Origin: Isoptericola jiangsuensis
GTDB taxonomy: Bacteria > Actinomycetota > Actinomycetes > Actinomycetales > Cellulomonadaceae
Length of the DNA stretch: 64,000 bases
Direction: 5' to 3'
Assembly: GCF_002563715.1 (NCBI RefSeq)
Contig: NZ_PDJJ01000001.1
Span: 2,852,001 to 2,916,000, forward strand
Of the stretch, positions 1 through 64,000 are shown piece by piece. Numbering within the stretch: the first letter of the stretch is position 1; each line of letters starts with the position of its first letter. The position numbers were made by a program, and so were the translations under genes. A model generated the notes under the pieces. It did no database searches. It had not been told where the DNA came from and was given only the letters and a program-made list of their open reading frames with translations.

Positions 1-991
1 CCTCCAGGCCGCCCGCGCCGTCGTCGAGCGCCGGCACCGCACGCACCTGCGCCGGCACCTGTCGGCCGTGCGCCCGCACCTGCACCGTCACGTCCGCCCA
101 GCCGTCCGCAGGCTCGGCCAGCCACACCGCCTTCTCCCCGGCGACACGGTCCACGCTCAGCAGCTCCGCCGGACCCACCACCACCGTGTTCGACGACGTG
201 TCCACGTCCACCACGTAGCGCGCCCGACCGTCCGCGGCCGGACGCCCCAGCCCCAGCCCCTTGCGCTGCCCGACCGTGAACGCGTACGCCCCCCGGTGCT
301 CCCCCACGACGTTGCCGTCCGTGTCCCGCACCTCGCCGGGCTGCTCCCCCAGCCGGTCCCGCAGGAACCCTCCCGTGTCACCGTCCGCGACGAAGCAGAT
401 GTCGTAGGAGTCCGGCTTCGCGCTCACCGACAGGCCGCGCCGCTCCGCCTCCGCACGCACCTGGGCCTTCGACGCGAACCCACCCAGCGGGAAGATCGAC
501 CGCTCCAGCCGGTCCCGCCCCATCACCGCCAGCACGTACGACTGGTCCTTGTCCTCGTTGGGCGACCGGTGCAGCTCCGGGGATCCGTCCGCGCCGTGCA
601 CGATGCGCGCATAGTGCCCCGTCGCGACGGCGTCGAACCCCAGCGCCGTCGCCTTGTCCAGCAGCGCCTCGAACTTGATGTGCTCGTTGCAGCGCACGCA
701 CGGGTTCGGGGTGCGGCCGGCCGAGTACTCGGCGAGGAAGTCCGCGACCACCGTCTCCTCGAACGTCTCCGACAGGTCCCACACGTAGTACGGGATGCCG
801 AGCACGTCCGCCGCACGCCGCGCGTCCCCCGCGTCCTCGATCGAGCAGCAGCCCCGCGAACCCGTGCGGAACTGGTCCCGGTTGCGGCTCAACGCCATGT
901 GCACGCCCACGACCTCGTGGCCCGCCTCGACCGCGAGCGCCGCCGCGACCGCCGAGTCGACGCCGCCGGACATCGCCGCCAGCACCCTCAT
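1..991 (-). CDS. mnmA: tRNA-specific 2-thiouridylase MnmA (partial, C-terminus off the left edge)
   Basis: MnmA thiolates U34 of Lys, Glu and Gln tRNAs in the cytosol, using ATP and sulfur relayed from a cysteine desulfurase. About 330 N-terminal codons are present. Visible motifs are the PP-loop SGGVDS at residues 8-13, the nucleophilic cysteine in TPNPCVRCN, the second catalytic cysteine in [10 protein letters not shown], and the GQRKGLG segment of the central domain. The ATG overlaps the stop of the upstream cysteine desulfurase gene by four bases (ATGA), so the two are co-transcribed and probably translationally coupled. That matches their roles as sulfur donor and tRNA thiolase. No stop is visible because the gene leaves the window. 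Confidence 0.95.
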
Positions 992-2226
992 GCCGCACCT
1001 CCCTGCCGCGCGGAGACCAGGCCGGCGGCCTGCGCCCGCTGCACGACCTGCGGCAGCGCCGCCAGCAGCGCGTCGACGTCGGCGCGGGTCGAGGTGTCGC
1101 CCAGGGAGAAGCGCAGGGCGCCGCGCGCGGCCACCTCGTCCACGCCCATCGCGAGGAGCACGTGGCTCGGCTGCGGCACCCCCGCCTGGCAGGCCGAACC
1201 CGTGGACGCCTGCACCCCCGCGGAGTCCAGCAGGTACAGCAACGAGTCGCCCTCCGCACCGGGGAACGTGAAGTGCGCGTTGGCCGGCAGCCGCACCGGC
1301 GCCTCCGCCGTCCCCGACGCCGGGTCCGGGCCGCGCAGCACCGCTTCCGGCGCGATCCTGCGCACCCCCGCCACCAGCTCATCGCGCAGCACGGCGAACG
1401 CCGACGCCCGCTCCGCACGACGGCCCACGACATCCGTGACCGCCACCGCGAGCGCGCGGATCGCCGCCACGTCCAAGGTGCCCGACCGCACGCCCCGCTC
1501 CTGGCCGCCGCCGTGCGACACCGCCTCCAACGCCAGGTCACGGCGCGCCAGCAGGGCACCCACCCCCACGGGACCGCCCACCTTGTGCCCGCTGATCGTC
1601 AGGGCGTCCACACCCGACGCCGCGAAGTCCACCTCCACCTGACCGACCGCCTGCACCGCGTCCGAGTGCACCGGCACCCCGTGCTGGTGCGCGACCCGCA
1701 CGACCTCCCGCACCGGCTGCAGCGTGCCCACCTCGTTGTTCGCCCACATCACGCTCACCAGCGCCACCTCGTCGGCGTGGTCCGCCAGCTCCGCACGCAG
1801 CGCGTCGAGGTCCACCCGGCCCTCGCCGTCCACCGGCAGGAGCGTGATCTCCGCACCCGCGTGCCCCGCCAGCCAGAACGCCGGGTCCAGCACCGCGTGA
1901 TGCTCCACCGCGGACACCAGCACCCGACGACGCCGCGCGTCCTGCGAACGACGCCCCCAGAAGATCCCCTTCACCGCCAGGTTGTCCGACTCCGTGCCGC
2001 CCGCCGTGAAGATCACCTCGCTCGGCCGCGCACCCAACGCCGCCGCCAGCGACTCCCGCGACTCCTCCACCGCACGACGCGCCGCCCTGCCCGCCGAGTG
2101 CAGCGACGACGCGTTGCCCGTCCGCCCCGCCTCCTCCACGAACGCCGCCAACGCCGGCGCCGACATCGGGGTCGTCGCGGCGTGGTCGAGGTAGGCGCCA
2201 GGGTCCGGGGGCGTGGTCACGGTCAT
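988..2226 (-). CDS. Cysteine desulfurase, NifS/IscS-like
   Basis: A class-V aminotransferase-fold, PLP-dependent enzyme that releases sulfur from cysteine as an enzyme persulfide; here it probably supplies MnmA directly downstream. About 412 aa, usual for the family. Visible: the substrate-side histidine in AVEHHAVLD, the PLP-lysine motif [10 protein letters not shown], and the active-site cysteine loop TGSACQAGV. The ATG at 2226 is chosen; a TTG one codon upstream would also be in frame, but no motif favours it. The upstream region is the repeat-rich gene-free interval, so its promoter must lie in or next to those repeats. Whether it also feeds Fe-S assembly cannot be told from this window. 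Confidence 0.92.
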
Positions 2227-2313
2227 CAAGTCTACGAACCCCCGCGACCCGCGATCCCATCCCGTGCGCCCGCTGCGGGTGCGGGGTGCGTCGCGCTCGG
2301 TGGTCGCGGTCGG

Positions 2314-2352
2314 TGTTCACGGTCGGTGTTCACGGTCGGTGTTCACGGTCGG
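2314..2352. repeat. 13-bp direct repeat, three copies
   Basis: Three perfect tandem copies of TGTTCACGGTCGG. The last copy runs into the left arm of the adjoining hairpin element. The unit contains GTTCAC, but the 13-bp spacing differs from the 11-bp spacing of PHO boxes. Confidence 0.9.
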
Positions 2353-2444
2353 GTGGGGGATGCCGGGCACGGTCACGTTCACGGGCCCCAAGGGGGCCCT
2401 CCACTTCCGGTCTGACGACCGTGCCCGGCATCCCCCACCCGACC
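2347..2444 (-). repeat. Long-hairpin element, copy A
   Basis: A perfect 28-bp inverted repeat (2347-2374 and 2417-2444) encloses a 42-nt loop. On the minus strand the loop reads GTCAGACCGGAAGTGGAG, then a GGGCCC..GGGCCC mini-stem, then GTGAACG. The same core occurs at 2983-3021 and 36153-36191. The closing pair next to the arms is G-U on the minus strand and A-C on the plus strand. There is no T-tract after either arm, so it is not a canonical intrinsic terminator. Strand given is the core-sense strand. Confidence 0.9.
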
Positions 2445-2460
2445 CCACGAGTCGCAGCGC

Positions 2461-2620
2461 GGCTCGCGTGAGTCAGCGCAGACTCCCGCGAGTCAGCACA
2501 CGCTCGCGCGAGTCAGCACACGCTCGCGCGAGTCAGCACACGCTCGCGCGAGTCAGCACACGCTCGCGCGAGTCAGCACACGCTCGCGCGAGTCAGCACA
2601 CGCTCGCGCGAGTCAGCGCA
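2461..2620 (+). repeat. 20-bp tandem repeat array 1, eight copies
   Basis: Eight head-to-tail 20-bp units. Five (2501-2600) are identical, CGCTCGCGCGAGTCAGCACA; the first two and the last are variants. AGTCAGC recurs exactly every 20 bp from 2471 to 2611. There are no spacers, so it is not CRISPR. The segment CGCGAGTCAGC is the reverse complement of GCTGACTCGCG in array 2 at 3054-3153. Confidence 0.92.
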
Positions 2621-2954
2621 CATCGCGCCGACCGGCACGGGCCCGCGTCCGTCAGGTCGCCGCGGAACGAGACGACGTCAGGACTTCCATGACGAGGCCC
2701 TTGACAAGGGACCACGCCGGAGCCTCCGGCCGCGCGGCCCGTCGTCGGAGGCCTAGTGCCGCAGGTGACCTGACCAGGCCGGCGACGCGAGCTCTCCGGA
2801 CTCGGGACACGAGCTTGCGAGCGAGCGCGCCCAGCGACGACCAGGTTGCCGGTGGGCGACGTCGGCCGGCATGTCATGGCCTCGCGTGACCCGACGGCAA
2901 CACCCGCGCAGCCGCCCCGACAGGTCACCGCGCCCAGCGCGACGCGACGATCGA

Positions 2955-3049
2955 GGCCGGGTGGAGGGTCCGGGCACGGTCGTCAGACCCGAAGTGGAGG
3001 GCCCCCTGGGGCCCGTGAACGCGACCGTGCCCGGACCCTCCACCCGGCC
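2955..3049 (+). repeat. Long-hairpin element, copy B
   Basis: A perfect 28-bp inverted repeat (2955-2982 and 3022-3049) around a 39-nt loop whose core matches copy A in opposite orientation. The arms resemble those of copy A but differ by three substitutions and one single-base indel. Each change is mirrored in the partner arm, so pairing is kept. It lies immediately before array 2. Confidence 0.9.
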
Positions 3050-3053
3050 GTAC

Positions 3054-3153
3054 GCTGACTCGCGGGAACCAGCGCTGACTCGCGGGAACCAGCGCTGACT
3101 CGCGGGAACCAGCGCTGACTCGCGGGAACCAGCGCTGACTCGCGGGGGTCAGC
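3054..3153 (-). repeat. 20-bp tandem repeat array 2, five copies, overlapping the phoX stop codon
   Basis: Four identical units GCTGACTCGCGGGAACCAGC and a fifth variant (3134-3153) that ends in GTCAGC and so forms a 6-bp hairpin by itself. The phoX stop codon (3149-3151) lies inside the fifth unit, so the array begins within the 3' end of the coding sequence. It shares an 11-bp motif in inverse orientation with array 1. Confidence 0.92.
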
Positions 3154-5353
3154 GGCGGCCGGTGCCTCGCTGCCAGGGGAAGGGGCCGGGGCCGTCGAAG
3201 CGGTCACGGTCCTTGCGGCGGTCCCAGCGGTCGTGGCGACGGTCGGTGCGGTAGACCTGCACCGTGGAGGGGCGGGGCCCGCTCCAGGCGCCGGTGACCT
3301 GCTCGCCCGCGGCGAGGTAGTCGGGGAACGCGGAGGTCTGCGCGTCCCAGGAGCCGTCCTCGCCGGGGTGCTGGACGTTGACGTACGCCATGGAGTCGCG
3401 GGCGTCGACGACGGGGCCGCAGGTCTCGGCGCCGCGCGGGACGGCGAGGAACTGTTCGACGCGGCCCCGATCGCGCCCGTCGAGGGTGACCTTGAACAGG
3501 CCGTCGCACTTCTGGATGGTGGACGGCTGGCCGTCGGTGGAGATCCAGAGGTTGCCGGCGGTGTCGAAGGCGAGGTTGTCGGGGCAGGAGATGGGCGACA
3601 CCTTCTCGGGCGGGAAGCCGGAGAAGTAGGCGGTGTCGTCGACCTCGGGGTCGCCGGCCACGAGGAGGAGGTTCCAGCGGAACGTGGTGGCGGTCTGGTC
3701 GCCGCGGTCCTCGATGATCTCGACGACGTGCCCGCTGCGGTTGGTGGTGCGGGGGTTGGCCTCGTCGGCGGCGGGGTTGGTGCCGGTGCCGCGGTTGGTG
3801 TTGTTGGTGCAGGCGACGTAGATGCGCCCGGTGGCGGGGTTGGGTTCGACGTCCTCGGGGCGGTCCATCTTGGTGGCGCCGACGGCGTCGGCGGCGAGGC
3901 GGGTGAAGACGAGGACCTCGGCGACGGTCATGCCGGGGACCTGGGAGCGGCCGTCGCGGACGAGGGGCAGCCACCGGCCGCGGCCGTCGAAGGCGCCGTC
4001 GGAGGGGACGGTGCCGCTGCCGTCGATCTCGGCGGCCGGGGAGTCGCCGGTGAACCGGGCGACGTAGAGGTCGCCCTCGCTGAGGAGCTGCTTGTTGTGC
4101 TCGCGGGCGGCGCGGCTGTGGCCGTCGCGCATGCGGTGCGCCGAGACGAACTTGTAGACGTAGTCGAAGCGTTCGTCGTCGCCCATGTAGACGACGGCGC
4201 GCTTGTCGTGAGCGAGGATGACGTTGGCGCCCTCGTGCTTGAAGCGGCCGAGCGCGGTGTGCTTCACGGGGGTGGAGCCGGGGTCGTAGGGGTCGATCTC
4301 GACGACCCAGCCGAACCGGTGGTTCTCGTTCTCGTAGCCGGGGTTGTTGCCGTCGAAGCGGGGGTCGTCGAGCTCCCAGCCGTAGCCGGTGGCGGCGTCG
4401 CGCAGGCCGTAGCGGGCGTCGCGAGGGTCGGTGCCGTCGACGCGGAGGTAGCCGTGGAAGTTCTCCTCGCCGGACACGACGGTCCCCCAGGGGGTGGTGC
4501 CGCCGGCGCAGTTGTTGAGGGTGCCGAGCACGCGGCGGCCGGTGGGGTCGGCGACGGTGCGGAGCAGCGCGTCGCCGGCGGCGGGGCCGTCGACGGTGAA
4601 CGGGGTGTCCATGTGGATGCGGCGGTTGCGGCGCGCGATCCGGTCGTACTCCCAGGGTTCGCCGGTGGCGTCGCGGTGGACCTCGACGACGGTCATGCCG
4701 TGGGCGGCGCGCTCGATGGCGCGGCGGGTGGCGGCGTCGTAGCTGCCGTCGAACATGATGTCGGGGTTGGTGTACTCGTGGTTGGAGACGAGCAGGCCTC
4801 GGGTGCCGCGACGGGTCTCGACCATGGACCGCAGGTCCTTGGGGTCCTCGGGGAGGATGTCGAGGTAGTCGCAGTTGTAGCCGAACTGGCGGGCCTGCTG
4901 CTCGGGTGTCTGGCGGGCGGGGTCGAAGGCGCGGCCGCCGGGCAGGACGGGGTCGCCCCAGCGGATGATGGGCGACCAGCTGTAGCCGTCGGGGACGGTG
5001 AACGCGTCGACGTCCATGGGCTGCGGGTCGATGGCGGTGAACGCGAGGCCGGTCTTCCCGGCGCCCCAGCCGCGGCCGGTGGCGGTGGTCGCGGAGGCGG
5101 GCGTGGCGCCGAGGACGTCGGCCCCGACGACGACGGCCGCGGCGGCCGCGGCGACGCCGCCGAGCATGACGCGCCGGGTGAACGCGCGGGAGGCGACGTC
5201 GCGGAAGTACTCGTTGGCGCTGGCGTTGGGGGCGGGGTGGGAGCAGGCGTCGGCGCACTTGAGCCGGCAGGTGACGGGGCTGCGCTTGCCGCGGGCGTGG
5301 TGGGGCGTGCCGGCGACCGGCAGCAGCGGGCGCGCGTCGGGGGCGATCGTCAT
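3149..5353 (-). CDS. phoX: PhoX-family (DUF839) TAT-exported alkaline phosphatase
   Basis: Predicted secreted calcium-dependent phosphatase that releases phosphate from organic esters outside the membrane. About 734 aa, normal for actinobacterial PhoX. Residues 25-55 carry the TCRLKCADAC cysteine segment typical of these proteins. A twin-arginine signal follows (TRRVMLGG, arginines at 60-61, then an Ala/Val-rich core ending near ATPASA). PhoX-like sequence runs from DPQPMDVDAF through LLVSNHEYTN, NNCAGGTTPWGT and GEENFHGY to the C-terminus. ATG 5353 is preceded by AGGAG seven bases upstream. A candidate PHO box at 5435-5456 suggests induction by phosphate starvation through PhoP/PhoB. The 3' end lies within a 20-bp repeat array. 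The substrate is inferred from family only. Confidence 0.93.
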   Translation of the reverse strand: MTIAPDARPLLPVAGTPHHARGKRSPVTCRLKCADACSHPAPNASANEYFRDVASRAFTRRVMLGGVAAAAAAVVVGADVLGATPASATTATGRGWGAGKTGLAFTAIDPQPMDVDAFTVPDGYSWSPIIRWGDPVLPGGRAFDPARQTPEQQARQFGYNCDYLDILPEDPKDLRSMVETRRGTRGLLVSNHEYTNPDIMFDGSYDAATRRAIERAAHGMTVVEVHRDATGEPWEYDRIARRNRRIHMDTPFTVDGPAAGDALLRTVADPTGRRVLGTLNNCAGGTTPWGTVVSGEENFHGYLRVDGTDPRDARYGLRDAATGYGWELDDPRFDGNNPGYENENHRFGWVVEIDPYDPGSTPVKHTALGRFKHEGANVILAHDKRAVVYMGDDERFDYVYKFVSAHRMRDGHSRAAREHNKQLLSEGDLYVARFTGDSPAAEIDGSGTVPSDGAFDGRGRWLPLVRDGRSQVPGMTVAEVLVFTRLAADAVGATKMDRPEDVEPNPATGRIYVACTNNTNRGTGTNPAADEANPRTTNRSGHVVEIIEDRGDQTATTFRWNLLLVAGDPEVDDTAYFSGFPPEKVSPISCPDNLAFDTAGNLWISTDGQPSTIQKCDGLFKVTLDGRDRGRVEQFLAVPRGAETCGPVVDARDSMAYVNVQHPGEDGSWDAQTSAFPDYLAAGEQVTGAWSGPRPSTVQVYRTDRRHDRWDRRKDRDRFDGPGPFPWQRGTGRR

Positions 5354-5434
5354 CGGGTCACTCCTGGTGTCGGACCGGGGGAACGTCCTGAACCTAGGAA
5401 TGCCGCGTGGCCGCCGATCGACCGGGCCCTTGCG

Positions 5435-5456
5435 CGTCGGTGAACACCGCGTGACC
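5435..5456 (-). promoter_or_regulatory. Candidate PHO box (two 11-bp direct-repeat units) upstream of phoX
   Basis: On the minus strand, GGTCACGCGGT is followed directly by GTTCACCGACG. The second unit matches the Streptomyces PhoP unit GTTCACC plus four bases exactly; the first matches 5 of 7. It lies about 82 bp before the phoX start. A possible -10 (TAGGTT) sits at 5391-5396 between the box and the gene. Confidence 0.5.
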
Positions 5457-5469
5457 TGCCGATGCGGGC

Positions 5470-5497
5470 GGGCGGGACGACCGGTGACGGCCCGCCC
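5470..5497 (-). terminator. Hairpin after mogA-moaE
   Basis: GGGCGGG/CCCGCCC stem of 7 bp with a 14-nt loop, 27 bases after the moa operon stop and upstream of the phoX control region. It could end the molybdenum-cofactor transcript. No T-run is visible, so support is weak. Confidence 0.3.
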
Positions 5498-5523
5498 CGC
5501 GCCAGCCGGACGGTGCCCGGACG

Positions 5524-6585
5524 TCAGCCGAGCGAGCCCACCCACTCGCTGGTGCCGTCGTCGAAGCCCTGCTCCTTCCAGATGGGGACCTCGGCCTTGA
5601 GCTCCTCGACGAGGTCGGCGGCGCAGGTGAAGGCGGCCTGGCGGTGGCCGGACGCGACGGCGGCGACGACGGCGACGTCCCCGACGTCCAGGGAGCCGTA
5701 CCGGTGCACGACGGCGACGCGCAGGCGGTCCCCGGTGGTGGCGGCGACGCGTCGGGCGACGCGCTGGGCGACGGCGTGCAGGACGGTGGCGGCGTCGGGG
5801 TGGGCCTCGTAGTGCAGGGCGGTGACGCCACGCCCCTCGTCGTGGTCGCGGACGTGGCCGACGAAGGTGGCGACGGCGCCGCACGCGTCGTCGCGGACGA
5901 GGGCGGCGAGCTCGCCGTGCAGGGTGTCGAGGGGGGAGTCGACGACGTCGGCGCGCAGCACGACGGACTCTCCCTCCGGGGTCGCGGCCGGCGCCGGACC
6001 GGGGTGGTCGTGTCCGGCGAGCTGGTCGACGGCGTGCGGCAGGACGTCGGCGAGGGCGTCGAGGCCGTCGAGCAGGCCCCCGACGGAGCCGGGCAGGTTG
6101 ACGACGAGGGCGCGACCGGCGACCCCGGCGACACCGCGGGACAGCGCGGCGGCGGGCACGGCCTTCTTCGCGGGGTCGGTGGGGGCGAGCGACCGGGCGC
6201 GCACGAGCTCGGCGACGCCGGGCACCTCGCGGTCAAGGACGGTGAGCGTCGCCTCGGGGGTGGAGTCCGACGCAGCGATGCCCGTGCCGCCGGAGGTGAC
6301 GATCACGTCGGGCGGGGCGTCGCCGTCCAGCAGCTCGAGCAGGGCGTCGCGGACGGGTTCGCCGTCGGGCACGACGACGACGGGCAGCACGTCCCAGCCG
6401 TGCGTGGTGAACCACCCGGCGGCGGCCGGTCCGGACCGGTCGGCGTAGACACCGGCGGCGGCACGGTCGGACGCGACGACGACGGCGGCGCGGCGACGCC
6501 TCGCCGACCGGGACCCGACGTCGGCGGGCCGTCCCTCGACGCCGTGGTGGGGATGGTCCTCGGTGCGGCCGTCGGCGGTGGTCAT
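5524..6585 (-). CDS. MogA/MoaB-MoaE fusion protein
   Basis: Two molybdenum-cofactor enzymes in one 353-aa chain. Residues ~30-190 are a MogA/MoaB-type molybdopterin adenylyltransferase, with VIVTSGGTGIAASDSTPEAT at ~94-113 matching the family GGTG..D.TPEA signature and LPGSVGG at ~164-170. Residues ~205-353 are MoaE, the large subunit of molybdopterin synthase, with GAVATFVGHVRDH, HRYGSLDVGD and the catalytic KAEVPIWKEQ segment. The MoaE partner MoaD is encoded 30 kb away at 35.7 kb. ATG 6585 overlaps the moaC stop (ATGA). Both parts look intact, so this is a genuine fusion rather than a frameshift; the linker is short (about residues 190-205). Confidence 0.9.
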   Translation of the reverse strand: MTTADGRTEDHPHHGVEGRPADVGSRSARRRRAAVVVASDRAAAGVYADRSGPAAAGWFTTHGWDVLPVVVVPDGEPVRDALLELLDGDAPPDVIVTSGGTGIAASDSTPEATLTVLDREVPGVAELVRARSLAPTDPAKKAVPAAALSRGVAGVAGRALVVNLPGSVGGLLDGLDALADVLPHAVDQLAGHDHPGPAPAATPEGESVVLRADVVDSPLDTLHGELAALVRDDACGAVATFVGHVRDHDEGRGVTALHYEAHPDAATVLHAVAQRVARRVAATTGDRLRVAVVHRYGSLDVGDVAVVAAVASGHRQAAFTCAADLVEELKAEVPIWKEQGFDDGTSEWVGSLG

Positions 6586-7058
6586 GCGTCCTCCCGCGTC
6601 CAGTCGCCGGACTTCCCGCCGGACTTGGCGACGACCTCGACGTCGGTGAGGACGGCGGCCTTGTCGACGGCCTTGATCATGTCGTAGAGGGTGAGCCCGG
6701 CGACGGTGACCGCGGTGAGGGCCTCCATCTCGACGCCGGTGCGTCCGGTGGTGCGCACGGTCGCGGTGATCTCGACGTGGTCGCCCGAGGGGACGAGGTC
6801 GAGCTCGACGCCCGACAGGGGCAGCGGGTGGCACAGCGGCACGAGGTCGGCGGTGCGCTTGGCGCCCATGATCCCGGCGATGCGGGCAGTGGCGATCGCC
6901 TCGCCCTTGGGGAGGTCGCCGGTCGCGATCCTCTCGACGACGTCGGGCCGGGTGCGCAGCACGCCGCGGGCGGTGGCCTGCCGCTTCGTGACGTCCTTGG
7001 CGGTGACGTCGACCATGTGGGCGGCCCCGTCGGCGCGGTAGTGGGTCAGGTCGCTCAT
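6582..7058 (-). CDS. moaC: Cyclic pyranopterin monophosphate synthase MoaC
   Basis: Converts the MoaA product to cyclic pyranopterin monophosphate, the second half of the first step of molybdenum-cofactor synthesis. 158 aa, full length. Motifs: HMVDVTAKDVTKR near the N-terminus, GIMGAKRTADLVPLCHPLPL, GVEMEALTAVTVAGLTLYDM, and the KSGGKSG loop before the C-terminus. It sits between moeA and the mogA-moaE fusion with ATGA overlaps on both sides, so the three genes form one operon. MoaA, which acts with it, is in the second molybdenum-cofactor operon at 34.6 kb. Confidence 0.96.
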   Translation of the reverse strand: MSDLTHYRADGAAHMVDVTAKDVTKRQATARGVLRTRPDVVERIATGDLPKGEAIATARIAGIMGAKRTADLVPLCHPLPLSGVELDLVPSGDHVEITATVRTTGRTGVEMEALTAVTVAGLTLYDMIKAVDKAAVLTDVEVVAKSGGKSGDWTREDA

Positions 7059-8341
7059 CGGATCTCCCAGTAGTCGACCTCGGCACCTGCGGGCAGGTGC
7101 GCGACGCCGGGCGGCACGTGCACGAGGAGCGTAGCCGCCGCGAGGTGGGCCAGGAGGTGGGATCCCGGGCCGCCGACGAGGGCGACACGGCCGTCGGGGT
7201 CGAGGCGGCCGCGGCGCACCTGGTGCAGGTGCGGGGGCGAGTCGACGGCGGTGGCGAGCGGGGCGCGGCCGCGCGGCCGGTGGGCGGGCCCGGCGCCGGT
7301 GGCGGCGGCGAGGACGGGGCGCAGGAACAGCTCGAAGGACACGAGCGCGCTGACGGGGTTGCCGGGGAACGCGACGAGCGGGACCTCGGGGGGGTCCCCG
7401 GGCGCGCCGAGGGTGACGGTGCCGAGGCCCTGCGGTCCGCCGGGCTGCACGGCGACGTGTCCGAACCAGGCGTCGGTGAGGGTCTGGCGGACCACCTCGT
7501 ACGCGCCGGCGGAGACGCCGCCGCTGGTGACGACGAGCGCGACGTCGGCGGGGGCGTCGGCGAGGACGGCACGCAGGGCGGCGGGGTCGTCCGCGACGAC
7601 GCGGGGCGTGACCCGGCACCCGACCTGGGCGAGCGCGGCGGTGAGGGCGGCGCCGTTGGCGTCGTGGAGCTGCGCGGGGCCGAGGGTCTCGCCGGCGGGC
7701 ACGAGCTCGGACCCGGTGGAGACCAGCAGGACGTGCGGCGCCTCGGCGACCTCCACCTCGGTGACGCCCGACGCGACGAGCACGCCGAGCTGCGGCGGGC
7801 CGACCGGCGTGCCCGCGGGGACGACGACGTCCCCCGCGGCGACGTCGGACCCGCGGCGGCGGACGAACGTGCCGGCAGCGGCGGGGGTGGCGAACCGGAC
7901 GCCGGCGCGGGCGGCGGGGTCGGGGAACGCGGGCGGATCGGCGTCCTCGATCTTCACGACGGCGTCGGCGCCGGCGGGGACGGGGGCGCCGGTCATGACG
8001 GGCGCGGCGGTGCCGGCCTCCAGCGGCGGTGGCTGCGTGCCGGCCGGGACGGGCGCGGCGACGGGCAGCACGACCGGGCGCGCTGGCGTCGCCCCGGCCA
8101 GGTCGGCGGCGCCCACGGCGTACCCGTCCATCTGGGAGTTGTCGAAGCCCGGCAGGTCCAGCCCGGCGACGGCGTCGGCCACGAGGGTGCGCGGGGCGAG
8201 GACGCCCGCGGCCGCCGCGGCGAGGAGCCCGGCGAGCGGCAGGGTCGTGGCCCGCCGCGCGGCGGCGAGCCCTGCCTCGACCAGTCCGCGGACCGCCTCC
8301 TGGTGCTCGGGCACGGCCCGCCGGTCGGCGTGGTGATCCAT
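7055..8341 (-). CDS. moeA: Molybdopterin molybdotransferase MoeA (copy 1)
   Basis: Inserts molybdate into adenylylated molybdopterin. 428 aa, normal for MoeA. Visible: GFDNSQMDGYAV near residues 65-77, VMTGAPVPAGADAVVKIED, LLVSTGSELVPAGE, DVALVVTSGGVSAGAYEVV and FPGNPVSALVSFELF, ending in the domain-IV barrel. First gene of the operon moeA-moaC-mogA/moaE, with an ATGA overlap to moaC. A second, more divergent MoeA is at 32.5 kb, the only molybdenum-cofactor enzyme present twice here. No strong ribosome site precedes the ATG. Confidence 0.95.
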   Translation of the reverse strand: MDHHADRRAVPEHQEAVRGLVEAGLAAARRATTLPLAGLLAAAAAGVLAPRTLVADAVAGLDLPGFDNSQMDGYAVGAADLAGATPARPVVLPVAAPVPAGTQPPPLEAGTAAPVMTGAPVPAGADAVVKIEDADPPAFPDPAARAGVRFATPAAAGTFVRRRGSDVAAGDVVVPAGTPVGPPQLGVLVASGVTEVEVAEAPHVLLVSTGSELVPAGETLGPAQLHDANGAALTAALAQVGCRVTPRVVADDPAALRAVLADAPADVALVVTSGGVSAGAYEVVRQTLTDAWFGHVAVQPGGPQGLGTVTLGAPGDPPEVPLVAFPGNPVSALVSFELFLRPVLAAATGAGPAHRPRGRAPLATAVDSPPHLHQVRRGRLDPDGRVALVGGPGSHLLAHLAAATLLVHVPPGVAHLPAGAEVDYWEIR

Positions 8342-8371
8342 GCCGAGCAGCCTACGAGGTGCGCGCGGGCG

Positions 8372-9235
8372 TCAGGAGGACACGTCCGCCGTCGTGAAGC
8401 GGCTCCACGCGAGCGTGCCGAAGATCGCGACCCACGCGGCCTGCACGGCCAGCCCCGCGGCCAGCGTCGAGGCGTCCACCTGCAGCCGCAGGAACTCCCC
8501 GAGGTCGAGCCAGTGGTGCGTGAGCAGCGCCGGGTGGATCGCGGACAGCTGCGGCAGGGCGTCGAGCACGCCGCTGACGATGGCCACGACGACGGTGGCG
8601 GCCATCGCCGCCACGGGGACCTCGGTGAGCGTGGACAGGAACAGGCCGACCGCGACCAGCCCCGTCAGGGAGAGGACGACGTAGCCGACGACGCCGAGGG
8701 CGCGGAGCATGCCCTCGGCGAGCGGGATCGTGTCGCCCGACAGCAGCACGACGTCGCCGACGCCGAAGTAGGCCGCGCCCGCGACGAGGCCGACCACGGC
8801 GATGGCGAGGACGGCGGCGCCCGCGTAGGCGAGCGCCGCGACGGCCTTGGCCAGGAGCAGGCGGGTGCGCGGGACGGGCACGACGAGCAGGTAGCGCAGC
8901 GTGCCGGCGGACGCCTCCCCCGCGACGGCGTCGCCGGAGACGATGGCGACGCACAGCGGAAGGAGGAACGGCAGGCAGCTCACCAGCGCGGCGAACACGA
9001 GGAACAGGCCGTTGCCGGTGACGCGGTCGAGGAACGGCGGTCCCTGCCCGGCCACGGGCGTGCCCTGCGTGACGAACAGGACGGTGCCGACCAGGAGCGG
9101 GACGCACGCCAGTCCGGCGAGCAGCACGAGGTTGCGCACCCGGCCGAACACGAGGCGCAGCTCGCTGCGCAGCAGGCGGGCCGTGGCGCGGGGCGCGGAC
9201 GCGACGGGCGCCGCCGTGGTCTCAGCGAGCGACAT
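8372..9235 (-). CDS. ABC-2 type transporter permease
   Basis: Membrane subunit (287 aa) of an exporter, partnered with the ATPase encoded just upstream. About six hydrophobic segments: residues ~33-52 (LVLLAGLACVPLLVG), ~75-98, ~125-150, ~165-190, ~200-225 and ~255-275. EASAGTLRYLLVVPVPRTR matches the conserved region after the second segment of ABC-2 permeases. The ATG at 9235 lies 14 bases inside the ATPase 3' end. The substrate is unknown. The linked LolA-like protein and divergent two-component system suggest an envelope-stress or drug-export module; this is inference. Confidence 0.85.
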   Translation of the reverse strand: MSLAETTAAPVASAPRATARLLRSELRLVFGRVRNLVLLAGLACVPLLVGTVLFVTQGTPVAGQGPPFLDRVTGNGLFLVFAALVSCLPFLLPLCVAIVSGDAVAGEASAGTLRYLLVVPVPRTRLLLAKAVAALAYAGAAVLAIAVVGLVAGAAYFGVGDVVLLSGDTIPLAEGMLRALGVVGYVVLSLTGLVAVGLFLSTLTEVPVAAMAATVVVAIVSGVLDALPQLSAIHPALLTHHWLDLGEFLRLQVDASTLAAGLAVQAAWVAIFGTLAWSRFTTADVSS

Positions 9236-10181
9236 CGAAGCCCTCCCCGGTGAGCCGGACGAACACGTCCTCCAGGGTGGGCCGCCGGACCTCCAGGCCG
9301 AGGAGGTCGACGCCGTCGCCGACGATCGCCTGGGCGACCTTCTCCACGGCGACGGTGCCCAGCGGCGCGGTGACCACGTCGCCGTCGGCGCGGGCGTCGG
9401 GCAGGCCGAGGCCCGCCAGGACGCGCACCGCGTGGTCACGCTGGTCCGCGCGGGTCGTGACCCGCACCTGGGTGGTGCCCTCGTCGGCGATCTCGGTGCG
9501 GGTGCCCTGGGCGAGCAGCCGGCCGCGGCTCATGATCCCGACGTGGGTGCACACCTGCTCGATCTCGCTGAGCAGGTGGGAGGAGACGAGGACGGTCGAG
9601 CCGCCGTCGGCGAGCTCGCGCACGAGCGCGCGCACCTCACGGGTGCCCTGCGGGTCGAGGCCGTTGGTGGGCTCGTCGAGCAGCAGCAGGTCGCGGGGGC
9701 GCAGCAGCGCGGCCGCGAGTCCCAGGCGCTGCTTCATGCCGAGGGAGTACTGCCGGTACCGCTTGGCGGCGGCCGCGGTCAGCCCGACCCGGTCGAGCGC
9801 GGCACCGACCCGCCGGTCACGGGTGGCCGGGTCGGCGGTCGCGTCGACGGCGTCCAGCCGGTCGAGGTTCGCCCGTCCCGACAGGTACGGGTGGAACGCC
9901 GGGCCCTCCACCAGCGCGCCGACGCGCGGCAGCACGGTCGTACCGCCGGTCGGCATCGGGGTGCCCAGCAGCTCCACCGACCCCGTGGTGGGGGCCACGA
10001 GGCCGAGGAGCATCCGGATCGTCGTCGTCTTGCCCGACCCGTTCGGCCCGAGGAACCCGTAGACCGCGCCCCGCGGGACGAGCAGGTCGATCCCGTCGAC
10101 GCCGACCTGCCCCGACCGGAACCGCTTCGTCAGGCCGCTCGTGCGGACCGCGGCGTCCACGGTCGCGGCCCCGGCCGTCAT
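9222..10181 (-). CDS. ABC transporter ATP-binding protein (exporter type)
   Basis: Cytosolic ATPase of 319 aa for the ABC-2 permease downstream. Walker A GPNGSGKTT, signature YSLGMKQRLGLA, Walker B LLLLDEPTNGLDP and the switch-histidine region VLVSSHLLSEIEQV are all intact. The C-terminal ~90 residues match the extra domain of BcrA/DrrA-like exporters (TLEDVFVRLTGEG). The start overlaps the LolA-like gene stop (ATGA), giving an operon LolA-like - ATPase - permease. It would power export of an unidentified lipid, peptide or drug. Confidence 0.9.
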   Translation of the reverse strand: MTAGAATVDAAVRTSGLTKRFRSGQVGVDGIDLLVPRGAVYGFLGPNGSGKTTTIRMLLGLVAPTTGSVELLGTPMPTGGTTVLPRVGALVEGPAFHPYLSGRANLDRLDAVDATADPATRDRRVGAALDRVGLTAAAAKRYRQYSLGMKQRLGLAAALLRPRDLLLLDEPTNGLDPQGTREVRALVRELADGGSTVLVSSHLLSEIEQVCTHVGIMSRGRLLAQGTRTEIADEGTTQVRVTTRADQRDHAVRVLAGLGLPDARADGDVVTAPLGTVAVEKVAQAIVGDGVDLLGLEVRRPTLEDVFVRLTGEGFDVAR

Positions 10182-11395
10182 CCGGCGAGCTCCTCGAGCG
10201 TCGCGGGCGGCACGGACCCGGCCAGGACGCGGCCGTCGTCCGTGACGAGCACGGACAGCAGCGCCGAGGTCAGCAGGCGCCCGCCGTCGACCGGCGTGGT
10301 GAGCTGCTCGTACAGGGCCTGCGTGTCGAGCTCGGGCAGGCCCGGCATCTCGCCGTCCTGCGTGTCGGTCAGCTCGCCGAACAGGTCGTCGGCGCCGCTC
10401 GACCCGGTGCTGCCCTCGGGCAGGCGGCCCTGCGCCGTCGCCCCGAGGATCGCGTCCACGTCGACGTCGGAGACCTCCACGACCGTCTCCCAGCCGGTGC
10501 CGGAGACCGCGACGCCCGCGTCGGCGCCCAGCGCCTCGCTGCTCGGTGCCCCCGTCGTGCCGGGCTCCGGCAGCGGGACCACGACCTCGCGGACGTCCGC
10601 GCCCGCCGGGGCGGAGAAGGCGAACACGCTCGGGTCCGGGGCGTCGAACGAGACGTCGGTGAACCCCACCTCGACCGCCGGGGCCGCGGGGTCCGTCACG
10701 CTCCACACCTGCGTGCGCAGGGGCACCCAGGTCTCGGCGTCCACCGCGACGCGCACCCGGTCCACCAGCGTGCCGTCGGTCTGCGGCCGCAGCTCCAGCT
10801 GGTAGGCGGCCCGCCCGGCGACCTCCACCGGCTCCGTCGTCGTGACGTCGGTGGTCACGCGGGCGTGCGCCAGCGCCAGGTCCGCGGCCTCCGCGGGCGT
10901 GGGCACATCACCCTCGACCGCCGGCCCGGACCCGTCGGACATCTCCTCCCAGCGCTCCGCGTCCGCCGGGTCGAGCACGTAGTGCACGGCCTCGTCGTCG
11001 GTGCTGGAGTACGTCCACGCCTCCGGCCCGTCCCGGACGACCGAGTACTCGGACACGTCGCCGAGCAGGGCCGCGCGCGAGGCGTCCGCGCCGTCCGACC
11101 AGACCCGCACCGTCGTGCTGCCGCCCAGCAGGTCCAGCGGGCCCGCGCCCTGCAGGTCCGAGACCGTGACGTCCGGCAGCCCGAGACGCGCCGTGTACAC
11201 GACGGTCCCGGAGACCGGCACCCGGTCGGCGGCCGCCATCCGGTCGACGAGCTCGTCGGCCGTGACGGCGGGCAGGTCGTCGCTCGCCACCGCCCCGAGC
11301 GTGGCGGGGACGGCGAAAGCGGCGGCGACGACCCCGGCGACGGCCGCCGGGAGGGCCCACCGGGCCCGGGGGGAGAGTCTGCGCGAGGTGTCCAT
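10178..11395 (-). CDS. LolA-like (lipoprotein-carrier superfamily) exported protein
   Basis: 405-aa protein with an N-terminal membrane or signal segment (ALPAAVAGVVAAAFAVP, residues ~17-33) and a beta-rich extracytoplasmic body. Segments such as VAGRAAYQLELRPQTDGTLV, DAETWVPLRTQVW and VEVGFTDVSFDAPDPSVF resemble the LolA/DUF2092-type fold that binds acyl chains in related proteins. The last ~60 residues contain a YEQLTTPVDGGRLLTSALLSVLVTDDGR-like tail (position ~360-395). First gene of the exporter operon and divergent from a two-component system across a 122-bp gap. ATG 11395 follows a weak AGGGTGG. Function is inferred from fold only; it could hand substrate to or sense it for the exporter. 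Confidence 0.7.
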   Translation of the reverse strand: MDTSRRLSPRARWALPAAVAGVVAAAFAVPATLGAVASDDLPAVTADELVDRMAAADRVPVSGTVVYTARLGLPDVTVSDLQGAGPLDLLGGSTTVRVWSDGADASRAALLGDVSEYSVVRDGPEAWTYSSTDDEAVHYVLDPADAERWEEMSDGSGPAVEGDVPTPAEAADLALAHARVTTDVTTTEPVEVAGRAAYQLELRPQTDGTLVDRVRVAVDAETWVPLRTQVWSVTDPAAPAVEVGFTDVSFDAPDPSVFAFSAPAGADVREVVVPLPEPGTTGAPSSEALGADAGVAVSGTGWETVVEVSDVDVDAILGATAQGRLPEGSTGSSGADDLFGELTDTQDGEMPGLPELDTQALYEQLTTPVDGGRLLTSALLSVLVTDDGRVLAGSVPPATLEELAG

Positions 11396-11418
11396 GGGAC
11401 CACCCTGGCCGAGGCCAC

Positions 11419-11435
11419 CTGAGACCACGCTGAGA
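11419..11435. promoter_or_regulatory. Candidate response-regulator box (CTGAGA direct repeat, 11-bp period)
   Basis: CTGAGA at 11419-11424 and again at 11430-11435, one helical turn apart, in the 122-bp gap between the LolA-like/exporter operon and the divergent response regulator gene. OmpR/PhoB-family regulators bind direct repeats of this period, so it is a plausible autoregulatory site. Confidence 0.4.
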
Positions 11436-11505
11436 ACGCCCCCGAGGGCGCACCCCGGGCCGCGGCGCAGGACACGCCGGGGACGCGCCCGGCGCCCGCC
11501 GGTGC

Positions 11506-11511
11506 CATGCT
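11506..11511 (+). promoter_or_regulatory. -10 element for a leaderless response-regulator mRNA
   Basis: CATGCT ends six bases before the GTG at 11518, and no ribosome site is visible. This fits the CA/TANNNT leaderless pattern seen before several other genes in this window. Confidence 0.35.
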
Positions 11512-11517
11512 GCGGGG

Positions 11518-12174
11518 GTGCGCATCCTGGTGGTGGAGGACGAGCCGGTGCTCGCCAAGGCCCTGCGCCGCGGCCTGCAGGCCGAGGGGTTCGCCGTCGA
11601 CGTCGCCCCCGACGGCGAGTCCGGGCTCGCGCTCGCGCTCGACGGCGACCACGACGTCGTCGTCCTCGACCTCATGCTCCCGCGCCGCTCCGGCCTCGAC
11701 GTGCTGCGCACGATGCGCCGCGAGGAGGTCTGGACGCCCGTCCTCGTCCTCAGCGCCAAGGACACCGACGCCGACGTCACCCGCGGACTCGACGTCGGCG
11801 CCGACGACTACCTGCCCAAGCCCTTCGCGTTCAGCGTGCTCGTCGCCCGGCTGCGCGCCCTGCTGCGGCGCGGCGCCCCGCCCCGCCCCACGCTCCTGCG
11901 GGCGGGCGCCCTCACCCTCGACCCCGCCACCCGCGAGGTGCGGCGCGACGGCGAGCCGGTCGAGCTCACCACCCGCGAGACCGCGCTGCTGGAGCACCTC
12001 ATGCGCCGCCCCGGGGAGGTCCTGTCCAAGGTCGAGCTGCGCGACCACGTGTGGGACGCCGCCGGCGACGACCTCAACGTCGTCGAGGTGTACGTCGGCT
12101 ACCTGCGCCGCAAGCTCGGCCGCGGCGCCGTCGAGACGGTGCGGGGCGCCGGATACCGGGTCGTGGGCCGGTGA
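11518..12174 (+). CDS. OmpR/PhoB-family response regulator
   Basis: DNA-binding response regulator of 218 aa, probably controlling the divergent LolA-like/ABC exporter operon and its own gene. Receiver domain residues 1-115: acidic pocket EDE at 7-9, phospho-acceptor D51 in VVVLDLMLP, S79 and K101 (LPKPF). Winged-helix domain ~125-218 with LTTRETALLEHLMRRPGEV, VYVGYLRRKLG and the terminal VRGAGYRVV. The GTG start is nearly leaderless. The stop overlaps the GTG of the histidine kinase gene (GTGA). Confidence 0.93.
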   Translation: MRILVVEDEPVLAKALRRGLQAEGFAVDVAPDGESGLALALDGDHDVVVLDLMLPRRSGLDVLRTMRREEVWTPVLVLSAKDTDADVTRGLDVGADDYLPKPFAFSVLVARLRALLRRGAPPRPTLLRAGALTLDPATREVRRDGEPVELTTRETALLEHLMRRPGEVLSKVELRDHVWDAAGDDLNVVEVYVGYLRRKLGRGAVETVRGAGYRVVGR

Positions 12175-13502
12175 GACGGGGCTGGTCCCTGCGCCGGCGG
12201 CTCACCCTCGTGGCCGCCGGCGCGACCGGCGCCGCCCTCGTCCTCGGCGCGCTGGCCCTCACCTCCGTCGTGTCGCAGAGCCGGGTGGCCGCCACCGACG
12301 CCGTGCTGGTCGGGACCGCCGCCCAGGTCGCCGCCCTCGTCGCCGACGACCGGCTCCCCGAGGTGCTCGCTGCCGACGAGCCCGGCGAGGTCGTCCAGCT
12401 CCTCGACGCCGCCGGGCAGGTCGTCGCGTCCTCCCCCAACGCGAGCCGCACCCTGCCCGTCCTCGCGCCCGACACCCTCGCCGCCACGCCCGACGGCGCC
12501 GCGACCCGCGACGGCACCGCCTACGGCAGCGGACCCGCCCGCGTCCTGGTGGACACCCTGCCGACCGGCGAGCGCGTCGTCGCCGCCCTCCCCCTGGCCG
12601 AGATCGAGGGGGCGCTGCGCGCCCTGCGCCTCTCGCTCGGCGTCGTCGTCCCCGTGCTCACCCTCACGCTCGGCCTGGTGACGTGGTTGCTGCTCGGCCG
12701 CGCCCTGCGCCCCGTCGAGGAGCTGCGCGCCGGCGCCGCGCGGGTCAGCGGCGTCGGCGGACCCGGCACGCTCCCCGTCCCCGACGCCCAGGAGATCGCC
12801 GCGCTCGCCCGCACCCTCAACGCGATGCTCGACCGCCTCGACGCCTCCGCCCGGCGCCAGACCGACTTCGTGGCCGACGCCGCCCACGAGCTCCGCTCCC
12901 CCATCGCCGCGCTGCGCACCACTCTCGAGGTCGCCCGGCAGCACCCCGAGGCGTACGAGGGCACCGAGCTCACCGCCGACCTCGCCCACGAGGTGGTCCG
13001 CCTCCAGGCGCTCGCGGACGACCTGCTCGTGCTCGCCCGGGTGGGCGCCTCCCCCCGGGAGGTGCGGGACGTCGACCTGCGCGACGTGGTCCACGACGCC
13101 GTCGGCGACGTGGACCTGCACGGCGAGGGCCGCGCGGTCGCCGACCCCGCCGCGGTGGGCCGGGTGGTGCGCAACCTCGTGGACAACGCGCGACGGTTCG
13201 CGGCCACCCGGGTGCTGGTCGAGGTGCGCGACGGCGTCGTGACGGTGGACGACGACGGTCCGGGGATCCCGGCGGCCGACCGGGAGCGGGTGTTCGAGCG
13301 GTTCACGCGGCTCGGCACGGCGCGTGGCCGCGACTCCGGCGGGACCGGGCTGGGGCTCGCCATCGCGCGCGAGGTCGCCCGGGAGCACGGGGGCGACGTG
13401 ACGCTGGACGACGGCCCGCTCGGCGGGCTCCGCGCCACCGTGACCCTGCCGGTGCCGCCGACGGGCCGACCAAGTCAGGCGACCGCGAGCTCCAGCCGGT
13501 AG
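12171..13502 (+). CDS. Sensor histidine kinase
   Basis: Membrane sensor kinase (443 aa) for the regulator just upstream. Transmembrane segments at residues ~11-34 and ~153-176 enclose a ~118-residue extracytoplasmic domain. HAMP follows (~177-228), then the dimerisation helix with phospho-accepting H239 in DAAHELRSPIAALRTTLE, an N-box VRNLVDNARRF, and the ATP-lid boxes VDDDGPGIP and GGTGLGLAIAREV. The GTG overlaps the regulator stop. The 3' end overlaps the convergent hemD-like gene by 28 bases (13475-13502), so the two transcripts are antisense to each other there. Its signal is unknown. Confidence 0.92.
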   Translation: MRRGWSLRRRLTLVAAGATGAALVLGALALTSVVSQSRVAATDAVLVGTAAQVAALVADDRLPEVLAADEPGEVVQLLDAAGQVVASSPNASRTLPVLAPDTLAATPDGAATRDGTAYGSGPARVLVDTLPTGERVVAALPLAEIEGALRALRLSLGVVVPVLTLTLGLVTWLLLGRALRPVEELRAGAARVSGVGGPGTLPVPDAQEIAALARTLNAMLDRLDASARRQTDFVADAAHELRSPIAALRTTLEVARQHPEAYEGTELTADLAHEVVRLQALADDLLVLARVGASPREVRDVDLRDVVHDAVGDVDLHGEGRAVADPAAVGRVVRNLVDNARRFAATRVLVEVRDGVVTVDDDGPGIPAADRERVFERFTRLGTARGRDSGGTGLGLAIAREVAREHGGDVTLDDGPLGGLRATVTLPVPPTGRPSQATASSSR

Positions 13503-14638
13503 CCCCGCTTCACGACCGTCTTGACGAGGTCCCGCCGCCCGGTGGCCTCGCGCAGCCGGGCGATCGCGACCTCGACGGCGTGCCCGTCGCGGGACACGCC
13601 CGGCAGGACGTCCAGCACGGCCTCGCGGGTGACGACGCCGCCCCCGGCCGCGGCGAGCAGGCGCAGCACCTCGACCCCGGTGGGCGACAGGGGCAGCACC
13701 TGGCCGTCGAGCACCGCCACGCGCGCCCGGATGACGAGGGGGCCGGCGACCGTGCCGAGCGCGACCGCCTCGATCTGCTCGTAGTGCCCCACCAGGGCGC
13801 GCACGAGGGCACCGAGGCGGCCGCGCTCCGGCTCCAGGGTCGGGATGCCACGGTGCGCCAGCGGGCGGGAGGTGACAGGGCCGACGGACGCGGCGACCAT
13901 CTGGCCCGCGGCGAACCGGGCCACGACCTCGTCGAGCAGGCCCGCCTGCTCCACGGCCTCCAGCCAGGCCTCGGCGCCCGGCGCGGAGGTGAACACGACG
14001 GCGTCGATCTCCCCCGCGGCGGCGGCGCGCACGGACGCGCGCAGGGCCTCCGGGTCCGGGGTGGCGCCCCACCGGTACACCACGAGCGGGGACACCCGGG
14101 CGCCGGCCTTGGCGAACACCTCGTCCAGGCCGTCGGCGCCCGCGCCGTGGTGCTGGATCGCGACGTGCAGGCCCTGCACGCCCTCGCTGAGCAGCACCTC
14201 GGCGACCTCGGCGGCGGTCTCGGACTCCGCCACCCAGTCGGTGCTCAGGCCCGCGGCCTGCACCGCGCCGCGCGCCTTGGGCCCGCGCGCCACGATCCGG
14301 GCGCCGCCCAGCACGCGCAGCAGGTCGTCGGCCAGGCCGTGGGCGTCCGCCGCCTCGACCCACGCGCGGAACCCCACGCCCGTCGTGGCGACGACGACGT
14401 CCGGCGGGTCGTCGACGAGCGCGGCGGTGGCCGCCACCAGGGTGTCGTCGTCGACGTGCGGCACCATGCTGAGGGCCGGGGCGTGCCGCACGGCCGCACC
14501 GCGACGGCCGAGCGCGGCGGCGAGCTCGCCCGAGCGCCGGTCCGCCGTGACGAGCACGGTGCACCCGGCCATCACCTGTCCCAGCGCGGGCCGCGTCGCG
14601 GTGTCACCCACGCGCGCCCCCCACGACTCCTCGGTCAC
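13475..14638 (-). CDS. Uroporphyrinogen-III synthase with C-terminal winged-helix domain
   Basis: 387-aa bifunctional protein. Residues ~20-285 are HemD-like and would close the tetrapyrrole ring to uroporphyrinogen III (VVATTGVGFRAWV, AVVFTSAPGAEAWL, VGPVTSRPLAHRGIPTL). Residues ~295-387 are an OmpR-type winged helix (LPLSPTGVEVLRLLAAAGGG, VEVAIARLREATG, VKTVVKRGYRLEL) with no receiver domain. This architecture is known from mycobacteria and related actinobacteria next to nitrite genes, where it may act as a regulator. It sits at the end of the nir cluster and overlaps the SUMT gene by 35 bases. GTG 14638 is chosen; ATG 14572 would avoid the overlap and keeps most of the domain. Confidence 0.85.
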   Translation of the reverse strand: MTEESWGARVGDTATRPALGQVMAGCTVLVTADRRSGELAAALGRRGAAVRHAPALSMVPHVDDDTLVAATAALVDDPPDVVVATTGVGFRAWVEAADAHGLADDLLRVLGGARIVARGPKARGAVQAAGLSTDWVAESETAAEVAEVLLSEGVQGLHVAIQHHGAGADGLDEVFAKAGARVSPLVVYRWGATPDPEALRASVRAAAAGEIDAVVFTSAPGAEAWLEAVEQAGLLDEVVARFAAGQMVAASVGPVTSRPLAHRGIPTLEPERGRLGALVRALVGHYEQIEAVALGTVAGPLVIRARVAVLDGQVLPLSPTGVEVLRLLAAAGGGVVTREAVLDVLPGVSRDGHAVEVAIARLREATGRRDLVKTVVKRGYRLELAVA

Positions 14639-15383
14639 CGGTGCCCTCCAGCAGTCCCTCGGCGGCCACGTCCCCGACCACGATCACGGCGGGGGCGGTC
14701 ACGCCGACCTCCTCGGCCCGCTTGGCCGCGAGGTCGAGACCGACCCGCGTCACGCGCTGCTGCGGCGTGGACCCCCGTTCCACGATCGCCACGGGGGTGG
14801 CCGGGTCCGCACCGGCGTCGAGCAGGCGGGCCACGATCGCCGGCAGGGCGGACACCCCCATGAGGATCACCAGGGTAGCGGCACGGGCGGTGACGCAGGC
14901 CACGGCGACGTCGTCGAGCTCCTGCTCACCGGCCCGCGTGTGCGCCGTGACGACGTGGAACGCCGTCGTCGTGCCGCGGTGGGTGAGCGGGACGCCCGCG
15001 AGCGCCGGGACGGCGAGCGCCGACGAGACGCCGGGCACGACCTCGACGGGCACGCCCGCGGCGGCGCACGCGGCCCACTCCTCGCCGCCGCGGCCGAACA
15101 CGAACGGGTCGCCGCCCTTGAGCCGGACGACGTGCCGTCCGGCCCGGGCGTGCCGCACGAGCAGGGCGTCGATGTCGGCCTGCGGGAGCTTGTGGTGCCC
15201 GGGGGTCTTGCCGACGTCGACCACCTCGACGTCCGCGCCGAGGTCGGCGAGGACCTCGAGCGGGACGAGGCGGTCGTGCACGACGACGTCGGCCGTGGTG
15301 AGGGTTCGCCAGGCGCGGTAGGTGAGCAGGTCGGCGGCGCCCGGGCCGGCTCCGACGAGGGTGACGCGCCCCGGGGCGGTCAC
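14604..15383 (-). CDS. cobA: Uroporphyrinogen-III C-methyltransferase (SUMT)
   Basis: SAM-dependent double methylation of uroporphyrinogen III to precorrin-2, the entry step to siroheme, the cofactor of the NirB nitrite reductase encoded upstream. 259 aa, a single-domain SUMT without the CysG oxidase/ferrochelatase part. Motifs: VGAGPGAADLLT, VVVHDRLV, RLKGGDPFVFGRGGEE, VPGVSSALAVPALAGVPLTHRG and the terminal VIVVGDVA. Starts at GTG 15383, one base after the nirD stop. The enzyme finishing siroheme (dehydrogenase/ferrochelatase) is not in this window. Confidence 0.93.
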   Translation of the reverse strand: MTAPGRVTLVGAGPGAADLLTYRAWRTLTTADVVVHDRLVPLEVLADLGADVEVVDVGKTPGHHKLPQADIDALLVRHARAGRHVVRLKGGDPFVFGRGGEEWAACAAAGVPVEVVPGVSSALAVPALAGVPLTHRGTTTAFHVVTAHTRAGEQELDDVAVACVTARAATLVILMGVSALPAIVARLLDAGADPATPVAIVERGSTPQQRVTRVGLDLAAKRAEEVGVTAPAVIVVGDVAAEGLLEGTGDRGVVGGARG

Positions 15384-15384
15384 G

Positions 15385-15807
15385 TCAGACCCCCACGTGC
15401 ACGACGGCGTCGCGCACGTCGACGGGGAAGGGCTCCAGGTGGTCGTCGTGGCCGGGGCGGGGCGACTTCCCGCCGGTGTCGAGGCAGCGTCCGGTGCGCA
15501 GGTCGAAGACCTGCTTGTAGACGGGTCCGGCGACGGTGGGTGCGCCGCCGCGGGTGCCGACGATCCCGCGGGAGAGCACGTGCGCGCCGGAGTAGGGGTC
15601 GAGCTGCTGGACCGCGAGGACGGTGTCGTCGAGCAGGCGGAACAGCGCGACCTGGACGGTGGTGCCGTCGCGGCGCTCCAGGAGCGCGGCGGCCCCCCGC
15701 TCGGGGACGAGGGCGTCGAGCGGGCACACGGCCGTCCAGGTCACGGCGGTGGGGTCGGCCGCGGGGCGGGCCGGGGCGTCGGCGTCGGTGGCGGGGACGG
15801 CGGTCAT
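15385..15807 (-). CDS. nirD: Nitrite reductase small subunit NirD
   Basis: Rieske-fold small subunit (140 aa) of the NADH-dependent assimilatory nitrite reductase. Residues ~22-138 match NirD: WTAVCPLDALVPERGAAALL, VALFRLLDDTVLAVQQLDPYSGA, LSRGIVGTRGG, PVYKQVFDLRTGRCLD and the terminal VDVRDAVVHVGV. The Rieske cysteine/histidine cluster ligands are absent, as usual for NirD. ATG overlaps the nirB stop (ATGA), so the subunits are made from one mRNA. Confidence 0.95.
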   Translation of the reverse strand: MTAVPATDADAPARPAADPTAVTWTAVCPLDALVPERGAAALLERRDGTTVQVALFRLLDDTVLAVQQLDPYSGAHVLSRGIVGTRGGAPTVAGPVYKQVFDLRTGRCLDTGGKSPRPGHDDHLEPFPVDVRDAVVHVGV

Positions 15808-18494
15808 GCGCGCACCTCCAGGGTGGGGCCGGCCACGAGGACGGGGCCGACGAGGGACGGGTCGACGGGTCCCGCGGGGCCGGCGGCGACCTCGTCGGGG
15901 GTGGCGGGGCGCTTCTGGCCGCGCTCGGGCACGTAGGCGAGCGTCGGGTCGGGGGTGGCCGGCGCGTTGACGAACGAGCCGAAGCGGGCGAGCTTGTCGG
16001 GGTCGTCGAGCACGGCCTTCCACTCGTCCTCGTAGTCGCCGACGTGCCGGGCCATCGCGGCGTCGAGGTCGGCGCCGATGCCCAGGGAGTCCTCCAGGAC
16101 GACCCGGCGGATCGCGTCGAGCCCGCCCTCGTACTCCTCGACCCAGGGGGCGGTGCGCTGGAGGCGGTCGGCGGTGCGGACGTAGAGCATGAGGAACCGG
16201 TCGATCGTGCGCAGCAGGGTGGCGGTGTCGAGGTCCTCGGCGAGCAGGAGCGCGTGCCTGGGGGTCTGGCCGCCGTTGCCGCCGACGTACAGGTTCCAGC
16301 CCTTGTCGGTGGCGATGACGCCGACGTCCTTGCCGCGGGCCTCGGCGCACTCGCGGGCGCACCCGGAGACGCCCATCTTCAGCTTGTGCGGGGAGCGCAG
16401 GCCGCGGTATCGCAGCTCGAGCTCGACGGCCATGCCGACGGAGTCCTGGACGCCGTACCGGCACCAGGTGGACCCGACGCACGATTTCACGGTGCGCAGC
16501 GACTTGCCGTAGGCGTGGCCGGACTCGAACCCGGCGTCGACGAGCCGCCGCCAAATGAGCGGGAGCTGCTCGACGCGTGCGCCGAACATGTCGATGCGCT
16601 GGCCGCCGGTGATCTTCGTGTAGAGGCCGAAGTCCTTCGCGACCTGCCCGACGACGATGAGGCCCTCGGGGGTGACCTCGCCGCCGGGCATGCGCGGGAC
16701 CACCGAGTAGGTGCCGTCCTTCTGCATGTTGGCGAGCATGTGGTCGTTGGTGTCCTGCAGGGTGGCCTGCTCGCCGGCGAGGATGTGGCCGTTGCCGAGG
16801 CTGGCCAGGACGGACGCGACGACCGGCTTGCAGATGTCGCAGCCGCGGCCGGCGTCCCGTGCGCCGTCGGGCACGCGGCCGAACCGGGCGATGATCTCGC
16901 TGAACGTGTGCAGGTCGGCGACGCGGACGGCGTCGAAGAGCTGGGCGCGGGACAGCTCGAAGTGCTCGCACAGCGCGGTGGAGACCTGGATGCCGGCCTT
17001 GGCCATCTGCGTCTCGGTGAGCTTCTTGACCAGCGGGAGGCAGGCGCCGCAGGTGGTGCCGGCCCGCGTGCACGCCTTGACCTCGCCGACGGAGGTGCAG
17101 GCGTGGTCGGTCACCGCGCCGCGGATCGTGCCGGCCGAGACGTTGTTGCAGGAGCAGACGTTGGCCTCGTCGGGCAGCTCGAGCTCGGGTGCCGCGCCGG
17201 CGCCCTCGGGCAGCAGGAAGGCCGCCGGGTCGCCCGGCAGCTCCGCCCCGAGCATGGGGCGCAGGGACGCGTACGGGGCCGCGTCGCCGACGAACACCCC
17301 GCCGAGCAGGGTCCGTGCGTCGTCGGACAGGACGAGCTTCTTGTAGACGCCCGCCGTCGGGTCGGCCCACACGACCTCGACGCAGTCCTCGGTGCGGCCG
17401 TGCGCGTCGCCGAACGACGCGACGTCGACGCCCGACAGCTTGAGCCTGGTCGCGGTGTCCGCGCCGGGGAACTCGGCCTCGCCGCCCAGCAGCCGGTCGA
17501 CGACGACCTCCGCCATCGTGTTGCCCGGCGCGACCAGGCCCAGGCAGCGCCCCTCGATGCACGCGACCTCGCCGATCGCCCACACGTGCTCGTCGGCCGT
17601 GCGGCACGTCAGGTCGACGACGGCGCCGCCCCGGGCGCCGATCTCCAGCCCCGCGGTGCGGGCCAGCTCGTCGCGGGGGCGCACCCCGGTGGCCACGACC
17701 ACGACGTCCACGTCGAGCCGCCCGCCGTCGGCGAAGTCCAGGCGGCCGACGTGCCCGCTGCGCCGGTGCGGGCGCATCTGGTCGGTGGCGGTGCTCGCGC
17801 GGACCGCGATGCCCTTGTCGCGGATGAGGCGCTGGAGCGCCTGCCCGCCGCCGAGGTCCACCTGCACGTCCATGAGGTGCGTGCCGAACTGGATCACGGT
17901 CGCCTGCGCACCGAGCGCCTTGAGCGCGCCCGCCGCCTCCAGGCCGAGCAAACCGCCGCCGATGACGGCGCCGCGGACGGGCCTGGTGACGACGCCGCCG
18001 CGGGTCTCGACCCGGCCGGCCTCACGCTTCGCCTCGACCCAGCCGCGCAGCGCGGCCACGTCGTCGATCGTGCGGTACACGAACACGCCGGGCAGCTCGT
18101 GGCCGGGGATCGGCGGCATCGCCGCGCTGGACCCGGTCGCCAGGACGAGCTCGTCGTAGGCGTGCACCCGGCCGAGGCGGTCGGTGACGGTGCGCGCCTC
18201 GCGGTCGATCGAGTCGACCCGGCAGTCGCGGTGCAGGGTGACGAGCGGGTCGTCCCACAGCGCCGGGTCGCCCAGGGTGAGCTCCTCCGGGTCGCGGACC
18301 TCGAAGTAGCGGGTGAGGCCCACGCGGTCGTACGGCTTGCGCGGCTCCTCGGCGAACACGCTGACGCGCCAAGCGCCGGCGTCGTCGCGGGCGCGGAGCG
18401 CCTCGACGAAGCGTTGCGCCACCATGCCGCCGCCGACGACGACGACGTGACGCCGGGTGCCGGCCGGGACGGGGGTGCGGGGCTCGCTGGTCAT
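15804..18494 (-). CDS. nirB: Nitrite reductase [NAD(P)H] large subunit NirB
   Basis: Cytosolic assimilatory nitrite reductase, NAD(P)H + nitrite to ammonium; 896 aa. Order: FAD domain (VVVVGGGMVAQRFVEALR), NAD domain (GAVIGGGLLGLEAAGALK), a BFD-type [2Fe-2S] domain with VCSCNNVSAGTIRG and TCGACLPLVKKL, a GCDICKP segment, then the sulfite/nitrite-reductase half with siroheme/[4Fe-4S] ligands in SCVGSTWCRYG and SGCARECAEARG. ATG 18494 begins the family-typical N-terminus, though its GAGG ribosome site is close. An in-frame GTG at 18566 would add an unlikely 24-residue leader. Co-transcribed with nirD and SUMT. Confidence 0.96.
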   Translation of the reverse strand: MTSEPRTPVPAGTRRHVVVVGGGMVAQRFVEALRARDDAGAWRVSVFAEEPRKPYDRVGLTRYFEVRDPEELTLGDPALWDDPLVTLHRDCRVDSIDREARTVTDRLGRVHAYDELVLATGSSAAMPPIPGHELPGVFVYRTIDDVAALRGWVEAKREAGRVETRGGVVTRPVRGAVIGGGLLGLEAAGALKALGAQATVIQFGTHLMDVQVDLGGGQALQRLIRDKGIAVRASTATDQMRPHRRSGHVGRLDFADGGRLDVDVVVVATGVRPRDELARTAGLEIGARGGAVVDLTCRTADEHVWAIGEVACIEGRCLGLVAPGNTMAEVVVDRLLGGEAEFPGADTATRLKLSGVDVASFGDAHGRTEDCVEVVWADPTAGVYKKLVLSDDARTLLGGVFVGDAAPYASLRPMLGAELPGDPAAFLLPEGAGAAPELELPDEANVCSCNNVSAGTIRGAVTDHACTSVGEVKACTRAGTTCGACLPLVKKLTETQMAKAGIQVSTALCEHFELSRAQLFDAVRVADLHTFSEIIARFGRVPDGARDAGRGCDICKPVVASVLASLGNGHILAGEQATLQDTNDHMLANMQKDGTYSVVPRMPGGEVTPEGLIVVGQVAKDFGLYTKITGGQRIDMFGARVEQLPLIWRRLVDAGFESGHAYGKSLRTVKSCVGSTWCRYGVQDSVGMAVELELRYRGLRSPHKLKMGVSGCARECAEARGKDVGVIATDKGWNLYVGGNGGQTPRHALLLAEDLDTATLLRTIDRFLMLYVRTADRLQRTAPWVEEYEGGLDAIRRVVLEDSLGIGADLDAAMARHVGDYEDEWKAVLDDPDKLARFGSFVNAPATPDPTLAYVPERGQKRPATPDEVAAGPAGPVDPSLVGPVLVAGPTLEVRA

Positions 18495-18596
18495 GTCCTC
18501 GACGGTAGGCAGCCGCGATGACCGTCCCGTCAGGGGGCGGTTACCCCTGCCGAACATCTTGCTCACTCCGGCCGGCGTCGCGGTGAGAGGAACGCG

Positions 18597-20240
18597 TCAC
18601 ACGTGCGCCCGGTCGGGTCGGGCGGGCTCGTCGTCGACCCGCGTGGAGCCCAGCCACCGGGCCAGCCCGCAGACGGCGTCCCGGCAGCCGCCGCAGCCGG
18701 TGGTCGCCCGGGTCGCCCCGGCGATCTCCGGCACGGACCGGGCGCCCGCGTCCCAGCACGCGGTGATGTCGTGCTTGGTGACGCCGTTGCAGCGGCACAC
18801 GGTGGCGTCGTCGGGCATGTGCTCGGGCGACGTCGCCGGCTCCGCGCCGGGCATGACGGCGGTGAGGAGCAGGTGCGCGGGGTCCACCGGCGTCGGCGTG
18901 CGGCGCGTGTACGCCGCGGTGAGGTCGGCGGCGACGCGGGCGTCCCCGACGCAGGTCGCGCCCACGAGCACCCCGCCGGCCACGACGGCCTCGACGAACC
19001 GGCCGCCCGCCGGGTCGTGCAGCCGCACCGCGCGCTCGCCGTCGACGGGCGCGCGACCCGCGCCGCACGCCCCCATCGAGACGACGCTCAGCGAACCCGC
19101 CTTGACCTTGACGACGTCGGTGCCGCGCGTGTCGATCCCCGCGTCCGTCGGCGTGCGGGACGCGAGCAGCGTGCCGAGCCGCACCGCCATCGACGGCCGG
19201 GCGTCGGCGTGCGGGAGGCGCAGGTGCTCGCGCGGCCCGTCCGACCGGTGCGCCGCGGCGGCGCGGGCGGCGACCAGGCCCGCGAGCCGGTCGGCCAGGC
19301 GCCGCGCCTGGTCCCAGCCCTCGGCCACCAGCCCCCGGGACCCCTCCGGCGGCTGCGCGCAGTCGCCGATCGCGCACACCCGGGGGTCGTCCGGCGTCGC
19401 GAGGTCGTGCCCGACGACGACCCCACGGTCGACCTCCAGGCCCGCCCGGCGGGCGAGGTCGGTGCGCGGCACCGTGCCCGTGGTGAGCACGACGAGACCC
19501 GCGGCCACGACCTCCTCCGCACCGTGCGGCGCCCGACCCGTGACCCGCACCCCCACCGCGCGCCCGCCCGCGACCAGCACCTCGGTGGGGCGCACGCCGC
19601 AGCGCACCGTGACCCCGCTCGCCGCCAGGCCCGCGGCCAGGACCGCACCGGCGTCGGCGTGGAGCTGGCGGTGCATCGGGGCGGGCGACGGGTCGACCAG
19701 CGTCACCTCCAGCCCGCGGGCGGCCAGGCCGTACGCCGCCTCGACGCCCAGCACCCCGCCCCCCACGACGACCGCCCGCGTCGCGTTGACGGTCGCCGCG
19801 ACGATCTCGCGGGCGTCGTCGAGGTCCCGCAGCGCGTGCACGCCACCCGGCAGCACGGTGCGCCCGGCGTCGTCGACGAGGCCGGGCAGCGGGACGACGC
19901 GCGCCTGCGAGCCGGTGGCCAGGACGAGGTGGTCGTAGGGGTGCACCGCGCCGGAGGCGTCGGTCACCGTGCGCGCCGCCCGGTCGACCGCGACGGCCGT
20001 GACGCCGCGCAGCACCGTGACGTGCTCGCCCGCGACCTCCGGCATGCCGAGGGACGCGACCTCGGTACGCCCCGCGACGACGTCGCTGAGGAGCACGCGG
20101 TTGTACGGCTCGTACGGCTCGGCGCCGAGCACGGTGACGTCGAACGCGTCGGGGCTGCGGCGCACCAGCTCGTCGGCGAACCGGGAGCCGACCATGCCGT
20201 GGCCGACGACGACGACCTTCAGCGGCACGTGGAGACTCAT
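18597..20240 (-). CDS. nasB: Assimilatory nitrate reductase electron-transfer subunit, FAD/NAD(P) + BFD [2Fe-2S]
   Basis: Diaphorase-like subunit (547 aa) that passes NAD(P)H electrons to the molybdenum subunit NasC. It resembles the front half of NirB: FAD motif VVVVGHGMVGSRFADEL, NAD motif AVVVGGGVLGVEAAYGLA, FAD-closing AIGDCAQPP, then a C-terminal BFD-type [2Fe-2S] domain with VCRCNGVTKHD and TGCGGCRDAVCGLA. It lacks the siroheme half. ATG 20240 is preceded by a strong AGGAGGTG. Its ATGA overlap with the nasC stop links the two subunits. About 100 bp separate it from nirB, so nirB may have an extra promoter. Confidence 0.9.
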   Translation of the reverse strand: MSLHVPLKVVVVGHGMVGSRFADELVRRSPDAFDVTVLGAEPYEPYNRVLLSDVVAGRTEVASLGMPEVAGEHVTVLRGVTAVAVDRAARTVTDASGAVHPYDHLVLATGSQARVVPLPGLVDDAGRTVLPGGVHALRDLDDAREIVAATVNATRAVVVGGGVLGVEAAYGLAARGLEVTLVDPSPAPMHRQLHADAGAVLAAGLAASGVTVRCGVRPTEVLVAGGRAVGVRVTGRAPHGAEEVVAAGLVVLTTGTVPRTDLARRAGLEVDRGVVVGHDLATPDDPRVCAIGDCAQPPEGSRGLVAEGWDQARRLADRLAGLVAARAAAAHRSDGPREHLRLPHADARPSMAVRLGTLLASRTPTDAGIDTRGTDVVKVKAGSLSVVSMGACGAGRAPVDGERAVRLHDPAGGRFVEAVVAGGVLVGATCVGDARVAADLTAAYTRRTPTPVDPAHLLLTAVMPGAEPATSPEHMPDDATVCRCNGVTKHDITACWDAGARSVPEIAGATRATTGCGGCRDAVCGLARWLGSTRVDDEPARPDRAHV

Positions 20241-22459
20241 GCCGGCACCTCCTGGGGGTCGGGACGGGATCCGGTGACGGGCCGCGGGGGCGTCGCCGGT
20301 TCGACGACGACCGCGCACACCTTGAACTCGGGCATGGCGGAGACGGGGTCGACGGCGTCGCTCGTGACCCGGTTGACGCTGCCGGTGCCGCCCCAGTGGA
20401 AAGGCATGAACACGACCTCGGGCCGCACGGCGTCGGTCCAGCGGGCGACCGCCTCGACCTCGCCGCGCACGGACCGCACCCGGGCCCGCTCGCCGTCGCC
20501 GACCCCGACCCGCAGGCCGAGGTACGGGTGGATCTCGACGTACGGCTCGGGCACGAGCCGGTCGAGCTCGGCCACGCGGCGCGTCTGGGCGCCGGACTGG
20601 TAGTGCTGGAGCACCCGCCCGGTGACGAGGTAGGTCGGCGCGTCGGCGCGCACGTCGTCGGTGGGGCCGAGGTGGTCGACGGCCACCAGGCGGGCCCGGC
20701 CGTCGGGCGTGGGGAACCCGTCGAGGAACATCCGGGGCGTGCCGGGGTGCTCGGCCCCGTCCGGCCCCGGCGCGGGGCACGGCCAGTACAGGCCCGCGCC
20801 GCCCGCGTCCTCGTCGGCGTCGAGGCGCGCGTGCGACAGACCGGAGTAGTCGGCGACCCCGCCGCGCGAGGCGCGGGCGAGCTCGTCGAACACGACGGCG
20901 GGCTCGGTCGGGAAGGCGACGTCCGAGCCGAGGCGGCGGGCGAGCTCGGCGAGGATCCACAGCTCGGAGCGGGCCTCGCCGGGGGCGTCGACGGCCTGCC
21001 GGCGACGGATGACGCGGCCCTCCAGGGACGTCATCGTGCCCTCCTCCTCCGCCCACTGGGTCACGGGCAGCACGACGTCCGCCAGCATCGCCGTCTCCGA
21101 CGGCACGAAGTCGCACACCACCAGCAGGTCGAGGGCGGCGAGGCGCTCGCGCACCCGGTCCGCGTTGGGGGCGGAGACCAGCACGTTGGACCCGTGGACG
21201 AACAGCGCCTGCGGCCCGCCGGGCCGCCCGAGCGCGTCGAGCAGCGCCACGGCGGGCAGCCCCGGTCCCGGGATCGTGGACTCCTCGACACCCCACACCG
21301 CGGCCACGTGGGCGCGGGCGGCCGGGTCGTCGATCTTGCGGTACCCGGGCAGCTGGTCCGACTTCTGGCCGTGCTCGCGCCCGCCCTGCCCGTTGCCCTG
21401 CCCCGTGAGGCAGCCGTAGCCGGACCCCGGCCGCCCCACCAGCCCCAGCAGCAGCGCCAGGTCGATCGCTGCCGTCACCGTGGCCGTACCCTGCGCCGAC
21501 TGCTCGACCCCGCGGCCCGTCAGCACGTACGCCCCGCGCCCGCCCCGCGCCGGCGACGCCGCGGCCAGGAGGCGCGCCACCCGGCGCAGCGTCGGCGCGG
21601 GGACGCCGCACACCGTCTCCGCCCGCTCGGGCCACCACGCGGAGACGGCACGCACGACGGCGTCGTGCCCGGTCGTGCGCTCGTCGACGAACGCCCGGTC
21701 CACCAGGCCCTCGGCCACCACCACGTGGGTCAGGGCGAGCAGCACCACCATGTCGGTGCCCGGCACCGGCTGGAGGTGGATCCCCTGGTCGTCGTCCGTC
21801 AGCCGGGCCGTGGCGGACCGCCGCGGGTCGACCACGACGAGCCCGCCCGCCTCCCGGGCACCGGCGAGGTGCTGCACGAACGGCGGCATCGTCTCGGCCG
21901 GGTTGGAGCCCAGCAGCAGCACCGCCTGCGCCCCGCCGAGGTCGGTGAGGGGGAACGGCAGGCCACGGTCGGCGCCGAACGCGCGGTTGCCCGCCGCCGC
22001 GGCCGACGACATGCAGAACCGGCCGTTGTAGTCGATGCGGGACGTGCGCAGCACGGTGCGGGCGAACTTGCCCAGCGCGTACGCCTTCTCGTTGGTCAGG
22101 CCACCGCCGCCGAACACCGCGACGCCGTCCGGCCCGTGCGCGGCCTGGACGCGGCGCACCCCGGCCGCCACGACGTCGAGGGCCGCCTCCCAGCTCGCCG
22201 GGGCCAGCTCGCCGTCGGGGCCGCGCAGCAGCGGGGTGGTGATCCGGTCCGGCACGGTGAGCACGCTCGCGCTCGTCCAGCCCTTCTGGCACAGGCCACC
22301 CGCGTTGGTCGGGAAGTCGCGCGGGGCGACGGTCACGGGCAGGGGCGCACGCCCGTCGGGGGCCGCGAGCGGCTCCCCGGCGGGCGTGAGCGCCATGCCG
22401 CACTGCAGCGCGCAGTAGGGGCAATGGGTCTGCGCCGGCGCGGCGGAGGTGGCGGTCAT
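20237..22459 (-). CDS. nasC: Assimilatory nitrate reductase catalytic subunit (molybdopterin, [4Fe-4S])
   Basis: Reduces nitrate to nitrite in the cytosol for nitrogen assimilation. 740 aa. N-terminal [4Fe-4S] ligands C-x2-C-x3-C in HCPYCALQCGMAL plus the fourth cysteine in GGLCQKGW, then the bis-MGD domains (FGGGGLTNEKAYALGKFAR, DYNGRFCMSSAAAAGNRAFG, LLLGSNPAETMPPF, YGCLTGQGNGQGGREHG) and the C-terminal cap (YLVTGRVLQHYQSGAQTRR, FMPFHWGG). The C-terminal BFD domain found in some NasC proteins is absent; that function is on the next gene. ATGA overlaps both the transporter and nasB. It depends on the two flanking molybdenum-cofactor operons. Confidence 0.94.
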   Translation of the reverse strand: MTATSAAPAQTHCPYCALQCGMALTPAGEPLAAPDGRAPLPVTVAPRDFPTNAGGLCQKGWTSASVLTVPDRITTPLLRGPDGELAPASWEAALDVVAAGVRRVQAAHGPDGVAVFGGGGLTNEKAYALGKFARTVLRTSRIDYNGRFCMSSAAAAGNRAFGADRGLPFPLTDLGGAQAVLLLGSNPAETMPPFVQHLAGAREAGGLVVVDPRRSATARLTDDDQGIHLQPVPGTDMVVLLALTHVVVAEGLVDRAFVDERTTGHDAVVRAVSAWWPERAETVCGVPAPTLRRVARLLAAASPARGGRGAYVLTGRGVEQSAQGTATVTAAIDLALLLGLVGRPGSGYGCLTGQGNGQGGREHGQKSDQLPGYRKIDDPAARAHVAAVWGVEESTIPGPGLPAVALLDALGRPGGPQALFVHGSNVLVSAPNADRVRERLAALDLLVVCDFVPSETAMLADVVLPVTQWAEEEGTMTSLEGRVIRRRQAVDAPGEARSELWILAELARRLGSDVAFPTEPAVVFDELARASRGGVADYSGLSHARLDADEDAGGAGLYWPCPAPGPDGAEHPGTPRMFLDGFPTPDGRARLVAVDHLGPTDDVRADAPTYLVTGRVLQHYQSGAQTRRVAELDRLVPEPYVEIHPYLGLRVGVGDGERARVRSVRGEVEAVARWTDAVRPEVVFMPFHWGGTGSVNRVTSDAVDPVSAMPEFKVCAVVVEPATPPRPVTGSRPDPQEVPA

Positions 22460-23850
22460 ACCCGGGCCGCTCCCATGACGCCGCCCCGGCGGCCGTACGT
22501 CGCCCACGTGACGACGGCCATCACCGCGTAGACCCCGACGATGACCCACAGGGCGGGGACGAGGGAGCCCGTCGCGGTGGTCGACATCGCGAAGCCGCGC
22601 GGGATGAGGAACCCGCCGAACGCGCCCACGGCACCGGCGATGCCGATGCAGCCGGCCGCGAGCTTCGCCGTGACCGCGGGGTCCTGGCCCTGCTTCGCGA
22701 CCCGGAACGCGGCCGGGATCATCCGGTACACCGAGCCGTTGCCGACGCCCGTGGCGACGAACAGCAGCAGGAACGAGCCGAAGAACAGGCCGAACGAGCC
22801 GCTGCCGAGGGCCGTGATGGCACCGAGCGCCCCGACGATCATCACCGCGAACGACACGAGCGTGACCCGGGCCCCGCCCAGGCGGTCCGCGACCCAGCCG
22901 CCCGCCGGCCGGCTCAGCGACCCCACCAGCGCCCCGAGGAACGCGAGCGAGAGCGTGACCTCGGGGAACTCACGGGCCAGCAGCGTCGGGAACGCCCCGG
23001 CGAAACCCACGAAGCTGCCGAACGTGCCGATGTAGACGAACGAGATGACCCACGTGTGCTTCTCGCGCGCCGCCGCGCCGAACGACCGCGGGTCGGCCTT
23101 CGCGGTGCCGAGGTTGTCCATGAGCCGCCACGCGAGGATCGCGGCGAGCAGCACGAACGGCACGAACACCAGGCCCGCGTTCTGCAGCGCCAGCCCCGCG
23201 CCCGTGGCGATGACCAGCGGGACCACGAACTGCACCGCGGCGGTGCCGATGTTGCCGCCGGCCGCGTTCCACCCCAGCGCCGCGCCCTTCTCCTTCTCCG
23301 GGAAGAAGAACGAGATGTTCGCCATCGACGAGGCGAAGTTGCCGCCGCCGAAGCCCGCGAGCGCCGCGACGGCCAGCAGGACGCCGAACGGCGTGCCCGG
23401 GTGCTGCACCACCCAGGCGAGCGAGAGCGTCGGGACCAGCAGCAGCAGGGCCGACACGACCGTCCAGTTGCGGCCGCCGAACACCGGCACGGCCAGGGTG
23501 TAGGGGATGCGCAGCGTGGCGCCGACGAGCGCCGGGAGGCTGATCAGCCAGAACATCTGGTCGGCGGTCAGCGCGAACCCGGCGGCCGGGAGCTGCGGGA
23601 CCACGATCGACCAGACGGCCCACACGCAGAACCCGAGGAACTCGGCGAACACGGAGACCGCCAGGTTGCGGCGGGCGATCCGGCGTCCGCCGTCCCGCCA
23701 GAACACGGTGTCCTCGGGGTCCCAGTGGTCGATCCACCGGCCGGACCGGTGGACGGGCCGGCGCGGCGGCGCGACCGGGGTGGCGTCGGTGCCGGCGGTG
23801 CCCTCCGGCACCGTCTCGGCGGGGGCGGTGCCGCTCGTCGGAGCAACCAT
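22456..23850 (-). CDS. Nitrate/nitrite MFS transporter (NarK/NasA type), assimilatory operon
   Basis: Inner-membrane major-facilitator transporter of 464 aa, about 12 transmembrane helices. The first ~50 residues are a cytosolic extension (DPEDTVFWRDGGRRIARRNL). The nitrate signature appears as GFGGGNFASSMANISFF, with ALGWNAAGGNIG after it, and a second near GVGNGSVYRMIPA. First gene of transporter-nasC-nasB and probably nirBD. ATG 23850 follows GAGGGAGAACGACG. It is divergent from narG across a 276-bp control region, so assimilation and respiration genes may be coordinated. It differs clearly from the shorter narK at 31.2 kb. Confidence 0.92.
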   Translation of the reverse strand: MVAPTSGTAPAETVPEGTAGTDATPVAPPRRPVHRSGRWIDHWDPEDTVFWRDGGRRIARRNLAVSVFAEFLGFCVWAVWSIVVPQLPAAGFALTADQMFWLISLPALVGATLRIPYTLAVPVFGGRNWTVVSALLLLVPTLSLAWVVQHPGTPFGVLLAVAALAGFGGGNFASSMANISFFFPEKEKGAALGWNAAGGNIGTAAVQFVVPLVIATGAGLALQNAGLVFVPFVLLAAILAWRLMDNLGTAKADPRSFGAAAREKHTWVISFVYIGTFGSFVGFAGAFPTLLAREFPEVTLSLAFLGALVGSLSRPAGGWVADRLGGARVTLVSFAVMIVGALGAITALGSGSFGLFFGSFLLLFVATGVGNGSVYRMIPAAFRVAKQGQDPAVTAKLAAGCIGIAGAVGAFGGFLIPRGFAMSTTATGSLVPALWVIVGVYAVMAVVTWATYGRRGGVMGAARV

Positions 23851-24126
23851 CGTCGTTCTCCCTCGCGTGCTCGTGCCCGACGACGCCGGGCGGGGTCCCG
23901 GGGGCGGAGGTCGCCGCCGCCCGGACCGGCGCGACGTCGTGCCGGTGAGGACGACGCTAGGGAGCGGGTGTTTCGCCCCGCGGCGCCGGGGCGTGAAATC
24001 CCCATGAGCCGAAACTCTCACCACGATCCGGCGCGCTGTGAGAACACGGTTCGCGATGCACGATCCGGCGCGCCGGGTTTCACTGCTGGGAGCACCCTCG
24101 CCCGTCCCAGCAGCAGGGAGTACGCG
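23851..24126. promoter_or_regulatory. Divergent control region between the assimilatory (nas) and respiratory (nar) nitrate operons
   Basis: 276 bp serving the leftward transporter-nasC-nasB operon and rightward narGHJI. It contains an imperfect palindrome around 23970-23997 (TTTCGCCCCG / CGGGGCGTGAAA), an inverted repeat TCTCAC-N16-GTGAGA at 24016-24043, and a 15-bp exact direct repeat CACGATCCGGCGCGC at 24022-24036 and 24059-24073. No clear -35/-10 pair or confident GlnR, FNR or NarL site was recognised. narG has its own AGGGAG ribosome site. Confidence 0.6.
24016..24073. repeat. Overlapping inverted and direct repeats in the nar promoter region
   Basis: TCTCAC (24016-24021) and GTGAGA (24038-24043) form an inverted repeat with a 16-bp spacer. 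The spacer holds the first copy of the 15-bp CACGATCCGGCGCGC, whose second copy begins 37 bp further on. The arrangement looks like clustered regulator sites. Confidence 0.6.
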
Positions 24127-27100
24127 ATGTCGCACCGCACGCAGGCACCTCCGTCCGCACCTGCCGGGGACGGCAAGGACCCCTTGCTGCGGCTGGGCCG
24201 CCACCTGCGGCGCGGGGAGACGAGCGAGGACCTGCGCCAGCTGTTCCTGCACGGCGGACGTGAGGGTGACGTGTTCTACCGGGACCGGTGGTCGCACGAC
24301 AAGGTCGTCCGGTCGACGCACGGCGTGAACTGCACGGGTTCGTGCTCGTGGAAGGTGTACGTCAAGGACGGCATCATCACGTGGGAGACGCAGCAGACGG
24401 ACTACCCGTCGGTGGGTCCCGACTCCCCGGAGTACGAGCCGCGTGGCTGTCCCCGCGGTGCGGCGTTCTCCTGGTACACCTACTCCCCCACCCGGGTGCG
24501 CTACCCGTACGTGCGCGGCGTCCTGCTGGCGGCGTACCGCGCCGCGAAGGCGGAGGTGGGCGGCGACCCGGTGCTCGCGTGGGAGCGGGTGACGTCCGAC
24601 CCCGAGGTGTCCGCCCGCTACAAGGCCGCCCGCGGACGCGGGGGCCTGGTGCGCGCCACGTGGGACGAGGTGTCCGAGCTGGTCGCGGCGGCGCACGTCC
24701 ACACCATCAAGCGGTGGGGCCCCGACCGGATCGCCGGGTTCTCCCCCATCCCCGCGATGTCCATGGTGTCGCACGGCGTCGGCGCGCGGTTCGTGCAGAT
24801 GCTCGGCGGCACCATGCTGTCGTTCTACGACTGGTACGCCGACCTGCCCGTCGCGAGCCCGCAGGTGTTCGGCGACCAGACCGACGTCCCCGAGTCGGCG
24901 GACTGGTGGAACTCGTCCTACCTCGTCCTGTGGGGCTCCAACGTGCCCGTCACCCGCACCCCGGACGCCCACTTCATGGCGGAGGCGCGCTACCGCGGCA
25001 CCAAGGTCGTCACCGTCAACCCGGACTTCAACGACGCCACGAAGTTCGCCGACGAGTGGATGGCGCCGCACCCCGGCACCGACGGCGCCCTCGCCCTGGC
25101 GATGGGGCACGTCGTGCTGCGCGAGTTCCTCGTCGAGCGGCGTACGGCCCCGTTCGAGGCGTACCTCAAGCGGTTCGCGGACGCCCCGTTCCTCGTCCGC
25201 CTCGACGCGGCCGACGACGGCGCGTACACCCCCGGCAAGTTCCTCACCGCCGCCGACCTGACGGACGACGTCCTGCCGGGCGCGTCGACGATGGCGAACA
25301 ACCACTTCAAGACTGTCCTGCTCGACGCGGACGGCACGCCCGTCGTCCCGAACGGCACGCTCGGACACCGCTACGGCGACGCCGACGAGGGCCTCTGGAA
25401 CCTGGACCTCGGCGACGTCGACCCGGTGCTGTCCGTGGCGGACGTCGGCGGGGTGGTCGCGGGCGAGGCCGGGGTGGCGGGGGACCATGACCGCGAGAGC
25501 AGAGGGAGCGCAGCGACCGATTCATTCGAGCGGGCGGGGTCCCCCGCCACCCCGGGCGCTGCCTCGCCCCGCACCGTCGAGCTCCTGCTGCCCCGCTTCG
25601 ACCTCGTCCCCGAGGACGCCGACGACGAGGCGGCGCACCTGGGCGGCGCGGGCGTGGTGCGGCGCGGGGTGCCGGTGCGGGAGGTCGGCGGGCACCTCGT
25701 CACGACGGTGTTCGACCTGCTGCTCGCGCAGTACGCGGTGGCGCGCCCCGGCCTGGACCTGCCGGGCGAGTGGCCCACCGGCTACGACGACGCGAGCACG
25801 CCGGGCACGCCGGCGTGGCAGGAGGAGCTGACGGGCGTCCCGGCGCCGCAGGCGGAGCGGATCGGGCGGGAGTTCGCGCAGAACGCCCTGGACTCCGGTG
25901 GCCGCTCGATGATCATCATGGGCGCGGGCACGAACCAGTGGTTCCACGGCGACGCGACGTACCGGGCGTTCCTCACGCTGACGACGGTGACGGGCTGCCA
26001 GGGCGTCAACGGCGGCGGCTGGGCGCACTACGTCGGGCAGGAGAAGTGCCGCCCGGTGACGGGGTGGGCGCAGTACGCGGGCGGGCTGGACTGGGTGCGT
26101 CCGCCGCGGCAGACGATCGGCACGGGGTTCCTCTACCTGGCCACCGACCAGTGGCGGTACGACGGCCTGCCCGCGGACGCGCTGGCGTCCCCGCTGGCGA
26201 AGGGGGTGCTGGCGGGCCGCACGACCGCCGACGCCCTCGTGGAGTCCGTGCAGCGCGGGTGGATGCCCGCGTACCCGACGTTCGACCGCAACCCGCTGGA
26301 CCTCGTGGACGAGGCGCGGGCCGCGGGCAAGGAGCCGGCTCAGCACGTGGTGGACGAGCTGAAGGCCGGGAACCTGCGGTTCGCGGTCGAGGACCCGGAC
26401 GCCCCGGAGAACTTCCCGCGGGTGCTCAACGTGTGGCGGTCCAACATCCTCGGGTCGTCGGCGAAGGGCAACGAGTACTTCCTCAAGCACCTGCTCGGCG
26501 CGGAGTCCGCGGTGCGGGCCGAGGAGTCGGGCCCGGACCGGCGGCCGCGGTCGATGGTGTGGCGCGACGAGGCGCCGCGCGGCAAGCTCGACCTGCTCGT
26601 CACCGCCGACTTCCGCATGACGAGCACGACGCTGTACTCCGACGTCGTCCTCCCTGCGGCGACCTGGTACGAGAAGCACGACCTGTCCTCCACGGACATG
26701 CACCCGTACCTGCACTCGTTCAGCCCGGCGATCGACCCGCCGTGGCAGTGCCGCACCGACTTCGCGATGTTCCACACCATCGCCAAGGACGTCTCGCGGC
26801 TCGCGGAGACGCACCTGGGGGTGCGGCACGACCTGGTGGCGTCCCCGCTGGCGCACGACACCCCCGACGAGCTCGCGATGCCGCACGGCACGGTGCCGGA
26901 CCCCGGGGTGCCCGTCACCGAGCGGGAGCTGGTCCCCGGCGTCACGATGCCGAAGCTGGCCGTGGTGGAGCGGGACTACCCGGCGTTCGCCGCCCGGATG
27001 GCGTCGCTCGGGCCGCTCACCGACTCGGTCGGCATGATGACCAAGGGCGTGAAGTTCACCCCCGACGCCGAGGTGCAGTCGCTCGGCCGGCGCAACGGCA

Positions 27101-28023
27101 CGGTCGCGACCGGCCCGACGGCGGGCCGCCCGAAGATCGAGACGGACGTCCAGGCGTGCGAGGTCATCCTCACCCTGTCCGGCACGTCCAACGGGCGCCT
27201 CGCCGTCCAAGGGTTCGAGCACCTGGAGCGGCGCACCGGTCGCGAGCTCGCGCACCTGGCCCGCGACGAGCAGGGCAAGCTCGTGACGTTCTCCGACACG
27301 CAGGCCCGCCCCGTCCCCGTCGTCACGTCGCCCGAGTGGAGCGGGTCGGAGCACGGCGGCCGCCGGTACACGGCCTTCGCGGTCAACGTCGACCACCTCA
27401 AGCCGTGGCACACCCTCACCGGCCGTCAGCACTTCTACCTCGACCACGACTGGATGGTCGAGCTGGGCGAGCAGCTCCCCGTCTACCGCCCGCCGCTGGA
27501 CATGCACCGCCTGTTCGGCGACTCCCCCGTGCCCGGCACGGTGGGCGAGGCGGACGGGCACGCCACCGTCGCGGTGCGCTACCTCACCCCGCACTCCAAG
27601 TGGTCCATCCACTCGGAGTACCAGGACAACCTGTTCATGCTGTCGCTGTCGCGCGGCGGACCGAACATCTGGATGAGTCCCGCCGACGCGGCGAAGATCG
27701 GCGTCGAGGACAACGAGTGGATCGAGGCGGTGAACCGCAACGGCGTCGTCGTGGCCCGCGCGGTCGTGTCGCACCGCATGCCGGAGGGCACGGTGTACAT
27801 GTACCACGCGACCGAGCGCACGGTGGACGTGCCGCTGACGGAGACCTCCGGGCAGCGCGGCGGCATCCACAACTCCCTGACGCGCATCCTGCTCAAGCCC
27901 ACCCACCTGGCCGGCGGCTACGCGCAGCTCACGTACGCGTTCAACTACATCGGCCCGACCGGCAACCAGCGCGACGAGATCACGACGATCCGGCGGCGCT
28001 CGCAGGAGGTGCGGTACTCGTGA
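24127..28023 (+). CDS. narG: Respiratory nitrate reductase alpha subunit NarG
   Basis: Catalytic subunit of the membrane-bound, cytosol-facing nitrate reductase, oxidising quinol via NarI/NarH. 1298 aa, slightly long. The FS0 cluster ligands are in THGVNCTGSCSWKVY (His-x3-Cys-x3-Cys) with the fourth in PRGCPRGAAFSWY. The Mo-ligand Asp lies in SFYDWYADLP, followed by DQTDVPESADWWNSSY. Other typical stretches are TGCQGVNGGGWAHYVGQEK and the terminal THLAGGYAQLTYAFNYIGP. ATG 24127 follows AGGGAG. Odd feature: residues ~446-481 are encoded by a palindromic element inserted in frame. First gene of narGHJI-narK. Confidence 0.97.
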   Translation: MSHRTQAPPSAPAGDGKDPLLRLGRHLRRGETSEDLRQLFLHGGREGDVFYRDRWSHDKVVRSTHGVNCTGSCSWKVYVKDGIITWETQQTDYPSVGPDSPEYEPRGCPRGAAFSWYTYSPTRVRYPYVRGVLLAAYRAAKAEVGGDPVLAWERVTSDPEVSARYKAARGRGGLVRATWDEVSELVAAAHVHTIKRWGPDRIAGFSPIPAMSMVSHGVGARFVQMLGGTMLSFYDWYADLPVASPQVFGDQTDVPESADWWNSSYLVLWGSNVPVTRTPDAHFMAEARYRGTKVVTVNPDFNDATKFADEWMAPHPGTDGALALAMGHVVLREFLVERRTAPFEAYLKRFADAPFLVRLDAADDGAYTPGKFLTAADLTDDVLPGASTMANNHFKTVLLDADGTPVVPNGTLGHRYGDADEGLWNLDLGDVDPVLSVADVGGVVAGEAGVAGDHDRESRGSAATDSFERAGSPATPGAASPRTVELLLPRFDLVPEDADDEAAHLGGAGVVRRGVPVREVGGHLVTTVFDLLLAQYAVARPGLDLPGEWPTGYDDASTPGTPAWQEELTGVPAPQAERIGREFAQNALDSGGRSMIIMGAGTNQWFHGDATYRAFLTLTTVTGCQGVNGGGWAHYVGQEKCRPVTGWAQYAGGLDWVRPPRQTIGTGFLYLATDQWRYDGLPADALASPLAKGVLAGRTTADALVESVQRGWMPAYPTFDRNPLDLVDEARAAGKEPAQHVVDELKAGNLRFAVEDPDAPENFPRVLNVWRSNILGSSAKGNEYFLKHLLGAESAVRAEESGPDRRPRSMVWRDEAPRGKLDLLVTADFRMTSTTLYSDVVLPAATWYEKHDLSSTDMHPYLHSFSPAIDPPWQCRTDFAMFHTIAKDVSRLAETHLGVRHDLVASPLAHDTPDELAMPHGTVPDPGVPVTERELVPGVTMPKLAVVERDYPAFAARMASLGPLTDSVGMMTKGVKFTPDAEVQSLGRRNGTVATGPTAGRPKIETDVQACEVILTLSGTSNGRLAVQGFEHLERRTGRELAHLARDEQGKLVTFSDTQARPVPVVTSPEWSGSEHGGRRYTAFAVNVDHLKPWHTLTGRQHFYLDHDWMVELGEQLPVYRPPLDMHRLFGDSPVPGTVGEADGHATVAVRYLTPHSKWSIHSEYQDNLFMLSLSRGGPNIWMSPADAAKIGVEDNEWIEAVNRNGVVVARAVVSHRMPEGTVYMYHATERTVDVPLTETSGQRGGIHNSLTRILLKPTHLAGGYAQLTYAFNYIGPTGNQRDEITTIRRRSQEVRYS
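25461..25569. repeat. Palindromic element in frame inside narG
   Basis: Inverted repeat with arms 25469-25486 and 25538-25555 (18 bp perfect, CCGGGGTGGCGGGGGACC and its complement), extended by GGGCGAGG/CCTCGCCC (25461-25468 and 25562-25569) across a 6-nt bulge. The 51-nt loop holds GCGCAGCGACCGATTCATTC. It encodes a low-complexity Gly/Ala/Ser stretch between the GDVDPVLSVADV and VELLLPRFD segments of NarG. The reading frame is intact. Confidence 0.85.
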
Positions 28024-28057
28024 CCCCAACCCGTGCCACCGCCCGGAGGTCGATCCG

Positions 28058-29731
28058 ATGAAGGTCATGGCGCAGATGTCGATGGTCATGAACCTCGACA
28101 AGTGCATCGGCTGCCACACGTGCTCGGTGACGTGCAAGCAGGCGTGGACGAACCGCACCGGCACGGAGTACGTGTGGTTCAACAACGTGGAGACCCGGCC
28201 CGGCCTCGGCTACCCGCGCACCTACCAGGACCAGGAGCGCTGGCACGGCGGGTGGCGGCTCACCCGGTCCGGGCGGCTGACGCTGCGGGCGGGCGGGCGC
28301 TGGCGCAAGCTCGCGTCGATCTTCTTCAACCCGAAGCTCCCCGACATCCACGACTACTACGAGCCGTGGACGTACGAGTACGACATGCTGCTGTCCGCCC
28401 CCGCGCAGGAGCACACGCCGGTCGCCCGGCCGAAGTCGCTCCTCACCGGCGAGGACATGGCCATCCGGTGGTCGGCGAACTGGGACGACGACCTCGGCGG
28501 GTCGACGGCCACCGTGCAGGGCGACCCGGTCCTGGAGCACATGGGCACGCACGTCGCCACGGAGCTCGAGAAGACGTTCATGTTCTACCTGCCGCGCATC
28601 TGCGAGCACTGCCTCAACCCGGCCTGCGTGGCCTCCTGCCCGTCGGGCGCGATGTACAAGCGGGCCGAGGACGGCATCGTGCTGGTGGACCAGGACCAGT
28701 GCCGCGGCTGGCGCATGTGCGTCACCGGCTGCCCCTACAAGAAGGTGTACTTCAACCACAAGACGGGCAAGGCCGAGAAGTGCACGCTCTGCTACCCGCG
28801 CCTCGAGGTCGGGCAGCCGACCGTCTGCTCCGAGACGTGCGTGGGACGCCTGCGCTACCTGGGGCTGGTCCTGTACGACGCGGACCGGGTCGGCGAGGCC
28901 GCGGCCACCCCCGACGAGCACGACCTGTACGCGGCGCAGCGGTCCGTGCTGCTCGACCCCCACGACCCCGAGGTCGTGGCCGCCGCCCTTCGTGACGGCA
29001 TCCCGGACGACTGGGTCGACGCCGCGCAGCGCTCGCCGGTGTGGCGGCTCATCCACGACTACGAGGTGGCGTTGCCCCTGCACCCGGAGTACCGCACGCT
29101 GCCGATGGTCTGGTACATCCCGCCGCTGTCCCCGGTGGTGGACGTCGTGGCGTCCTCCGGCAACGACGGGGAGGACGGTCGCACCCTGTTCGCCGCGATC
29201 TCGCAGATGCGGATCCCGCTGGAGTACCTGGCGGGACTGTTCACGGCGGGCGACACCGGGCCGGTGGAGAAGGTGCTGCGGCGGCTCGCGGCGATGCGCG
29301 CCGCCATGCGTGAGGTCAACCTCGGCCACGCGCTGCCCGAGGACGTCCCGGCGGCCGTCGGCATGTCCGGCGACGAGATCCGGGAGATGTACCGGCTGCT
29401 GGCCGTCGCGAAGTACGACGAGCGGTACGTCATCCCCACGGCGCACGCCGAGATCGCGGGCGAGCTGGAGGAGATGGCCTGCTCTCTGGACTACGACGGC
29501 GGTCCCGGCATGGGCGGCGGCGGGCCGTTCGGGTCGTCGTCGGGGCAGCCCACACCGGTCGCGGTGGAGAACTTCCACGCGTTGGCGAACCGGCAGACCG
29601 CGGACTCGCCCTACGGCCCCTCCACCCCGGGACGGGTGAACCTGCTCAACTGGGACGGCAACGGCCGCCCCGACGGGCTGTTCCCGCCCGGCGAGGAGTC
29701 CGGCACCGACGACCGCCGGGGGACGTCATGA
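28058..29731 (+). CDS. narH: Respiratory nitrate reductase beta subunit NarH
   Basis: Electron-transfer subunit with four iron-sulfur clusters, linking NarI hemes to NarG; membrane-associated on the cytosolic side. 557 aa. Cysteine groups: CIGCHTCSVTCKQAW (residues ~16-30), CEHCLNPACVASCPSGAM, CRGWRMCVTGCPYKK (the Trp in the middle group is the normal [3Fe-4S] signature) and CTLCYPRLEVGQPTVCSETC. ATG 28058 follows GGAGG at 8-base spacing. The stop overlaps narJ (ATGA). C-terminal residues ~500-557 are a Gly/Ser-rich tail typical of actinobacterial NarH. Confidence 0.97.
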   Translation: MKVMAQMSMVMNLDKCIGCHTCSVTCKQAWTNRTGTEYVWFNNVETRPGLGYPRTYQDQERWHGGWRLTRSGRLTLRAGGRWRKLASIFFNPKLPDIHDYYEPWTYEYDMLLSAPAQEHTPVARPKSLLTGEDMAIRWSANWDDDLGGSTATVQGDPVLEHMGTHVATELEKTFMFYLPRICEHCLNPACVASCPSGAMYKRAEDGIVLVDQDQCRGWRMCVTGCPYKKVYFNHKTGKAEKCTLCYPRLEVGQPTVCSETCVGRLRYLGLVLYDADRVGEAAATPDEHDLYAAQRSVLLDPHDPEVVAAALRDGIPDDWVDAAQRSPVWRLIHDYEVALPLHPEYRTLPMVWYIPPLSPVVDVVASSGNDGEDGRTLFAAISQMRIPLEYLAGLFTAGDTGPVEKVLRRLAAMRAAMREVNLGHALPEDVPAAVGMSGDEIREMYRLLAVAKYDERYVIPTAHAEIAGELEEMACSLDYDGGPGMGGGGPFGSSSGQPTPVAVENFHALANRQTADSPYGPSTPGRVNLLNWDGNGRPDGLFPPGEESGTDDRRGTS

Positions 29732-30438
29732 GGCTCGCGTTCCTGCCCCGGCCCGGCGTCCGCGCGGCCCGGCTCGACACGCTCGACCCGGTGCGCCTCG
29801 ACGACGCCGCCCGGGCCCGCGCCCACATGGCGGCCTCCCTGCTGCTCGCCTACCCCGACGACGACACCCTGGCAGCCGCCGCCGAGGTGCGGCCCGCCGT
29901 GGCAGCGCTGCCCGCCCCGGTGCGGGACCGGCTGGACGGGCTCGCCGCGACGCTCCTGGACGGCGACCAGCGTGCCCTCCAGGCGGACTACGTGGCGACG
30001 TTCGACCTGCGACGGCGCTGCTCCATGTACCTGTCGTACTACGCGGCGGGCGACACCCGGCGCCGTGGCGCCGCCCTGGTGCGGTTCGTCGAGGCCTACC
30101 GCGCCGCCGGCTTCGAGACCACCGGCACCGAGCTGCCCGACTATCTGCCGACGGTCCTGGAGCTGTCGGCGTGCGGGGGCGAGGTCGGTGCCCGGATCGC
30201 GGGCGCCCTGCTGGACGCCCACCGGGACGGCATCGAGGTGCTGCGCTCGGCGCTCGCAGCGCTCGGCTCGCCGTGGACGGCGGGGATCGAGGCCGTGTGC
30301 CTCACCCTCGCGCCGGTGGACGCAGCGACGGCGGAACGGATCGCCGACCTGGTGGCCTCCGGACCCCCGGCGGAGACGGTCGGGCTGGACGGGTACGGGG
30401 CCGACGCCCCCGGAGGGAGGGACCTGCCGTGGACGTGA
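29728..30438 (+). CDS. narJ: Nitrate reductase assembly chaperone NarJ
   Basis: Cytosolic chaperone that holds apo-NarGH until molybdenum cofactor is inserted and the complex docks on NarI; not part of the final enzyme. 236 aa, all-helical. Matches: HMAASLLLAYPDDD near residue 34, the core LQADYVATFDLRRRCSMYLSY-type segment at ~90-110 (kept as DYVATFDLRRRCSMYLSYY), GDTRRRGAALVRFVEAYRAAG, and LPDYLPTVLELSA. The ATG overlaps the narH stop and the gene overlaps narI by 10 bases, so the operon is translationally coupled. Confidence 0.94.
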   Translation: MRLAFLPRPGVRAARLDTLDPVRLDDAARARAHMAASLLLAYPDDDTLAAAAEVRPAVAALPAPVRDRLDGLAATLLDGDQRALQADYVATFDLRRRCSMYLSYYAAGDTRRRGAALVRFVEAYRAAGFETTGTELPDYLPTVLELSACGGEVGARIAGALLDAHRDGIEVLRSALAALGSPWTAGIEAVCLTLAPVDAATAERIADLVASGPPAETVGLDGYGADAPGGRDLPWT

Positions 30439-31193
30439 CCGGCGACCAGATCGTGCTGTGGGTCGTGGTGCCGTACGCCTGCCTGGCGATCTTCGTCGTC
30501 GGCACGCTGTGGCGGTACCGGTACGACAAGTTCGGCTGGACCACCCGCTCCAGCGAGCTGTACGAGAAGCGGCTGCTGCGGCTCGGCAGCCCCCTGTTCC
30601 ACTTCGGCCTCCTGGCGGTGATCGCCGGGCACTTCGTGGGGCTGGTGATCCCCAAGTCGTGGACCGAGGCGGCGGGCGTGAACGAGGCCGCCTACCACTT
30701 CCTGGCGACCTGGCTCGGGTCGGTCGGCGCCCTCGCGCTCGTCTCCGGGCTGGTCATCCTCATCTACCGGCGCCGGTCGACCGGCCCGGTCTTCCAGGCC
30801 ACGACGCGCATGGACAAGACGATGTACGTGGCGCTCGCCGCGTCGATCCTGTCGGGCGCCTGGGCGACCGTGCACACGCAGATCCTCGCGGGCGGCCACG
30901 GCTACGACTACCGCGAGACCGTCTCGCCGTGGTTCCGCACGCTGTTCACGCTCCAGCCGGAGCCGCTGCTCATGGCGGGCGTACCGCTGGCGTTCCAGGT
31001 GCACGTCACGGTCGCGATGCTGCTGTTCGCGCTGTGGCCCTTCACGCGGCTGGTGCACGCGTTCTCCGCACCCGTCGCATACCCGTTCCGGCCGTACATC
31101 GTGTACCGGTCGCGCGACACGACCACCCGCTCCGGCGCCCGGACCCCGCGGCCGGGCTGGGAACCGCCCACCACGCCCCGGGAGAGACGATGA
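30429..31193 (+). CDS. narI: Respiratory nitrate reductase gamma subunit NarI
   Basis: Membrane di-heme b subunit that takes electrons from menaquinol. 254 aa with five predicted helices: ~5-25, ~50-70 (PLFHFGLLAVIAGHFVGL with two heme-ligand histidines), ~85-108, ~125-150 and ~180-205 (FQVHVTVAMLLFALWPFTRLVH with the other two histidines). C-terminal VAYPFRPYIVYRSR is typical. GTG 30429 starts inside narJ; this start gives the family-typical N-terminus. The stop overlaps the narK ATG (ATGA). Confidence 0.95.
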   Translation: MDVTGDQIVLWVVVPYACLAIFVVGTLWRYRYDKFGWTTRSSELYEKRLLRLGSPLFHFGLLAVIAGHFVGLVIPKSWTEAAGVNEAAYHFLATWLGSVGALALVSGLVILIYRRRSTGPVFQATTRMDKTMYVALAASILSGAWATVHTQILAGGHGYDYRETVSPWFRTLFTLQPEPLLMAGVPLAFQVHVTVAMLLFALWPFTRLVHAFSAPVAYPFRPYIVYRSRDTTTRSGARTPRPGWEPPTTPRERR

Positions 31194-32431
31194 CGGACGC
31201 ACCGCTGCCCCCGACCACGACCTCCGACCCGGCCGTCGCCGCCCCTCCCGGAGCGACCCGCCAGCTCGTGCTGGCGACCGTCGGGTTCGCGATCTGCTTC
31301 TGGGCGTGGGCCCTGCTCAGCCCCCTGGGGAACACGTACGGCGACCTGTACGGCCTCTCCGACTTCGAGGTGTCGGTCCTCGTCGCCGTGCCGGTCATCG
31401 TCGGGTCCCTCGGCCGCATCCCCGTCGGGGCGCTGACCGACCGGCTCGGCGCGAAGGTGGTGTTCCCGGTCGCGGCGGCGGCGACCATCGTGCCCGTCCT
31501 GTTCGTGGGGCTCGTGGCCGACAACCTCGCGCTGCTGCTCGTCGGCGGGTTCTTCCTCGGCCTGGGCGGCACCACGTTCGCGATCGGTGTCCCGTTCGTC
31601 AACTCCTGGTACCCGCCGGCCCGACGCGGCACCGCGATCGGCATCTTCGGGGCAGGCATGGGCGGCACCGCGATCGCCGCATTCACGACCGTGCCGATCC
31701 GCGACACGTGGGGCGACGCGGCACCGTTCTGGATCGTGTCGGCGTTCCTTGCGGCGTTCGCGCTCGTGTCCAGGGTCCTGCTCCAGGAGTCGCCCTGGCG
31801 CGTCCCCCCGGGGCCGGACGCGCCCGGCATGCTGGCCCGCACGTGGGCGACGCTGAAGATCCCCGTGACGCTCGAGCTCTCCTGGCTGTACGCCGTGGGC
31901 TTCGGCGGCTTCGTCGCGTTCAGCGTCTACCTGCCGACGTTCCTGCAGAACGCCTACGACCTGACCCCCTCGGACGCATCGTTCCGCACGGCCGGGTTCG
32001 TCGTCCTCGCCGTCGTGATGCGGCCCGTGGGCGGCACTCTGTCCGACCGGTTCGGCCCGGTCCTGGTCTCCCTCGGGTGCTTCGCCGTCGTGACGATCTT
32101 CGCGTCCGTCGTCATCTTCCAGCCGGCTCTCGTCCCCGGCGGCACGATCGCGTTCCTCGGCATGGCCGCCGGGCTCGGCGCGTCGTCCGGCGCGACGTTC
32201 GCCCTGGTCGCCAAGATGGCGCCCGCCGACCAGGTGGGGGCCGTCACCGGCGTCGTCGGGGCCGCCGGCGGGTTGGGCGGCTTCATCCCGCCGCTCATCA
32301 TGGGCGCCGTGTACGCCGGCAAGGGCGACTACGACCTCGGCTTCGGCCTGCTCGCCCTGACCGGCGCCCTGACGTTCCTGTTCACGCTCGGGCCGGTCCG
32401 GCGGCGGGTGGCGGCGCACGACGCGTCATGA
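31190..32431 (+). CDS. narK: Nitrate/nitrite MFS antiporter NarK, respiratory operon
   Basis: Major-facilitator transporter (413 aa, about 12 helices) placed last in the narGHJI operon, where it would import nitrate and/or export nitrite. Motifs: GSLGRIPVGALTDRLGAK (loop 2-3), GLGGTTFAIGVPFVNSWYPP and GAGMGGTAIAAF (nitrate-signature region), VVMRPVGGTLSDRFGP, and GAAGGLGGFIPPLIMG (second signature). Shorter at the N-terminus than the nas-linked transporter. ATG overlaps the narI stop. Confidence 0.93.
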   Translation: MTDAPLPPTTTSDPAVAAPPGATRQLVLATVGFAICFWAWALLSPLGNTYGDLYGLSDFEVSVLVAVPVIVGSLGRIPVGALTDRLGAKVVFPVAAAATIVPVLFVGLVADNLALLLVGGFFLGLGGTTFAIGVPFVNSWYPPARRGTAIGIFGAGMGGTAIAAFTTVPIRDTWGDAAPFWIVSAFLAAFALVSRVLLQESPWRVPPGPDAPGMLARTWATLKIPVTLELSWLYAVGFGGFVAFSVYLPTFLQNAYDLTPSDASFRTAGFVVLAVVMRPVGGTLSDRFGPVLVSLGCFAVVTIFASVVIFQPALVPGGTIAFLGMAAGLGASSGATFALVAKMAPADQVGAVTGVVGAAGGLGGFIPPLIMGAVYAGKGDYDLGFGLLALTGALTFLFTLGPVRRRVAAHDAS

Positions 32432-32492
32432 CCTCACCACGGCACGGCGACGACTGTGAGGGCGCCGCTCCATGGCGGACACACGGGCCACC

Positions 32493-32498
32493 TATCGT
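32493..32498 (+). promoter_or_regulatory. -10 element for leaderless moeA2
   Basis: TATCGT ends seven bases before the GTG at 32506, and no ribosome site is visible. It suggests that the second molybdenum-cofactor operon has its own promoter despite being only ~75 bp behind narK. Confidence 0.45.
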
Positions 32499-32505
32499 GG
32501 CCGGT

Positions 32506-33741
32506 GTGACCCCGCGCACCATCGCCGAGCACCGGGCCGCCGTCCTGGCCCGGGTGTCTCCCGTGCCCGCGGGCGAGGTCGCGCTCGACGACCCGGCCGT
32601 GCTCGGCCTCGCGCTCGCCGACGACGTGGTGGCCGCGACGGCCGTGCCCGGGTTCGACCACGCCGCGATGGACGGGTACGCCGTCCGGCTCGCCGACCTG
32701 CCCGCCGACGGCACGCCCGTCACCCTCCCGGTCCTCGCGGACGTCCGGCCGGGCCGCCCCGCCGACCCGGCGACGACCGGGACCGGGGGCGCCGTCCGCA
32801 TCATGACCGGCGCGCCCCTGCCCGCCGGGCTCGACGCCGTCGTCCCCGTCGAGCGCACCTCCACCGGGCGGTTCGTCGCGGGGGGTCCGTCGACGGAACG
32901 CACCGTCACGCTCGCCCGGCAGGCGCGCGACCACGTGCGCCGCACCGCCTCCGACGTCCCGCCCGGCGCCCTGCTCGCCAAGGCGGGCGCCCCGGTCCAC
33001 GCGGGCGTGGTCGCCGCGGCCGTCGCGGCCGGTGTCACCACCGTGTCCGTGCGGCGCCGTCCCCGCGTCGCGGTGCTCTCGACGGGGTCGGAGCTCGTTC
33101 CCCTCGGCACCGGCGGGCCCGGTACCGTGCCCGACTCCAACTCCCTCATGCTCGCCGCCCTGGTCCGTGCCGCAGGAGCCGACGTCGTCCGCGTCGGCGC
33201 CGTCCCCGACGACGCGGCCGCGCTCGGTTCGGTCCTCGACCGGGTCACGGCCCCCGGCGGCGCCGTGGACCTCGTCGTCTCCTCCGGCGGCGTCTCCGCC
33301 GGCGCGTCCGACGTCGTCCGGGAGGTGCTCGCCACCGGCGTCGCGGACGCCGTCGACGTGGCCGCCGTCGCGATGCGACCCGGCCGCCCGCAGGCCCTGG
33401 CCACCTGGCACGGCGTCCCCTGGGTCGCCGTGCCCGGCAACCCCGTCAGCGCCTTCGTCTCGACCGTGCTGTACGTCCTGCCGGCCGTCCGCCGGCTCGC
33501 CGGCCTCACCGACGACCCCGCCCTCGCCGTCCCCGCCGCCACCGGCTGGACCTCCCCCGCGGGCGCCGAGCAGGTCCTGCCCGTCCGGCTCGGACCGGAC
33601 GGCGCCACCCCCGCCGGACCCGGCGGGCACCACCTGTCCGCGCTCGCCGACGCCGACGCCCTCGCCGTCGTCCCCGCGAACGTCGACCAGGTGCGACCCG
33701 GCGACGTGCTGCCCGTGCTGCGCCTCCCGGAGCCCCGATGA
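32506..33741 (+). CDS. moeA: Molybdopterin molybdotransferase MoeA (copy 2)
   Basis: Second MoeA (411 aa), heading the operon moeA-mobA-DUF6457-moaA-moaD. Motifs: GFDHAAMDGYAVRLADL, RIMTGAPLPAGLDAVVPVE, RVAVLSTGSELVPLG, DLVVSSGGVSAGASDVVREV and VPGNPVSAFVSTVLY. GTG 32506 is chosen: it begins TPRTIAEHRAAVLARV as other MoeA proteins do and has a well-placed -10. An ATG at 32428 overlaps the narK stop but would add 26 residues unlike MoeA. The duplicate may serve different molybdenum enzymes or levels; that is inference. Confidence 0.92.
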   Translation: MTPRTIAEHRAAVLARVSPVPAGEVALDDPAVLGLALADDVVAATAVPGFDHAAMDGYAVRLADLPADGTPVTLPVLADVRPGRPADPATTGTGGAVRIMTGAPLPAGLDAVVPVERTSTGRFVAGGPSTERTVTLARQARDHVRRTASDVPPGALLAKAGAPVHAGVVAAAVAAGVTTVSVRRRPRVAVLSTGSELVPLGTGGPGTVPDSNSLMLAALVRAAGADVVRVGAVPDDAAALGSVLDRVTAPGGAVDLVVSSGGVSAGASDVVREVLATGVADAVDVAAVAMRPGRPQALATWHGVPWVAVPGNPVSAFVSTVLYVLPAVRRLAGLTDDPALAVPAATGWTSPAGAEQVLPVRLGPDGATPAGPGGHHLSALADADALAVVPANVDQVRPGDVLPVLRLPEPR

Positions 33742-34343
33742 GGTACGACGCGATCGTGCTCGCCGGCGGCCGGGCCACCCGCCTGGGCGGCACCCCGAAG
33801 CCCGGCGTCGTCGTCGGGACGCGACGCCTGCTCGACCGCGCGCTCGCGGCCTGCGCGGACGCCGAACGGACCGTCGTCGTCGGGCCCGCGCCCGAGATCG
33901 GGCCCGTCCCGCCCGGCGTGGTCGTGACGTGCGAGGACCCGCCCCGCGGCGGCCCCGTCGCCGGGACGGCCGCCGGCCTGGCCGCGCTCGCCCGCGACGA
34001 CCGGCCCGCGCACGTCCTCCTCCTCGCCGTCGACGTGCCCGCCGCACCCGCCGCCGTCGGGCCCCTCGTCACCGCGGCCGCCGCCCACCCGGACGCCGAC
34101 GGCGTCCACCTCAGCCGCGCCGGGCGGGCGCAGTGGCTCACCGGCCTCTACCGCACCGACGCCCTCACGGCGGCCGCCACGACCCTCGCCGTGCACGGCG
34201 CCCCGGTCCGCCGCCTCGTCGCCCCGCTCGACCTCGTGGAGGTCGACGACCCCGCCGGGGTGAGCGACGACGTCGACACCTGGGAGGATGTCACCAGGCT
34301 CGCCGCCCGCCGCACCGGCCGACCCGAGGAGGCCACACCATGA
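33738..34343 (+). CDS. mobA: Molybdenum cofactor guanylyltransferase MobA-like
   Basis: Attaches GMP to molybdenum cofactor to form the bis-MGD used by NarG and NasC. 201 aa, nucleotidyltransferase fold. Signature LAGGRATRLGGTPKP at residues ~8-22, GPAPEIGPVPPGVV, DPPRGGPVAGTAAGLAAL and LLLAVDVPAAPAAVGPLV with the metal-binding Asp; GRAQWLTGLYR follows. ATGA overlaps both neighbours. The N-terminal glycine-rich loop is shorter than in E. coli MobA, as in actinobacteria. The choice between MobA and a related cytidylyltransferase rests on the operon. Confidence 0.88.
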   Translation: MRYDAIVLAGGRATRLGGTPKPGVVVGTRRLLDRALAACADAERTVVVGPAPEIGPVPPGVVVTCEDPPRGGPVAGTAAGLAALARDDRPAHVLLLAVDVPAAPAAVGPLVTAAAAHPDADGVHLSRAGRAQWLTGLYRTDALTAAATTLAVHGAPVRRLVAPLDLVEVDDPAGVSDDVDTWEDVTRLAARRTGRPEEATP

Positions 34344-34615
34344 CCGAGGACACCCCCACCTCGCTCGCCCGCTGGGTGGGCGCCCTGGAGTCCGAGCTCG
34401 GCCTGCCGGCGGGCAGCGTCGACGTCACCGAGGTCCTCGACCTCGCCCGGGACGCCGCCCACCGCGTCGCCCGGCCCGCGGCACCCGTCACCGCCTACGT
34501 CGTCGGCTACGCGCGCGGCCTCGCCGCCGCGCAGGGCACCGCCGCCGACGACGCCGCGGACCGCGCCGCCCGCCTCGCGCTCGCCTGGGAGCCCACCGCC
34601 ACGGAGGCGCCATGA
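34340..34615 (+). CDS. Small DUF6457-like protein in the molybdenum-cofactor operon
   Basis: 91-aa soluble, mainly helical protein of unknown function. Start SLARWVGALESELGLP, middle VTEVLDLARDAAHRVARPAAPVTAYVVGYARGLAA-like segment (residues ~33-65) and a C-terminal DDAADRAARLALAWEP. Similar small proteins follow or are fused to MobA in actinobacteria. ATGA overlaps with mobA and moaA indicate tight co-translation. No catalytic motif is visible; a MobA partner or cofactor-handling role is only a guess from position. Confidence 0.8.
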   Translation: MTEDTPTSLARWVGALESELGLPAGSVDVTEVLDLARDAAHRVARPAAPVTAYVVGYARGLAAAQGTAADDAADRAARLALAWEPTATEAP

Positions 34616-35697
34616 CGCTCGTCGACCTCGGGATCCCGGCGCTGCCCACCACCGGCGCCCCCCGGCCCGTCGCCCTGCCCGCCGACCGCCCCGCCACCAC
34701 CGGGCTCGTCGACCGGTTCGGGCGCGTCGCCACCGACCTGCGCGTGTCCCTGACGGACCGCTGCAACCTGCGCTGCACCTACTGCATGCCCGCCGAGGGG
34801 CTGCCCGCCCTGCCCCGCGACGCCACCATGACCCGCGCCGAGATCGCCCGGCTGGTCGGCGTCGCGACCCGCGACCTCGGGGTGCGGCAGGTGCGCTTCA
34901 CCGGCGGGGAACCGCTGCTGCGCCGCGACCTCGTCGACATCGTGCGCGACGTCGCCGCGCTGGAGCACCGCCCCGAGATCAGCCTCACCACCAACGCCGT
35001 CGGGCTCGACACCCGCGCCCACGCGCTGCGCGACGCCGGGCTCGACCGCGTCAACGTCTCCCTCGACACCCTCGACCCCGACACGTTCGCCACCCTCGCC
35101 CGGCGCCCCTTCCTCGAACGCACCCTCGCCGGGATCGCCGCCGCCGCCGAGGTGTTCGACGTCGTCAAGATCAACGCGGTCCTCGTGCGCGGCGTCAACC
35201 TCGACCACGCCGCCGACCTGCTCGCCTGGTGCCTGGAGCGCGGTTTCGAGCTGCGGTTCATCGAGCAGATGCCGCTGGACGCCGACCACTCCTGGGACCG
35301 CACCGCCATGGTCACCGCCGCCGAGGTGCGCGGGCTGCTCGGGCAGCGCTTCACCCTCGCGCCCGACGTCGAGCCCCGCGACGGCGCCCCCGCCGAACGG
35401 TTCGTCGTCAGCACCCCCGCCGGCGGACGCCTCGGCCGCGTCGGCATCATCGCGTCCGTCACCGAACCCTTCTGCGGCGACTGCCGACGCACCCGTCTCA
35501 CCGCCGAGGGCGGCGTCCGCGACTGCCTGTTCGCGCACACCGAGACCGACCTGCTCGGCCCCCTGCGCGCCGGAGCCACCGACGCCGACCTGGCCGACCG
35601 CTGGCGCGCCGCCATGTGGGCCAAGGGCCCCGGGCACGGCATGGACGACCCCACGTTCAGCCAGCCCGAACGCACCATGAGCGCGATCGGAGGCTGA
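34612..35697 (+). CDS. moaA: GTP 3',8-cyclase MoaA
   Basis: Radical-SAM enzyme that starts molybdenum-cofactor synthesis from GTP, acting with MoaC. 361 aa. N-terminal [4Fe-4S] CNLRCTYC (C-x3-C-x2-C, residues ~48-55), FTGGEPLLRRDLVDIV, VNVSLDTLDP, and the second cluster CGDCRRTRLTAEGGVRDC (C-x2-C-x13-C). The C-terminal Gly-Gly (SAIGG) needed for activity is present. ATG overlaps the previous stop. MoaC is not in this operon but in the one at 6.6 kb. Confidence 0.97.
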   Translation: MTLVDLGIPALPTTGAPRPVALPADRPATTGLVDRFGRVATDLRVSLTDRCNLRCTYCMPAEGLPALPRDATMTRAEIARLVGVATRDLGVRQVRFTGGEPLLRRDLVDIVRDVAALEHRPEISLTTNAVGLDTRAHALRDAGLDRVNVSLDTLDPDTFATLARRPFLERTLAGIAAAAEVFDVVKINAVLVRGVNLDHAADLLAWCLERGFELRFIEQMPLDADHSWDRTAMVTAAEVRGLLGQRFTLAPDVEPRDGAPAERFVVSTPAGGRLGRVGIIASVTEPFCGDCRRTRLTAEGGVRDCLFAHTETDLLGPLRAGATDADLADRWRAAMWAKGPGHGMDDPTFSQPERTMSAIGG

Positions 35698-35699
35698 TG

Positions 35700-36062
35700 A
35701 TGAGCGACACGGGTCTCGGCCCCGCCGTCCGGGTAACCGTGCAGGTGCGGTGCTTCGCCGCCGCCCGCGCGGCGCTCGGCTTCCCCGACCGGACGGTCGC
35801 CGTCGACGCCGCCGCCGCCGGTGCCGGAGCCGGTGCCGGAGCCGGTGCCGGTGCCGGTGCCGGTGCCGGTGCCGGTGCCGGTGCCGGTGCCGGTGCCGTG
35901 ACCGTGGCCGACGTCGTCGCGCAGCTCGTGGCGGCCGTGCCGTCCGCCGAGCCCGTCGTCGCCCGCTGCTCCGTGCTGCTCGACGGCCGCCGCGCCGCGC
36001 CGGCCGACGTCGTGCCCGACGGCGCGACCCTCGACCTGCTGCCGCCCTTCGCCGGCGGCTGA
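35700..36062 (+). CDS. moaD: Molybdopterin synthase sulfur carrier MoaD with an expanded Gly-Ala repeat
   Basis: Ubiquitin-fold sulfur carrier, thiocarboxylated on its C-terminal Gly-Gly (LLPPFAGG), partner of MoaE. 120 aa, about 30 longer than usual. The excess is a Gly-Ala repeat (residues ~41-67) encoded by a hexanucleotide array, lying in the loop between the first beta strands and the TVADVVAQL helix. Two adjacent ATGs (35697, 35700) are possible. The second is chosen because GGAGG is then six bases upstream. The MoaE it serves is the fusion protein at 5.5 kb. The operon ends here against convergent etfA. Confidence 0.9.
   Translation: MSDTGLGPAVRVTVQVRCFAAARAALGFPDRTVAVDAAAAGAGAGAGAGAGAGAGAGAGAGAGAGAVTVADVVAQLVAAVPSAEPVVARCSVLLDGRRAAPADVVPDGATLDLLPPFAGG
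35821..35898 (+). repeat. Hexanucleotide repeat within moaD (13 units)
   Basis: Thirteen 6-bp units, eleven GTGCCG and two GAGCCG, in frame and encoding alternating Gly and Ala. Copy-number changes would preserve frame. Confidence 0.95.
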
Positions 36063-36063
36063 C

Positions 36064-36113
36064 CGTCGGGCTCGTCGCTTCGTTCGCCGGTGATGGGGCG
36101 GGCGTGCCCGACG
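36064..36113. repeat. Inverted repeat after moaD
   Basis: CGTCGGGC (36064-36071) and GCCCGACG (36106-36113), 34 bp apart, directly after the moaD stop and before hairpin element C. Confidence 0.5.
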
Positions 36114-36121
36114 CACCACCA

Positions 36122-36222
36122 CGCTCCTGGTCCGCGGGTCTGCGCGCGGTCGTCAGACCGGAAGCGGAGGGCCCCCTGGGGCCCGTGAGCGCGGCCGCGC
36201 GCAGACCCGCGGACCGGGAGCG
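36122..36222 (+). repeat. Long-hairpin element, copy C, between convergent moaD and etfA
   Basis: 31-bp inverted repeat (36122-36152 and 36192-36222) around a 39-nt loop with the core of copies A and B (GTCAGACCGGAAGCGGAG, GGGCCC mini-stem, GTGAGCG). The arms are unrelated in sequence to those of A and B. Two non-Watson-Crick positions are U-G on the plus (core-sense) strand and would be A-C on the minus strand. Its place between convergent genes fits an mRNA 3'-end or boundary role, though there is no T-tract. Confidence 0.9.
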
Positions 36223-36244
36223 TCCACCCGGAGCGCGACGAGGA

Positions 36245-37222
36245 CTACCGGGCGGCCTTGTGCGCCCGGATGACCTCGGCGGCCTGCGGCAGGACGTCGG
36301 CGAGGTCGCCCACGACCGCGAAGTCGCAGATCTCGAAGATGGGGGCCTCCGGGTCGGCGTTGACGGCGACGATCACCTGGGAGGCCTGCATGCCGCCGCG
36401 GTGGTGGGGGGCGCCGGAGATGCCGGCGCCGATGTAGAGGCGCGGCGCGACCGTCACGCCGGTCTGCCCGACGTAGCGGTCGAACCAGCCTTCGAAGACG
36501 GCGTCGCGGGAGGCGCCGACGGCGGCGCCGAGGGCGTCGGCGAGGTCTTCGACGGGACCGAAGTCGCCGCCGGTGCCGCGCCCGCCGGCGACGACGACGG
36601 CGGCTTCCTCGAGGGTGGGGCGGGCGGCGTCGCGCACGACGGGCACACGCTGGGTGACGGCGGGCAGGGGTGCGTCGACGGGGACGGCGAAGCCCTCGAC
36701 CTCGGTGGCGACGGCGGCGTCCGCGGGCTTCGGGACGACGGCGTTGGCGCGCACGGTGAGGAGGGCGACGTCGGTCGTCACGACGCTGGTGGTGTCCCAG
36801 GAGCCGGCGAAGACGCGCTTGGTGCCGACGATCCGGCCGTCGGCGTCCTCGGTGACGCCGGCGGCGTCGATGATCACGCCGGCGCCGAGGGCGTGCCCGG
36901 CGAGCGCGACGGCCTCCTTGGCGGCGAACGTGGAGGGGGCGAGGACGACGTCGGCGTCGGTGCGGCGGACGGCGGCGGCGAGGGTCGCGGCGACGACGGC
37001 CGGCAGGTGGCGGGCGTCGCCGCGCACGGCGGCGGGGAGCTCGGCCTGGTGGACGGTCTCGACGCCGTGGGTGCCGAGCCGGGCGAGCGCCTCGACGGAC
37101 GGCGACTCCAGGGTGACGACCTCGACGCGGCCGAGGTCGCGGCCGATGGTGAGGAGCTCCAGCACGGAGGAGCGGACCTCGGCGGCGGGGTCGAGGAGGA
37201 CCAGGACGGTGCGGTTGGTCAT
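36245..37222 (-). CDS. etfA: Electron transfer flavoprotein alpha subunit EtfA (FixB)
   Basis: FAD-binding subunit of ETF, which collects electrons from acyl-CoA and similar dehydrogenases in the cytosol. 325 aa. The C-terminal FAD domain shows VVVAGGRGTGG, LADALGAAVGASRDAV, YVGQTGVTVAPRLYIGAGISGA and VNADPEAPIFEICDFAVVGD. ATG 37222, stop TAG; 12 bases after etfB. The dehydrogenases it serves are not linked here, except possibly the FAD-dependent dehydrogenase at 40.5 kb. Confidence 0.96.
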   Translation of the reverse strand: MTNRTVLVLLDPAAEVRSSVLELLTIGRDLGRVEVVTLESPSVEALARLGTHGVETVHQAELPAAVRGDARHLPAVVAATLAAAVRRTDADVVLAPSTFAAKEAVALAGHALGAGVIIDAAGVTEDADGRIVGTKRVFAGSWDTTSVVTTDVALLTVRANAVVPKPADAAVATEVEGFAVPVDAPLPAVTQRVPVVRDAARPTLEEAAVVVAGGRGTGGDFGPVEDLADALGAAVGASRDAVFEGWFDRYVGQTGVTVAPRLYIGAGISGAPHHRGGMQASQVIVAVNADPEAPIFEICDFAVVGDLADVLPQAAEVIRAHKAAR

Positions 37223-37234
37223 TGTCGTGTCCTC

Positions 37235-38038
37235 TCAGACGAGGTCGTGGCGGATGAGGTACTCGGCGAGGTCCTTGCCGCCGGAGCCCTTGTCCTGGAC
37301 GAGCTCGACCTCGGGCCTGGCGGGCCGCGGCGCGGCGTGCGTCGTGGTGGTGCGGGCGCCCGCGTCGCCGACGAGCGCCGCGTCGAGGCCGAGGTCGGCG
37401 AGCGTCCACGCCTCGATGGCCTTGGTGCGCGCCGCCATGATGAGCTTGAAGTTCGGCATGCGCGGCGTGTTCGCGGTGTCCGCGACGGACAGCAGGGCGG
37501 GCAGCGGCGCGCTGAGGGTCTCGGTGGCCTCGTCGGTCTCGCGGACGACCTCCAGCACGCCGTCGGTCAGCGCGACCTTCTTGGCGAACGTCAGGGCGGG
37601 GCGGCCGAGCTCGGCGGCGACGAGGGCGGGCACGACGGACCCGAGGCCGTCGAGGGCGGCCATGCCGGTGATGACGAGGTCGACGGGGCCGTCGGCCTCG
37701 AGGCGTCGCACGGCGGCGGCGAGCGCGGCCGCGGTCCCGGCGTAGTCGGACCCGGCGAGCGCGTCGTCGCTGACCCGGACGCCGCGGTCGACGCCCATCT
37801 GGAACGCCTTGCGCAGCGCCAGGTCGCCCTGCTCGGGTGCGACGGTGAGGGCGACGACCTCGGCGGCGGTGCGGGCGTCGTCGTCGAGGGACTCGACGAT
37901 CCGCAGCGCGGCCTCCAGGGCGTTCTCGTCGAGCTCGTTGAGGGTCCCCTCGCCGGGCGTGCGCACGACCCGACAGTCCTCGAACCGCCGGTCGGCGTCG
38001 ATGTCCGGGACGTACTTGACGAGAACGACGATGCGCAC
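37235..38038 (-). CDS. etfB: Electron transfer flavoprotein beta subunit EtfB (FixA)
   Basis: AMP-binding partner of EtfA. 267 aa, full length. MRIVVLVKYVPDIDADRRF at the start, LNELDENALEAALRI, GDLALRKAFQMGVDRGVRV and the recognition-loop region with ANTPRMPNFKLIMAARTK. Begins at GTG 38038. First gene of the etfBA operon, divergent from glgX across 154 bp. Confidence 0.96.
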   Translation of the reverse strand: MRIVVLVKYVPDIDADRRFEDCRVVRTPGEGTLNELDENALEAALRIVESLDDDARTAAEVVALTVAPEQGDLALRKAFQMGVDRGVRVSDDALAGSDYAGTAAALAAAVRRLEADGPVDLVITGMAALDGLGSVVPALVAAELGRPALTFAKKVALTDGVLEVVRETDEATETLSAPLPALLSVADTANTPRMPNFKLIMAARTKAIEAWTLADLGLDAALVGDAGARTTTTHAAPRPARPEVELVQDKGSGGKDLAEYLIRHDLV

Positions 38039-38094
38039 GAGGAACCTTCCGATCAGGTGCTCGACGGGCTGGGGCGGCGACGGTCGGCCGCCAG

Positions 38095-38157
38095 GACGAG
38101 CCTACTCGTCGGCGCTGCCCGGGCGGTCGCCGTCCGGATGGTGCGACACGCCGCACC
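38095..38157. promoter_or_regulatory. Palindromes in the etfB-glgX divergent region
   Basis: GACGAG-CCTA-CTCGTC at 38095-38110 and GGTGCG-N6-CGCACC at 38140-38157 are short perfect inverted repeats in the 154-bp gap. They could be operators; no regulator is recognised. Confidence 0.35.
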
Positions 38158-38192
38158 GCCCGCGGACGACGGGAGTGGTCCACGATAGGTCC

Positions 38193-40427
38193 ATGGAGGC
38201 CAGACCCAAGGTCACGCCGCTGACCCGACCCACCCGTCGCCGCAGCCACGTCCCGCCGCTCGGGGTGCGCACCACCCCGGACGGCGGCATCGACGTGGCG
38301 GTGCTCGCGTCGCACGCCACGGGCGTCGACCTGTGCCTGATCGACGAGGTCGACCCGGCGCTCGACGTCCACGACCCGGCGCGGTACGCGGAGCGGCGGG
38401 TGGCGTTGGACGGCCCGGTGTACGGGGTGTGGCACGGGCACGTGCCGGACGTCGGACCGGGGCGCCGGTACGGGTTCCGGGTGCACGGTCCGTGGGACCC
38501 GGCCGCGGGGATGCGCCACAACCCGGCGAAGCTGCTGCTGGACCCGTACGCGCGCGGGTACGTGGGCGACCTGGCGTACGTCCCGGCGACGCTGGGCGGC
38601 GGGGCGGGCGAGGACGGCGGGCCGGACGACGAGGACTCGCTGCCGTTCGTCCCGCACGGCGTGGTGATGCCGGAGCACCCGCGCGCGACGCTGGGCCGGC
38701 CGCGCGTGCCGTGGGCGGACACGGTCGTGTACGAGGCGCACGTGCGGGGCCTGACGATGCGGCACCCGGGCGTGCCGCCGGAGCTGCGGGGCACGTACGC
38801 GGGGGTGGCGCACCCGGTGGTGGTGGAGCACCTCAAGGCGCTGGGCGTGACGACGCTGGAGCTGCTGCCGATCCACGCGAACGCGTCGGAGCCGTGGCTG
38901 GCGGGCCGGGGCCTGTCGAACTACTGGGGCTACTCGACGATGTCGTTCTTCGCCCCGCACGCGGGGTACGCGACGGCGGCGGCCCGAGCGGCGGGTCCGG
39001 ACGCCGTGCTGGACGAGGTGCGCGGCATGGTGCACCTGCTGCACGAGGCCGGCATCGAGGTGCTGCTCGACGTCGTCTACAACCACACGTGCGAGGGCGG
39101 CGACGACGCCCTGCACCTGTCGTGGCGGGGCCTGGACAACCCGCTGTACTACCTGCACGACGGCGGGTCCCCGGCACGGCTGGCGGACGTCACGGGCACG
39201 GGCAACACGCTGGACTTCCGGCGCACCCGCGTGGTGCAGATGGCGCTGGACTCGCTGCGGTACTGGGCGGAGGCGGTGGACGTCGACGGCTACCGGTTCG
39301 ACCTGGCGGTGACCCTGGGGCGCGACCACGACGGCTTCACGCCCGACCACCCGTTCCTCGTGGCGCTGCAGACCGACCCGGTGCTGTCGGGGCTGAAGCT
39401 CGTGGCGGAGCCGTGGGACGTCGGCCCGGGCGGCTGGCAGACCGGTCGGTTCCCGGCGCCGATGGCGGAGTGGAACGACCGGTTCCGCAACGCGGCGCGC
39501 TCGTTCTGGCTGGAGGCGCCGAGGGCGGGCTCCCACGGTCAGCCCATGCACGGGCTGCGGGAGCTGACGACGCGCCTGGCGGGCTCGGCGGACCTGTTCG
39601 GGCACTCCGACCCGCCGCTGATGCGCGGGCCGGTGGCGTCCGTCAACTACATCACGGCGCACGACGGCTTCACCCTGGCGGACCTGGTGTCGTTCGACCA
39701 CAAGCACAACGACGCCAACGGGGAGGAGAACCGGGACGGCACGGACGACAACCGGTCGTGGAACCACGGCGTGGAGGGCCACGCGCCGCAGAGCGACGAC
39801 GCCACGACGGAGCCGTGGTCGGCGGTGGTGCCGCTGCGTCGGCGCTCGCAGCGCAACCTCCTGGCGACGCTGCTGCTGGCCGCGGGCACCCCGATGATCA
39901 CGGCGGGCGACGAGCTGGGCCGGTCCCAGGGCGGCAACAACAACGCGTACGCGCAGGACAACGAGATCTCCTGGACGGACTGGGACCTGGACGACGCGGG
40001 GTCGGACCTGCTGGCCACGACCCGGTTCCTCGGGGGGCTGCGGGCCGAGCACGCCGCGCTGCGCGCCGAGTCGTTCTACCTGGGCACGCCGCGCCCGGGC
40101 GAGGAGCTCACCGACCTGCTGTGGTTCGACGAGACGGGCGCCGCGATGGACGGTGCCGCCTGGTCGGTGGACGGGCGGCGGGTCATCCAGATGCTGCGGC
40201 CCGGCCCGGACGACGACGACGCGGACGTCCTGCTGGTGCTGCACGGCGGGCTGGAGGACGTGGTCGTGACGCTGCCGCCGACGCTGGCCGGTGCCGGGGC
40301 GTGGGACCGGGTGTGGAGCTCGACGTGGGACACCCCCGACGGGCCGGACCAGGCCGACGAGGACGACGAGCCGGGCACCGCCCGGGTCGAGTCGCTCAGC
40401 GTCGAGGTGTTCGTGGCACGCCGCTGA
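38193..40427 (+). CDS. glgX: Glycogen debranching enzyme GlgX
   Basis: GH13 isoamylase-type enzyme that hydrolyses alpha-1,6 branches of phosphorylase-trimmed glycogen. 744 aa. N-terminal CBM48-like domain (YGVWHGHVPDVGPGRRYGFR), then the catalytic barrel with LLDVVYNHTCEGG, nucleophile Asp in DVDGYRFDLAV, acid Glu in LKLVAEPWDVGPGGWQ, and TAHDGFTLADLVSFDHKHN. ATG 38193 is nearly leaderless, with a weak -10 (CACGAT, 38181-38186). Starts the glucan region of the window. An FAD-dependent dehydrogenase gene separates it from glgE. Confidence 0.95.
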   Translation: MEARPKVTPLTRPTRRRSHVPPLGVRTTPDGGIDVAVLASHATGVDLCLIDEVDPALDVHDPARYAERRVALDGPVYGVWHGHVPDVGPGRRYGFRVHGPWDPAAGMRHNPAKLLLDPYARGYVGDLAYVPATLGGGAGEDGGPDDEDSLPFVPHGVVMPEHPRATLGRPRVPWADTVVYEAHVRGLTMRHPGVPPELRGTYAGVAHPVVVEHLKALGVTTLELLPIHANASEPWLAGRGLSNYWGYSTMSFFAPHAGYATAAARAAGPDAVLDEVRGMVHLLHEAGIEVLLDVVYNHTCEGGDDALHLSWRGLDNPLYYLHDGGSPARLADVTGTGNTLDFRRTRVVQMALDSLRYWAEAVDVDGYRFDLAVTLGRDHDGFTPDHPFLVALQTDPVLSGLKLVAEPWDVGPGGWQTGRFPAPMAEWNDRFRNAARSFWLEAPRAGSHGQPMHGLRELTTRLAGSADLFGHSDPPLMRGPVASVNYITAHDGFTLADLVSFDHKHNDANGEENRDGTDDNRSWNHGVEGHAPQSDDATTEPWSAVVPLRRRSQRNLLATLLLAAGTPMITAGDELGRSQGGNNNAYAQDNEISWTDWDLDDAGSDLLATTRFLGGLRAEHAALRAESFYLGTPRPGEELTDLLWFDETGAAMDGAAWSVDGRRVIQMLRPGPDDDDADVLLVLHGGLEDVVVTLPPTLAGAGAWDRVWSSTWDTPDGPDQADEDDEPGTARVESLSVEVFVARR

Positions 40428-40471
40428 GCCGCGGACCCGCGCCACCCCTGGGAGCGGGCCCCGTCCTCTGG

Positions 40472-40477
40472 CAGGAT
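40472..40477 (+). promoter_or_regulatory. -10 element for the leaderless FAD-dehydrogenase mRNA
   Basis: CAGGAT ends six bases before ATG 40484, and no ribosome site is visible. Confidence 0.4.
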
Positions 40478-40483
40478 GCGGCC

Positions 40484-42169
40484 ATGGCAGACGCCGACGT
40501 CATCGTCGTCGGGGCCGGGCTCTCGGGCCTGGTCACCGCGACCGAGCTCACCGCCGCGGGCCGCCGCGTGCTCCTCCTCGACCAGGAGCCGGAGGCCTCC
40601 CTCGGGGGCCAGGCCTGGTGGTCCTTCGGGGGCCTGTTCCTCGTGGACTCCCCCGAGCAGCGCCGCCTCGGAGTGCGCGACTCGGCCGAGCTCGCGTGGT
40701 CCGACTGGCTGGGTTCCGCCCGGTTCGAGCCCGGCGCGGAGGACGGCCGGGGCCCTGACCGGCACGGCTACGCGTGGGCGAAGCACTACGTGGAGGCCGC
40801 CGCCGGCGACCTGCGCTCGTGGCTGCACGCCAAGGGGGTGCGCTGGTTCCCGCTGGTGCAGTGGGCCGAGCGCGGCGGCTACCCGGCCGGGGGCCACGGC
40901 AACACCGTCCCGCGGTTCCACGTCACGTGGGGCACGGGGCCTGCGATCGTGGCGCCGTTCGTCGAGGCCGCGCGCCGGGCCCGCTCCGCCGGGCTGCTGG
41001 AGATGCGGTTCCGTCGCCGCGTCACCGGGTTCGTCGTCACCGACGGCCGCGTCACCGGCGTGCGCTGCGAGGTCCTGGCGGACGACGACGCGCTGCGCGG
41101 CGCACCGTCGTCGCGTGACGTCGTCGCGGCCGAGGAGCTGACCGCGGGCGCCGTCGTCGTCGCGTCCGGCGGCATCGGCGCCAACCACGACCTCGCCCGC
41201 GACCGCTGGGACCCCGCCGCCGGCACCCTGCCCGCCCGCATGCTCTCCGGCGTCCCCGACTCCACCGACGGCCTGCTGCTCGGGCACGCCGCCGACGCCG
41301 GCGCCGCGCTGGTGCACGAGCACCGCATGTGGCACTACCCCGAGGGCATCGCGAACCATTCCCCCGTCTGGACGAACCACGGGATCCGCATCCTGCCCGG
41401 CCCGTCGTCCCTGTGGCTCGACGCCGACGGCGGCCGCCTGCCCGCCCCGCTGTTCCCCGGCTTCGACGCCCTCGGCGCGCTCCAGCACGTGACCCGGCGC
41501 GGCGACGACCACTCCTGGTTCGTGCTCAACAAGGCGATCATGGAGTCGGAGTTCGCCCTGTCCGGCTCGGAGCAGAACCCCGACCTCACCGGCAAGGACC
41601 TGCGGCTGCTCGCCCAGCGGGTGCTGCCGGGCGCCGTGGGGCCGGTGGCGCGGTTCGCCGCGGAGTCCCCCGAGTTCCTGTGGGCGGACACCCCGGCCGA
41701 GCTCGCGGGGAAGATGAACGCCCTCACCGAGGCCACCCCGGGCTCCCGCGGGCACGTCGACCCCGAGGCGCTGGCCGCGATCGTCGCCGCCCGTGACGCC
41801 CAGGTCGCCTCCGGCCTCGGCAAGGACCCGCAGGTGGTCGCGACCCGTGCCGCTCGCGACTTCCGCGTCGACAAGATGATCCGCGTCTCGCCGCCGCGTC
41901 CCCTGACCACCCCGAAGGACGGGCCGCTGCTCGCGGTGCGGCTGTCCGTGCTGACCCGCAAGACCCTTGGCGGCCTGTGGTGCGACCCGTCGGGCCGCGT
42001 CCTGCACGACGACGGCACGGTGCTGGACGGCTTGTGGGCCGTCGGCGAGGCCGCCGGGTTCGGCGGCGGTGGCGTGCACGGCCACCGCGCCCTGGAGGGC
42101 ACGTTCCTCGGCGGCTGCCTGCACACGGGCCGCGTCACCGGGCGGGCGCTGGCGGCCGAGGCCGGCTGA
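40484..42169 (+). CDS. FAD-binding dehydrogenase of the KstD/fumarate-reductase-like family
   Basis: 561-aa flavoprotein. Rossmann FAD motif VVGAGLSGLVTATELTAAG at residues ~7-25 followed by LLLDQEPEASLGGQAWWSFGG-type sequence (~31-50), and a C-terminal FAD closing segment GLWAVGEAAGFGGGGVHG and LEGTFLGGCLHTGRV. This matches the 3-ketosteroid-delta1-dehydrogenase-like group often annotated just as FAD-binding dehydrogenase; the substrate cannot be told. It has its own promoter and lies between glgX and glgE with no evident link to glucan metabolism. It might pass electrons to the nearby ETF, which is speculation. Confidence 0.85.
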   Translation: MADADVIVVGAGLSGLVTATELTAAGRRVLLLDQEPEASLGGQAWWSFGGLFLVDSPEQRRLGVRDSAELAWSDWLGSARFEPGAEDGRGPDRHGYAWAKHYVEAAAGDLRSWLHAKGVRWFPLVQWAERGGYPAGGHGNTVPRFHVTWGTGPAIVAPFVEAARRARSAGLLEMRFRRRVTGFVVTDGRVTGVRCEVLADDDALRGAPSSRDVVAAEELTAGAVVVASGGIGANHDLARDRWDPAAGTLPARMLSGVPDSTDGLLLGHAADAGAALVHEHRMWHYPEGIANHSPVWTNHGIRILPGPSSLWLDADGGRLPAPLFPGFDALGALQHVTRRGDDHSWFVLNKAIMESEFALSGSEQNPDLTGKDLRLLAQRVLPGAVGPVARFAAESPEFLWADTPAELAGKMNALTEATPGSRGHVDPEALAAIVAARDAQVASGLGKDPQVVATRAARDFRVDKMIRVSPPRPLTTPKDGPLLAVRLSVLTRKTLGGLWCDPSGRVLHDDGTVLDGLWAVGEAAGFGGGGVHGHRALEGTFLGGCLHTGRVTGRALAAEAG

Positions 42170-42309
42170 CGCCTCGCCGCGAGGTGGTACCGGAGGTGGT
42201 GGGGTCGTGCCCCCGGGGTCCGACCTCGCGACCGCAGGTACGACCTCGGGGGAAGGGTCGACCCTGCCCGTCCCGGGCATGTTGTCGCGCACAGGGGCTC
42301 GCGGCTGAC

Positions 42310-42315
42310 TAGCGT
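42310..42315 (+). promoter_or_regulatory. -10 element for leaderless glgE
   Basis: TAGCGT ends six bases before the GTG at 42322. It follows a 150-bp gap with imperfect CGAGGT/ACCTCG inverted repeats that may end the upstream transcript. Confidence 0.5.
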
Positions 42316-42321
42316 GGAGGC

Positions 42322-44372
42322 GTGACACAGCCCCAGCCGACCCCGTACCGCCCGATCGGCCGCATCCCCGTGCTCGAGGTCTCCCCCGTCGTCGAGGGCG
42401 GGCGCTGGCCCGCGAAGGCGACGCCGGGCGAGGTCGTCCCCGTCGAGGCCACCGTGTTCCGCGAGGGGCACGACGCCGTCAACGCGACCGCCGTGCTGTT
42501 CGGCCCGGACGGGCGGGTGCACTCGTGGGCGCCGATGGAGGACGTCGCGCCGGGCCTCGACCGGTTCCGCGGGTTCCTCCAGCCGGACGCGGAGGGCGAC
42601 TGGTCGTTCCGTGTGGAGGCGTGGTCCGACCCGTACGCGACGTGGGCGCACGACGCGTCGATCAAGATCCCCGCCGGCCAGGACGTCGACCTCATGCTCG
42701 CCGAGGGCGCCCGCCTGTTCAAGGAGATCACGACCCACCGGCTGCAGAAGCGGCGCCGCCCGGCCGACGCCGAGCTGCTGACGCGGGTCGCCGCGGAGCT
42801 GGCGGACGGCACGCGACCGCCGGAGGCGCGGCTCGCGATGGCCACCCAGCACGCCGTCAAGGACGCGCTGCGCCGCATCCCGCTGCGGCACCGGATGACG
42901 CCGAGCGCGACGTACCCGCTGCGGGTGCACCGGAAGCTGGCGCTCACGGGGTCCTGGTACGAGATGTTCCCCCGCTCGGAGGGGGCGACGCAGCGCCGGG
43001 ACGGCACGTGGCGGTCGGGCACGTTCGTGTCCGCGGCGAAGCGGCTGCCCGCGATCGCGGCGATGGGGTTCGACGTCGTCTACCTCACCCCCATCCACCC
43101 GATCGGCACCACGTTCCGCAAGGGCCGCAACAACACCCTCGACGCGCAGCCGGGCGACCCGGGCAGCCCGTACGCCATCGGGGCGCCGGAGGGCGGCCAC
43201 GACGCGATCCACCCGGACCTCGGCACGGAGCGGGGCTTCAAGGCGTTCGTCGCGGAGGCCCGCGAGCACGGGCTGGAGGTGGCCCTGGACCTGGCGCTGC
43301 AGTGCTCGCCGGACCACCCGTGGGTCACCGAGCACCCGGAGTGGTTCACGGTGCGCGCGGACGGCTCGATCGCGTACGCGGAGAACCCGCCGAAGAAGTA
43401 CCAGGACATCTACCCGCTGAACTTCGACCGCGACCCGCAGGGCATCTACGCCGAGGTGCTGCGGGTGGTGCGGGTGTGGATCGACCGCGGGGTGACGCTC
43501 TTCCGCGTCGACAACCCGCACACGAAGCCGCTGGACTTCTGGGAGTGGCTGCTGGCGCAGGTGCACGCCACGAACCCGGAGGTGATCTTCCTGTCGGAGG
43601 CGTTCACGAAGCCGGCGATGATGCAGACCCTCGCCCGGATCGGGTTCCACCAGTCGTACACGTACTTCACGTGGCGGAACACGAAGGAGGAGGTCGAGGA
43701 GTACCTCGCGGAGGTCGCCGGGGAGCAGGGCGCGGTGATGCGGCCGTCGTTCTGGCCGACGACGCACGACATCCTCCCGCCGTACCTCCAGGCGGGCGGG
43801 GTAGCCGGGTTCGCGGTGCGCGCGGTGCTCGCGGCGACGGGCAGCCCCACGTGGGGCATCTACTCGGGCTACGAGCTGGTGGAGAACGTGCCCCGACCCG
43901 GCGTCGAGGAGCAGATCGACAACGAGAAGTACGAGTACAAGCCGCGCGACTGGTCGAAGGCGGACGACCTCGGCATCGCGATGCTGCTCGGCCGGCTCAA
44001 CGAGATCCGGCGGGCCCACCCGGCGCTGCAGCAGCTGCGCAACGTGCACGTCCACACCTCCACGAACGACCAGGTCGTGGTGTTCTCGCGGCGGGTGCGG
44101 GCCGAGCACCTGCCGGCGGCGGGGCGGCCGGGTGCCACGCAGGACGACGTCGTGCTGGTGGTGGTCAACCTGGACCCGCACCAGGCGCAGGAGTCCACGC
44201 TGCTGCTCGACCTGGGTGCGCTCGGCCTGACCCGGCCGGACGGCGTCGAGGACCAGCCGTTCTTCACGGTCCACGACGAGCTGTCCGGGCAGACCTTCGG
44301 GTGGGGCGCGCACCCGTACGTCCGGCTGGACCCGATGCAGCAGGTCGCGCACGTGCTGCGGGTGGTCCCGGC

Positions 44373-44376
<4 letters not shown>
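42322..44376 (+). CDS. glgE: Alpha-1,4-glucan:maltose-1-phosphate maltosyltransferase GlgE
   Basis: GH13_3 enzyme that extends alpha-1,4-glucan with maltosyl units from maltose 1-phosphate. 684 aa. N-terminal beta domain from [20 protein letters not shown]; catalytic domain with [31 protein letters not shown]-like start (~235-260), nucleophile Asp in [17 protein letters not shown], acid Glu in [13 protein letters not shown], and [15 protein letters not shown] 42322 is nearly leaderless. The stop overlaps the treS GTG. With treS and maltokinase it makes the trehalose-to-glucan route; glgB follows 14 kb later. Confidence 0.96.
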
Positions 44377-46148
<1,772 letters not shown>

Positions 46149-46151
46149 GTC

Positions 46152-47561
46152 ATGGTCGACGTCTCCGTGCAGTCCGCCACCCCCGACCCGAGCGTCGGTG
46201 ACCTGCTGGCGGCCTGGCTGCCCACGCAACGCTGGTACCCGGGCGCCGGGGAGGTGAGTGTCGAGCCGTGGCTGGCGGTGACGTTCGGCCCGGACGGGGA
46301 GGTCGACGGCGGCGGCGACGTGGCGACGGGTCCGGCGTCCGACGGCGGGGCCGTCCCCACGGCGGAGCCGCACCTGGTGCTCCTGCTGGTGCGCCTCACG
46401 GGGCCGGCGCTGCCGGGCGGCGAGCTGGTGGCACAGGTGCCGCTGGTGCTGTCGGACGTCGAGCACGTCGGCCTGGGGCACATCGGGACGGTGTCGACGG
46501 ACGCGGGCGACGTGGCCGTGCACGACGGCGGCGCGCACCCGACGGGCTGGGTGACGCTGCTGCACGCGATGGGCGTGCCGGGCGACCTCGACACCCTCAC
46601 CGAGCGCGCCCGCGTGCTGGCGGGCGAGCAGTCGAACACGTCGGTGATCCTGCCGGCCGTCCCGTCGCCGGGCGGCACGGGCGCGATGCTGAAGATCCTG
46701 CGGACGGTGGCGGACGGCCCGCACCCGGACGTCGTGGTGCCGGAGGCGCTGACGGCGGACGGCTGGGACGGCGTGCCCCGGTTCCTGGGCGCGCTGGAGG
46801 TCGACGCGGGCGACGCGGAGCCGGTGCACCTGGCGATCCTGTCGGAGCTCGTCCCGAACGCGGAGGACGGGTTCGAGCTGGCCTGCGACCTCGCGAGCCG
46901 CGACGAGTCGTTCGCGCCGGACGCCGCCGCGCTGGGCCGGCTGCTCGCCGAGCTGCACCTGCGGTTGGCGCGGGTGCTGCCCGCGGGGCCGCCGCTGGAC
47001 GCCGCGGCGTTCGTGGCCGGCCTGCGGCGCCGGGCCGAGCGGGCGGTGGCGGAGGCGCCGGACGCCCTGGCCGGGCGCGCCGACGAGATCGTCGCGCTCC
47101 TCGACGAGCTCGAGGCGCGCCTGGCGGGCCTGTCCGCCCCCGTGCCGACGCAGCACGTCCACGGCGACCTGCACCTCGGCCAGACCCTCGCCGGGGACGG
47201 CACCTGGAAGGTGCTGGACTTCGAGGGCGAGCCGCAGCGGCCCGTCGCGGAACGGACCGCGCCCGACCTTCCGCTGCGCGACGTCGCCGGGATGCTGCGC
47301 TCGTTCGACTACGCGGCCGCGGTGGGCGGGGCGCACGAGCCGGAGCGGTGGCGGACGGACGCCGCCGCGGCGTTCCTGGAGGCGTACCGCGCCGCGTCGC
47401 CGCTGCCGCCCGGGCTCGACGACGACACGGCCGAGGTCGTGCTGCGCGCGCTCGTCCTGGACAAGGCGCTGTACGAGGTCGTCTACGAGTCACGGCACCG
47501 GCCCGCGTGGCTGCCGATCCCGCTGGCGGCCGTGGACCGGGCGCTGGACCCGACCGGCTGA
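46152..47561 (+). CDS. mak: Maltokinase (Mak/Pep2)
   Basis: Phosphorylates maltose with ATP to maltose 1-phosphate, the GlgE donor. 469 aa, aminoglycoside-kinase-like fold. N-terminal LAAWLPTQRWYPGAG, lobe with MLKILRTVADGPHPDVVVPEAL, catalytic HVHGDLHLGQTL and metal-binding VLDFEGEPQRPVAER, then KALYEVVYESRHRPAWLPIP. Three bases after treS. It ends the glgE-treS-mak operon at a bidirectional hairpin. The usual fourth gene, glgB, is displaced to 61.8 kb by the galactomannan block. Confidence 0.95.
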   Translation: MVDVSVQSATPDPSVGDLLAAWLPTQRWYPGAGEVSVEPWLAVTFGPDGEVDGGGDVATGPASDGGAVPTAEPHLVLLLVRLTGPALPGGELVAQVPLVLSDVEHVGLGHIGTVSTDAGDVAVHDGGAHPTGWVTLLHAMGVPGDLDTLTERARVLAGEQSNTSVILPAVPSPGGTGAMLKILRTVADGPHPDVVVPEALTADGWDGVPRFLGALEVDAGDAEPVHLAILSELVPNAEDGFELACDLASRDESFAPDAAALGRLLAELHLRLARVLPAGPPLDAAAFVAGLRRRAERAVAEAPDALAGRADEIVALLDELEARLAGLSAPVPTQHVHGDLHLGQTLAGDGTWKVLDFEGEPQRPVAERTAPDLPLRDVAGMLRSFDYAAAVGGAHEPERWRTDAAAAFLEAYRAASPLPPGLDDDTAEVVLRALVLDKALYEVVYESRHRPAWLPIPLAAVDRALDPTG

Positions 47562-47575
47562 CCGACCGACCGCCC

Positions 47576-47619
47576 GGCCACCGGCGCGACAGGCCGGACC
47601 TGCCCGCGCGCCGGTGGCC
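47576..47619. terminator. Bidirectional hairpin between convergent mak and alpha-galactosidase genes
   Basis: 13-bp perfect arms GGCCACCGGCGCG (47576-47588) and CGCGCCGGTGGCC (47607-47619) with an 18-nt loop, in the 68-bp gap between convergent stops. No T-run, but position and strength suit termination in both directions. Confidence 0.6.
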
Positions 47620-47629
47620 CGGGCGGCGC

Positions 47630-49792
47630 TCACACCGCGACGGCCCGCAGCAGCAGCACCCGGTCGGCGAACAGCACGGGCAGCGCGATCCCGACGCGCC
47701 CGAGCACGGCGCCGGGCGCCGTGACCCCGCCGTCCTCGACCCAGCCGAGCGGCACGCCCCAGCGGGCGGCGACCCCCTCCAGGGTGGTGACCGGCCCGTC
47801 GAGGGTGACGCGGTAGGTGCGCGCCGGGTCGAGCCCGGGCAGCGGCACGGCGGGCGGCGGCCACGTGTCCGACGACGCGGTGCACACCCAGGCGAACAGG
47901 GCCTCGGAGCCGTCGCGGGCGACGACGCCGTGCAGCGCGTACGCGGGGTCGGGGACGTCGGCGTGCACGACCCGACCGGAGTGCAGCAGGCCACGACGCC
48001 GCTTGTAGTGGTCCACCCAGAGCGCGAGCCGGGTCCGGTCGGCGGGCGGCGCCTCGGTGACGTCCCACTCGATCCCCAGGTGCCCGAACAGCGCCACGGC
48101 GCACCGGACGTCGAGCGGCAGCGCACGGTCCGACGTCGGGGCGACCGGCGCGGACACGTGCGCGCCGAGCAGCTCGTACGGGACCAGCAGCGACGTCCAG
48201 CGCTGGATCCCGACCCGTTCGTGCGCGTCGGTCGAGTCCGACGCCCAGACCCGGTCGGTGCGCTGCAGGATCTCCAGGTCGACGCGGGCGCCGCCGGACG
48301 CGCACGTCTCGACCTCCAGGCCGGGGTGGCGGGCCCGCAGCTCGTCGATCAGCCGGTAGACGGCGAGGGTCTGGGCGTGCGCGGCGGCGCGGCCGTCCGG
48401 GGGCAGGCCGCCCTCGCCGAGCTCGCGGTTGTGGTCCCACTTGAGGGAGGCGATCGGGTACTCGGTCACCAGCGCGTCGAGCCGGTCGAGCACGTGGGCG
48501 TACGCCCCCGGGTCGGCGAGGTCGAGCACCTGCTGGTGGCGGCCCGGTCCGGGCAGCCGGCCGCCCGCGGCCCGCAGGATCCACTCCGGGTGCGCCCGGG
48601 CGACGTCGGAGTCCGGGTTGACCATCTCCGGCTCCACCCACAGCCCGAACTCCATCCCGAGCCCGCGCACGTGGTCGACCAGCGGCCACAGCCCGTGGGG
48701 GTACACGTCCGCGGAGACCGTCCAGTCGCCCAGCCCCGCACGGTCGTCGCGGCGGGCCCCGAACCAGCCGTCGTCGAGCACGAACCGCTCGGCCCCCACC
48801 TCCGCGGCGGCGTCCGCGAGCGCCGTCAGCCGGGACAGCGAGTGGTCGAACGTGACGGCCTCCCAGGTGTTGACGACGACGGGTCGTGGCGAGGCCGGGT
48901 GGCCCGGCCGGGCACGCAGCCAGTCGTGGACCCGACCGCTCGCGGCGTCGAGGCCGTGCCCCCAGGTCGCGTACGTCCACGGCGAGGCGTAGGTCTCGCC
49001 GGGCGCGAGCCGCACCTCCCCAGGATCCAGCGCCTCGCCCGCCGCGAGCAGGCGCACCCCGTGGTAGCTGCGCTCGGCGACGAACCGCTGGTTGCCGGAC
49101 CAGGCGGCGTGCACGCCCCACACCTCGCCGCGCCGGGCACCGAAGCCCTCCTCACCCGCGCACAGCAGGAACGCGGTGTCGAACCCGGGTCGGCCCCGGT
49201 GCCCGGTGCGCTCGTGCCGGCCGTGCGCGAACGGCAGCCGCTGGGGGCTGCGCTCGCGGAGCTGGTGGCCGGTGAGGTCGAACAGCTCGGTCGCGCGGGC
49301 GGGCACGGGCAGCGCGGGGAGCACGCCGGCGACGTCGTGGACGTCTGCGCCCACGTTCGTGACCTCGGCCCGCAGGCGGACGAGCCCGCTGCGGGCCTGC
49401 TCGACGACGAGGTCGAGAGCGAGCCCGGCAGCGTCGTCGTGGGCGCTCACCTCGAGCGCCTGCGACCAGGGCGCCTCACGGTCGGCGACGTGCAGCCCGG
49501 TCACCTCGAACCGGGTGGTCGGCGCGCCGCCGGACCGGTGCCCGGTGACGCCCCGGACGCCGGGCCACCCGGTGGACGCCTCGGGCAGCACCGACACCGG
49601 CATCGGGCCGTCGACGGGGTAGCCGAACGGCTGCGGGGCGGTCGCCCGCACCAGGGCCGCGAGCGCCGCGTCGTCGTGGTCGCCGAGGTCGGCGCCCCAG
49701 TGCACGACGACGGGCAGGCGGGCGTCGTGCACCGCCAGGACGAGGCTGACCCCGCCCGCCCGGAGGTGGACGTGCCGGTCGACCGCCGTCAC
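47630..49792 (-). CDS. Alpha-galactosidase, GH36
   Basis: Removes alpha-1,6-galactose, probably the side chains of galactomannan oligosaccharides, in the cytosol (no signal peptide). 720 aa. N-terminal beta supersandwich; catalytic barrel with FVLDDGWFGARRDD, GLWVEPEMVNPDSD, the nucleophile Asp in SLKWDHNRE, CASGGARVDLEIL and acid/base Asp in VWASDSTDAHERV. GTG 49792 overlaps the beta-mannosidase stop (GTGA), so both enzymes are co-translated, which supports a shared substrate. Promoter-distal gene of the leftward locus. Confidence 0.95.
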   Translation of the reverse strand: MTAVDRHVHLRAGGVSLVLAVHDARLPVVVHWGADLGDHDDAALAALVRATAPQPFGYPVDGPMPVSVLPEASTGWPGVRGVTGHRSGGAPTTRFEVTGLHVADREAPWSQALEVSAHDDAAGLALDLVVEQARSGLVRLRAEVTNVGADVHDVAGVLPALPVPARATELFDLTGHQLRERSPQRLPFAHGRHERTGHRGRPGFDTAFLLCAGEEGFGARRGEVWGVHAAWSGNQRFVAERSYHGVRLLAAGEALDPGEVRLAPGETYASPWTYATWGHGLDAASGRVHDWLRARPGHPASPRPVVVNTWEAVTFDHSLSRLTALADAAAEVGAERFVLDDGWFGARRDDRAGLGDWTVSADVYPHGLWPLVDHVRGLGMEFGLWVEPEMVNPDSDVARAHPEWILRAAGGRLPGPGRHQQVLDLADPGAYAHVLDRLDALVTEYPIASLKWDHNRELGEGGLPPDGRAAAHAQTLAVYRLIDELRARHPGLEVETCASGGARVDLEILQRTDRVWASDSTDAHERVGIQRWTSLLVPYELLGAHVSAPVAPTSDRALPLDVRCAVALFGHLGIEWDVTEAPPADRTRLALWVDHYKRRRGLLHSGRVVHADVPDPAYALHGVVARDGSEALFAWVCTASSDTWPPPAVPLPGLDPARTYRVTLDGPVTTLEGVAARWGVPLGWVEDGGVTAPGAVLGRVGIALPVLFADRVLLLRAVAV

Positions 49793-52392
49793 GCCGGCTC
49801 GACGAGCTGGTTGAGGGAGCGCAGGACGTCCGGCGTCACCAGGGCGTCCGGGTTCACGACGGCGCCGACGGGGAGCGTCACGTGCAGGTCGACGCTCTCG
49901 CCCGGCAGGAGCGTGACGAGCATGTCGTCCACCACGGCGTCCGGGCATACCTTGTCCACCAGCAGCGTGAGGTCCCGCACGAGGTTCGCCGCGGTGACGC
50001 GCACCGTGACACCGCCGTCGGCGGGCAGCACCTCGGTCGCCAGGTGGGGCACGGCCAGGGCCGAGTCGCGCGGCTCGGCAGGGAACCACAGGCCGCGGCT
50101 CCCGTCGAGGTCCGCCACCAGCAGCTCCGCGGCGGGGTGCTCGAACCGGGTCGTCACGGCGTCCGGCAGGAGCGTCCGGGTCCCGCGCGCCGGGACCTCC
50201 ACCGGGAGCCGCAGGGACGTGCGCACCGTCCCGTCGAACCCGAGGCGGCGCACGACGAGCTCGCCGGCCCAGTCCTCGTCGGTGTCGTTCACCAGCACCA
50301 CGGCGAGCACGTCCGTGTCGTCGCCCACCGGCTCGCCGCCGGCCGCGGACCGCGGCTGCACCGTCACCAGCCGGTCGGCGTGCGCGTGCGCCAGCGCGTG
50401 CAGCAGCGGCTTCGCCCGGCCGTCGCCGTCCACCGCCGCCCACGACGTCACCGGCCAGCAGTCGTTGAGCTGCCACACCACCGACCCCTGGCAGCGCGGC
50501 GCCCACGACCGCAGGTGCTCGACCGCGACCTGCACGGCCGTCGCCTGGTTCCATGACATCGCCCAGTGCCAGTCGACCATGTCGTCCGGCAGGCGCAGGT
50601 GCGCGACCAGCCCGTCGGTGAGCTTGTCGTTGCCGCTCGCCGCCTTCTGGTGGACCTGCATCCCCGGCGACTCCGGCGTCAGCGGGTCGTCCGACACCGC
50701 CCGCGTCAACGTCGACCACGTCGGCGGGCCCTGCCAGCCGAACTCCGCCATGAAGCGCGGCACCACGTCGCGGTAGTGCGGCCAGTCCTCCCGGTTCCAC
50801 ACCTCCCAGGAGTGCATGGAGCCGTGCGCCGGGTCGTTCGGGAACAGGTCCGCCCGGATCGGCAGGTCGCCCGACCACGGGCTCGACGGCGTGTACGGCC
50901 GCGTGCCGTCCAGCTCCGCCACCACCCGCGGCAGCAGGTCCTCGTAGTAGCCCAGCCCCCATGTGCGCCCGTCGAGACGCTTCACCCAGCCCCACGTGCG
51001 GTGGCCCCACACGTTCTCGTTGGAGCCGTTCCACAGCACCAGGCTCGGGTGCGGCGACAGCCGTGCCACGTTGTCCCGCGCCTCCGCCTCCACCTCGGAC
51101 CACAGCGGCTCGTCCTCGGCGTACGCCGCGCACGCGAACGGGAAGTCCTGCCAGGTCAGCACGCCCCGCTCGTCGCACAGGTCGTAGAAGTCGTCCGACT
51201 CGTACACGCCGCCGCCCCACACCCGCAGCAGGTTGACGTTCGCCACGACCGACTGGTCGAGACGGGCCGTCAGGCGCTCGCGGGTGACGCGGGGCAGGAA
51301 CTCGTCGTCGGGGATCCAGTTGGCGCCCTTGACCCACACGGGCCGGTCGTTCACCACAATCGTGAAGGACGTGCCGTCGTCGTCGGGCCGGGTGTCGAGC
51401 CGCACCGACCGGAAGCCGGTCCGACCGTGCCACCGGTCCAGGCCTCCCGCGGCGGCCTGGGTCCCGCCGTCGCCGGCCGCGGACCCGGCGACGAGGGTGA
51501 CCTCGACGTCGTGGAGCGGCTGGTCGCCGTACCCGCGCGGCCACCACACGGCGACGTCGGGCAGGCGCAGACGCACGACACCGGCGTCGTCGACCAGCGC
51601 GCCCGTGGCCTCGTGCGTCATGCCGTGGCCGGTGACGGCCACCCGGACGTGCAGCTCGCCCCGGTCGCCGCCCGGCGCCCGCACGGCGTCCACGTGCACG
51701 TCGAGCGTGCCGTCCCATGTGCCGTCGTCGGCGCGCACCACGCCGGGCAGCACCCGCACCCCGGCGAACCGGGCCGTGGTCCACGACTCGAGGCGAACGG
51801 GTCTCCACAGGCCGACGGTCGCGGCGTCGATGCCCCAGTCCCAGCCGTAGTTGTACGCGGCCTTGCGCAGCGCGTTGAAGGGGTGGTGGTTGACCTGCGG
51901 CCGGTAGCCCAGGGCGAGGCTGCGGGCGTCGGCCTCGCGCACCGGGGAGGCGATCTCCACGACGAGCTCGTTGGCACCCTCACGCAGCAGGTCGGTGACG
52001 TCGAACCGGTACCGGCGGTGCATGTTCTCGGTGCGGGCCACCTCGACGCCGTTCAGCCGGACGACGGCGACCGTGTCGATGCCGTCGAACGCGAGGTCGT
52101 GACGGTCGGCGCCGTCGGGCGCCCAGTCGAACGCCGTGCGGTACTCCCACGCGCAGTGCCCGACCCACTTCAGCAGCGCCTCGTGGTCGTCGAGGTACGG
52201 GTCGGGGATCGCCCCGGCCGCCAGCAGGTCGGTGTGGACCGTGCCCGGGACGGTGGCGGGCACCCCCGCCGCGCTCTCGAGCAGGTCGCGGGAGGACGCC
52301 GGGACGGGACCGGCGACGGCGCGCACGGTCCAGCCGCCGTGGATCTCGCGGACCGTCAGCGGTGCGGTGGTGGCGGACGGGGACGTGGTCAC
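49789..52392 (-). CDS. Beta-mannosidase, GH2
   Basis: Releases mannose from the non-reducing ends of beta-mannooligosaccharides; cytosolic (no signal peptide). 867 aa. Sugar-binding N-domain (GGWTVRAVAGPVPA, VPGTVHTDLLAAG, YNYGWDWG), immunoglobulin-like middle, GH2 barrel with LLRVWGGGVYESDDFYDLCD, acid/base Glu in LVLWNGSNENVWG and nucleophile Glu in RFMAEFGWQGPP. GTG 52392 follows GAGGAG at six-base spacing. With the alpha-galactosidase it suggests galactomannan (guar/locust-bean type) breakdown. A 94-bp gap to the ROK gene may hold a promoter, though no clear one was seen. Confidence 0.95.
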   Translation of the reverse strand: MTTSPSATTAPLTVREIHGGWTVRAVAGPVPASSRDLLESAAGVPATVPGTVHTDLLAAGAIPDPYLDDHEALLKWVGHCAWEYRTAFDWAPDGADRHDLAFDGIDTVAVVRLNGVEVARTENMHRRYRFDVTDLLREGANELVVEIASPVREADARSLALGYRPQVNHHPFNALRKAAYNYGWDWGIDAATVGLWRPVRLESWTTARFAGVRVLPGVVRADDGTWDGTLDVHVDAVRAPGGDRGELHVRVAVTGHGMTHEATGALVDDAGVVRLRLPDVAVWWPRGYGDQPLHDVEVTLVAGSAAGDGGTQAAAGGLDRWHGRTGFRSVRLDTRPDDDGTSFTIVVNDRPVWVKGANWIPDDEFLPRVTRERLTARLDQSVVANVNLLRVWGGGVYESDDFYDLCDERGVLTWQDFPFACAAYAEDEPLWSEVEAEARDNVARLSPHPSLVLWNGSNENVWGHRTWGWVKRLDGRTWGLGYYEDLLPRVVAELDGTRPYTPSSPWSGDLPIRADLFPNDPAHGSMHSWEVWNREDWPHYRDVVPRFMAEFGWQGPPTWSTLTRAVSDDPLTPESPGMQVHQKAASGNDKLTDGLVAHLRLPDDMVDWHWAMSWNQATAVQVAVEHLRSWAPRCQGSVVWQLNDCWPVTSWAAVDGDGRAKPLLHALAHAHADRLVTVQPRSAAGGEPVGDDTDVLAVVLVNDTDEDWAGELVVRRLGFDGTVRTSLRLPVEVPARGTRTLLPDAVTTRFEHPAAELLVADLDGSRGLWFPAEPRDSALAVPHLATEVLPADGGVTVRVTAANLVRDLTLLVDKVCPDAVVDDMLVTLLPGESVDLHVTLPVGAVVNPDALVTPDVLRSLNQLVEPA

Positions 52393-52486
52393 GAAGGGCT
52401 CCTCGGGTGGTGCGGTCGTGGCGGTCGTAGGGTGGTCGACGGTCGGCAGAAGTCGGCAGCGGGCAGTGCTCGGGCGGTCGGGGCGG

Positions 52487-53710
52487 TCAGGCGACGACGT
52501 CGATGCGGACGCCGCCGCCGGGATGGACCAGCTCGCCCTGCAGGACGAGCGCGGCCGCGCCCACGGCGGCCGCCTCGCCCGCGTGCGACGAGATGACGAC
52601 GTCGACGTCGTGGTCCCCGCGCGCGAACTGGGCGGTGGCGAGGCGCTGCCGGACGGCGGGCAGGTAGAGCGACCCGGCGACCGCCATCGCCGGGCCCGTC
52701 AGCACCAGCCGGTCGACGTCGAGCACCTGGACGAGCGTCTGCGCGGCGATGGCGACGTAGCGGGCGGACCGGCCGAGGAGGTTCGCCGCGAGGGCGTCGC
52801 CGCCGAGCGCGGCGCGCGACAGCGCGGCGAACCGCTCCGACAGCCCCCGCCCGGCCCCGTCCAGGTCGAAGCCCGCGGCCTCCGCGGCCGCGACGACCGA
52901 CCGCGGGCCCGCGAGCGCCTCGACGCACCCGCGCGACCCGCACCAGCACTCCGGACCGTCGGCCTCGACGCACACGTGCCCGATCTCCCCGGCGTTGGAG
53001 CTGACGCCGCGCAGCGGCACGCCGTCGATGACGGCGCCCGACCCGATGCCGGTGGCCAGGTAGATCGCGGCGAAGGCACGGCTGCCGCCGGCGCCCCCGC
53101 CCCAGTGCTCGCCGACGGCGGCGGCGGTCGCGTCGTTGTCCAGCACGACGGGCAGCCCGGTGGCCTCGCCGAGGCTCGCCCCGAGGGGGAAGTCCCCCCA
53201 GGCGTCCATCGCGGGGCGGGTGAGCACGAGCCGGGAGCGTCGTGACAGCGGGCCGGGCGCGACGACGCCGAGGCCGAGGACCTGGTCCCACCGGACGCCG
53301 GCGCTCTCCACGAGCCCGCGCAGCGTCGCGGCCATCCGCGCCACGCCCACCTCGGGGGCGCCGACGCCCTGGGCGCGGCGCAGCCGGGCCACGACCGCAC
53401 CGCCCAGGTCGACCAGGACGTACGTGACGTCCTCGGCGTCGAGGTGCACACCCAGCGCGTACCGGCTGGTCGGCACGAGCTCGAGCAGGACGCGCGGCTT
53501 GCCGCCCGTGGACTCCCCCCGGCCCGCCTCGCGGACGAGCCCGTCCTCGATGAGGCGGCGGACGGTCGTCGACACCGTCGCGGCGGTGAGGCCCGTGACC
53601 TCGGTGATCTCGACCCGGCTGATCGTGCCCGCCACCCGGATCGCGTCCAGCACGGAGGCGCGGCTCGACGGGGGTGCGCCCAGGCCGGGCACCCGCAGCA
53701 GGTCAGTCAT
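52487..53710 (-). CDS. ROK-family transcriptional regulator
   Basis: Probable sugar-responsive repressor of the galactomannan locus. 407 aa. N-terminal winged helix (residues ~15-70: SRVEITEVTGLTAATVSTTV), then a ROK sugar-kinase-like domain with LDNDATAAAVGEHW, ATGIGSGAVIDG, EIGHVCVE and the zinc loop CWCGSRGCVEAL. ATG 53710 follows GGGAG at eight bases. It lies between the hydrolases and the transporter in the same direction. It is the only protein of the locus with a visible DNA-binding domain. Confidence 0.92.
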   Translation of the reverse strand: MTDLLRVPGLGAPPSSRASVLDAIRVAGTISRVEITEVTGLTAATVSTTVRRLIEDGLVREAGRGESTGGKPRVLLELVPTSRYALGVHLDAEDVTYVLVDLGGAVVARLRRAQGVGAPEVGVARMAATLRGLVESAGVRWDQVLGLGVVAPGPLSRRSRLVLTRPAMDAWGDFPLGASLGEATGLPVVLDNDATAAAVGEHWGGGAGGSRAFAAIYLATGIGSGAVIDGVPLRGVSSNAGEIGHVCVEADGPECWCGSRGCVEALAGPRSVVAAAEAAGFDLDGAGRGLSERFAALSRAALGGDALAANLLGRSARYVAIAAQTLVQVLDVDRLVLTGPAMAVAGSLYLPAVRQRLATAQFARGDHDVDVVISSHAGEAAAVGAAALVLQGELVHPGGGVRIDVVA

Positions 53711-53758
53711 CGTCGGTCTCCCGGGTCGTCGTCGCACGAGGCGGGTGCGGGTCGGCGC

Positions 53759-54558
53759 TCACGCCAGCTCGGCAAGCCGCCGCTCCGGGTCCGGTGACGC
53801 GGCCCGCAGCGTCCTCGTGTACTCGTGCTGCGGGTGCAGCAGGACCTCGTCCGCCGGGCCACGTTCCACCACCGAACCCCGGAACATCACCATGATGTCA
53901 TCGCTGAAGTGCCTGGCCGTGGCCAGGTCGTGGGTGATGTAGAGGACCCCGAGGTTCTCCTCCCGCTGGAGCCGGGCCAGCAGGTTGAGCACGCCGAGCC
54001 GGATCGACACGTCGAGCATCGACACCGGTTCGTCGGCGACGAGGATGCCGGGCTCCGGGGCGAGCGCCCGCGCGATGGCGACCCGTTGCCGCTGACCGCC
54101 CGAGAGCTCGTGCGGGCGGCGGGCCGCGAAGTCCTCGGCCGGGTCGAGCCGCACCCGGCGCAGGAGGTCGAGCACCCGCGTCCGCACCTGGGCCGCGGAC
54201 AGCCCGGGATGGTGCAGCGCCACCGGTCGGGCGAGGTGGTGCTCGATCGTGTGGTGCGGGTTCAGCGACCCGAACGGGTCCTGGAATACCATCTGCACCT
54301 GCCCGCGGTACGCCCGCTGGGCGGCGCGCCCGCGGCCCACGGGACGGCCGTCGAGCAGGATCTGCCCCGACGTCGGCGACTCCAGGCGCATGAGCATCTT
54401 CGCGACCGTCGACTTGCCCGATCCGGACTGCCCCACCAGCGCGGTGGTGCGGCCCGGCTCCAGGGTGAACGACACGCCGTCCACGGCGCGCAGGCGCTCC
54501 GAGCGCCAGCCGTCTCGGATCCGGTAGTCCTTCGTGACGTCGCGCATCTCGAGGGTGG

Positions 54559-54562
<4 letters not shown>
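53759..54562 (-). CDS. Peptide/oligosaccharide ABC importer ATPase (DppF/OppF type)
   Basis: Cytosolic ATPase (267 aa). Walker A VGQSGSGKST, Q-loop VFQDPFGSLNP, signature LSGGQRQRVAIARAL, Walker B ILVADEPVSMLD and YITHDLATARHF. Overlaps the partner ATPase stop (ATGA). Dpp/Opp-type systems carry manno- or cello-oligosaccharides in some bacteria (for example Thermotoga), which suits this locus. Shorter than many OppF proteins but complete. Confidence 0.92.
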
Positions 54563-55490
<928 letters not shown>

Positions 55491-55494
<4 letters not shown>

Positions 55495-56534
55495 GCCCGA
55501 GCCTCCGTCCCGGCGCCCTGCCCGGCGTCCCTGCGACCGGTCGTCCGGCGCGCCGGGCGGTCCAGGTGCCACCTCTTGCGCGCCTGGCGGGTCTGGTTGC
55601 GCAGGCGCGGGTTGATGACCTCGTCGATCGAGAAGTTGATGAGCGCCAGGGCCGCGCCGAACAGCGCGATCATCAGGCCCGGCGGGACGAACCACCACCA
55701 GGCGCCGAGGCGCAGCGCCAGGCCGTTCTGGGCGTAGTAGAGCATCGTGCCCCAGGTGAACGACCCCGTGGCGCCGAGCCCGAGGAACGACAGCCCGGCC
55801 TCGCCGAGGATCGCGAAGATCACGGCGAACATCGCCTGGGAGGCGAGCAGCGGCACGAGGTTCGGCAGGATCTCCACCATCAGCACCCGGTACGCGGGTT
55901 CGCCGGCCACGCGGGCCGCGAGCACGTAGTCCCGGGAGCGCACCGAGAGCGTGTACCCGCGCAGCACCCGGGCCGAGCCCGCCCAGCTCGTGATCGCCAG
56001 GACCACCGCCACGAGCCACACGCTCTTGTCCGGCACGTAGCTGGAGATGATGATGACCAGCGGCAGGCCCGGGATGACCAGCATGATGTTGGTCAGCAGG
56101 GAGAACGAGTCGTCGAGGAGGCCCCCGACGTAAGCCCCCACGACGCCGAAGAACCCCGACAGCACCACCACGATGACCCCGACGACGAGCCCGATGGTGA
56201 GCGACCCGCGCGAGGCGTAGGCGAGCTGGGCGAACACGTCCTGACCGGTCTGGGTGGTGCCCAGCAGGTGCTCCGCGCTCGGCGGGGCCAGACCCACGTC
56301 GCTCACCTGGGACGGGTCCTGGACGAGGAACGGTCCCACGACCGCGAACAGCGTCGTGGCCACGACGATCCCCAGACCGACGACGAGCTTCGGCGTCAGC
56401 GGCACCGAGAAGGCGCGCCGCCGACGACGGGCGGCCGGCGAGGGTGCGGCGTCCGGGGTGCGCGACGCGACGCCGTCCACCTCGTCCGCCCGCGAGGTCT
56501 CGGGAGGCTGCGGTTCTTGCGTGCTGATCGACAT
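55491..56534 (-). CDS. Peptide/oligosaccharide ABC importer permease (DppC type)
   Basis: Membrane subunit (347 aa). A ~40-residue Arg-rich cytosolic N-terminus, a first helix (~50-72), then the DppC-type region HLLGTTQTGQDVFAQLAYASR and five helices. The EAA loop is RVAGEPAYRVLMVEILPN, followed by GLSFLGLGATGSFTWGTML. Translationally linked to the ATPase gene and 10 bases after the DppB-type permease gene. Confidence 0.93.
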
Positions 56535-56544
56535 CGTCGTCCTT

Positions 56545-57534
56545 TCAGCTCCGGGCCCGGGTCCGCGGGTCGATCACGGAGTACAGGAGGTCCACGAGCA
56601 GGTTCGCGCCGAGGACCGAGATGGTGATGACCAGGAAGATGCCCTGCATGAGGGCGTAGTCGTTGGAGTTCACGGCCGACAGCAGCGCCGACCCGACCCC
56701 CGGGTAGGAGAAGACCGCCTCCGTGACGAGGGACCCCGCCACGACGAACCCGAGCGAGATCGCGAACCCGGACACCGACGGCAGGATGGCGTTGCGCGCC
56801 GCGTAGGTCCGCATGATGCGCCCCGGGGCGATGCCCTTGGCCTCGGCCGTGAGGATGTAGTCCTCCGAGAGGGTGGAGACCATCATGTTGCGCATCCCCA
56901 CCATCCAGCCGCCCACGGACGAGATGACGATGGTGATGGCCGGCAGGGTGCCGTAGTAGATCACCGACCCGACGAACGGCAGGTTCCAGCCGATCTGCGT
57001 GGTGTAGACGTCGTAGCCGCCGTTGAGCGGGAACACCATCCACACCGACCCGAGCAGGTACAGCAGGATCAGCGCGAGCCAGAAGTACGGCACGGACTGG
57101 AACATCGTCGTGACCGGGACGAGGTTGTCCAGCCACGACCCCCGCTTCCACCCGGCGAGCGTGCCGAGCCCCACGCCGAGCACGAACGAGATCACCGTGG
57201 AGATGCCGATCAGGCCGATCGTCCACGGCAGGGTCTGGCCGATCACCTGCGTGACCGGGGCGGGGAAGTACGTCACCGAGACACCGAGGTCGCCCTGGGC
57301 GAGCTGGCGCAGGTAGTCGACGTACTGCTCCCACAGCGGTGCCGAGGTGTTGGCACCGAGGAGGAGCTCGATGGCCTCCCGCGTCGCCGGCGTGACCTGG
57401 CCCTTCTGGGCCAGCTTCGAGACGAGCTGGTCCACCGGGTTGCCGGGCATGAGCCGCGGGATCAGGAAGTTCAGGGTCAGGGCCGCCCACAGGGCGACGG
57501 CGTAGAACCCGAGCTTGCGCAGGACGAACGTCAT
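56545..57534 (-). CDS. Peptide/oligosaccharide ABC importer permease (DppB type)
   Basis: Membrane subunit (329 aa), six helices. Typical DppB N-terminus FVLRKLGFYAVALWAALTLNF, RLMPGNPVDQLVSK, GDLGVSVTYFPAPVTQVIG, EAA loop AKGIAPGRIMRTYAARNAILP and EAVFSYPGVGSALLSAV. ATG 57534. It lies 48 bases after the binding-protein gene, in the same transcript. Confidence 0.94.
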   Translation of the reverse strand: MTFVLRKLGFYAVALWAALTLNFLIPRLMPGNPVDQLVSKLAQKGQVTPATREAIELLLGANTSAPLWEQYVDYLRQLAQGDLGVSVTYFPAPVTQVIGQTLPWTIGLIGISTVISFVLGVGLGTLAGWKRGSWLDNLVPVTTMFQSVPYFWLALILLYLLGSVWMVFPLNGGYDVYTTQIGWNLPFVGSVIYYGTLPAITIVISSVGGWMVGMRNMMVSTLSEDYILTAEAKGIAPGRIMRTYAARNAILPSVSGFAISLGFVVAGSLVTEAVFSYPGVGSALLSAVNSNDYALMQGIFLVITISVLGANLLVDLLYSVIDPRTRARS

Positions 57535-57582
57535 GGCGATCGAGCCCCTCCGTCAGGTGAGTGCAGGTGCAGGTGGTCCGAG

Positions 57583-59295
57583 TCAGCCGGCGGGGGTGAT
57601 CGTCTTGAGGACGATCCCGTTGTCCCACGCCTTCCACGAGGCGGCGAACGCGTACTTGTCGTCGTTGTCCGGCCAGCCGGTGACCCGCGTGTTGTTGAAC
57701 TCCGTCAGGGTCGAGTTCACGTAGATCGGGATGTAGGGCAGGTCGGCCACGATCTGCTCCTGCACGATCGCGTACTGCGCCTTCTGCTCGGCCTCGTCCG
57801 CCGTCGCGGCGGCGGCCTCGATGGCCGCGTCCACCGTCGGGTTGTCGTACCGGGCGTAGTTGCCGCCCGAGGCCATCTCGCCCACCTTCGCGCTGTTCGT
57901 CGAGCGGTACTTGCCGTTGTACGTGTAGTAGGGGTTGTCCGACGCGCCCAGCCCGATGGAGTCCAGGGACAGCTGGAAGTTGCCCTTGACCTGGTTGTCG
58001 TTCCACTCGTTCCAGGCGATCTGGGTGGGCTTGAGCTCGATGCCGACCTCGGCGAGCTGCTGCTTCATCGTGTCGTTGAGGGAGATGAAGTCCGCCCAGC
58101 CGGTGACGGTCTGGATGGTCATGCTGAGCCGCTCGCCGTCCTTGGTGCGGATGCCGTCGTCCCCGGCCTCCCACCCGGCGTCGTCGAGGACCTTGTTCGC
58201 GGCGGCGACGTCGGCGGTCTGCGGCACCTCGAGGTTCGCGTCGTCGGCCACCCAGCCGGCGTCCCGCTCGGGCAGCAGCAGTGTCGGCGACGCGACGCCC
58301 GCGAACCCGCCACCGGCGAGCTGGTTCAGCTGGGTGCGGTCGAGGGCGTGGTAGATCGCCTGGCGGACCGCCGGGTCGGTCTGCGGGCCCTCGCAGCCCA
58401 GGTCGGCGTTCGAGCACGTGAAGACGGACGCCGTGAGGGCGGGGGTGTTGACGTAGGAGATCTGCTCGTTGTCGGCGAGCATCTGGTCGAGGCCCGGCAG
58501 GAACGAGCTCATCCAGTCGACCTGCCCGGCGAGCAGCGCGCCGGCGGCGGCGTCGGCCGTCTCCAGGGAGATGTACCGGGCCTCGTCGATGGCGGGCTTG
58601 CCCTCGTCCCAGTAGTTCTCGTTCGCCTCGATGACGTAGCTCTGCGGCGAGAACTCCTTGAGCGTGAAGGCGCCGGTGCCGACCGGGTCGGGGTTGATCG
58701 TGGTGACCGGGTCGTCGATCTCGGACCAGACGTGCTCGGCGACGATCGCCTGGTTGCCCAGCACGCCCGCCTCCTGCATGAACGAGCTCGGCTCCGGGAA
58801 GGTCAGGACGACGGTGGTGTCGTCGGTGGCCTCGGCGGTGGCGGCCGTGCCGGACGTGTTGAGCTCCGGGGTGCTCTGGAGCAGGTTGAACGTGAACGCG
58901 ACGTCGGCCGCCGTGAAGGGCTCGCCGTCGGACCACGTCACCCCCTCGCGGGTGGTGATCGTCAGCTGCGAGCCGTCGTAGTTCCACGAGAAGTCGGTGC
59001 CGAGCAGGGGCGTCGGCTCGGAGGTCTCGGCGAGGTTGTACCAGAACAGCGGCTCGTAGATCACGCCGAGCGTGGGCTGCAGCGCGGTGGGCGAGAACGG
59101 GTTCCAGTTCTCGTTGATGGTGCCGGTCGCGCCGTTGAACACGGTGATCGACGTGGTCCCGCCCCCGTCGGTGCCCGTGGTGCCGGTTCCCGCGCCCGTC
59201 CCCGTGCCGGCGGTGCAGGCGGCGGTGAGGGCGATCGCCGCCGACGCGGCGGCGGCGCCGAGGACACGGCGGCTGGTGCGTCGTTGCGTGGTCAT
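57583..59295 (-). CDS. Extracellular solute-binding lipoprotein (family 5, DppA/OppA type)
   Basis: Ligand-capturing lipoprotein of the importer. 570 aa. Signal peptide MTTQRRTSRRVLG with lipobox ending at Cys27 (ALTAACTAG), then a Gly/Thr-rich linker. Family-5 core: LGVIYEPLFWYN, TTREGVTWSDGEPFTAADVA, NPDPVGTGAFTLKEF, DPAVRQAIYHALDRTQLNQ and the C-terminal lobe. Likely ligand is a manno- or galactomanno-oligosaccharide, inferred from linked enzymes. ATG 59295 has AAGGA upstream. A promoter is visible at 59402-59431 and a 6-bp hairpin (59313-59330) in the leader. Confidence 0.92.
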   Translation of the reverse strand: MTTQRRTSRRVLGAAAASAAIALTAACTAGTGTGAGTGTTGTDGGGTTSITVFNGATGTINENWNPFSPTALQPTLGVIYEPLFWYNLAETSEPTPLLGTDFSWNYDGSQLTITTREGVTWSDGEPFTAADVAFTFNLLQSTPELNTSGTAATAEATDDTTVVLTFPEPSSFMQEAGVLGNQAIVAEHVWSEIDDPVTTINPDPVGTGAFTLKEFSPQSYVIEANENYWDEGKPAIDEARYISLETADAAAGALLAGQVDWMSSFLPGLDQMLADNEQISYVNTPALTASVFTCSNADLGCEGPQTDPAVRQAIYHALDRTQLNQLAGGGFAGVASPTLLLPERDAGWVADDANLEVPQTADVAAANKVLDDAGWEAGDDGIRTKDGERLSMTIQTVTGWADFISLNDTMKQQLAEVGIELKPTQIAWNEWNDNQVKGNFQLSLDSIGLGASDNPYYTYNGKYRSTNSAKVGEMASGGNYARYDNPTVDAAIEAAAATADEAEQKAQYAIVQEQIVADLPYIPIYVNSTLTEFNNTRVTGWPDNDDKYAFAASWKAWDNGIVLKTITPAG

Positions 59296-59312
59296 CTGTC
59301 GTCCTTCGGTCG

Positions 59313-59330
59313 GTCGCCGTCGTTGGCGAC
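59313..59330 (-). promoter_or_regulatory. Small hairpin in the leader of the binding-protein gene
   Basis: GTCGCC-N6-GGCGAC, 18 bases upstream of the start codon. It could be an operator half-site pair or an mRNA-stabilising hairpin. Confidence 0.35.
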
Positions 59331-59401
59331 ACCTGGCCGCTGCGCCCCCGTGGCGCACCCCCGTCGGTGGCCCGGGCGTCAGAGCTCGAGCGGCACTTAC
59401 T

Positions 59402-59431
59402 TTTGTAGCCGATCAAAGTTAGAGGGGTCAA
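59402..59431 (-). promoter_or_regulatory. Promoter of the importer operon with an overlapping inverted repeat
   Basis: On the minus strand TTGACC (59431-59426), an 18-bp spacer, then TACAAA (59407-59402), in an unusually AT-rich patch. The -10 and spacer are covered by ACTTTG-N8-CAAAAGT (59400-59420), an imperfect inverted repeat that could be the operator of the ROK regulator. A GAGA/TCTC repeat lies just upstream. Confidence 0.55.
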
Positions 59432-59546
59432 TACCTTTGAGACGGGGAATCTCTCCTGATTCGTCGATAAGCCCTCCCCACTTCGTCAGGCTGTCGAACG
59501 AACTCCTCACCCGCTCGCCACACCGGGCGGACACCCCGCCGCCGGG

Positions 59547-59552
59547 TACGGT
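59547..59552 (+). promoter_or_regulatory. -10 element for the leaderless LacI-like gene
   Basis: TACGGT ends seven bases before GTG 59560. An in-frame GTG at 59551 lies inside this -10, which argues for 59560 as the start. Confidence 0.4.
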
Positions 59553-59559
59553 GACGACC

Positions 59560-60408
59560 GTGAACCGCTCCTGGACCCACGACGTCGCCGGGCTGGTCAT
59601 CGCCCGACCGGCGCGGATGCTCGCCGTCGAGCCCTTCTTCATGGAGCTCGTCGCCGGGACCGAGGAGGTGCTCGCCCCCGCGCAGCGCTCCCTCCTGCTG
59701 CACGTCGTCGGCGACCTCGACGCCGAGGTCGCGACCTACCGCCGCTGGGCCGAGCACGGCACCGTCGGGGTCGTCGTCGTCACCAACGTCCGCGACGACG
59801 ACCCGCGCCCCGCCGCCCTGCACGCGCTCGGCCTGCCGTTCGTCGTCGTGGGAGCCCCGCGCCCCTCCCCCGACGAGCCGCACGTGTGGATCGACAACGC
59901 CCGGCCCGCCCGCGACGTCGTCGCGTACCTCGCCGAGCAGGGTCACCGCGTCGTCGCCCGCGTCAGCGGGCCGGCGGAGTTCGCGCACACCACGACCCGC
60001 ACGGAGGCGTTCGCGGCGCAGTGCGCGACCAGCGGTCTGACCCACCACGTCGTCGAGGGCGAGTACACCGAGGAGTCGGGCGCCCGGGCCACCGCCGAGC
60101 TGCTCGACCTCGACCCACGGCCCACCGCGATCGTCTACGACAACGACGTCATGGCGATCGGCGGGCTCGACCACGCCCGGTCGGCAGGGGTGGACGTCCC
60201 CGCCGACCTGTCGCTCGTCGCGTGGGACGACTCCGCGCTGTGCCGGCTCGCGAACCCTCCGCTGTCGGCCATGCACCACGACGTCCACGGCATGGGCCGG
60301 CTCGTCGGGGAGGCCGTGCTGTCCGTCCTCGACGGTGCGCCGCCGGCCACCCGCACCGCGCCGTTCCCCCGGCTTCTCGTGCGCGGGACGACGGCGCCGC
60401 CCGCCTGA
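59560..60408 (+). CDS. LacI-type sugar-sensing domain protein lacking the DNA-binding domain
   Basis: 282 aa that begin almost at once with the effector domain of LacI-family regulators: AGLVIARPARMLAVEPFFME near residues 10-29, GTVGVVVVTNVRDDDPRPAAL, PTAIVYDNDVMAIGGLDHAR and LSLVAWDDSALCRLANPPLSA. The ~60-residue helix-turn-helix and hinge that normally precede this are missing, and none was seen in any frame of the preceding ~150 bases. It may be a truncated regulator, a cytosolic sugar-binding protein, or a co-sensor. It is divergent from the binding-protein gene and convergent with the AGE gene. Confidence 0.8.
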   Translation: MNRSWTHDVAGLVIARPARMLAVEPFFMELVAGTEEVLAPAQRSLLLHVVGDLDAEVATYRRWAEHGTVGVVVVTNVRDDDPRPAALHALGLPFVVVGAPRPSPDEPHVWIDNARPARDVVAYLAEQGHRVVARVSGPAEFAHTTTRTEAFAAQCATSGLTHHVVEGEYTEESGARATAELLDLDPRPTAIVYDNDVMAIGGLDHARSAGVDVPADLSLVAWDDSALCRLANPPLSAMHHDVHGMGRLVGEAVLSVLDGAPPATRTAPFPRLLVRGTTAPPA

Positions 60409-60427
60409 CCGGCTCGCGCTCTCCCGG

Positions 60428-61663
60428 TCAGCCCGCCACCAGACCGTCGCGGGCCGCGCGGGCGAGCGCAGGAGCCAGGGGTGCGCGCGGCAGGAGCGTC
60501 GCCTGCACGGCGTGGTAGAGGTCCGGCTTGCCCGGCCACACGTCGCCCGCCGGGCGGTTGCGCGCGTCGAGCTGGTGGAACCAGGAGCCCTGCGCGACGT
60601 CGACGAGGTGCACGGCGACCCAGTCCCACCAGGTGGCGTACAGCGCCGCGTACCGCTCCTCGCCCGTGGCGCGGTGCAGGGCGTCGGCGGCCGACACGGC
60701 CTCCGCCGCGACCCAGTGCATGCGGTCGCGCACCACGGGGGTGCCGTCCCAGTCGGTGGTGTAGACGAACCCGTCGGCACCGTCGACGGACCAGCCGTCC
60801 GTCACCGCACGGTCGAACAGGGCCACCGCGGTCGGGCGCAGCGCCGGGTCGGCCTGGTCCCCGAGCGCCGCCTCCAGCTCGACCAGCAGCCGCGCCCACT
60901 CCAGGCCGTGGCCCACGGTCGCGCCGAAGGGCTTGAACTGGTCGTCCGGCCGGTCGCGGTTGAGGTCCGGCTGCGGGGTCCAGTCCGGCCCGAAGTGCTC
61001 CGGCAGCCGGCCGTCGTGCCCCGCCGCGAGCGCCGCGACCAGCTCCGCGATGCGGGCCGCGCGGCCCCGCCACGCCGGGTCGTCGAGGGCGTCGGCCGCG
61101 GCCAGCATCGCCTCCACGGCGTGCATGTTCGCGTTGAGTCCCCGGTACTCGTCGAGCGTCGTGAACGCCGCGTCCCACGTGTCGACGCAGCGGCCCTCGT
61201 CCTCGTCCCAGAACCGGTCCAGCAGAACGCCGGTGGCCTCGTCCAGCAGCTCGCGCCCGCCGGGCAGCCCGGCGAGGGTCGCGCTGGACGCCGCCAGGAC
61301 GACGAACGCGTGGTCGTAGCAGGACTTGCCCGCCGCGGTGTCGGGGGTGCCGTCGGCGGCCACGGCGTGGAACCACCCGCCGTGCTCGGCGTCGCGCAGC
61401 ACGCCGGTGAGGCCCGCGAGCGCCCCGCGGGCGATCGTCGCGCTGCCGGGGACGCCGAGCATCGCGCCGAGGCTGTACACGTGCACCGTCCGGGCGGTGA
61501 TCCAGGTCTGCACGCCGCGCCCCGGCTCGGGCGTGCCGTCGTCACCCAGGTAGGCGGCGCCGCCGGCGGGGTGCACGACGTCCCGCCCGAAGGCGAGCAG
61601 GCGCCGACACTCGGCGTCCAGCCAGGCCCGGTGCGTGGGCAGGTCGGTCCAGGGCGTCGTCAT
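60428..61663 (-). CDS. AGE-family sugar isomerase/epimerase (mannose isomerase-like)
   Basis: 411-aa (alpha/alpha)6-barrel protein of the N-acylglucosamine 2-epimerase superfamily. Motifs: ITARTVHVYSLGAMLG, YDHAFVVLAASSATLAG, GLNANMHAVEAMLAAADAL, GHGLEWARLLVELE, GSWFHQLDARNRPAGDVWPGKPDLYH-like end (split: SWFHQLDARN and WPGKPDLYHAVQA). The last motif and the linked beta-mannosidase suggest D-mannose isomerase (mannose to fructose). Cellobiose/mannobiose 2-epimerase is an alternative. ATG 61663 follows GAAGGA; a longer in-frame start at 61831 would add 56 low-complexity residues. Divergent from glgB. Confidence 0.88.
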   Translation of the reverse strand: MTTPWTDLPTHRAWLDAECRRLLAFGRDVVHPAGGAAYLGDDGTPEPGRGVQTWITARTVHVYSLGAMLGVPGSATIARGALAGLTGVLRDAEHGGWFHAVAADGTPDTAAGKSCYDHAFVVLAASSATLAGLPGGRELLDEATGVLLDRFWDEDEGRCVDTWDAAFTTLDEYRGLNANMHAVEAMLAAADALDDPAWRGRAARIAELVAALAAGHDGRLPEHFGPDWTPQPDLNRDRPDDQFKPFGATVGHGLEWARLLVELEAALGDQADPALRPTAVALFDRAVTDGWSVDGADGFVYTTDWDGTPVVRDRMHWVAAEAVSAADALHRATGEERYAALYATWWDWVAVHLVDVAQGSWFHQLDARNRPAGDVWPGKPDLYHAVQATLLPRAPLAPALARAARDGLVAG

Positions 61664-61803
61664 CGTGCGTCCTTCCAGGTCCGGGCGACGGGCTCGTCGG
61701 CGGGCACGAGCAGCGGCCCCCCGCGACCCTCCGGTCCCACGGATCGTAACGGTCGGCCCGCCCCGGGCCGCGTGTTGGCGGCGCGACCCACCGCCGGGCG
61801 TGG

Positions 61804-61809
61804 AATGGT
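61804..61809 (+). promoter_or_regulatory. -10 element for leaderless glgB
   Basis: AATGGT ends six bases before ATG 61816, and no ribosome site is visible. A weak match to the leaderless pattern. Confidence 0.3.
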
Positions 61810-61815
61810 GAACGT

Positions 61816-64000
<2,185 letters not shown>

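Follow-up and report, generated by a model that had tools for sequence, protein, structure and literature searches.

Gene-end hairpins with conserved tips in Isoptericola and related soil bacteria

Several classes of palindromic elements have been described between bacterial genes. REP and BIME palindromes, including the GTAG- and CGTC-tagged families, are dispersed intergenic palindromes found between convergent and unidirectional genes close to stop codons, often as inverted pairs, and have been proposed to act in RNA; their stems are 5-13 bp long and carry a conserved end tag (PMC3733652). ERIC- and YPAL-type repeats are intergenic palindromes of about 100-130 bp present in many copies, whose whole sequence, including the arms, is conserved. 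MITEs have conserved terminal inverted repeats, and integron attC sites have conserved core sites at the base of the hairpin. Intrinsic transcription terminators are G+C-rich hairpins lying just behind stop codons, and a survey of perfect inverted repeats with spacers up to 8 bp in 118,019 genomes reports conserved arms and variable spacers near terminators (PMC13155455). Finally, perfect stems maintained through two-sided changes while the loop is conserved have been attributed to template switching in rRNA and microRNA genes (PMC8794818), but not in a dispersed bacterial intergenic repeat. Here we describe a family of about 100-bp hairpins in which the tip is conserved and the arms, although paired, are free to change.

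We first examined a window of 64,000 nucleotides of Isoptericola jiangsuensis (assembly GCF_002563715.1, contig NZ_PDJJ01000001.1, positions 2,852,001 to 2,916,000), in which a sequence-only reading had noted three long hairpins sharing an apical core. An inverted-repeat scan of the window (score at least 14, loop up to 60) recovered the three hairpins, the third one as 36121-36223, plus one repeat inside a predicted gene, and nothing else. Each hairpin folds better than all 200 shuffled sequences on either strand (RNA z −8.2 to −11.3). The shared core consists of GAAG-Y-GGAG, a GGGCCC mini-stem and GTGA-R-CG. The observation of the three hairpins is thus confirmed, with one exception: all three had been placed at gene 3′ ends, whereas hairpin A lies 120 bp upstream of the start of the aminotransferase-family gene and about 700 bp from the stop of phoX. 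Hairpin B lies about 98 bp from the phoX stop, and hairpin C lies between convergent genes.

Table. Hairpins and neighbouring predicted genes in the window (window coordinates; bits refer to the family model for hairpins)
Position	Strand	Feature	Core motif	Support
2347..2444	−	Hairpin A: 28-bp arms around a 42-nt tip	2376-2407, read on the minus strand	Inverted-repeat scan; alignment; model hit G000:2854347-2854446 minus, 105.7 bits
2955..3049	+	Hairpin B: 28-bp arms around a 39-nt tip; forms a minus/plus pair with A	2991-3021	Inverted-repeat scan; model hit, 104.2 bits
36122..36222	+	Hairpin C: about 30-bp arms unrelated to those of A and B but still paired, with two T.G wobbles on the plus strand	36161-36191	Inverted-repeat scan; model hit, 93.6 bits
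988..2226	−	Gene beside A (its 5′ side): class-V aminotransferase family		Gene finder; Pfam PF00266
3149..5353	−	Gene whose stop faces B: PhoX-type phosphatase		Gene finder; Pfam PF05787
35898..36062	+	Small ThiS-family gene ending before C		Gene finder; Pfam PF02597, weak (24.5 bits, cut-off 22.5)
36245..37222	−	Gene whose stop faces C: electron transfer flavoprotein family		Gene finder; Pfam PF00766 and PF01012

In order to determine how widespread these hairpins are, we searched with models of the family. In the 4.04-Mb genome that contains the window (hereafter G000), 57 copies were found; of 67 matches, 7 reverse-strand echoes of the same hairpins and 3 weak partial hits (E 0.036-0.22) were left out. 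This excludes chance or local duplication, which had been named beforehand as the reading if few or no further copies were found. Copies are present in all 18 genomes of the genus that were searched, in numbers ranging from 2 to 58 (model R1). A strict core pattern run over one genome for each of 84,980 species returned 79 stretches, all from six related genera: Isoptericola, Promicromonospora, Krasilnikoviella, Myceligenerans, Xylanimonas and Puerhibacterium. A second model, R2, hit 27 of 121 genomes of the family, in 6 of 25 genera. Outside the family, model R1 hit 0 of 22 genomes of other families of the order, and model R2 hit 2 of 296 genomes of a class sample, both of this genus; searches over 40 genomes used stricter filters that lose weak matches. 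No Rfam family reached its curated threshold in the 64-kb window, and one 901-bp stretch with two copies gave only 7 sub-threshold matches, 6 to microRNA models and one to an sRNA. Literature searches, in which only the listed titles and beginnings of abstracts were seen, returned nothing that describes these hairpins. We then compared in detail the copies of three complete genomes, G000 and two others, G012 (57 copies) and G017 (28 copies), that is 142 copies in total.

The tip is near-invariant, while the arms, about 29 bp long, differ between copies (median arm identity 0.55, 0.57 and 0.45 in the three genomes). Arms were found by our script in 139 of the 142 copies; 112 of these are 28-32 bp long, and the shortest is 14 bp. 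Failure of the arms to pair had been the other outcome expected if the three hairpins did not represent a family; on the contrary, 96-98% of the arm positions are paired, with extreme covariation. Two counts over arms and mini-stem gave 211 and 716 cells changed on both sides, against shuffled means of 59 and 182, and an internal-loop pair covaries too. Alignment A3 used 68 of 101 matches, echoes, duplicates and some others being left out. At orthologous loci of two species, G000 and G012, for which 34 of 35 same-side pairs were compared, 174 arm pairs changed on both sides and stayed Watson-Crick, against 37 one-sided changes. Of these 174 changes, 126 are transversion-type, and changes are slightly clustered (101 runs, 113.8 expected); bacterial data in which template switching favours transversions are noted in PMC8604942. 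As for template-switch-maintained RNA hairpins, we observed an excess of 5′-G pairs (GC 862, CG 436 in G000), whereas the predicted U-A excess holds in G000 (183 to 75) but not in the other-species set (233 to 259). On the core strand, which is antisense to the nearest host gene, G.T exceeds A.C (88 to 28), the opposite of what selection on the host transcript alone would give; shared ancestry of copies may inflate both this ratio and the counts of arm changes. The mini-stem, however, has no G.T and 3 A.C or C.A.

To characterize the placement of the hairpins, we analysed their neighbouring genes. At least one neighbouring gene's 3′ end faces 138 of the 142 copies, and in G000 the core's 3′ side faces a gene's 3′ end in 48 of 57. 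A host 3′ end faces the core within 100 bp in 38 of 57, 36 of 57 and 23 of 28 copies in G000, G012 and G017, respectively, but not in the rest. Convergent gaps hold 38 of 57, 39 of 57 and 19 of 28 copies, and divergent gaps 0, 3 and 1. For comparison, 22 convergent and 71 divergent gaps were counted among 228 gaps of at least 100 bp in 40 regions of 20 kb of G000; these regions hold no copy and were not placed at random, 20 being set at even steps in the zone without copies around the terminus and 20 by hand elsewhere. In tandem gaps both orientations are about equally common (22 and 20 of 142 copies), so no single transcript sense is favoured. Our gene finder puts 4 of 57, 4 of 57, 2 of 28 and, in a further set, 21 of 81 copies inside predicted ORFs, some of which are probably false. 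The host genes share no function: Pfam analysis of 30 of the 48 genes of G000 whose 3′ end faces a core showed mixed housekeeping functions (ubiE-type methyltransferase, ThiC, tRNA pseudouridine synthase, fumarase-type lyase, prenyltransferase, crp-like regulator and others), 2 of 30 being without a family at E 1e-5. A 20-bp GCGCTGACTCGCG repeat is frequent nearby but is not an integral part of the element, since at least two repeat cores lie within 400 bp of 27 of 57 copies in G000 and 26 of 57 in G012, but of 0 of 28 in G017.

We next asked whether the hairpins stand in for ordinary terminators. Among convergent gene ends of G000 and G012 with a copy 31-200 bp away, 14 of 78 have an ordinary hairpin between stop codon and copy, against 32.1 expected from 86 G000 control ends cut at the same lengths. 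Convergent gene ends bearing a copy thus have fewer ordinary terminator hairpins. In contrast to intrinsic terminators, there is no T-tract: in the host-gene sense the T fraction falls from 0.71 at the first base after the stem to 0.36 and 0.18 in G000, and on the core strand it is 0.02-0.11. The 29-bp arms and the conserved structured tip also differ from intrinsic terminators, and conserved arms with variable spacers, as surveyed near terminators, are the opposite of the pattern found here.

Many loci are vertically inherited. In G000, 42 of 57 copies lie beside a gene whose match in G012 (blastp among copy-flanking genes, at least 60% identity) also has a copy, 35 on the same side, and some loci span genera. 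Copies with a partner on the opposite side only number 7 (G000-G012), 4 (G000-G017) and 2 (G012-G017). Six of these core flips were aligned; they do not prove spacer inversion, as differential loss from an old minus/plus pair explains them as well. Copies also disperse: in G012, 49 copy pairs have arms at least 90% identical, several of them 100% identical at loci with unrelated flanks, whereas G017 has none at 80%. Some arm twins also share flanks (401732/1165354 in G012, 3597679/3851166 in G000), so that part of the dispersal is duplication of longer DNA, and gene conversion or segment duplication is not excluded. Six copies specific to G012 were sought in G000. Five were examined, the sixth (3050062) not being counted; two (401732, 1165354) aligned too poorly to judge, and three have an aligned G000 gap without the hairpin, without telling gain from loss. 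At these three sites the flanks are too diverged and too full of other repeats to read a target-site duplication, which leaves open whether one was made. Six probably young copies lie 75-192 bp from the host stop, while 39 others in G012 have a median distance of 33 bp (p 0.0018; in G012 and G017 only copies facing a 3′ end at under 900 bp were counted).

The sequence-only reading had proposed a conserved apical core on freely evolving, self-complementary arms, unlike REP or MITE ends and closer to a structured RNA or a DNA hairpin recognised at its tip, without a matching described family. Our data support this interpretation, with 3′-end placement holding for most but not all copies; dispersal and covariation of the mini-stem and internal-loop pair had been missed. 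Compared with REP repeats, only a weak A before and G after the stem are seen by eye in many copies, without an invariant tag, and the arms are much longer, although location in convergent or unidirectional gaps near 3′ ends is common to both for most copies. A search for the Y1 transposase of REP/RAYT systems (PF01797) was negative in 34 genomes, 18 of them carriers of the genus, while 5 of 14 control genomes were positive; membership in REP/RAYT was thus rejected. Unlike in MITEs, ERIC or YPAL repeats, the arms are not conserved in sequence, and unlike in attC sites the base of the hairpin is variable.

Our favoured explanation, which we hold only tentatively, is that of a dispersing hairpin repeat, spread over the chromosome and kept at gene 3′ ends, mostly between convergent genes, as a bidirectional terminator or insulator. 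In this view, the very stable hairpin can form in either transcript and stop or insulate transcription from both sides, its tip being recognised by an unknown trans-acting factor. New copies would appear downstream of existing terminators, while older ones, right behind stop codons, would have taken the place of ordinary terminators. The arms would stay complementary because one is recopied from the other by template switching, selection removing broken hairpins. The existence of the family, its covariation and placement, the shared orthologous loci, the identical arms at non-homologous loci and the shortage of ordinary terminator hairpins are established by our analysis; termination activity, for which no expression data were examined, the tip-binding factor, template switching and the order of new and old copies are inferred. 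Besides the lack of a T-tract and of a favoured transcript sense, three possibly young copies lie where an ordinary terminator hairpin is still present, so they cannot be needed there. Termination explains neither the near-invariant tip nor the unexplained zone without copies around the terminus.

Alternatively, though we consider it unlikely, the hairpins might be selfish, non-autonomous mobile elements (REP- or MITE-like) moved in trans by an enzyme recognising the folded tip and tolerated at gene 3′ ends because insertion there is harmless, any terminator role being a by-product. The widely differing copy numbers among close relatives, the identical arms in G012, the three G000 gaps without a hairpin and the 9 close pairs in minus/plus order in G000, which recall REP dimers (PMC3733652), would fit this view. 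However, no Y1 transposase was found in the 34 genomes searched, the ends are not conserved, and loci shared across genera with intact pairing are unlike unconstrained selfish DNA. A phage or plasmid element was also rejected: hairpin B as query, a single copy of a family with variable arms, found no match in 50,697 phage or 72,556 plasmid records, and the single viral-contig match to the core pattern shows no such hairpin by eye.

A role as a chromosome-organising or replication-linked DNA site, the core strand folding as single-stranded DNA or a cruciform bound by a structural protein, is more doubtful. It would explain the fixed arm length, the orientation against the fork (core strand head-on in 95 of 139 copies) and the absence around the terminus. 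Taking the terminus as the point opposite dnaA, no copy lies beyond 0.78, 0.82 and 0.84 of the replichore in G000, G012 and G017 (KS p 1.7e-5, 8.9e-4 and 0.15), although sampled terminus and other regions of G000 have equal numbers of convergent gaps, 49 and 50. Yet loci are shared, so the three distributions are not independent, and that of G017 alone is not significant. Copy numbers as low as 1-5 in many carriers suit no organising system, orientation may follow gene orientation, and the 3′-end preference is unexplained. Lastly, insertion of a core into the loops of pre-existing terminators, suggested by arms that differ between copies and by other long intergenic hairpins, many with 2-6-nt loops, is already largely refuted, because 54 of 68 non-family intergenic hairpins in 433 kb score below 20 (14 score 20 or more) while family arms are of nearly fixed length, because arms are shared between non-homologous copies, and because the three G000 gaps that lack a hairpin have their own terminator, which in G012 stands beside, not inside, the hairpin.

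A bolder possibility, unlikely but not excluded by the data, is a clade-specific recognition system in which a factor reads the structured tip (mini-stem plus covarying internal loop, on a duplex of about 30 bp) in RNA or single-stranded DNA, and uses it both to place new copies at gene ends and to control transcript 3′ ends. The arms would then serve only as a ruler and scaffold, rewritten by template switching, in a repeat type whose conserved part is at the apex instead of the ends. The family inverts the usual rule for bacterial palindromic repeats and terminators, in which arms or ends are conserved and the loop drifts. Dozens of loci, several followed across species and genera, give a natural experiment on how long, nearly perfect stems persist while their sequence turns over, which bears on the open question of how compensatory changes arise. 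If the tip has a partner, it would be a new handle on transcription ends, or on repeat dispersal in genomes in which no Y1 transposase was found.

In order to determine whether the three hairpins described in the sequence-only reading are genuine, we examined the window (C1:2852001-2916000 of G000, the 4.04-Mb single-contig genome under study) for inverted repeats with loops of up to 60 nt. The three elements are present as described, and the scan found only these three plus one repeat inside a predicted gene. Each of the three is more stable than all 200 shuffled sequences on both strands. Tandem repeats occur close to them. The two 20-bp arrays of the window belong to a second dispersed family (GCGCTGACTCGCG), which lies near about half the hairpins in G000 and in the complete genome G012 but near none of 28 in the complete genome G017. 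The other arrays, together with further features seen during the analysis, are collected in the table below.

Features observed beside the hairpin family (location; observation). L numbers designate DNA stretches extracted for the analysis.
window 2462-2621	20-bp tandem repeat, GCTCGCGCGAGTCAGCACAC x8, part of the second dispersed family
window 3053-3146	20-bp tandem repeat, CGCTGACTCGCGGGAACCAG x4.7, part of the second dispersed family
window 2297-2352	13-bp tandem repeat TCGGTGTTCACGG x4.3 running into hairpin A, one of the three window hairpins; its GTTCACGG also occurs in the hairpin tip
window 35817-35898	Hexanucleotide array GCCGGT x13.7 between a MoaA-like gene and a small ThiS-family gene
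L235:6307-6372, L236:8071-8136, L231:5959-6021, L235:325-386, L206:2896-2966, L228:8807-8880	Another hairpin family with the reverse design: similar base (CGACGAGCGTGC...GCACGCTCGTCG) and variable tip, also intergenic
L215:570-630, L217:2724-2796, L347:13963-14025, L347:15064-15120	A further repeated hairpin, GTCGAGCGTCTCTGAAAGTCCGG and its complement
G000:C1 1.43-2.52 Mb	Hairpin-free zone roughly opposite dnaA
G012:C1 402-1165 kb	Hairpin-free zone roughly opposite dnaA
G017:C1 1.29-2.07 Mb	Hairpin-free zone roughly opposite dnaA
L232 about 4026-4123 (G000:3964025); G012:2785496	A copy inside a predicted ORF in G000 with weak arms (26 of 32 paired), at a locus shared with other species

A scarcity of further copies, or arms that fail to pair, had been put forward beforehand as outcomes that would reduce the three elements to chance or local duplication. 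A first DNA search found 43 matches in the genome, and a covariance model built from 29 of the first 30 loci gave 57 distinct copies, after 10 of 67 rows had been dropped. All 18 genomes of the genus that were searched carry copies, from 2 to 58 with the model termed R1, and a core pattern hits all 18 while its reversed control hits none. At the level of the family, a search with the model termed R2 matched 27 of 121 genomes and 6 of 25 genera, whereas in a sample of 296 genomes of the class only two matched, both of this genus. We also ran a 27-base core pattern over one genome for each of 84,980 species, a collection from which records of the window's own genome may be left out. It returned 79 stretches of DNA, all from records titled Isoptericola, Promicromonospora, Krasilnikoviella, Myceligenerans, Xylanimonas or Puerhibacterium. 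Rfam gave no match at threshold.

Read in core orientation, the element consists of an arm, a T (invariant in the 68 copies from other species gathered in alignment A3), a variable stretch of about 4-8 nt, CCCGAAG-Y-GGAG, a six-pair mini-stem with a 3-5-nt loop, C-GTGA-R-CG, and the second arm. The mini-stem exists in many compensated forms (GGGCCC, GCGCCC, GGTCGC, GGGCGC, GGCCGC, GGTTGC). The Y and R of the internal loop covary as well: T-A was found 149 times, C-G 37 times and C-A once among 187 distinct sequences, and at least one more C-A case was seen among the core-pattern matches, both C-A cases being in the genome G004. Arms are 28-32 bp long in 112 of 139 copies. On 29 copies of G000, 96.1% of cells pair (shuffled mean 71.8) and 25 of 35 pairs show two-sided changes; on the 68 copies of other species, 98.3% pair (67.3 shuffled), with two-sided changes in 32 of 37 pairs. 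These alignments come from a model or pattern that knew the core, and the members of A3 were also matched by a model holding the arm pairing. RNAalifold, given no structure, finds the same arms and mini-stem and adds a U-G closing pair present in 68 of 68 copies; it does not choose the Y-R pair but a two-pair CC/GG hairpin instead.

To further characterize how the arms change, we compared 34 same-side orthologous hairpins between G000 and G012, whose matched flanking proteins are mostly 84-99% identical. They show 707 unchanged pairs, 174 two-sided Watson-Crick changes, 37 one-sided changes and 15 other two-sided changes. Of the 174, 48 are transition-type and 126 are not, so most cannot pass through a single G.U intermediate. 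The changes are mildly clustered (101 runs against 113.8 expected; 7 of 2000 shuffles were as low). Template switching is known to homogenise arms and invert spacers (PMC8604942) and has been proposed to maintain RNA stems (PMC8794818). Against template switching as the sole cause, however, the tip and the arm length stay nearly constant, which suggests selection.

Transition-type mismatches in the arms are G.T rather than A.C on the core strand: 54 to 19 in G000, G012 and G017, and 34 to 9 in 81 copies from the 79 stretches returned by the species-wide search, together 88 to 28. One of those loci is from the G017 genome, and copies share ancestry, so the p values are too small. The ratio is similar whichever neighbour transcribes the element (35:11, 10:3 and 9:3; 0:2 in divergent gaps). 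By replication direction it is 39:11 head-on and 15:8 co-directional, the latter not being significant alone. This suggests that the core strand is the one that folds as RNA or single-stranded DNA. The mini-stem shows no such excess, with no G.T and 3 A.C or C.A of 1122 pairs.

The placement of the copies was analysed with our own gene finder. In G000, G012 and G017 they fall between convergent genes in 38 of 57, 39 of 57 and 19 of 28 cases, and between divergent genes in 0, 3 and 1. By comparison, 22 of 228 gaps of at least 100 bp in sampled G000 regions are convergent and 71 divergent. The 3' side of the core lies nearer to the neighbouring gene (median 62, 55 and 13 bp) than the other side does (315, 209 and 38), and in tandem gaps both orientations are about equal (10+7+5 and 9+8+3). 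Of the 81 copies of other species, 39 are convergent, 14 and 15 tandem, none divergent and 13 at stretch edges; 21 overlap a predicted ORF, some of these ORFs probably being false. In G000 and G012, ordinary hairpins between the stop codon and the copy are fewer than in control convergent ends of G000: 1 of 29 (5.7 expected) at 31-60 bp, 6 of 24 (11.8) at 61-100 bp and 7 of 25 (14.6) at 101-200 bp, the 0-30 bp class (0 of 29, 0.1 expected) being uninformative.

We then examined the age and spread of the copies. In G000, 42 of 57 copies lie beside a gene with a match in G012 that also flanks a copy, and 15 do so for G017, matches having been sought only among copy-flanking genes. The locus between a crp-like gene and an L-PSP family gene (Pfam) carries 16 copies in one cluster from G000, G012, G017 and further Isoptericola loci. 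Other loci are shared by Isoptericola with Promicromonospora, Krasilnikoviella, Puerhibacterium or Xylanimonas, although paralogs are possible since clusters were made at 50% protein identity. Yet G012 has 49 copy pairs with arms at least 90% identical, several of them 100% identical with flanks that differ at once, while G017 has none even at 80%. Some twins do share flanks, so gene conversion or duplication of longer DNA plays a part. Six G012 copies with a close arm twin and no counterpart at a G000 copy lie 75-192 bp from the host stop, whereas 39 others have a median of 33 and 23 in G017 one of 11. Five of the six were examined in detail. At three of these, without the direction (gain or loss) being settled, the G000 gap aligns, lacks the hairpin, and has an ordinary terminator hairpin that G012 shares.

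Copies are absent around the point opposite dnaA in the three complete genomes, which is not significant in G017 alone, although in G000 convergent gaps are as common there (49 and 50 per 400 kb). This absence is unexplained, and neither the partner of the tip nor the mechanism of spread is known. In the literature searched, which was open-licence and judged by title or start of abstract, leaving subscription papers mostly aside, no paper describes the element. The hairpin may work like a terminator or insulator and spreads somewhat like a REP, but it fails defining features of both.
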